Origin: a virus
DNA: 30,166 nucleotides
Virus record (IMG/VR): IMGVR_UViG_3300026094_000022
Location: 1 to 30,166 of that record
Reading direction: 5' to 3' (one strand)
Below are positions 1 to 30,166 of this stretch, in pieces. How positions within the stretch are numbered: the first letter of the stretch is position 1; every line of letters begins with the position of its first letter. The notes beneath the pieces are model-generated. The model was not told the DNA's origin. It ran no database searches and worked only from the letters and a program-made list of their open reading frames with translations. The translations under genes were made by a program, and so were the position numbers.

Positions 1-90
1 TAGGCGTCGGTAATACGTAAACCACCAGCGTCGGCGGCAATCCTTAAATGTTTGAATCTCTGAGTTAGATATTCTTACTGGCTCAGTCAT
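1..90 (-). CDS. Cas4/RecB-like PD-(D/E)XK exonuclease, N-terminal 30 codons only
   Basis: An ATG at 88-90 opens a frame that stays open to the left edge, giving 30 residues. They include SNSEIQTFKDCRRRWWF and then YYRRL, the usual N-terminal signature of phage Cas4/RecB-family nucleases (Ser-x-Ile, Phe, Cys-Arg-Arg, aromatic pair). In this family the first Cys can be one of four iron-sulfur ligands; the catalytic PD-(D/E)XK core would lie beyond the window. The start overlaps the helicase stop in an ATGA arrangement, a sign of translational coupling. Such nucleases make single-stranded ends for recombination, which fits the neighbouring helicase, RuvC and polymerase. The family call rests on a short but characteristic stretch. 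Confidence 0.6.
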   Translation of the reverse strand, partial: MTEPVRISNSEIQTFKDCRRRWWFTYYRRL

Positions 91-1898
91 TTCTTAAGCC
101 CTTCTACTAGTATTTTCTTTAGCTGGTCGCGGTCACGAACAACTTCTTCGAAGTTCTCAGACTTGGAGTCTAGAGCTTCAATGACCCTTTCTTCTATAGT
201 TCCTTCTGTAACATAGTCGTGAATCAGAACCGAGTCATGCTGTTCTGACCCAATGCGATGTACTCGGTCTAGAGCCTGCTTATAGTTAACTAGAGACCAA
301 GGTCTTTGAAGCATAACCAATCTCCTAGCTTTAGTCAAGGTAATACCGACACCGCCAGCTGCATCCGTAAATAGAATCCACTTAAGCTGACCTGCTTGAA
401 ACATATCGACAGCTGTCTGACGCTCTATGTCGTCTTGGTCTCCAGTGACCATCCCGTGAGGAATTTCTTCTTTATGTAGACGCTCGCTCAAAAGGTTGAG
501 TAGTTGTTTAGAAACTGCACAAACAGCTACGGAGTCACCACCAAAGTCGCCGTTTTTAATGTCATCCATAAGAGCGTCAACTTTACATGAAGGGTCTGAC
601 AATAAAACTTTTTCTTCACCGGATTCAGTCATTGTAATTTCTGCATATGCATTTGCAAACTGATTCAATCTCATTGTCTGAACCAAAGGGTCAGATGCAA
701 CAATTACATCTTCTTTACTATCTGTTTCGAACAAAGCAATCATTTTTTCAAGCATTTGCTTATAAGCCTTTGCTTGTTTAGCTCCCATTTCAACATCACG
801 ACGGTCATTAACAATCTCCGGTAGCCAAGGGAGAACCTTAGCCTTTAGCATTCTACGCATGCGCGGGTTAATGCTTGCATAAAACTCTTGTTCCATCTCT
901 GGCTTAAGTCCTAGGACCATCATTCCGCCAAAGTGGTTAGGAATAGTATCTACAAATCGGTCAATCCATTTGGTCTTACTGGGCCATTCTTCAGGCTTCA
1001 GCCAATGCAAGATTGGCCACAAGTCAACGACATCATTAGCAATCGGAGTTCCCGTCATTGCAATGCGGATATCTGCGCCTCCAGACGCTGCCCAAAGAGC
1101 TCTAGTCTGCTTGGACTTAGGGTCCTTAGAGCGGTGAATCTCATCAGCAACTACTGATTTAAAATCTAAATTATTTAGTTCTCGCTTATGTGCTTCACAG
1201 CGAGCCTCGCTAACTTTAGAATCGTGACCTCCACACTCAACACAGCGAGCTAGAGCTATAGAACCATAACCAACCAGCTTTGAATGAGTCCTCAAGGACT
1301 CCCAGTTCATTACGTAGACATCTGCTAATCCTGGTTCTAGTTGCTCACGACGCTTATTTGCAGAGCCCTTGACTACCTGGACAGATGCTTCTGGCCACCA
1401 CCTCTTAAATTCGCGCTCCCAGTTCTTCTTTAAAGTATTTGGGCAAACAATCATTGCCGGGAACACTTTTTCCCCCTGGTCTTTAAGTTTTTTCAAGGCT
1501 CTAATTGCCTGAGCAGTCTTACCAAGACCGGGCTCATCAGCAAGAAGAGCTTGTTTAGCAGTAGATAGAAATTGCACCCCTGCTCTTTGGTGAGGAAATA
1601 GGTCTTCATTGTCAGGGTCGCTAACCTCCTCAACCTCACGTAGGTCTAAGGCTGGTTGAACACGAGAAGCCTTCTCATTCTTTGCCCACTGACCGAGGTC
1701 ATCACCAATTGATAAGTACTCTTTAAATTGGCTACGAAGTGCCAAGCACCCTCCCCAAGAAAGAGGGATACGCCAGTTTTGCTTCTTTGCGTCCCAAGAT
1801 GCGCCAGGAAGACGTCTGCAAACTTCTTTAAACCGATATTCGGCATAAATATTTATGTGCTTGCCATCTTCAGCGATGTCTACTTTAACTTCTGACAA
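87..1898 (-). CDS. HARP-type SNF2/superfamily 2 DNA helicase
   Basis: This 603-aa SF2 ATPase probably remodels forked or annealed DNA during replication and recombination. Residues 15-60 resemble the HARP (SMARCAL1-like) module, with LPGASWDAKKQNWRIPL. The helicase core follows: HQRAGVQFL at about 103, Walker A DEPGLGKT at 121-128, DEIH at 252-255, TGTP at 282-285, and in the second RecA lobe TDAAGGVGIT near 511 and the arginine-finger motif QALDRVHRIG near 541. An insertion before motif II holds C219, C222, C234 and H237, a likely zinc site. The start is a TTG preceded at 5 bases by AGAGG. The stop overlaps the next gene by 4 bases. A 71-base AT-rich gap lies upstream. Confidence 0.9.
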   Translation of the reverse strand: MSEVKVDIAEDGKHINIYAEYRFKEVCRRLPGASWDAKKQNWRIPLSWGGCLALRSQFKEYLSIGDDLGQWAKNEKASRVQPALDLREVEEVSDPDNEDLFPHQRAGVQFLSTAKQALLADEPGLGKTAQAIRALKKLKDQGEKVFPAMIVCPNTLKKNWEREFKRWWPEASVQVVKGSANKRREQLEPGLADVYVMNWESLRTHSKLVGYGSIALARCVECGGHDSKVSEARCEAHKRELNNLDFKSVVADEIHRSKDPKSKQTRALWAASGGADIRIAMTGTPIANDVVDLWPILHWLKPEEWPSKTKWIDRFVDTIPNHFGGMMVLGLKPEMEQEFYASINPRMRRMLKAKVLPWLPEIVNDRRDVEMGAKQAKAYKQMLEKMIALFETDSKEDVIVASDPLVQTMRLNQFANAYAEITMTESGEEKVLLSDPSCKVDALMDDIKNGDFGGDSVAVCAVSKQLLNLLSERLHKEEIPHGMVTGDQDDIERQTAVDMFQAGQLKWILFTDAAGGVGITLTKARRLVMLQRPWSLVNYKQALDRVHRIGSEQHDSVLIHDYVTEGTIEERVIEALDSKSENFEEVVRDRDQLKKILVEGLKK

Positions 1899-1969
1899 AC
1901 TATCCTCTTCTCTTACTAACTACATATTATCATAAAAATCTAAAACTTACTGCATTTCTTGATAATAAC

Positions 1970-2425
1970 TTAAGAAAGGAGTCTAACAGGCTTCCAACCA
2001 GTTTTTGCAAGTCTAAGTAAGGCGTGTCTAATTGCATCTAATGCGTGACCAGCGCCGCCTTTATGCCAATATTCGAGCTGTTTTAAGGAGGGATTAGGGA
2101 AAAGACTTTTTGCATCAGAGGGATTTTGTAGGAAGATTGCGTCTGGATTTTTACCAGCATCTAACATGCACTGCTTTAGTACACCTATTTGCTCTAGAGA
2201 GTAAGGAGCCTGGCTATTTCTTACTGTTTGTTGGTTTATTAGGAACCTTTCACAGACAACATCTAGCTCATCGTAGTCAGCTAGAACCTGCCTTATAGGG
2301 CCTGCAAACTCTTCCTGTGTAAGTTCTAAAGAGAACTCCAAAACTGGCTCAGAATCGGTCTCACGGGTCATGAGAGCAACCCCTGACATCTTCCCCGGGT
2401 CAACTGCTAAGACTATTTGTTTCAT
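1970..2425 (-). CDS. ruvC: RuvC-like Holliday junction resolvase
   Basis: This 151-aa RNase H-fold nuclease probably resolves four-way junctions or branched replicating phage DNA. The three expected acidic sites are visible: AVDPG (Asp9) on the first strand, VCERF (Glu) in the middle, and GHALDAIRHAL (Asp) near the C-terminus. The frame is open further upstream inside the polymerase gene, but residues before MKQIVLAVDPG have no family resemblance. The ATG at 2423-2425 overlaps the polymerase stop by one base (TAATG), which is typical coupled reinitiation, so I choose that start. It lies between polymerase and helicase in one transcription unit. Confidence 0.88.
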   Translation of the reverse strand: MKQIVLAVDPGKMSGVALMTRETDSEPVLEFSLELTQEEFAGPIRQVLADYDELDVVCERFLINQQTVRNSQAPYSLEQIGVLKQCMLDAGKNPDAIFLQNPSDAKSLFPNPSLKQLEYWHKGGAGHALDAIRHALLRLAKTGWKPVRLLS

Positions 2426-4245
2426 TAGTATTTTGCACCCCAGTTCGCAAGCGGACCGTCTGCATCGGCGGTCAAAGGCACTGCCCAACTCTCGGTAGTG
2501 GTCATGCACTCTTTCACAATTTGCTTAATTTCCTCCGCATCAGACTTGTGCGCATTTAAAACAATTTCATCGTGAACAGGGACAATAAGGTTGTCCGTGA
2601 GGCCAGCTTGGTCTAATTTAATCAGATTAGATTTAAACACTTCAGCAGCGCCTCCTTGAATGAGGTAGTTCACAAGACGATAAACAGCATCATCCTCTGT
2701 GGGTATTTGGCGACCAGTCCAAGTCTTGACATAAGCTCTTCCCTCGGAATTGAGACGGTCTAACCCTTGATGCTCTATTTTCTTTTGGAACCTTGTCATG
2801 CCAGGAAATCTTTTATCGAACGCATTTGACACATCGCGCATCTGCGGCTCAGGCACACCCGCTGTAAGTGCTTGCTTGGAAACACCAGCGCCATATAGAC
2901 GTCCATACACGACACCTTTAATCAAGGCACGACGTTTGTCAGACTTTTGCATGGAAGGGTCGTTATAAATTTCCCTACCCATCTCAGTAAAAGGGTCAGA
3001 GCCTTCTGCGTCTGCTCGGAGGAAGAGCTGGATTAAGTTCGGGTCTTGAGAAAGGTCCGCAAACATTCGGAACTCAACCTGGTCAAGGTCCGAAGTAATA
3101 ATCATGTGGTCATCATCCTTTGGAAGAAAGGCCCTGCGTACTGTGTCACTGCCCTTAGGAAGTGTCTGCAAAGCCGGGTTTCTAATAGACATGCGACCAG
3201 TACGAGCACCCATTGTCATAATAGAAGGATGCAACCTTCCGTCTTGGTGGTCTTCTAAGAAGTTTAAGAAGTATGTGCCAGCAAGCTTGTCTGCTTTGCG
3301 TTGCTCAAGCATCAGTCCAGCAAGTTGCCTAACGGGCTCAGAACCCTCAATTGTAAATAGTTTTAACTGGTCAGCCGTGAGGGATGCTCGACCCGTAGGG
3401 GTGAAGGATGTAATCTCTGCGCCCAAAGTTTCTTGAAAAGTCTTTGCCATCTGAGGACCGCTGGTTATAGAAGCTCCGTAAGTCTTCTTAGTCCACTCCT
3501 TAGCCTGCTCTGTATATTGAATAAGCTCATCATATTTTTTCTGGGAGTAGTCTAAGTCAACACGGGCTCCATTGAGCTCCATCTGAGTGGCAACCCTGCG
3601 AGTATTCATCTCCAACTCATAGGGTGCGTGAAATATGCCGCCTGGCTGAACTAGTGGCCAAAAATGCTCAAATAGCCGTACTGTCAGAATTGTGTCAAGA
3701 GCACCATAAGCCCAGTAGGGTTCAAAACGGACAGGGATAGTTCCCCACGTCCAACCGTTCTCACGCTTGGCCTGGTCCAACCCATCCTGCATCATTGCAG
3801 CACTTGCATCTACATACTTACTTGCTAAAACTTTTAGCTTAGCTGGCTCGTCTGGATGAATCACTTGAGACATAATCATCGTGTCATGCGCGTTGTGCCA
3901 AGGAAGTTCCCACTCGCTCTGCGTCTCAAACCAAAGTGCCTCGAAGGCAATATTGTGGAATATGACTTTTCCATCATATTTATTCATCCCTTGATAGAAG
4001 ACGCCTTTCCAGGAATCCCACGGAATGGCCCAGCCCGTTTGGGCATCTCCTACTTGTACTAGTCGAATTTGGCCTTTCCAGGCATTTAGAGCATCTCGCC
4101 TATAGTCTCCGCCAGAGAGTTCACCTGTTTCTATATCAACGGCTACCGCATCGTTAGGGCGTCGTTGACCTAGCCAACGCAAGAAAGCGTCAGCTTCTTC
4201 CAAGCTGTCAACGAGTTTTACCTCAATATTGGATAAGTCTGCCAT
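2425..4245 (-). CDS. polA: Family A DNA polymerase with 3'-5' exonuclease
   Basis: This 606-aa replicative phage polymerase resembles the Klenow part of Pol I and lacks a 5'-3' nuclease domain. Proofreading motifs: DIETGE (Asp37, Glu39), FHNIAFE near 96, and YGALD ending in Asp184. Polymerase motif A is SDLDQVEFR (Asp386, Glu391), motif B is RRALIKGVVYGRLYG with Arg439, Lys443, Tyr447 and Tyr451, and motif C is VPVHDEIVL (His558, Asp559, Glu560). All catalytic residues are present. Tyr447 occupies the position of E. coli Phe762; T7 polymerase also has Tyr there. The ATG at 4243-4245 follows a GAGG stretch 13 bases after the previous stop. Confidence 0.95.
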   Translation of the reverse strand: MADLSNIEVKLVDSLEEADAFLRWLGQRRPNDAVAVDIETGELSGGDYRRDALNAWKGQIRLVQVGDAQTGWAIPWDSWKGVFYQGMNKYDGKVIFHNIAFEALWFETQSEWELPWHNAHDTMIMSQVIHPDEPAKLKVLASKYVDASAAMMQDGLDQAKRENGWTWGTIPVRFEPYWAYGALDTILTVRLFEHFWPLVQPGGIFHAPYELEMNTRRVATQMELNGARVDLDYSQKKYDELIQYTEQAKEWTKKTYGASITSGPQMAKTFQETLGAEITSFTPTGRASLTADQLKLFTIEGSEPVRQLAGLMLEQRKADKLAGTYFLNFLEDHQDGRLHPSIMTMGARTGRMSIRNPALQTLPKGSDTVRRAFLPKDDDHMIITSDLDQVEFRMFADLSQDPNLIQLFLRADAEGSDPFTEMGREIYNDPSMQKSDKRRALIKGVVYGRLYGAGVSKQALTAGVPEPQMRDVSNAFDKRFPGMTRFQKKIEHQGLDRLNSEGRAYVKTWTGRQIPTEDDAVYRLVNYLIQGGAAEVFKSNLIKLDQAGLTDNLIVPVHDEIVLNAHKSDAEEIKQIVKECMTTTESWAVPLTADADGPLANWGAKY

Positions 4246-4258
4246 ATGCCTCTACAAA

Positions 4259-4729
4259 TTATGGAATGATTTCATAATTGTAGATAGCATCTATACCTTT
4301 GTCAACCTTTGAGGCCCGCTCTAGTAATTTCCTTGCGACAGTAGTCAGATAGTGAGCACCACTATCTTGGTCATACTGATATAGGGCATCTAAGACTGCC
4401 TCAGGCTTATCGCTCACCTGAGCCCAGTAGCGGTATGTCTCTGGGAAAACAAGAGTTTCCTCGTCCGGGTCGCAGTCCGGGCAGGGTATGGCTTTATTTG
4501 ACAATTGTTCTGGTACAGATTCTTTAAGTTTATATTTAGAAGTTAGGCCGCATGTAGGACTGTGAAATATTAAAGAAACTCCCACCCGAGATAGAACATA
4601 AGAGCCGCTCTCGGTCCTATATAACTTAAACTCTATCCAACGCACAGAATCACTACGTTCCGAAGTAGATTCGGCTAATAAGGCACCTTCAAATTGAAGA
4701 GTCCTGCAGCCATCTTTAACTATATTCAT
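4259..4729 (-). CDS. Unknown protein with probable zinc site (156 aa)
   Basis: Function not recognised. The frame is open a little upstream, but the ATG at 4727-4729 starts just 5 bases after the preceding stop and gives 156 residues without overlap, so I choose it; no clear Shine-Dalgarno is visible. The first half is strand-rich. His56 and Cys60 (HSPTC) with Cys83 and Cys86 (CPDC) could bind zinc. The C-terminal third looks helical. Its place directly before the polymerase in the same transcription unit suggests a DNA-metabolism or regulatory role, but that is only context. Confidence 0.6.
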   Translation of the reverse strand: MNIVKDGCRTLQFEGALLAESTSERSDSVRWIEFKLYRTESGSYVLSRVGVSLIFHSPTCGLTSKYKLKESVPEQLSNKAIPCPDCDPDEETLVFPETYRYWAQVSDKPEAVLDALYQYDQDSGAHYLTTVARKLLERASKVDKGIDAIYNYEIIP

Positions 4730-4734
4730 AATTA

Positions 4735-5064
4735 CTATATAAAGTCTTGCTCGTTGCCTGCTTCTACCCAATGGCCTCGCATAAAGCTTCTAAAGTAAGA
4801 GACGCCAGCATGAAAATCTTGGTGTTTATCAGCGCTGACAGCATCTAAATCTTCGCTAAGTGTTGATAAAGAGTTTAAGTATGACTGTACATAGTCTCTA
4901 TATAGCGTGAAGTATGCTTCTAAATCGACTCCTGATAGTAACGCTTCATTGTAGCTAATTAGAGAAAAACTAACAACTTCTTCATTCTCTATAACTTTTC
5001 TAACTACAACAGGATACGGGATATCACTATACGAAGCTTCTACTGAGTACTCTACAGTTGCCAT
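4735..5064 (-). CDS. Unknown small acidic protein (109 aa)
   Basis: Function not recognised. The ATG at 5062-5064 is preceded by AAAGGA at suitable spacing and lies 10 bases after the fibre gene stop. The protein is acidic, soluble, with no membrane segment or signal peptide. Residues 1-35 look strand-rich and 45-75 helical (EAYFTLYRDYVQSYLNSL). Its position immediately after the tail fibre could mean a fibre-assembly chaperone, or it could be the first gene of the replication block. The sequence does not decide between them. Confidence 0.6.
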   Translation of the reverse strand: MATVEYSVEASYSDIPYPVVVRKVIENEEVVSFSLISYNEALLSGVDLEAYFTLYRDYVQSYLNSLSTLSEDLDAVSADKHQDFHAGVSYFRSFMRGHWVEAGNEQDFI

Positions 5065-5074
5065 ATTATGTCCT

Positions 5075-8065
5075 TTAGTCTTTTTCTTCTAATTTTTTCT
5101 TTAAATAGTCTATTTCATTTGACAATTCTTTAATCGAATTAATCAGCATGGGAATTAAAGCTGGATAATCTAAACCATAAATCTGCTCGTCTTCAGGCAA
5201 CTTATCAGTAAGATTTTGGTTTTTAAACGTGTGTAGCAAGTTAGATGGTTGTTTAATATCAAAATTGTCTATAAGTGTTTCTTCTACTTCCTGCGCCAAA
5301 AGACCATAATTTGCAGTTGTATCATCTGAGTCATCTGATTTTATATCATATTTAAACTCTACTGGACGTAACTTAGTAATAAAATCAAGGCCTAAGCTCA
5401 AGTCTTTTATGTCTTTCTTTAGTCGAGAATCCGAAAAAGACCTACGTAAATATCCATCGCTATCTAACCGTGCAGTTGCAGTTCCAGGGCCAGACAAACT
5501 GTTTACTCTAAGCGCACCGCTCCTTAACTCTAGACGCCTAGTTGTTGAACCGGGAAATAAGTACATTTCAGCACCATCACCGCTCGAAGTTTCCGAAGCC
5601 TCGAGCTTTATATAAGTACGGGCCATCCTTAGCTCACCCTGGGTTCGTCCGGTAAACCTAGGGGACTTGGCTCGAAAAGCAACAGGTGTCATATCTAATC
5701 CGGACCTATTTGAGTTGCCTAGCTCAAAATACACTGAGCCTTCTTGGAGTGCCATGTTCGTAGCAGACGAAGAACTTTGGACGGATAGCCCGGAGCCGTT
5801 GGCCTCTATTAGACCTCTATGATTGGTATTGCTATCTCCGCTATCAAAAAATTTAATGGTGTTGGTCGATTCAGAAAGAATTATCCGTTTAGGGTTGGTG
5901 GTACCAGTTGCCTTGGTCTGCACCCTACCGATTAGTGTGCGGCCCGTAATGGTTCCAGATTTTATATTGTCCGCATTTAGGTTTGAGACAGTTACTCGGG
6001 AAGCATCGATAGTTCCGGTTCTAATTTTGTCACCGTCAATTACGGTACCGGGAGCTTTAATATCTCTATCACTATTAAAAGCAATAAAGGTATTGGACGC
6101 TACTGTTGGCGAAAGAATTCCGCCTGGGCTAACTATTGTCTCTTTAATAGAACCACTTGGGGAGTTATTAATAATTCTTATTATGTCATCAGCACTAAGT
6201 TCGTTGTCAGGTATGTTATTAATCTGCTGGTTTACATAAGTAGTGGTAGCCAGAGAGTTTAAATTTATATTTCCTGAAGAAAATACAGCACCATCTGAAG
6301 CCCTGATTCGAAAAGTCCGTTCTCCGAATTGGTCATATGCCTCGAGACCGTTTTTAGTTAGAATAATGCCATTTTGGTCACTACCACTACCATCATTTAC
6401 ATTTGGACCGGTTTGAATCCCAAGTCCTGTAATTAGCTGACCGTCCAATGTACCGACATCAATTACATCAAATTTGACTGGCTTATCTACTTCTGCTGTA
6501 AAAGTAGATTGAGCAGATACTTCCGTATTTCCATGAACATCATTTAAAACAAATCGTACGTAGTACGCGTTTCCATCAGTTAAGTCATTAGCATTTAGTA
6601 CTAGATAGCCTCCTGGTTCAGCGGGAAAGCTACCATAAAAAGTACCCGTGCCTTCTTGGAAGGTACCATCTTGTATTGAAAAACCATTAATCGTTGATAG
6701 GTGAACCTCTATCTCATAAGCGTCTACAGCAGGGGGTAGGGTGCCGTCTGTTTGTAGGCCGTCCCAGCTGAAAGTGGGGGTCCCCAAATATTGAGATACC
6801 TGAGGAGCGGTAGGTGTTTTTATTTGCTTTGCAGCAGGGGTTATTTCAACATCTATCTCAGCGGGCTCCGAGAGAAGTCCTCCACTATCAACAGCATAAA
6901 CGCGGAATGTCACAGTCGCTACTGCTTGACCATTACGTTTTACCTCAAAGCCATCTTTTGTCCACTGAGTGTCGTCCCCCAAAATGACATCGCCTTTTTC
7001 AAATGGCTCTGATTCCGCGTACCTGTGCCATACCTGCACACCAAGTAAATCATCCAAAGGGTTGCCTTCTGCATTTGTAGTTGGATTAGACCAATTAAGA
7101 GTTACGCGTGCCACCCCGGCTGTAGTACCGTCCACAGCCCTACTCTCCGAATTACCAGTAAGGTTGGTCACTGGCCCTGGAGCCACACCGTCGTCACCTA
7201 CAAATTCGTTGAAAGATATCCACCTAATGTCTCTCCAAGTAAAAACCTGGTCGGTTGCCTCGCTGTTGTCTACCCAGGTGGCTCCATCTCTAACAAAGTT
7301 GTGAGCAACTGCATATACATGCCTAGTTACAGTAGTGACAGGGGTGGTATTAATTGGTTCAGCTAGAGGCGAGGAGATTTCATACTCGATAAAGTCAGTA
7401 TCTACGTTAGACAGTCTAAAGAGACCGTCTCTACCAAAAACGATAGGGTTTTCAATACCAAGCTCTACATAAACAACATCTCCAACTTTAAACTTGTGTT
7501 GCCCGGTAAGGCCGATTCTTATAGTGCTGTCAGAGCCTTCATAGCTAGCAATTTGCACTTTAGTTATAAGCTCGATTGGCTGAGATGTGCCCTCAGGTGC
7601 AGCAACATCAGTTGCATACAGAACTGAATTTATTAGCTCTGGTTCTTGGTCAGTAGGTGTGTATTGATAGTTCTTACGCTCATCGCCGTCCCATGGCTCC
7701 GAGCTCGCAGAAACAATAGTGAAATTATTTCCAGAGACTTCAAAGTCGGCATCAGCTGACCCATTTATACCGCTTACTTGGAAGCGGCCATCGGCTTTTG
7801 AACCGGGGTCAGCACCAAGAAATACCTCTACGCGGGGAGAGCTGCCTGATACGCCGCTTCCGTAAAGATACGCTTTCTCGACCGGTAGGTATTGATTTGG
7901 AGCAGAGTTAGAAACAATTACATCTACCGAATCTGCCAGCTCTTCGGCAGCAGCTTGCTCGCTAGAAGATAGTAAGTCAATGGGACGAAACTCTAAAGTT
8001 TTTACCCTACGGTCTAACGTACTTAGCAGATTAGTGAGCTTCCTGCGTCTTCTTCTAATTGCCAA
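5075..8065 (-). CDS. Tail fibre/tip protein with Fn3-like domains and S74 self-cleaving chaperone
   Basis: This 996-aa protein is likely the host-contacting tail tip or fibre. After a short basic, coiled-coil N-terminus comes a beta module near 180-235 (GQHKFKVGDVVYVE), then two fibronectin type III-like domains near 295-410 and 417-525. A fibre shaft follows, with TGTIDASRVTVSNLNADNI. The C-terminal 119 residues form a Peptidase_S74 intramolecular chaperone: SDSRLKKDI supplies the Ser and, five residues on, the Lys of the self-cleavage dyad. GLLAQEVEE and a terminal coiled coil follow. The chaperone trimerises the fibre and then cuts itself off. The start is TTG at 8063-8065, chosen from the ribosome site at 8074-8079; a TTG at 8074 would overlap that site. 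It overlaps the upstream stop by 11 bases. Confidence 0.88.
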   Translation of the reverse strand: MAIRRRRRKLTNLLSTLDRRVKTLEFRPIDLLSSSEQAAAEELADSVDVIVSNSAPNQYLPVEKAYLYGSGVSGSSPRVEVFLGADPGSKADGRFQVSGINGSADADFEVSGNNFTIVSASSEPWDGDERKNYQYTPTDQEPELINSVLYATDVAAPEGTSQPIELITKVQIASYEGSDSTIRIGLTGQHKFKVGDVVYVELGIENPIVFGRDGLFRLSNVDTDFIEYEISSPLAEPINTTPVTTVTRHVYAVAHNFVRDGATWVDNSEATDQVFTWRDIRWISFNEFVGDDGVAPGPVTNLTGNSESRAVDGTTAGVARVTLNWSNPTTNAEGNPLDDLLGVQVWHRYAESEPFEKGDVILGDDTQWTKDGFEVKRNGQAVATVTFRVYAVDSGGLLSEPAEIDVEITPAAKQIKTPTAPQVSQYLGTPTFSWDGLQTDGTLPPAVDAYEIEVHLSTINGFSIQDGTFQEGTGTFYGSFPAEPGGYLVLNANDLTDGNAYYVRFVLNDVHGNTEVSAQSTFTAEVDKPVKFDVIDVGTLDGQLITGLGIQTGPNVNDGSGSDQNGIILTKNGLEAYDQFGERTFRIRASDGAVFSSGNINLNSLATTTYVNQQINNIPDNELSADDIIRIINNSPSGSIKETIVSPGGILSPTVASNTFIAFNSDRDIKAPGTVIDGDKIRTGTIDASRVTVSNLNADNIKSGTITGRTLIGRVQTKATGTTNPKRIILSESTNTIKFFDSGDSNTNHRGLIEANGSGLSVQSSSSATNMALQEGSVYFELGNSNRSGLDMTPVAFRAKSPRFTGRTQGELRMARTYIKLEASETSSGDGAEMYLFPGSTTRRLELRSGALRVNSLSGPGTATARLDSDGYLRRSFSDSRLKKDIKDLSLGLDFITKLRPVEFKYDIKSDDSDDTTANYGLLAQEVEETLIDNFDIKQPSNLLHTFKNQNLTDKLPEDEQIYGLDYPALIPMLINSIKELSNEIDYLKKKLEEKD

Positions 8066-10097
8066 TCTTATCAACCTCCGGTTCAGTTACGAGCTCCAAA
8101 GATACTTCTTCCGGGAAAGAAGGATTATCTGGAACAGTGACTTCAAGTGCGTCTATTTTTCTCAGTAAGACTTGTCTATTAGTACCATCACGGAGCTCTA
8201 TATAACTTTGCAGCCTGAGTCTTACAAAGTCATCATTAATTATCACAGAGCACCAGTCACCAGGCTTATATGAGCCTATTTCAGGTATCATCGAACCATT
8301 TACATCTATTGTAAAGTTACTGCTTGGAGGTTTACTCTCTTCTAGATACCTTTTTGCAACGCCTTGCAGTAAAACTTCATTCCGAGACTCGAAAGTTTCA
8401 GTTTGGTCAATTAGAGGCCAGCCTCTATCTAGTAAATCTATATCGGCAGCCGCTGAGTACGGTTGACTAGCAGATTCGCTTAAGTCGGGGTCATTTCCCT
8501 TTACCCAAAAACGGGTAGCTGACGTCTCGGCTGATTCTTCAAAACTTGCATTTGATATATTTCCAGGATATTCAAATACAGTTTTGTCCGCACCGAAGGC
8601 ACTGACAGGAGCAAACTCTCCTGATGGTAGCTTTCCATCAGGCAAGCTATTTACATAAGTACTTAAAGTGGGCGGAACTAGAGGTAGAAAGGTAAAAATC
8701 TTTCTAAACTTATTTGTAGAGTTGTCAAATTCGCAATCAATCCTATATTCAAAGCCGTTAGGTACATTTGAATATTCATCCAGTATTTCGCCTATAGACC
8801 TCAGCTCGAAACCGCGGAGTATGGCGTTTCGCTGACGCTCTTGGCTAGGCTGGTCTGTAGAAAACTCGATACCCAAGAAAGAATTATTGCTGTATGGCCC
8901 ATATGTGGAGAAGGTTACCGCCGGGTCAACTATCGCAACTGCCTCAGAAGATGCCGGGCTGAAAGCGACTAGAGAACCTAGGACCACAAAGGTAAAGTTG
9001 TTCGCCTGAGGCTCTCCAACTGTTCTAATGGTGTGGAACCCGTCTACTGATGGATTAAGGTCTTGAATATATACAATATCCCCCTCTTTAAATCCATGGG
9101 GGCCACTTGTAGTTATGGTGACGGTATTGTTTAAGCGTTGCCAGAAGGTTATGTCAGCACTCTGTCGGGCAGCGCCCGTTTGAGCCACGTTTTGGCCCGT
9201 GTTCTCATATGTAAAAGTCTTACTGTCTATAACTTCTTTAACTTTTGCGTCCTGAGTGTCAAACCCCCTCCCCGTATCGGTTACCTTTATCCTTTGTCCT
9301 TTTACAAGCTCATGATTTCTATTTAACGTGATTCTGGCTACGTTCGAACTTCGTGAGTATGTGCTAATAACATTGAATAAATCAATTCCCGGTTCGATAG
9401 CGTCATTTGCAAACTGCAAGTCAAAAAAGTCATTTTCTAGCTCGCCGAGAATATATCGGGCGTAGTCATATGTGTCCTGACGTACCTCCACAGTGATAAT
9501 GCCTTCTTCAACAATTTGGTCAGGAATGGTCACAGTTCTACCCTGAGCATCCACATACTCGGCATTTACAGTTATTTGGTCTGTTCCGTTTGTAGTTAGT
9601 ACGCTAAAAGTGTCACTATATAGACTCCTGTCGGGGCCCCAATCTAAATAAATTGGCTCTCCAACTTCAAAAGCATATTCTGCAAAGTCTAAGTTGATAG
9701 TAGCTACCCCCGACTCAACAGTAGCATTAGCACTAAAAGCATTAGAAAAGGTCTGCCAAAGAACTCGACTATACAGATAACTTGTAAACTCCGAGGCTGA
9801 AACATCAAGGGACTTTGAGACTATGTCGTATGTTCTTGACCATATAATGCCTCCCCATACTGTAACACCGTTTCTAGTTATAAAAAGTGCACGTTTACCC
9901 GGGAGAGTATTTTCATAAAGACTTAGATTAAAAGTCTCTGCAACTACTGGTATGCTTCCGAAAAATTGACCGGCTTCGCGAAGAGAGCGACCGTAACTTA
10001 CTCCTGTAAAGGGGATTTCAGCAAGCAGTTCATTAGTGTTGATATCGGTAACAAAGTACCTATACTCAACCTCTGCAGGTTTTCTTGTCTCTACCAT
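8055..10097 (-). CDS. Tail hub / minor tail protein (gp37-like or Tal N-terminal type)
   Basis: This 680-aa structural protein at the tail tip lies between the Dit-like protein and the fibre. The N-terminal 100 residues have the pattern of actinophage minor tail hub proteins, including RALFITRNGVTVWGGIIW near 69-86 before a long mixed region. Two or three strand-rich modules with a G-x-x-V/I core occur near 128-180, 252-298 (NHELVKGQRIKVTD) and 322-372 (GPHGFKEGDIVYIQD). The last region (about 400-680) is typical of hub proteins that close the tube. No lytic-enzyme motif was seen. It starts with ATG 23 bases after the Dit stop and its end overlaps the fibre start. Confidence 0.75.
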   Translation of the reverse strand: MVETRKPAEVEYRYFVTDINTNELLAEIPFTGVSYGRSLREAGQFFGSIPVVAETFNLSLYENTLPGKRALFITRNGVTVWGGIIWSRTYDIVSKSLDVSASEFTSYLYSRVLWQTFSNAFSANATVESGVATINLDFAEYAFEVGEPIYLDWGPDRSLYSDTFSVLTTNGTDQITVNAEYVDAQGRTVTIPDQIVEEGIITVEVRQDTYDYARYILGELENDFFDLQFANDAIEPGIDLFNVISTYSRSSNVARITLNRNHELVKGQRIKVTDTGRGFDTQDAKVKEVIDSKTFTYENTGQNVAQTGAARQSADITFWQRLNNTVTITTSGPHGFKEGDIVYIQDLNPSVDGFHTIRTVGEPQANNFTFVVLGSLVAFSPASSEAVAIVDPAVTFSTYGPYSNNSFLGIEFSTDQPSQERQRNAILRGFELRSIGEILDEYSNVPNGFEYRIDCEFDNSTNKFRKIFTFLPLVPPTLSTYVNSLPDGKLPSGEFAPVSAFGADKTVFEYPGNISNASFEESAETSATRFWVKGNDPDLSESASQPYSAAADIDLLDRGWPLIDQTETFESRNEVLLQGVAKRYLEESKPPSSNFTIDVNGSMIPEIGSYKPGDWCSVIINDDFVRLRLQSYIELRDGTNRQVLLRKIDALEVTVPDNPSFPEEVSLELVTEPEVDKIGN
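8074..8079 (-). promoter_or_regulatory. Ribosome binding site deciding the fibre start
   Basis: The minus strand reads GGAGGT here, followed by 8 bases and then TTG at 8063-8065. This is ideal spacing for that TTG and rules out the more upstream TTG at 8072-8074, which overlaps the site. The site lies inside the end of the tail hub gene. Confidence 0.65.
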
Positions 10098-10120
10098 ATT
10101 TTGTCTTTTATCCTATGTGT

Positions 10121-11059
10121 TTAGCCTATCCAGCCGGACCTATATAAAATTCTACAGCTTCCGGAGCCGGAATAAGTGAAAAAGTTCTCTCCGGGGTCTA
10201 AATATAGCCAATCTAGCAAAGTGTCGGTTTTAAATCTGCCGCTCAGGACAGATTCATCCTCTACTAACAAGACTTCCCTATTCAAAGAATCTATCTCTAA
10301 CGTTTGACCCGATTCCAAAGAGTCAACTATTTGTACGGTTTCGGTCTCAAAATTCTCACTGTTGCTTTTAACAATGCTTATAGGAGATGCAGGGCTTGCA
10401 GATACGGGACCAAATATTTGAAAAATAGTAGACACCTTTGTATTACCCTGATTAACTACGGGCGGGCTAGAACTAGTTATACCAGCTGAACGATAGTTGT
10501 TGGCACCACCTACCCATTCGTACTTAACTGGGTCAGCAGCTTTAAATCCAATAGAAAAATTAGTTCTACCCCTAGCCGTTACGGTCTCAATCGAAGGCGA
10601 GCCAGAAAGTCTTACAAAAGCAGCCTTGGGAGTAGGTGCCTCACGGACAACTAACCAATTACCTTTTCTGACTAAATCTGTAGCTTTAATTAGCTTATCT
10701 CTAGCTTTAGCAACTTGGTCAGGGTTTTGAGTAAGAAAACTTCCGGTCAAAGTTATATTTCTAGCATTATACCTACCAGTGGCATCATAGTCACCATCGC
10801 CCCAACCTCTGCGGAGAGAAGGTAGCTCTGGGTCCGGCTGACGCCACCAGTTGGCTATATCTGTCATTACCCAAACAACACCATCTTCATCAATAGTGTT
10901 TAGTACAAGGTCTCCAATTTCAACATCCGCTTCCAGCTTAAGGCCAGATAGGTAGGGAGCTGGTAAGGCAGATAAGCCTCCATCTACTTTTTCATTTTCT
11001 ATCGCTTGAGCCGCAGCGTCAGCTACTGTGTCATAGAACTGGTTATATTCTTCAGCCAT
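10121..11059 (-). CDS. Distal tail protein (Dit-like, Sipho_tail family)
   Basis: This 312-aa protein probably forms the ring joining the tail tube to the hub. Its position directly after the tape measure and the middle region with ARNITLTGSFLTQNPDQ, KGNWLVVRE and RTNFSIGFKAADP fit the Dit family: a beta-sandwich ring domain followed by a galectin-like C-terminal domain. The start ATG at 11057-11059 overlaps the tape-measure stop by one base (TAATG), so the two are translationally coupled. Confidence 0.78.
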   Translation of the reverse strand: MAEEYNQFYDTVADAAAQAIENEKVDGGLSALPAPYLSGLKLEADVEIGDLVLNTIDEDGVVWVMTDIANWWRQPDPELPSLRRGWGDGDYDATGRYNARNITLTGSFLTQNPDQVAKARDKLIKATDLVRKGNWLVVREAPTPKAAFVRLSGSPSIETVTARGRTNFSIGFKAADPVKYEWVGGANNYRSAGITSSSPPVVNQGNTKVSTIFQIFGPVSASPASPISIVKSNSENFETETVQIVDSLESGQTLEIDSLNREVLLVEDESVLSGRFKTDTLLDWLYLDPGENFFTYSGSGSCRILYRSGWIG

Positions 11060-13866
11060 TAAAAGGTTCCCTTTCTAACCTGGAACGCAATCTTGCGTGA
11101 GACTTCCTCTGCCAGCTCACGTACGTCCATACCAGGAGCGGGATTAACTGTGACATTTATGTCGCCACCACCTCTCTTGGAAACAGCGCTCTCTATAGAG
11201 TTCATAAGTGCCCTATCCCTTGCCGATAACCCATCTGGACCCAAAGGCTCTACTCGTTCGTTTCTGCCCCCCTCTCCAATTATGGCTAGGGTACCTCCAT
11301 CCACAGCATCCACTATGCCGCCCTCTGCTAACTTAGGGATTCTTCCAATGTTGTAGGCTGCAATCTTTGAAATATCGAATCCAACAGCACTAGGTAGGTC
11401 TAAATTTATTGCCGAAGCAGCATCTCTGACCCAGTTGGGGATAGGTATAGATATACTGTTTAAAGAGTAAATAATTCCATCATTTAGGCCTGTAATAAGG
11501 GAGTTAACAAACCCCTCCCAAAGGTCAAGGAGTCCGTTAATCATATCTATAAAACCGTTTTGTATGACGTTTGTACCAAACACCATATCTGTGTCTCTTT
11601 CGAAGCTCGTGGAAAGCGAGCCCGTGAAATCTTCCCAGCCGCTTTTTAAGTTGTTTTTGAGACCATTCCACTTTTCTTCTAGACCAGGGGCGCCCTCTTC
11701 AATCCAGCCAACAAGCCTGCCAGTGCTTTCCTCTAAGTTGCCCCATAAGTCATTGAAGAAGTTTTTAAATTGGGTCTCAAGAAGGTCGCCTGCTCCTGTT
11801 ATCTCTAAGAGGAGGCCACCAGCAGTAAGGGCAATTCCTATAAATCCAGGTCCTGATATTTTGGGTGTCTTAAATACAGAGCCTAGCTTGCCTCCAGTAA
11901 CTCCAGCTTTTTTATTTGTATCGCCTAATAGGTTAGGGAAAGTCTTTTTGAAAAACCCGCGTATACCACCGCCAGTAGGCGTAAAACCGCCTTTAGGTCC
12001 AATCTTAAATCCTAGAACCCTGGCAAAAGGATTAAATATAAATAATAAGAAACCACCAAGTGGCAAGAGAACAAAGTTTGTGATTAAGGTAAATATTAAA
12101 CCTATAGCATTTAGAGTCTGGAATATAGGGGATACAATCCCCAGGATTTTTTGCCCAGTGTCACTACCAATAAACTCATTAACCCCTGATAGTGCTCCTG
12201 TTAAGGTCTCGAAAAAGGCTTCCATACCCCCTTCGTCTGTAATGTTATTCATGAAAGTGATTAGTTCAGTCAAGAACTCTCCCAGCTCAGGCAAGGCCCC
12301 AATCATCTTATCCATGAATTCGCCAAAGTTCTCTTGGAATTCCTCACTATTCAGTTCGTCCAAAAACTCACCTAGTTCAGGGGAAGCACCCAGCTCAAAT
12401 ATACCGCCTAAGATGTTTCCAATTAGGTCTAGTAGTTTTGTACCATTTTCAGTAGCTAGGTTTAAGTTTTCTGCAAACTGTTCGTCGTCTCCGATATTAG
12501 AAAAACGTTCTGTTATCTCTTCCAGGTAATCTAGTAGGGTGTCAGCTGCCCCGCCTTCTTCGGCTGCTTCACCAATGCCAAATATTCCACCTATAATGTT
12601 TCCTAATATAGTGCCAAGCTGAGAGGCGCGGTCGGCGGCTGTCTCAAAGAATTCAGTTAAGCCCCCGCCCTCTTCCGAGTTCGCCGCTCTTAGGTCAGAA
12701 AGAATATTGCTTGTGCTACCCTCCATGCTCCCGAGGAATCTATCGATAATTGGCTCTGCTGCAATTAAAATTTCTAAAAATATGGAAAATACATTTCCTA
12801 GAATTGTTCCAATTGTCGGGATATCTTCAGAAAATTGATTAATTAAAGTTGTAAAACTTTCTGCCCCGCCATTGTCCAAGATGGCATTAAAGAAGTTTTC
12901 AGCTGCCATACCAAGTGACTCACCGAAGGCCTCTACGGCCTCGCCGAACTCGTCTTGTCTTAGTACCTCATTTTCAAGTTTTTTGAGACCTTTCATCAGC
13001 CCTGGGACAAAGCCATCTGATATTTTCTCTTCTAACTCTTCAAAAAGCCCTTGAAGACTCACAAGATATTCGGCTAAAGCTCGCTGGCTGTCGTTAAGTC
13101 CCGCAAATGGGTCTTGGACCCCGCCTCCAACGCTTGCAGGAGATATCCCATCTTCTACCTGCTTTTGGAGGTCTGAGTTTTGGTCTTTTGCTCTTCGGAA
13201 GGCTAGTTCGGCTTCCTCATACGCCAACTGTGCTTCGCGCCTAGCTCTAGAGTTAGGCGGCAGGTCTTGAACCCTAATTAAGTTTTCTCTAGCTTTTTCT
13301 AGATTTAAAGCTGCTCTCTCTTCACTAAGCGCGGCTTCTTCTGCGTTAAACCTTAACTGTTGCATCTCTTCATTTATGTCACGGAGAGTTCCAGCAAATT
13401 GTTGATTCTGCTCGTTCGCTTGAGCTACCGCTGCGCCTACTCCACTTAAGCCAATTCTGGCTCCTATAGCTGCCGCACCTAAGGTTACAAACGCTCCCCC
13501 TAAAGCAGCAACAGCCGGTAACGCTGTGGCTAATACTCCAACTAAAGTTGTTAAGACACCGCCAAGAGCACCAATCGCTGCTACTACTCCAGATAAGGCA
13601 GGGCCTAAGAAATTGCTAACCCTAATCAAACTGAGAAGTCTTTGCCTAGCTGCCTGTAGCTCCCCCTCCATGCCCTGGAGAGATTGAATTAATCTACTAA
13701 ATGGGTTTCCAGAGGCGCTTTGAAAGTTTTTAGTGAAACTTCTTCCCATGGAGCTACCTGCATTACCAGCAGCGGCCGAAGCCCCCTCTAAGCTCTTTTT
13801 GATATCGCTACCAACATTGGTAGTTATAGCACGCACAACAATTGTTGCACTACCTAACACTGCCAT
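11059..13866 (-). CDS. Tape measure protein
   Basis: At 935 aa this is one of the longest tail genes, placed after the two chaperone ORFs as in siphoviruses generally. It fills the tail lumen and sets its length; at about 0.15 nm per residue the tail would be roughly 140 nm. A Ser/Gly/Ala-rich N-terminus leads to a long hydrophobic stretch near 87-150 (LTTLVGVLATALPAVAALGG), a charged helical coiled-coil region near 155-240, and a second hydrophobic segment near 575-620 (LPLGGFLLFIF). Trp-rich helical repeats follow. Such hydrophobic parts are thought to help pass DNA through the membrane. The ATG is preceded by AAAGGTAAG. Confidence 0.92.
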   Translation of the reverse strand: MAVLGSATIVVRAITTNVGSDIKKSLEGASAAAGNAGSSMGRSFTKNFQSASGNPFSRLIQSLQGMEGELQAARQRLLSLIRVSNFLGPALSGVVAAIGALGGVLTTLVGVLATALPAVAALGGAFVTLGAAAIGARIGLSGVGAAVAQANEQNQQFAGTLRDINEEMQQLRFNAEEAALSEERAALNLEKARENLIRVQDLPPNSRARREAQLAYEEAELAFRRAKDQNSDLQKQVEDGISPASVGGGVQDPFAGLNDSQRALAEYLVSLQGLFEELEEKISDGFVPGLMKGLKKLENEVLRQDEFGEAVEAFGESLGMAAENFFNAILDNGGAESFTTLINQFSEDIPTIGTILGNVFSIFLEILIAAEPIIDRFLGSMEGSTSNILSDLRAANSEEGGGLTEFFETAADRASQLGTILGNIIGGIFGIGEAAEEGGAADTLLDYLEEITERFSNIGDDEQFAENLNLATENGTKLLDLIGNILGGIFELGASPELGEFLDELNSEEFQENFGEFMDKMIGALPELGEFLTELITFMNNITDEGGMEAFFETLTGALSGVNEFIGSDTGQKILGIVSPIFQTLNAIGLIFTLITNFVLLPLGGFLLFIFNPFARVLGFKIGPKGGFTPTGGGIRGFFKKTFPNLLGDTNKKAGVTGGKLGSVFKTPKISGPGFIGIALTAGGLLLEITGAGDLLETQFKNFFNDLWGNLEESTGRLVGWIEEGAPGLEEKWNGLKNNLKSGWEDFTGSLSTSFERDTDMVFGTNVIQNGFIDMINGLLDLWEGFVNSLITGLNDGIIYSLNSISIPIPNWVRDAASAINLDLPSAVGFDISKIAAYNIGRIPKLAEGGIVDAVDGGTLAIIGEGGRNERVEPLGPDGLSARDRALMNSIESAVSKRGGGDINVTVNPAPGMDVRELAEEVSRKIAFQVRKGTF

Positions 13867-13886
13867 AACTTACCTTTCTTTGTTGG

Positions 13887-14222
13887 TTACCCACCAATAG
13901 GTGGGTCGAGTAGAGCTCCGAAGGGGGCTAAAGACTCGCCTTTTGCTTCAGTGGGCGGAATGTAATTTTTAGGAGGTTTTGCCGTCGGACTAGGTTCGTC
14001 CAAATCAAACTCTTGCGAAGGGTCTATATATTGCCTACCCTGGGCACCAGAGGACCTAGCCGCATATTTATAAGTTTGGTCATATAAGGAATACAGTCTG
14101 CTTCTCATATCGGAAACACTCTGAACCTCTTCGGCAGAACCATACCTAGCATCTTGTTCAAAGAAAAAATGGACTACATCGCAAAGTTCGGACGCTTCCA
14201 TTTCTTTAAGGTCTAATTTCAT
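13887..14222 (-). CDS. Tail assembly chaperone, downstream ORF (T part, expressed by -1 frameshift)
   Basis: This 111-aa ORF has an ATG at 14220-14222 but no ribosome site before it. Its frame is open upstream of that ATG through 22 more codons to the slip sequence at 14288-14294. A stop in this frame lies just before the slip site, so the only way in from the first ORF is the short overlap. A -1 shift there would give a protein of about 240 aa joining the two ORFs, the analogue of lambda gpGT. The T part is mixed-charge, with EMEASELCDVVHFFFEQDAR and a Pro-rich end. These chaperones hold the tape measure while the tube polymerises and are absent from virions. Confidence 0.8.
   Translation of the reverse strand: MKLDLKEMEASELCDVVHFFFEQDARYGSAEEVQSVSDMRSRLYSLYDQTYKYAARSSGAQGRQYIDPSQEFDLDEPSPTAKPPKNYIPPTEAKGESLAPFGALLDPPIGG
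13889..13906 (-). other. RNA hairpin between chaperone ORF and tape measure gene
   Basis: The transcript can form a perfect 7-bp stem (ACCCACC with GGTGGGT) closing a 4-base loop. It covers the last codons and stop of the second chaperone ORF, about 10 to 15 bases before the tape-measure ribosome site. There is no U tract, so it is not a classic terminator. It may modulate translation or mRNA decay. Confidence 0.4.
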
Positions 14223-14269
14223 TGCTAGGGCTTTTCCATTTACATACGGCCAGAGGTCAATTGCCCAGC

Positions 14270-14608
14270 TTAGGAGGCCTCTGGCTGCTTTTCCGGGCGG
14301 TTAGTCAGTTGCTCCGTAATCCAGGCCACAATGTCTCCGAGAGCTTCTACCGTAACAACCTTATCCTTGCTATCAAGTAGTGCACTAAACCTTGTGTAGC
14401 TTTCCTCGGTTAGAACGTATCCGAAGAACTCGCTAATCATCTTTGCTTGGTCTGCAGGATTGTCGCTGCCAGCTTTAGCAGTCATGTCTAGCAAAACCTT
14501 ACCCTGAACAGCTTTAACACACTCGAACTCCTCGTCGTGAAGCTTAAATTTAGCTCCTACAATTGATTCGTCGATAAACTTGCTACCAAAATCTTTGATT
14601 TCAGCCAT
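14270..14608 (-). CDS. Tail assembly chaperone, upstream ORF (G part)
   Basis: This 112-aa acidic, helical protein precedes the T ORF and tape measure, as in other siphoviruses. The start ATG follows a purine-rich GAAAGAAG stretch. It is translated alone as the abundant short form, and in a fraction of ribosomes continues into the T ORF. Residues 20-100 resemble phage tail-assembly proteins: FKLHDEEFECVKAVQGKVLL, then FFGYVLTEESYTRFSALL, then a helix ending in ITEQLTNRP. The frameshift site sits at codons 106-107, six codons before its stop. Confidence 0.8.
   Translation of the reverse strand: MAEIKDFGSKFIDESIVGAKFKLHDEEFECVKAVQGKVLLDMTAKAGSDNPADQAKMISEFFGYVLTEESYTRFSALLDSKDKVVTVEALGDIVAWITEQLTNRPEKQPEAS
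14288..14294 (-). other. Probable -1 programmed frameshift site GGAAAAG
   Basis: In the upstream ORF the codons read GAA AAG (Glu106, Lys107). Slipping back one base gives GGA AAA, which is exactly the frame of the downstream ORF. The possible slip window is bounded by a TAA in the downstream frame two codons before it and the upstream ORF stop at 14270-14272, about 35 bases in all. GGAAAAG is the only plausible slippery heptamer in that window. Phage lambda uses the related GGGAAAG at the same place between G and T. Confidence 0.75.
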
Positions 14609-14679
14609 CTTTGTATCTTCTTTCTTTAGTCATTTATTTCATAGTTAAGCGCAATACGCCTGATACTATTGTATCGGAC

Positions 14680-15210
14680 TTAGTAGATAACTATTTTTGG
14701 CTTGAAGATAGATAGCTGTCGCGTCAGATATCGGTTCGGCTGAGTGCCTGGGTGTCTAACCATAGGTGTAAAAATTTTTTTACCGTTTTTCACAAACTTT
14801 AAATTCTTTGATGACGAGGCCATAATTACGTGCGGCCTAGTGCCTTCATGGTGCATCAAAGCATAATTTAAATCAGAACCAATAACTATGTATTGACCAG
14901 TAGCGTTACCAAGGTGTCGCTTATATATAGAACTTTTTAGTCGACCAGTGTCGACTCCCACCTGAGCCTTTGCCATTTTCTGAGCGAGCTCTGCTCGACG
15001 CTCTAGCTTTCTCCAAAGAGGACCTGCAGGAGTGTTTAAATACGCCCTCAGTCGGTGGTGATATAGACGTATCCTAGTTACTTCAAATTCAAACGTTGTG
15101 GGGTTTGCAACGTTGCGGGCTATCCTGCTAGTTTGGCGTAAGGACTTTATGCTCTTACGAACAACATAAGTTCCCCAGTTGTCAGGAATCCAGGGCTTAA
15201 AAAGTGGCAT
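14680..15210 (-). CDS. HK97 gp10-like head-tail/neck protein
   Basis: This 176-aa protein matches the family of small neck or tail-completion proteins typified by HK97 gp10. The diagnostic features are VDTGRLKSSI near 106 and YALMHHEGTRPHVI, then RHPGTQPNRYLTRQL near the C-terminus. It begins with a basic helical stretch (KSLRQTSRIARN). The ATG at 15208-15210 follows AAGGAAAAT and lies 9 bases after the preceding stop. It acts where the head meets the tail. Confidence 0.8.
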   Translation of the reverse strand: MPLFKPWIPDNWGTYVVRKSIKSLRQTSRIARNVANPTTFEFEVTRIRLYHHRLRAYLNTPAGPLWRKLERRAELAQKMAKAQVGVDTGRLKSSIYKRHLGNATGQYIVIGSDLNYALMHHEGTRPHVIMASSSKNLKFVKNGKKIFTPMVRHPGTQPNRYLTRQLSIFKPKIVIY

Positions 15211-15219
15211 TTATTTTCC

Positions 15220-15726
15220 TTACGGGATAATCATAGTCAGCTGCATGTTAACTAGTTGGAATCCTCCCTCAGGAGGTGTAGCATCCAACCCAACTACGAC
15301 TCCAGGACCAAATCCTCCGGACTCATCCCACATGTCGATTCTTTTAGCAGACTCCATCAACACCCAAGCATCAATTGCTGCTCTCGCTGAATACTCCTGG
15401 ATTTTCTCAGCTGTAGGTGCACGTCCGTTAACACCAACTGTTGGAACTTCTCTAGCAATAGAGATTCCTACTGTTGCGCTACGAGGCACGCTGTTACCTT
15501 TGTATGGCTGAGGAATTTCTTCTCCAGGTGTACCAAGGAATGCCTGAATCATATACACAACAAGCTGCTCGGAATCAACCGCAGGCTGACCCATAGTCCA
15601 GTATTGCCGATTAGGTAGTGCGACATTGTATTCTGCAAATTCTTTTGCCACGCGGTCAACAATGCCGTCCATCATATTCTTAAGATTCAGCGCATCCTCG
15701 GATACACCTGAGAAGTCAATAGCCAT
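15220..15726 (-). CDS. Probable tail terminator / head-tail connector protein
   Basis: This 168-aa protein has the pattern of actinophage head-tail connector or tail-terminator proteins: an N-terminal helix (IVDRVAKEFAEYNVALP), then NRQYWTMGQPAVDSEQLVV, the PRSATVGISIAREVP strand, and a conserved end. The ATG at 15724-15726 directly follows the TAA of the 68-aa gene with no gap. The protein would cap the tail tube so it can dock onto the filled head. The terminator role is an inference from position and pattern. Confidence 0.65.
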   Translation of the reverse strand: MAIDFSGVSEDALNLKNMMDGIVDRVAKEFAEYNVALPNRQYWTMGQPAVDSEQLVVYMIQAFLGTPGEEIPQPYKGNSVPRSATVGISIAREVPTVGVNGRAPTAEKIQEYSARAAIDAWVLMESAKRIDMWDESGGFGPGVVVGLDATPPEGGFQLVNMQLTMIIP

Positions 15727-15933
15727 TTAGAGTTCCTCTGAGGTCCCTTCTTCTGATTCCTCTACTACTGGTGACTCTACCACGGGCTCCTCAACAATAG
15801 TTGTCTCTTCAACAACAGGTTCTGGAGCAGGCTTAGGTGCAGGTGCAGCCTTTGCCTTTGGAGCAGCCTTCTTCACAGTCTTTGCCTTACCTAGCATGTC
15901 AGCTGAGGTAAAGTTAGTTTGTACTTCTGCCAT
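15727..15933 (-). CDS. Small low-complexity Ala/Lys/Pro then Glu-rich protein (68 aa)
   Basis: Function not recognised. The ATG follows a strong AAAGGAAAG site, and the stop abuts the next start, so the gene is real and coupled to its neighbours. Residues 15-42 are rich in Ala, Lys and Pro (KKAAPKAKAAPAPKPAPEP); residues 43-68 are rich in Glu and Val with short repeats (VEEPVVESPVVEE). This charge split suggests an unfolded, two-headed linker. It sits between the adaptor and the tail terminator, where a head-tail stopper is normally found, but it is too small and disordered to resemble one. Confidence 0.65.
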   Translation of the reverse strand: MAEVQTNFTSADMLGKAKTVKKAAPKAKAAPAPKPAPEPVVEETTIVEEPVVESPVVEESEEGTSEEL

Positions 15934-15945
15934 ATTTACTTTCCT

Positions 15946-17055
15946 TTAGTTGTACATCTGGGTTTTTAGGTTCCCAGTTGCGAGCTCAACGATGCTTTCC
16001 ACACCGTCTTGATTCTGGGAAGCATAAAGTGACCATGTCCCAGGGTCCACCATCCCGATAGTTTTCTGGATGGAATCATAATCAGCAGTAAAGCTAATTG
16101 TCTCAGCTGCAGTATCAAGCGTTACGTCTTCGGCTGGAACTGTATACGTAGTAGTGCCGCTATAGTTCTTTAGTTCAATCTTTGGGGTGAACCCGCTATC
16201 AGGAAAAAAGTTACTTAGGTCTAGACCCAAGCCTTCAGAGGACCAAGAGACATCTCCTCCAACCACAGAAGTCAAGTCAAAATTTTCGTTAGGAGTAAGT
16301 TTTAAAGTCTTTGGAGAGTAGCGACGAGCTCTTGGTCTATCTGTAGAAAATACTTTTGCCTTGCGACGAGCGTTATCTGGGTTTACAACCTTTAAGAAAA
16401 GGTCAATCTCATAGAGACCAGTGCGAAGCTCGTCAATAAACTCTTGGTTGTCAAGGATGGTATAGGAAACGCCTTGACGTGATACAGAGGTTACACGCTG
16501 AGGAAGTTCACAATCCTCGTCCCCTGACCAGAGTCTAGCAAACTCAAGAGCAAGCTTACGAGCTGCCATTTTTCCAGCAACCGGAACTGGTAGCCCGTAA
16601 GAGTAAGTAATTTCTGTATTGCAGGGGGTCCAAGGGGTGCCAGCTCTGACATGTACTGTTGACTTATCTACAAGGTAGTAGCTGCTAGGGTCAATGATTT
16701 TACCTACACGGTTGCGTATTGAGTGAATCTTTGTTACAGGCCCGCCGCGAAGTTTAATTCTCGAGTCTGGTGAAAGGCCGTCAGAAGTAAGCTCTGAGTA
16801 CTCATCGTAATCAGAGGCCGGGATGTTGTAAACATCTCCACCAAAAAGAACAGGACTGTTGGTTTTTTCGGAAGGCCCCATGCGGTTGTTCCGCAGAGTA
16901 CAAATATATCTTTCAGTTACTGTAGTAACTCCCGTATATTTACGGCCCGACATGGCCCAAAGTAGGTTTGAAGCAACTTGAACCGCTTCATCTGCATACT
17001 CGGTAAAGCCGTAGTTACCTAGCTCTTCAGCTGTAATCCATAGATTGCTTGCCAT
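15946..17055 (-). CDS. Head-to-tail adaptor with extra C-terminal beta domain
   Basis: The N-terminal two thirds (about 1-235) match the HK97 gp6 / SPP1 gp15 type of adaptor that binds the portal ring: an N-terminal helical bundle, AVQVASNLLWAMSGRKYTGV near 25, then the arm with IRNRVGKIIDPSSYYL and the helix AARKLALEFARLWSGDEDC. Residues about 250-369 form a separate strand-rich domain not usual for this family, perhaps immunoglobulin-like and exposed. The ATG at 17053-17055 follows AGGAAGAG. A terminator-like hairpin lies just upstream. Confidence 0.75.
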   Translation of the reverse strand: MASNLWITAEELGNYGFTEYADEAVQVASNLLWAMSGRKYTGVTTVTERYICTLRNNRMGPSEKTNSPVLFGGDVYNIPASDYDEYSELTSDGLSPDSRIKLRGGPVTKIHSIRNRVGKIIDPSSYYLVDKSTVHVRAGTPWTPCNTEITYSYGLPVPVAGKMAARKLALEFARLWSGDEDCELPQRVTSVSRQGVSYTILDNQEFIDELRTGLYEIDLFLKVVNPDNARRKAKVFSTDRPRARRYSPKTLKLTPNENFDLTSVVGGDVSWSSEGLGLDLSNFFPDSGFTPKIELKNYSGTTTYTVPAEDVTLDTAAETISFTADYDSIQKTIGMVDPGTWSLYASQNQDGVESIVELATGNLKTQMYN

Positions 17056-17063
17056 TATCTCTT

Positions 17064-17121
17064 CCTAAAAATTACGGGCGATGCACCTGATATCAAGGAT
17101 ACCGCGAGATGCACCGCCCGT
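17064..17121 (-). terminator. Terminator-like hairpin after the major tail protein gene
   Basis: On the transcript ACGGGCGGTGCA (17110-17121) pairs with TGCATCGCCCGT (17074-17085) in a 12-bp stem with one G-U pair. The intervening bases can form a smaller inner stem (GGTATC with GATATC). AATTTTTAGG follows directly, giving five U residues. This looks like a partly efficient rho-independent terminator 13 bases after the major tail stop. It would leave the major tail protein on more transcripts than the connector genes. Confidence 0.65.
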
Positions 17122-17134
17122 GTTAATTTTGGTC

Positions 17135-18166
17135 TTAGTCTTCGTTTGACCTAATTACGTTGTCGAATCCAACCTCTGGGTTGTAATCAACACTGCCTGG
17201 TACATTGTACTGGCCGGTTGAGTCAGAAGGCTTCGAGGACACTACTGCGTCTGCATCAGTTACGGTTACGGCTGGAGCATCAGCTGCAGTCTTAGCGTAT
17301 TTGATGGTTCTGGTAGTAGTTGCGGTAATTGTGTAGGTACCGTTGAAGGTCAAGTCAACACCGGAGACTGTTACTGTCTCACCAACTGTGAAGCCGTGAG
17401 CGGCCTCAAGTGTAAGGATTGCCTCGTTATTTGAGATTTCCTTCTTAGTTACGTTGAAGACTGCACCCTGGTCTAGCTCAGTTACCTGAACAGGGGTGTT
17501 GTTTTCATCGTAAGTATAGAATCCGGTGAGGCCAATTGGAGCCTTTGCTGCACGTGAGTATGAGTAAGGACGCTCTGCTGCAACTGGATACTCCCAGCTG
17601 TTATCAATCCCCGTTGAGAAGTTAGCGTTTCCTAGACCGTAGCCCTCAAAGGTGGTGGCAAGCATGCCGTTCTCAATTACGCGGTCACCAGATAGGCGAA
17701 GCTTTGCGTATGGGAACACCCAGTGGAAGTAAGGAAGAACAGAAGCCTTCTTACCATCTTTAATTGCGTGTGACCAAGCTTCAACGGCTACACCGTTACC
17801 TGATGGGTCATCACCAACACCTGGCGAGGCAAAACCAACTGATTGGTCATTGCCGTTGACGTCCTTGCGCAAGAGTAGCCCGCCAGAGATTAGAGCAGAT
17901 AGCTCTGGGTCTGGTTCGGCGATTGCAAGCTCCATGGTGATACGCTTTAGTGTGTCAGGAGACTTATATGTCACAAAGACAGCACCGTTTGCGTTTTTCT
18001 CGGTAATCTCGTCGCCCTCTTCGTATTCAGGGGTGAATGAGACCCTCATAAAACCGGCTGTTACATAACTGTCTCCAGGTCCGGTTAGTAGGTTTCCAGC
18101 AGCATCTAGGCGGGTGACACGGATAGACACACCCTGAATGCTGGCTGCATATTCTTGAGTAGCCAT
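17135..18166 (-). CDS. Major tail tube protein with C-terminal add-on domain
   Basis: This 343-aa protein matches the major tail proteins of actinophages. The N-terminal region has SIRVTRLDAAGNLLTGPGD, a VTAGFMRVSFTPEYEEGDEI stretch, the KNANG motif, and a helix with DPELSALISGG. Residues 1-230 form the tube domain. Residues about 235-310 form an added beta module (LEAAHGFTVGETVTVSGVD, then FNGTYTITATTTR) that resembles modules in the hub and fibre and probably decorates the tail outside. An AAGGAG site precedes the ATG. The gene sits before the connector genes, an unusual order, and is followed by a terminator-like hairpin. Confidence 0.82.
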   Translation of the reverse strand: MATQEYAASIQGVSIRVTRLDAAGNLLTGPGDSYVTAGFMRVSFTPEYEEGDEITEKNANGAVFVTYKSPDTLKRITMELAIAEPDPELSALISGGLLLRKDVNGNDQSVGFASPGVGDDPSGNGVAVEAWSHAIKDGKKASVLPYFHWVFPYAKLRLSGDRVIENGMLATTFEGYGLGNANFSTGIDNSWEYPVAAERPYSYSRAAKAPIGLTGFYTYDENNTPVQVTELDQGAVFNVTKKEISNNEAILTLEAAHGFTVGETVTVSGVDLTFNGTYTITATTTRTIKYAKTAADAPAVTVTDADAVVSSKPSDSTGQYNVPGSVDYNPEVGFDNVIRSNED

Positions 18167-18191
18167 TTAGCTATTCTCCTTATTTCTTTGG

Positions 18192-19070
18192 TTAGGCCGT
18201 CAAATCAACTCTGGCGGCTAGGTGGATGGATGTGTCAAAGTGAACCGAAGCACTTCGGAACGCTTTGATACGCATGTCATTTTGATTACCTGACACGTCA
18301 TACCCTTGGGCTAGAGTGTCGTTTACTACTTCCGAAGCGCCTAGATGTATTGCTAAGTGTCCAGAAGCGTAAATCCATTTATTAATGTCCGAAGCGTCTG
18401 CACCAGATGCTCCAACAGGACCGTCTCCGTTGTATCCGGCCCCGATAATAACAGGAGAACCAAGTCGGGTAACAATCATGTTTTCTTTTTTATCAAACTG
18501 CAAAGCAGTTTTTAAGATAGAAGCAACGTCCGCGCTCATGTGAATATATGGTTGCTCCCCGAGAGGTGACAAAGAACGGGCTTTGTGTTCTACTAGAGCA
18601 AGTGCCCTCTCTGCTGAAAGCGCATTGCCCGAATCTAAAGTTGTTACGGTGCTTGCATCTCTAAGATAAGGGTTACCAAGAGTTTCTCCTTGAGTAACTG
18701 CACCTGACCATAGCTCAGTCTCAACGGCTTTCTGAGTAGCAGCATCTAGCTGCTTAAGGACTCTTTCGAATCTATCTTGACCTACTAGACCAAAAGTAGA
18801 ATCTGTATCTTCTACCTCGATGAAGAATGGCTTTACATCAATAAATCTTGCAGGTTTGGTTGTAGCAGCATAGACATCTTCTATTGTACTGTCTGTGTCA
18901 TCAATGTTTCGTAAAGCTGTTGGCTCAGCGTAAAATTCTTGTGCGTATCCGCGGACCCAGCGCTCTTGGTTGGCCGTAGCGGTATAAGTCTCGGGCTTGA
19001 TAATGCTGAATAGGCCCGACTTGCTCGGGTTCAGTTCTGGTGCTGTAAATACACCGTTTTCGAAAGCCAT
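18192..19070 (-). CDS. Second capsid-like protein, possible pentamer (vertex) subunit
   Basis: This 292-aa protein lies right after the major capsid gene and looks like an HK97-fold protein. It has an N-terminal arm, strands with PARFIDVKPFFIEVE, a long spine-like helix (RFERVLKQLDAATQKAVETE) followed by LW-S-G, an internal domain with YIHMSADVASILKTALQ, and C-terminal strands. Some actinophages encode separate hexamer and pentamer capsid proteins side by side, and this protein fits the smaller pentamer type. It lacks a scaffold-like extension. A decoration or minor capsid role is the alternative. The start has AGGA at suitable spacing. Confidence 0.6.
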   Translation of the reverse strand: MAFENGVFTAPELNPSKSGLFSIIKPETYTATANQERWVRGYAQEFYAEPTALRNIDDTDSTIEDVYAATTKPARFIDVKPFFIEVEDTDSTFGLVGQDRFERVLKQLDAATQKAVETELWSGAVTQGETLGNPYLRDASTVTTLDSGNALSAERALALVEHKARSLSPLGEQPYIHMSADVASILKTALQFDKKENMIVTRLGSPVIIGAGYNGDGPVGASGADASDINKWIYASGHLAIHLGASEVVNDTLAQGYDVSGNQNDMRIKAFRSASVHFDTSIHLAARVDLTA

Positions 19071-19106
19071 TTATAGGTCCTGTCTTAAATCTAAGTTTGT
19101 TGGGTA

Positions 19107-19140
19107 GGGAGTGCCCGGGACCGGAGCCCCGAGCACCCCC
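19107..19140 (-). other. Strong RNA hairpin after the major capsid gene
   Basis: The transcript can form a 13-bp GC-rich stem: 19128-19140 pairs with 19107-19119, with two G-U pairs and an 8-base loop. It begins 17 bases after the capsid stop. No U run follows (the next bases read TACCCAACAAAC), so it is not a standard terminator. A 3' barrier protecting capsid mRNA from decay, or a partial attenuator, is more likely. Confidence 0.6.
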
Positions 19141-19157
19141 TAGAGCACTATTTTATT

Positions 19158-21341
19158 TTAGAGCTCAATAGCGGCTGCGGTTGCGCCACCAGTGGTGTCA
19201 CGGAGAGCAGCTGCTACACCGTTGACACTAATGGTTGATGTCACCTTCAGTGACTCGACTCCAACGAACGCTACGTTCTCGAAGGTCTCAACGAACATCT
19301 TGTAGTCGTTGGTTCCAACAAGTGAGCTGTCGCGGATGATACCTAGGTCTAGAGTTCCACCATCCAAGAATAGGAAGCTTCCCTCTGCGAACAGGTACCA
19401 GTCGAATGAGTCTGCAAACTCGTTAAGAGCTCCAGTACCCTGCGCACCGAATGGGTTTCCGTCCAAGGTTGGCACTAGGTCTACACCAACATTTGCTAGG
19501 TAACCGGTAATCTCCGACTGCGATACAGCCAAAGTTCCGTCACCTGGCATTGACAAGGTCAAGTCCGCTGCCATCGCGTCATATACCCAGGCAGGAATAA
19601 CTGCCTTCAAGCGTGTGCTTGGGTCTAGGCGGTGACGTGAACGGTAACCGGTTGCTGCGCGACGTAGCTGTACCAAGAAGTCACGGCCGAAGCCAATTAG
19701 GCTTGAGGTGGTAACTGCGGTTGAAGCTGCACCAATCTTGCTTAGCAAGTTAGCCTCTGCCTCACGTGCGTGCTGTACCAGACCTAGCTCGTTGTGACGA
19801 GCAATCAACTCTGGGTATGCACGAGTCATGAGGTTACCGAACTGCATCTGTAGAGTAATAGCGTCAGTTGACACTGTGTTCTCTGCAGCAGCGGTTACGG
19901 TGTAGCTGGTTTTTGCTGCTGGGTCTGGGCTATCGGCCGCATCGTTTGCAGCAGTCCAGACACCAACGGCGTCAGCATATGTACCGTCAGCGAACTGAGG
20001 TGGTGTTACAAAGCGGATACCGCCACGGTCAGCCTGGAAACGTGGCAACATGTCACGAACCGGGCGAACGGTGGTTGAACCGACACTGTAGATGTCGTAC
20101 TGAACCTCGACAGGTGCGGCGTGTCCACCGGAAGCGGTTAGGGCTTCCTGTCCAACAACGGCCTCAATTTTAGCCTGGTTCTCTAGCGGGTCAGTACCGA
20201 GGAAACGCTCCTCTGGGTACTGGGTTGAGAAAGATGCAACGATGTGCTGCTCTCCATCTCCTCCGTTGACACGACGTAGGCCGTGCAGACGCTTTTCCAT
20301 AGCGGCTGACACCTCACTCATGTCCTTCATTTCGGTGCCTGCCGTGTAGCCAGGAATGTCAGCACCAGCAGTGATTGCTACTGGGGCTTCGGTTACCTGA
20401 ACAACGGGACGGCGGTCAGCAGGAGCTTCAAAGTTCTCCTCAGCAGATGCAGTCACTGTAGCCTGCCCTTCCTCTACCTCTTCGGTAGCGTTAGATAGTT
20501 CAATTGTTGTTTCTTGTTCGGTTGAAGCTTCTGCTTCTTCCACAACCTCAGCTGAAAGCTCAGCCTCTGGTTCACTTTCGCTTGAGAGCTCGCTTGCTTC
20601 CTCAGCGGCAGCTTCTACGGTCTCCTCCTCGGCGGAAGCTTCAGCTTCTACCTCGGTCTCAACAGCAGCTTCTGCAACCTCTTCGGTAGCTAGCTCAGTC
20701 TCTGTGGAGTCTTCAGTTACTTCTTCTGACTCGGTTGATAGTTCTGAACCTTCGTCCTGAACAGTCGATGCTTCTTCGGATTCGGAGGCAGCCTCGGACT
20801 TGTCGTCCTCGTCCTCGTCCTCGTCCTCTGACTTGTCGTATCCCAATTCCGTGGTTGAAGCCTCAGACATTTCGTCCTCGTCCTCGTCCTCGTCTGAATC
20901 CATACCAGCTTCTGTTTCCTCTTCAGCCTCGTCCTCTTCTGAGTCCATAGCTGCTTCGGCGTCTTCTGGCATTTCTTCTTTGGTTTCCTCTTCTGGATTT
21001 TCATCCATAGATTTCTCCATTTCCTCGGTCTCGGGCTCCATTTCCATTTTATCCATGGCAGCCTCTTCCTCTCCAGCCGCCTCGCTCTCGCCCTTGACAC
21101 GAGCGGTTGCTTCAGCAGCTTTAGCCGCCAGCTCGGCAGCCAATGTCTCACGGCGAGACAACTCGGCGCGAACCATGTCAAGAGAGTCGGCTAGCGACGT
21201 CATAGCATCAACTGTCTCAGGAGACGGGTCTTCACCCTCAACCATCTCAAACTGGCTGACAATATCGTCTTGTAGCTCAGCGACTTGTTCGTCGCTTAGC
21301 TCAGCGATAGTGTCAAGCTGAGTTTTAATTTGGTCGTACAC
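19158..21341 (-). CDS. Major capsid protein (HK97 fold) with long acidic scaffold-like N-terminus
   Basis: The last 390 or so residues are an HK97-type major capsid protein: FSTQYPEERFLG, a loop region with RPVRDMLPRFQADRGGIRFV, a spine helix (HNELGLVQHAREAEANLLSK), then RLKAVIPAWVYDAMAADL and DWYLFAEGSFLFLDGGTLDL. Before it, about 80-325 is extremely acidic and low in complexity (Glu, Asp, Ser, Ala), preceded by a helix (QLDTIAELSDEQVAELQDD). This part probably works as a built-in scaffold (delta domain) removed by the protease encoded upstream. I choose GTG at 21339-21341 because AGGAGGT precedes it; the upstream TTG at 21401 has no ribosome site. The resulting protein is 727 aa. A 133-base gap precedes it with no confident promoter. 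Confidence 0.9.
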   Translation of the reverse strand: MYDQIKTQLDTIAELSDEQVAELQDDIVSQFEMVEGEDPSPETVDAMTSLADSLDMVRAELSRRETLAAELAAKAAEATARVKGESEAAGEEEAAMDKMEMEPETEEMEKSMDENPEEETKEEMPEDAEAAMDSEEDEAEEETEAGMDSDEDEDEDEMSEASTTELGYDKSEDEDEDEDDKSEAASESEEASTVQDEGSELSTESEEVTEDSTETELATEEVAEAAVETEVEAEASAEEETVEAAAEEASELSSESEPEAELSAEVVEEAEASTEQETTIELSNATEEVEEGQATVTASAEENFEAPADRRPVVQVTEAPVAITAGADIPGYTAGTEMKDMSEVSAAMEKRLHGLRRVNGGDGEQHIVASFSTQYPEERFLGTDPLENQAKIEAVVGQEALTASGGHAAPVEVQYDIYSVGSTTVRPVRDMLPRFQADRGGIRFVTPPQFADGTYADAVGVWTAANDAADSPDPAAKTSYTVTAAAENTVSTDAITLQMQFGNLMTRAYPELIARHNELGLVQHAREAEANLLSKIGAASTAVTTSSLIGFGRDFLVQLRRAATGYRSRHRLDPSTRLKAVIPAWVYDAMAADLTLSMPGDGTLAVSQSEITGYLANVGVDLVPTLDGNPFGAQGTGALNEFADSFDWYLFAEGSFLFLDGGTLDLGIIRDSSLVGTNDYKMFVETFENVAFVGVESLKVTSTISVNGVAAALRDTTGGATAAAIEL
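20805..20828 (-). repeat. Tandem hexamer GAGGAC x4 (Glu-Asp repeat)
   Basis: Four perfect tandem copies of the coding-strand hexamer GAGGAC encode part of an alternating Glu-Asp run in the capsid N-terminus. A second run of three copies lies at 20874-20891. Such microrepeats can change length by slippage, and the encoded scaffold region would tolerate this. Confidence 0.75.
20874..20891 (-). repeat. Tandem hexamer GAGGAC x3 (Glu-Asp repeat)
   Basis: Three perfect tandem copies of the same hexamer as at 20805-20828, again encoding Glu-Asp repeats in the acidic capsid N-terminus. The two runs are separated by about 45 bases and the surrounding protein segments are similar, which suggests a local duplication. 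Confidence 0.7.
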
Positions 21342-21344
21342 TGT

Positions 21345-21351
21345 ACCTCCT
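21345..21351 (-). promoter_or_regulatory. Strong ribosome binding site for the major capsid gene
   Basis: The minus strand reads AGGAGGT, a full anti-16S match, then ACA and a GTG. Spacing is slightly short, but no other start codon lies nearby in frame. This supports GTG at 21339-21341 rather than the longer TTG start. Confidence 0.65.
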
Positions 21352-21474
21352 AGGCCAGTTTCGGTTAATGGACGTCGTAACGCCCTATGATTTACAATCA
21401 AGGTCAGGGACTTAGACGTAGCAAAGACGTCAAGGCACTAAACCTAATGTAATTTTACCGTATATTTTAGGGCA

Positions 21475-24400
21475 CTAGTTAAGGAGGCGGAGTAATTTAC
21501 TCATCTCGGACTGCACCTCACCCTGGGAGAACAGGTCTCCACCTGACATATATGTTTTAAGCTTGTCCGTAGCTATAGCAGCGTCTTCTTTTCCAATCTT
21601 GCTTTCAACCCTGTTAACCATTCCCTCAATTAGGTCTTTTAGACCTGAAGGGAGGTCACTGTACTTAATTTTTTCTGCATCTTTACCAAAAGGTAGGGGT
21701 AAGTTAGAGATTGCTTTACCTAATTCGGCGGCCGTAGCCCTGACGTTTCCTAGAGCTTCCGGGTTAAGGGCTTTGGTGTCTAATCTGTCTAACATAACTA
21801 GTAGGTCAGACCCTGCGGCAGCAGAACGGACGTAGTCTCCAGCAAAATCAAGGTTGTAAGCTTCCTCGGCTTTTTCTAGAGCTTTCTGAGCACCTGAAAC
21901 ACCTAAATCTTGCTTTAGCCTAGCTAACACCTTGCGGTATTTACCTTTAGCATCACGAGGTTGGTTAACGCCGGAGATATACTTTTCGCGTCCCTCTTCA
22001 GGGTCGAAATCTCCTCCCCGGCCTTCAGCTTTTTTTAATTCTTCTTCCTCGTCGGCTGCCTTCTTAGCATCGCGGAGCTGTCTATTGTCTTCCTCGTCAG
22101 GCTCTGCAAACTCAGAAGAAGCCGAAGCTGTTATGCCCCACTCTTCTGGAATCATATCTTCGCGGTCTAAATCACGAGCACGCTTAACAATGTGCCTTTT
22201 TGCTTTATCAATGTCCTTAGCCCTACCATGAGCCTGAATAGCATCTTTCAAATCTTCAGTATCAGCTATAGGAAATGAGCCATCTGGAAGAGCTTTACCT
22301 TCTTCGGCGTATTTTTCGCGAGTTTCTTCGGTATAGTCCTTAAACTCTGAAGCGCTTAGCTCAGAGATTCTGTTCCTCATCTGAGCAACTTTAAACTCGG
22401 CAATATCTGACCTTGAGTATGAATCAAGCCTCTTTTTTGCCTTAGCTGCTCTTTCGCGCAAATCAGGCGTAGAGTGTGCTAGCTGTGAGAGCTTATCCGC
22501 TCTGGTGCTTAGCGTGGTGACTGCTTCAGATTTCATCATGGCAAAGAAGCTAGCGCCAGCGGCAACTAGTGCAAGTACCTCTCCCGATGCGACCATTGCA
22601 CGTGCAACTGGGAAACCTGGAACATTTACCTGACAAACAGCAACAAGTTCAAGAGCTCCGCCGATTGGTCGCCAGTCTCCAGATGGGGCCGAGGCACGCA
22701 GTGCCCGCACTTCACTCTCCCCAACGTTTGGACGCAGTGAACCTGATACCCAAATGCCGAACTCGTCTTCTCCTGCATGTACATCAGCAATTGCCGAAGC
22801 TGTGTCATCGTAATGCTTAGCTGCATCTTCTGCACTTGCACTTAAGGGGGCGTGCCCGCCTGCCAAGGTTAGCTGTCCGACTGGAACATCCTTACCTGCA
22901 TCGGTGTGGACAACTCCAGTGTGGAAATATGCGTACTTGCTCCGTGAGCGCGGTGGCTTAGTTGAACGTGGCAATCCGATGTGGCTAACGTGCCATGCAG
23001 CAATATGCCCATAGATGTGGCCACTAGGGTCAACAGTCAGAGGGGTTGGCTTTGTCAGTCCAGGATTTTCGAACCAACCCTGTGGTGGAGTAACTGGGAT
23101 TTCTCCAGCTAGGTATCCAGAAGCAGCTAGTGGCTCTAGATTAGTGAACTCATCCATTGACTCTTCGTAGAGTCCATCTTTCGGGGTCACGTCGTCCTCC
23201 TGATACCCAGATTGTTGAATAGAAATAGAGCATTCTTGGAATGCGGGCTTAGCTACAATTGTAGCAGCCATGACCCTGGCCTTATTGATAATCAGCTTGT
23301 CCTTGCCCATCTCGCTGTCTTCAGCATTTTCAGATTTTTCTTCCTTTGCCTCAAATTGGTCTAGGTCAGCTGAAACTCCATGGAGGAACCCGTGCTTAAC
23401 CATTCGTTCGGCTTCGCGGCCATAGGGGCCGGTGTCGAACACTCCATATGCGTTTCCAATACCTTTATCGGTTTTTTCCATATAGTCAATTCGACCAACT
23501 ACTACAGAACCGTCATGACCAGAGCCAGTTTTAATCTGCCATAGAAGCGGAACAGGCAGGTCTCTTACACCAATTGCACCCTTTTTAAATCTACGACCAT
23601 CTCCAGAGTCTGCTTCTTCGGGGATAACTAGAGGAATGTAAAACTTTGCACCCTCTTTTTCCCTGCGCGCACTTGCTCGGAGAGCTACTTTCTCACGCGC
23701 ATCTTCAGCTCTTGCTCGGAGTTCGCTCTGTTTTAAAATGATGGAGTCTAGTTGCTCGACGCTTTTAAACATAGCGCTCGAAAGGAGGCTCTTTTTTCCA
23801 ACGTTATATTTACTGCCAGTGTAGACACCTGTCATTTCTTTGTGGCGAAGCTGACAATATCCTTTTGCACGTGGCCCCATGTATTTAGAAAGATAGCGTA
23901 CACAACGGGTCCAATCTCCAGGGGTATTCCACATAATCTTTGCGCCACCGATTCCACGGGTCCAATAACGGCGAAGATTCTCTGCGTTACCGCGGTTGCG
24001 GTCCAACCCACCGGCAGCAACAATACTGGTTACGTTCTTTTTCCAATACTCAAGCAATACGCCTGAAGCTGTTACGCTCTTCTCGTCAACTTGCTTTAGA
24101 ACATCATTTAAAACTTCTTTTTCATCTAGCTCCACTACAGGCGGTGGGGTGGCTGACTTAAGGTCTGCCATTATTTGGTCGTTACGTACCCACTCGCCTT
24201 CTTTGCGCTCATACACAACAGGAGCTGTAGATTCTTTTGTTTCGGGGACAATGGCAACTAAGTCCATAACTGCACTAAGGTCGTCGGGGGAGACTAGAGC
24301 TAGATATTTAGCGGGAATGTCAGTTTCTTCTGGCGTCTGAGTAGCAGCAGCTGTAACAGCTGGCTTAAACTTTTTACGCTGGTCCAGAACATATGCGTCC

Positions 24401-25806
24401 CAGTTGTTGATTAGTTGCTGGAAGTCTCCAGCTTCCATAGGGGGTAGAGTGCCTGGCAGTTGAGCCTTAGGATATCCTTTAGGAGTTCTAGGCTCTCCTA
24501 GAATGCCGGAAGTATCTAGGGGAGATTCAACTTTAGGAACTCTACGTGGACCTTCTGCATCCTCTTCGGCCTCAGTAAACTCAGCGCCGACCTCTATTTC
24601 TTTTCCTGAATCTAGCTTGACTTTTACTTTCCCTGTTTTTGAATTAACAGAAGTAATTGTTCCAGAACCACGCTGTCTATCCCCGCCAACTACAGTACGT
24701 GCGCCGGCAGACACAAACTTGCCTCCTGCGTCGCGAGGTTGGTTTGAGGCCTTCTGAGAACGCTCTTCTTCGGTATAGTTACCGTCTTGGTCTGTAACTG
24801 GCTCCCCTGCAGCAAGCATCACCATATCAATCATGTCAAAGTCTTCTTCGTTAAGACCAGCCTCCATAAGGAATGTTTCCTCAGGGTCAATCTCTTCTAG
24901 CAAGATTGGCTCAAATGGACGCTCTTGCAAATAGGCCGAAACAATCATGGCTGAGGAGGGGTCGATAATCACATGGGTTTTTTCAACAGTATCGTACGGC
25001 TCATCTAAGGCACGGTCGTAAAAATAAATATCACTATCTACGTGACCTAGGTCGTCCCAAGAGCAGTCATCCCAGACATATACGCGACCATCAATATCAA
25101 TCTTATATAGGCGGTCAATACCTGACCCATCCATGCGGACACGGGCCATAAACTCTGGACCTGCGTTCATATCTAAATCGTGAGCAACCTTAAAATCGTT
25201 TAGGTACGCGTCATACGTTTCGTCATTTGAGTAGTCCTCAAAAGCAGAAGCGGTCTTTGCTTCTTTCTTATCCTCGCGCTCCACAATGGCGGATGCCCAA
25301 CGCTGACCAGCGTCTCCACCCCAAAGTGCCCATGCGATTCTGCCCGCAGAGGGGAAACCGTCTTCTCCGTACTCGTAGCCTTTAGCCTTCTTGTCTACTT
25401 CGTGACGAGGAAAATATTTTGCAATGTGGCGAACTTTTTCAATTCCAATTTGTCCACCCTTGGCCAAACGACGAGCTGTGTTGTAACCGACTCTGGTTCC
25501 ACCTCGACCGTGCTCTTTACGCCACTTAAGACCTTTTTTAGCTTCCTTTTGGACACCGCCAGGAATAGTGTACATAGAACTTCCTGCAGCTGTGATTGAA
25601 GCTTCTACTGTAGATAGGGCCGCCGCGGCCAGCTCCTCGGTGATTGGCCCTACTGATGCATCTCTTTGGTCAGCTTTTGCGGCCATGGTAAGTAGCTCAT
25701 GCTGAGAAAAGTCTTCAACTAGATTGCTGGCAACGTTAACTGCTGCATACATCCCGTCTTTCTCGAATACAGCATGCTCGTTGTTTTTACCAATAAAATT
25801 AATCAT
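21475..25806 (-). CDS. Giant multidomain prohead (capsid maturation) protease
   Basis: At 1443 aa this is several times the size of a normal U35 prohead protease. In order: a helical module near 90-175 with WRKEHGRGG, FPRHEVDKKAKGYEYGEDG and GRIAWALWGGDAG; NQPRDAGGKF near 355 followed by an SH3-like strand set; a module near 585-665 with NAENLRRYWTRGIGGAKI and YMGPRAKGYCQLRHKEMTG; the protease domain near 720-865 with LLWQIKTGSGHDGSVVVGRI (His764) and GFLHGVSADLDQF (Ser812) as likely catalytic residues; a conserved companion domain near 930-1085 (IYGHIAAWHVSHIGLP); KRHIVKRARDLDREDMIPEEW near 1204; and a second NQPRDA near 1281. It should cleave the capsid scaffold part and possibly itself. 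It overlaps the gene before it by 8 bases. Confidence 0.88.
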   Translation of the reverse strand: MINFIGKNNEHAVFEKDGMYAAVNVASNLVEDFSQHELLTMAAKADQRDASVGPITEELAAAALSTVEASITAAGSSMYTIPGGVQKEAKKGLKWRKEHGRGGTRVGYNTARRLAKGGQIGIEKVRHIAKYFPRHEVDKKAKGYEYGEDGFPSAGRIAWALWGGDAGQRWASAIVEREDKKEAKTASAFEDYSNDETYDAYLNDFKVAHDLDMNAGPEFMARVRMDGSGIDRLYKIDIDGRVYVWDDCSWDDLGHVDSDIYFYDRALDEPYDTVEKTHVIIDPSSAMIVSAYLQERPFEPILLEEIDPEETFLMEAGLNEEDFDMIDMVMLAAGEPVTDQDGNYTEEERSQKASNQPRDAGGKFVSAGARTVVGGDRQRGSGTITSVNSKTGKVKVKLDSGKEIEVGAEFTEAEEDAEGPRRVPKVESPLDTSGILGEPRTPKGYPKAQLPGTLPPMEAGDFQQLINNWDAYVLDQRKKFKPAVTAAATQTPEETDIPAKYLALVSPDDLSAVMDLVAIVPETKESTAPVVYERKEGEWVRNDQIMADLKSATPPPVVELDEKEVLNDVLKQVDEKSVTASGVLLEYWKKNVTSIVAAGGLDRNRGNAENLRRYWTRGIGGAKIMWNTPGDWTRCVRYLSKYMGPRAKGYCQLRHKEMTGVYTGSKYNVGKKSLLSSAMFKSVEQLDSIILKQSELRARAEDAREKVALRASARREKEGAKFYIPLVIPEEADSGDGRRFKKGAIGVRDLPVPLLWQIKTGSGHDGSVVVGRIDYMEKTDKGIGNAYGVFDTGPYGREAERMVKHGFLHGVSADLDQFEAKEEKSENAEDSEMGKDKLIINKARVMAATIVAKPAFQECSISIQQSGYQEDDVTPKDGLYEESMDEFTNLEPLAASGYLAGEIPVTPPQGWFENPGLTKPTPLTVDPSGHIYGHIAAWHVSHIGLPRSTKPPRSRSKYAYFHTGVVHTDAGKDVPVGQLTLAGGHAPLSASAEDAAKHYDDTASAIADVHAGEDEFGIWVSGSLRPNVGESEVRALRASAPSGDWRPIGGALELVAVCQVNVPGFPVARAMVASGEVLALVAAGASFFAMMKSEAVTTLSTRADKLSQLAHSTPDLRERAAKAKKRLDSYSRSDIAEFKVAQMRNRISELSASEFKDYTEETREKYAEEGKALPDGSFPIADTEDLKDAIQAHGRAKDIDKAKRHIVKRARDLDREDMIPEEWGITASASSEFAEPDEEDNRQLRDAKKAADEEEELKKAEGRGGDFDPEEGREKYISGVNQPRDAKGKYRKVLARLKQDLGVSGAQKALEKAEEAYNLDFAGDYVRSAAAGSDLLVMLDRLDTKALNPEALGNVRATAAELGKAISNLPLPFGKDAEKIKYSDLPSGLKDLIEGMVNRVESKIGKEDAAIATDKLKTYMSGGDLFSQGEVQSEMSKLLRLLN

Positions 25807-26155
25807 TTACTGCAGGGCTCCTACCAAACTCATCATGCACAATCTTGGCATTTTCTATAAGGTGCTTTTCTGTTAACTTATTGTCTTTATAAAGGTCTAA
25901 AGTTTTTACATCTTTGTTGTCCCAGTCGACTTTATAGACCATATAGTTTTGCCACTTGGTGTATCCTCTGTCCTCTTCACCGTTGAGCGGTACCCAGTTT
26001 TCTGACTGAAAGTCCCACTCGTCAACACCTAAGGGAGAATACATCCATGCTGTTTCCACTCGCCTAGTTGTAGGATGAACATAGAAAAGCACGTCCACGC
26101 CAATATCAGTCTTATCAGAGATTGGTTCAGACTTCTTTAAAAACTTGTTGCCCAT
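25799..26155 (-). CDS. Unknown head-module protein (118 aa)
   Basis: Function not recognised. A TTG at 26158 and an ATG at 26155 are adjacent in frame; the ATG lies 8 bases from a GAAGG site, so I choose it. The protein is soluble, with strands in DVLFYVHPTTRRVETAWMY, a Trp-rich middle and a charged helical C-terminus ending in HDEFGRSPAVND. Its last 8 bases overlap the protease start (ATGATTAA). By position between the large upstream minor head protein and the protease it may be a head accessory protein. Confidence 0.65.
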   Translation of the reverse strand: MGNKFLKKSEPISDKTDIGVDVLFYVHPTTRRVETAWMYSPLGVDEWDFQSENWVPLNGEEDRGYTKWQNYMVYKVDWDNKDVKTLDLYKDNKLTEKHLIENAKIVHDEFGRSPAVND

Positions 26156-26181
26156 CAATTATACCTTCTCTTGTGCTTTGT

Positions 26182-26532
26182 CTAGTCTACCACTTCAGAG
26201 CCGTCTTCAAGAGAACGAGTACCTTTACCTAGGCCTAAAGAAGCCATAGTCGGGTGCTCGCCAGTAATCTTCATTTTCTCTGAAGGGAACATTACATTGA
26301 GCAAATACACTGTTGTACGCAAATCTGTCAACGTAGTTGGTAAGTAAGGCCCCTCGGGTGTGGCGGGAAAATTCTCACCGTATTCATTTACAAGGATGTC
26401 CACGAAGGCTTGGATAGTTTGCTCCTGAGCATTTGCTTCAAAGTCATCCTTATCAGCTAAAAGCCCTTCTTCGGGAGTCCACTCGAAAGAAAGCCCGTCT
26501 AAGTTAAAACTTACTGGTTCTGTATATTCCAC
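26182..26532 (-). CDS. Unknown acidic head-module protein (116 aa)
   Basis: Function not recognised. The GTG start at 26530-26532 overlaps the previous stop by one base (TAGTG), typical of coupled reinitiation. The protein is acidic, with a beta-like N-terminus (EYTEPVSFNLDGLSFEWTPEE), a helix near 32-50 (ANAQEQTIQAFVDILVNEY), and a second helix (TTVYLLNVMFPSE). No membrane or signal segment was seen. It shares its operon position with the 118-aa gene and may belong to the same head complex. Confidence 0.65.
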   Translation of the reverse strand: MEYTEPVSFNLDGLSFEWTPEEGLLADKDDFEANAQEQTIQAFVDILVNEYGENFPATPEGPYLPTTLTDLRTTVYLLNVMFPSEKMKITGEHPTMASLGLGKGTRSLEDGSEVVD

Positions 26533-29500
26533 TAATCACTCGACCTCTCCAGCCGTTCGGCTATTGTCTTGGTATCTCCCTCTTTTGTTTTAAAAGCAAG
26601 GAGCGTACCAAGCATATAATTTACCGCATCTTGGTCATATGAGTCAACTGGTCGTCCCACCTGGTGCGAAACGTCTATTGGATTACTAAATGCAGAGTCC
26701 TCATACCACTTGCCGTCTGCTGAGTTGTAGTAGCCAGTCTTCACGTTATCAGGCACCACCGTGTTTCGAGCATTAACATCTCTATAAATAACTGGCCTGC
26801 CATTAGGTCCTTTTGCGACCGCAAATAAGCCTTGACCGTTTATCGCCCTGTTGTTGTATGTACCAAATACTGATTCAAACAAGGTAGTGCCGAGTTCGGT
26901 TGCATTTTCGTCAGGATTGTTAGCAAGATTTGCATTCCTTCGTAAATATACTTTTGTACTGTACGGCACAGACACGTCTGAGACTAGTCCAACTTCTTTT
27001 TTAGAGTATCCGGGTAAAGTAGATAGCTCGAAAATTTCATTTCCATCTTCGTCAACTTTCTTACTTCGGTTATATACATATGCTCCCTCAGCGCTAACTA
27101 GGTCTGGGTTAGTTTTTTGAACAAAGTGCCACAGTTCATGCAGAGCGTTGTTGCCATGAGGGCCTGACCCTCCTTGCTCGGGGAAAAGGCTAGATTTATC
27201 ATTAGCTAACTGAAGACCATAACTACCATCAGTATAAACACCAAAGTAGCCTCTTCTATCATTTGATTTGCTGACACGAATTACTTTACCTTCGGATTCT
27301 AGGTCATCAATTAAGCCTTGAATTATAGGTCGTGGCATGAATTGAAGTGCATCGTTAATAGACTTTCTAAAAGTACTACTAGATGGCAGAGGCTCGTCTT
27401 GACCGAAACCGAAACTATCAAACTTATGTAGATATTTGTCTAATTTTAAAACATTAAACTCGACACCTTGCTCCTCCAGCTCCTCTTTAAGGGCTCGGCG
27501 GAAAAGATTAGAAACCTCTGCTCTTTTATCTAAGGCTCTCTGAGACGCGGCTCTTTGCTTTTTTCGAAGTTTCTCTGTATCGGAGCGGGAACGTCCGCTT
27601 CTAACTGAGGTCTCTACTTCCAACCTAGCTGATTCTTTTTTAGCATCCAAAACTTCAATTTCTTTTTCCAACTTTTTTACATTAGCCTGGAACTCTTCGT
27701 TATCATTAAAACGTTTTACAGCTTTATTGTATACATCCTCCCCGCCAGCTCTAAACTCTTCTACTTTGCTAAGAGCCGCATCAGTAGGACGGTAGACACC
27801 TTTTGTCTTGTCGCCTTTTACTGGAGCAACAGCCTCGCCGAACTCGCCTTTGCGAAGCTGCTCTGCAGCATCTGCTGTTGAGCGCCTCGGGATTAACTGC
27901 ACGCCTGGTACCAAGTTTGAAACACTGCTAGCCGCTCCCGTCTCCCCCGCAGGTGTTGCTTTAGGAGTCGGCATTTCTTGCTTAGTGGCTATTTTGTTTA
28001 GGAGATTCCGAGCCGTTTTCGCAACTTCCTGATACTCGTTTGCAGTCAGGTCGGGGTTGTCTACAGCATTAAATATTTTTTCATACTCCTCTGACATAGA
28101 TGTATCTTCATCTAAATCATCAGCACGTAGCTCACGTAGGCGGTCGGCAAGCCCTCTAAGTTTTAGTCTAGCGGCTTCAGACACAGGCTCATCATCTTTA
28201 AATGGAACTGTATCTCTAGGCTCTACTTCCTGCTTAATGTCTTCTTTATCGGGGGTCTCAAGCGCCTCTTGCTCTTCTTTCCTGTTCTGCTTAGCAAGGT
28301 CTGTCTGAAGTTCTTCCAATTCTTTTTCGGTACGACCTTCAAAGTCTTTCAGAATCTGGTTGTCTGTCTTTCTGTAGAAGACCTTTAGCTCAGGGTCATA
28401 TGCAACATCTGGTCGCTTCGATAGACGCCTCAGCGCAAGGTCCTCCTCGCGAATCCAGTGTGAGTACTCGTCAATTTCTGAATCCTGGTCATCAGACAAC
28501 TTCATGTTGTTCGTGTTGAGTCCCTCAGGCAATCTCTTACCCTTAAACTCTACCTCGGCGTAGTCAGAGAAGGTATACTTACCATCGTTGGGGTTCTCTA
28601 CAGCCTTAAGAGCCACGATGCGACCCCTAGATACTACACCTTCATTATTCTTCCACTCAACAACATCACCTACCGCTAGCTGCTTGTTGTCACGGTCAAC
28701 GTGGGTAACTATCGGCCTACTTTTATCAGTTCCTCGGCCGCTGTTCAGACGTGATTTAACGCTCGATAGGAAAGCGGATAGCTGCTCTTCATTAGCATTG
28801 GGGAACTTCTCACGCATGGAGCTTTCAAGGAAGTCATAAGCCTTATCTTTTTGCTCAGGTGTGTTAGGTAGGGTACCTACATAGCTAGCGAAAATACGCG
28901 CAGCTGCTTCTTGGTCACCATTGTCAAAGGCTGAATAGAAAGAAGGAACTTCTCCTCTACGCTGAGTCCAAAAGACTGTGTCATCTGTATTCAGCTGCTG
29001 GTTACGACCACTGAGCATAATCTTTGCGTGCTCTTCAGGGGTGCGCAGCTTCAAGTCCGTATCATTCTTTCCGGTTTCAGCAATGTTGTCGGCGTTGGCT
29101 TTGCGTAGTCTACTAATACCACCATAGGCACCACCGTATAGACGACGCTCTTTGTCTGGGTTCGATGCCAAATCAAAATCTTCGTCTGGACGCTCGATGT
29201 ATTTATTTAGAAGGTTCTCAATACCGCGACTCTGCTGAGCCTTGCCACCCACACCCACGAGAGATGCGAAGGAGTTACGAGGGCTGTAGTGGATGTATTG
29301 CTCTTTACGACCGTCAACATCAACATCAAAAACAAGCATCATCTTATTGTCGTCAGTTTCTTTGACTTTAATCTGAACGCTGACTTCTTGTCCCTCTGCG
29401 GGGCCAAACTCTTCTTTATAGGTCTTGCGGTGAACGACAATAGAGCCGTCCGAAGCGATTCCTGCTTCTGGGTAGTACTCCAAAAGCTTGGCTTTAATAT

Positions 29501-30166
29501 CTTCGGGGGTACCAGAGCCTTTGGCCTCTTGAATATCCTCAGGCCTAAATGGAGTTCTATTTACTTCAGAAACACCGTTGTCATACCGCTCTAGGTCTGT
29601 AGGTATTAGACCTGCGGGGGTAGGCTGGAAGCCTTCAGGAACGTTTGTATAGATGTCCTCGACGTCAGGAGTTGGGTCTGCAACGACTGTCTCTTCAGGC
29701 TCTTCTACATCTTCTATCTCTTCTTCGTAGTCGTCCTCGTCCTCGGTAGCTCTCCGCTCGAGCTCCAAGCGACGTCTTTCGTCTATCTTGCGGCGGGTCT
29801 CTTCTAGAGCTTCCCTAGCCTTTCTTAATTCGTCTATAGTATCGGTGAGGTCTCGGTCCTCAACGGGACGACTTCGAGGTTTTCTACGTTCTAGAGGGAG
29901 GGCGTCAGTGCCGTCCTTCTTAACCCTAGACAACCTAGCTGCCGTGGCTGCCGGGCTTACGTTACCGTCCTCAAGGTCGTCTTGGAAGTCATCATCTTTA
30001 GAGACAGCAGTTTGGATTTCCTCGAAATCAGCAGGGTCTCCTGTCTGCCTATACCTATCTATTGCCCTCTTGACTCTTCCATCTCTGTCGTAATTCTCGA
30101 AGAACTTCTCTAGCCTGTCTAAGTTGGCATCGTCTGAGTCTTTAATTCTGTTTGGGAAGTCTGCCT
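26532..30166 (-). CDS. Very large minor head protein with C-terminal zincin motif, 5' end beyond the window
   Basis: The frame is open from the right edge: 77 codons lie upstream of the first TTG at 29931-29933, so that TTG is internal and the real start is outside. At least 1210 residues are visible. The N-terminal part is charged and coiled-coil-like (ELRKAREALEETRRKIDERR) with a Glu-rich tract. An SH3-like strand domain (QLAVGDVVEWKNNEGVV, then RGRIVALK) follows near 28535-28680. Helical regions follow. The C-terminal 300 residues hold HELWH at 27126-27140, a zinc peptidase motif, with a possible third ligand in ENATELGTTLFESVF downstream. Its place before the protease and capsid fits a MuF-like or portal-linked minor head protein carrying an enzyme domain. 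No MuF motif is visible in the part present. Confidence 0.72.
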   Translation of the reverse strand, partial: ADFPNRIKDSDDANLDRLEKFFENYDRDGRVKRAIDRYRQTGDPADFEEIQTAVSKDDDFQDDLEDGNVSPAATAARLSRVKKDGTDALPLERRKPRSRPVEDRDLTDTIDELRKAREALEETRRKIDERRRLELERRATEDEDDYEEEIEDVEEPEETVVADPTPDVEDIYTNVPEGFQPTPAGLIPTDLERYDNGVSEVNRTPFRPEDIQEAKGSGTPEDIKAKLLEYYPEAGIASDGSIVVHRKTYKEEFGPAEGQEVSVQIKVKETDDNKMMLVFDVDVDGRKEQYIHYSPRNSFASLVGVGGKAQQSRGIENLLNKYIERPDEDFDLASNPDKERRLYGGAYGGISRLRKANADNIAETGKNDTDLKLRTPEEHAKIMLSGRNQQLNTDDTVFWTQRRGEVPSFYSAFDNGDQEAAARIFASYVGTLPNTPEQKDKAYDFLESSMREKFPNANEEQLSAFLSSVKSRLNSGRGTDKSRPIVTHVDRDNKQLAVGDVVEWKNNEGVVSRGRIVALKAVENPNDGKYTFSDYAEVEFKGKRLPEGLNTNNMKLSDDQDSEIDEYSHWIREEDLALRRLSKRPDVAYDPELKVFYRKTDNQILKDFEGRTEKELEELQTDLAKQNRKEEQEALETPDKEDIKQEVEPRDTVPFKDDEPVSEAARLKLRGLADRLRELRADDLDEDTSMSEEYEKIFNAVDNPDLTANEYQEVAKTARNLLNKIATKQEMPTPKATPAGETGAASSVSNLVPGVQLIPRRSTADAAEQLRKGEFGEAVAPVKGDKTKGVYRPTDAALSKVEEFRAGGEDVYNKAVKRFNDNEEFQANVKKLEKEIEVLDAKKESARLEVETSVRSGRSRSDTEKLRKKQRAASQRALDKRAEVSNLFRRALKEELEEQGVEFNVLKLDKYLHKFDSFGFGQDEPLPSSSTFRKSINDALQFMPRPIIQGLIDDLESEGKVIRVSKSNDRRGYFGVYTDGSYGLQLANDKSSLFPEQGGSGPHGNNALHELWHFVQKTNPDLVSAEGAYVYNRSKKVDEDGNEIFELSTLPGYSKKEVGLVSDVSVPYSTKVYLRRNANLANNPDENATELGTTLFESVFGTYNNRAINGQGLFAVAKGPNGRPVIYRDVNARNTVVPDNVKTGYYNSADGKWYEDSAFSNPIDVSHQVGRPVDSYDQDAVNYMLGTLLAFKTKEGDTKTIAERLERSSD

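Follow-up and report, generated by a model that had tools for sequence, protein, structure and literature searches.

The window analysed here is a linear IMG/VR record, counted over its full length of 30,166 nt, and is a genome fragment of an actinobacteriophage related to Actinomycetia phage DSL-LC01 (Dishui Lake). It carries a structural module together with a polymerase and a helicase, and its major capsid protein, which served as the query for relatives and for the tree, is 70% identical to the DSL-LC01 counterpart, while cultured Microbacterium, Arthrobacter and Gordonia phages are more distant kin. The following genes were assigned by PHROG matches or by gene position:

90..1898, minus strand: DNA helicase (phrog_62, E 1e-118)
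1973..2431, minus strand: RuvC-like resolvase (by position, as in DSL-LC01; phrog_1981)
2428..4245, minus strand: DNA polymerase I type polymerase (phrog_17, E 6e-112)
5078..8062, minus strand: tail fibre/spike protein (several PHROG tail fibre families)
8058..10097, minus strand: minor tail protein (phrog_1885)
10124..11059, minus strand: distal tail / minor tail protein (phrog_5577, phrog_33)
11059..13866, minus strand: tape measure protein (by gene order, as in DSL-LC01)
15949..17055, minus strand: head-tail adaptor (phrog_783, E 1e-38)
17138..18166, minus strand: major tail protein (phrog_792)
19161..21401, minus strand: major capsid protein (phrog_777, E 8e-78)
21478..25806, minus strand: portal / maturation protease-like protein (phrog_859, phrog_18402)

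In addition, a 1,133-aa protein encoded at 26535-29933 has no PHROG match and, in a comparison of open reading frames, was absent from the GATC-bearing contigs.

Absence of GATC from the window

The tetranucleotide GATC does not occur on either strand of the window. An exact count over positions 1..30166 gives zero in coding and intergenic DNA alike, as the sequence-only reading had claimed, against 73.3 copies expected under a second-order Markov model (79.3 if the two strands are pooled) and 114.7 from base composition. Its estimate of about a hundred chance copies agrees with this range of 73-115 and with the 92.1 ± 8.0 copies obtained when synonymous codons were shuffled within each gene (minimum 71 in 400 shuffles; z = -11.5), a procedure that keeps each protein and its codon usage and whose result is unaffected by one CDS of ~350 nt having been read out of frame. 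GATC is thus far under expectation after composition and codon use have been allowed for, as in restriction-site avoidance. When all 256 tetramers were compared with the Markov expectation, the next lowest was ATGA at 0.63, so that no unrelated tetramer is equally depleted, and the remaining fifteen four-base palindromes, all present as had been noticed, lie between 0.71 and 1.25 of expectation.

The loss of GATC in the window is synonymous editing. Aspartate preceding a C is encoded by GAC in all 118 cases, compared with 294 GAT and 266 GAC elsewhere, and isoleucine following a G never uses ATC (0/87, against 95/393 elsewhere), while all 14 serines after xGA are encoded by AGC or AGT. Since the window contains 1,539 one-mismatch neighbours of GATC, the zero must be maintained.

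Missing palindromes among related phages

Relatives were collected as 80 viral-contig loci through the capsid protein of the window and another 80, partly overlapping, through that of DSL-LC01; for 31 relatives the contigs were read whole (one minus its last 704 bases), which together with the window and DSL-LC01 makes 33. No GATC at all is present in 14 of these 33 contigs, including G006, the longest GATC-free contig (154,192 nt, 375 expected), G039 (127,375 bases, 338 expected) and G040 (102,539 bases, 269 expected). Intermediate counts, as expected where sites are being lost or regained, were also found, with 18 observed against 145 expected in G019 and 93 against 324 in G045.

The supposition that GATC loss characterizes the phage group does not hold, as normal counts are found in most relatives, a close one included, and several have purged another palindrome. 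The relative whose capsid protein is identical to that of the window (L059) has no GATC, and neither has the whole 41.9-kb contig of one with a 90% identical capsid (L005), whereas one with a 94% identical capsid (L004) holds 131 GATC against 165 expected over its contig. In an alignment of the window to the close relative G001, none of the 52 GATC sites that G001 has at aligned places is kept, compared with 175 of 1,002 other palindromes (17%); half of the 52 lost sites differ by one base, most often reading GACC. A tree built from 82 capsid proteins requires no fewer than 11 changes of state for absence of GATC and 11 for absence of CCGG, numbers that rest on one gene and that phage recombination could inflate. 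Aligned DNA identity between the window and its nearest neighbours is 67-76%, which leaves ample time for losing or regaining sites.

Among 92 non-redundant relatives, 32 lack one or more palindromes completely, and the 44 zeros (GATC 20, CCGG 12, AGCT 6, CGCG 2, TCGA 2, GCGC 1 and ACGT 1) stand against none in 10,880 tests of non-palindromes. GATC is present in G022, G028 and G033, which have no CCGG, and in G031, which has no GCGC. Phage DSL-LC01 (OQ999401; L001-L003) contains 876 GATC in its ~129-kb genome. Over the 128,950 bases that were counted it has neither TTAA (123 expected) nor ATAT (126 expected), and both TATA and AATT occur. With DSL-LC01 included, nine tetramers are targets in the phage group. 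We know of no restriction enzyme with ATAT specificity. The two zero words of DSL-LC01 are also partly depleted, along with GATC, in G019. The 102.5-kb G040 (L135-L140) lacks GATC and CCGG and has 11 of 46 six-base palindromes at zero, compared with none of 1,945 non-palindromic hexamers, so that absence is specific to palindromic Type II sites among tetramers and six-base words alike. In the cultured soil relatives Big4, Racecar, GMA2 and Sixama (40 kb each), no tetramer is at zero.

Methylases by which a phage might protect its own DNA were rare in the 50 phage records, whose contigs are mostly fragments (PF02086 in 1/50, PF01555 in 1/50, PF00145 in 3/50), and this distribution does not point to such protection. 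G001 and G002, both close relatives, have none of the three families, and no PF02086 methylase was found in the window. Of the three phages in which a cytosine-5 methylase was matched, two lack CCGG (G028, 79674-81044; G040, 17059-18096). In addition, the candidate genes of the GATC- and AGCT-free phage G039 (L128-L134), leaving aside the G040 members of the joint G039/G040 set, include one for a protein carrying a GmrSD_C domain and one for a member of the Mom family, which acts in DNA modification and anti-restriction.

Candidate host systems and competing explanations

The window phage lineage has very probably been stripped of GATC by a host Type II restriction endonuclease that cuts the unmodified site. 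The enzyme would most plausibly be of the Sau3AI type, paired with a cytosine-5 methylase, and active in a small-genome actinobacterium, with cleavage as the selective agent. Phage DNA entering with even one GATC site would be at risk of cleavage; mutations that destroy a site, for the most part synonymous ones such as GATC to GACC, would be selected until zero were left, and newly arising sites would be weeded out. The purged palindrome would depend on which restriction system the host carries at the time and might change when the phage lineage switches host or hosts change their systems. Restriction by the host is favoured because the zeros are confined to palindromes, involve several targets and switch frequently.

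Predicted enzymes of this kind were found on the host side, and GATC- and CCGG-cutting systems in small-genome actinobacteria support an anti-restriction origin of the zeros. Of 395 genomes from the class of Actinotalea (G052), two of 1.3 Mb carry a two-domain MutH/Sau3AI-type enzyme, which exceeds the cut-off of the NCBIfam equivalog NF040973 (397 bits) and matches the solved Sau3AI structure (PDB 4PXG, E 7e-48). In both genomes the gene is convergent with a cytosine-5 methylase gene. At locus L251 (954-7870), the Sau3AI-like pair, with the enzyme at 5263-6615 and the methylase at 6614-7870, adjoins, by eye, an apparent SNF2-type helicase, a GHKL-type ATPase and an HNH protein, and the region is possibly a larger defence island. 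Within the family of one of the two genomes, whose members range from 0.8 to 2.2 Mb among the rows listed and are probably streamlined freshwater actinobacteria, HpaII-type (CCGG) enzymes occur in 2/211 species, one such gene, at L337, adjoining a cytosine-5-methylase-like gene. Judged from gene content, GATC and CCGG systems thus appear to exist intact in small-genome actinobacteria, which are candidate rather than proven hosts of the window phage. The sequence-only reading had hosts carrying a GATC system widely, which these surveys do not support: Sau3AI-type enzymes occur in 4/296 species of this candidate family, and DpnII-type GATC nucleases in 0/297 genomes in the order of G052 and 0/296 in the family of G437.

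No relative of the capsid protein was found in 84,980 bacterial and archaeal genomes, which gave no prophage or host link. The phage ribonucleotide reductase was tried as a host marker and set aside, as it gave only 60-66% full-length matches, in larger-genome Actinomycetia. 5-Methylcytosine is poorly detected by SMRT sequencing. Counting against restriction by the host, no methylated motif was found by SMRT in acI genomes of Lake Biwa (PMC6329791). Marine Microbacteriaceae are reported to methylate TTAA (PMC9516812), which may be compared with the TTAA zero of DSL-LC01.

A phage-encoded nuclease directed at host DNA, with the phage genome free of its own target and relatives using other specificities, would likewise explain exact zeros and why they differ from one relative to another. 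As the window is a fragment, the gene could lie elsewhere in the genome, and a GmrSD_C (HNH-like) domain is present in one protein of the G039/G040 candidate set. This alternative seems very unlikely, because no gene family convincingly marks the GATC-free contigs, no GATC-cutting gene common to GATC-free phages was found in the contigs examined, and none of the 50 phage records has a MutH/Sau3AI-type gene. Moreover, the 32 G006 proteins absent from GATC-bearing relatives include no restriction nuclease by Pfam or PADLOC, and the two tetramers and 11 six-base palindromes missing at once from G040 are too many for carried nucleases.

Selection might also arise in hosts that methylate GATC (Dam), through a DpnI-type enzyme or through GATC mismatch repair. 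For phiX174, which lacks GATC, a link to mismatch repair has been considered (PMC5014478), and D12-type methylases occur in 41/297 genomes in the order of G052. In their neighbourhoods, one methylase, at most a candidate for GATC specificity, lies beside a protein without assigned function. At one locus (L231, 162-2373), the gene immediately after a D12 adenine methylase encodes a DUF6996/DUF6997/DUF7226 protein, which may be a restriction partner of a kind not yet described. Dam-directed mismatch repair cannot account for relatives having purged CCGG, AGCT, CGCG and other words to the same extent, and, to our knowledge, Actinobacteria are not known for Dam/MutH-directed repair, which makes this route highly improbable. 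The likelihood that composition, codon bias or an assembly or library artefact produced the zeros is practically negligible: nearly all compared relatives are metagenome assemblies, but codon-preserving shuffles still give 92 ± 8 copies and the zeros occur in palindromes only. A library artefact is excluded by GATC-free and normal relatives coming from the same metagenomes (L012 and L038 in 3300044846; L048 and L022 in 3300047553). Cleavage by a host enzyme remains the preferred explanation. The part of the original proposal with the best support, resting on palindrome-only and recurring zeros, is long and strong selection directed at a single restriction target, though it is not group-wide; of the enzyme types then considered, plain Type II cleavage of unmodified GATC is retained and Dam/DpnI-type systems are less likely.

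Significance and comparison with known systems

The absence of GATC from one phage is a further case of a known phenomenon, and the parts of interest are the frequent turnover among relatives and the exclusion of ATAT in DSL-LC01. Complete site purging is a record of defence pressure that persists in the DNA even of phages whose hosts cannot be cultured, and such genomes may record the restriction enzymes of their uncultured hosts; a phage group with many state changes and several targets also offers a natural experiment with replicates. It is conceivable, though we hold it with some doubt, that the identity of the excluded palindrome switches rapidly and corresponds one-to-one with host restriction repertoires, including undescribed specificities such as ATAT. 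If that mapping were true, a set of uncultured phages could be used to tally the restriction systems active in uncultured actinobacteria and to assign hosts. Possible uses include predicting hosts, finding unknown restriction specificities and timing host shifts. In the literature searched, absolute zeros, nine tetramer targets and many switches inside one phage group were not described.

Staphylococcus phage K (~140 kb) resembles the window phage in having a large genome from which GATC sites have been eliminated, which was explained by the Sau3A system of its host (PMC6532042). For phage K the host enzyme is known, whereas for the window phage avoidance is read from the DNA itself and relatives differ in the palindrome that is missing. 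Site elimination is also shared with the Staphylococcus podovirus phiAGO1.3, which has 2 GATC and 0 GGNCC and for which it was proposed as the main anti-restriction strategy (PMC6346686), although that phage has a 17.6-kb genome and its host range was tested by experiment. On a broader scale, GATC was found to be under-represented in all 46 phages with GATC-enzyme hosts (Rusinov et al. 2018; PMC6286503); that survey concerns under-representation across many viruses, while exact zeros and frequent switching are seen here within one phage group. The pelagiphages are similar in being aquatic phages of streamlined bacteria with motif depletion that differs between clades, as GANTC is depleted clade-wise in a subset of them (PMC9516812). 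In pelagiphages one motif is involved and its depletion follows clades, whereas the group of the window phage combines several motifs, complete loss and many changes of state.
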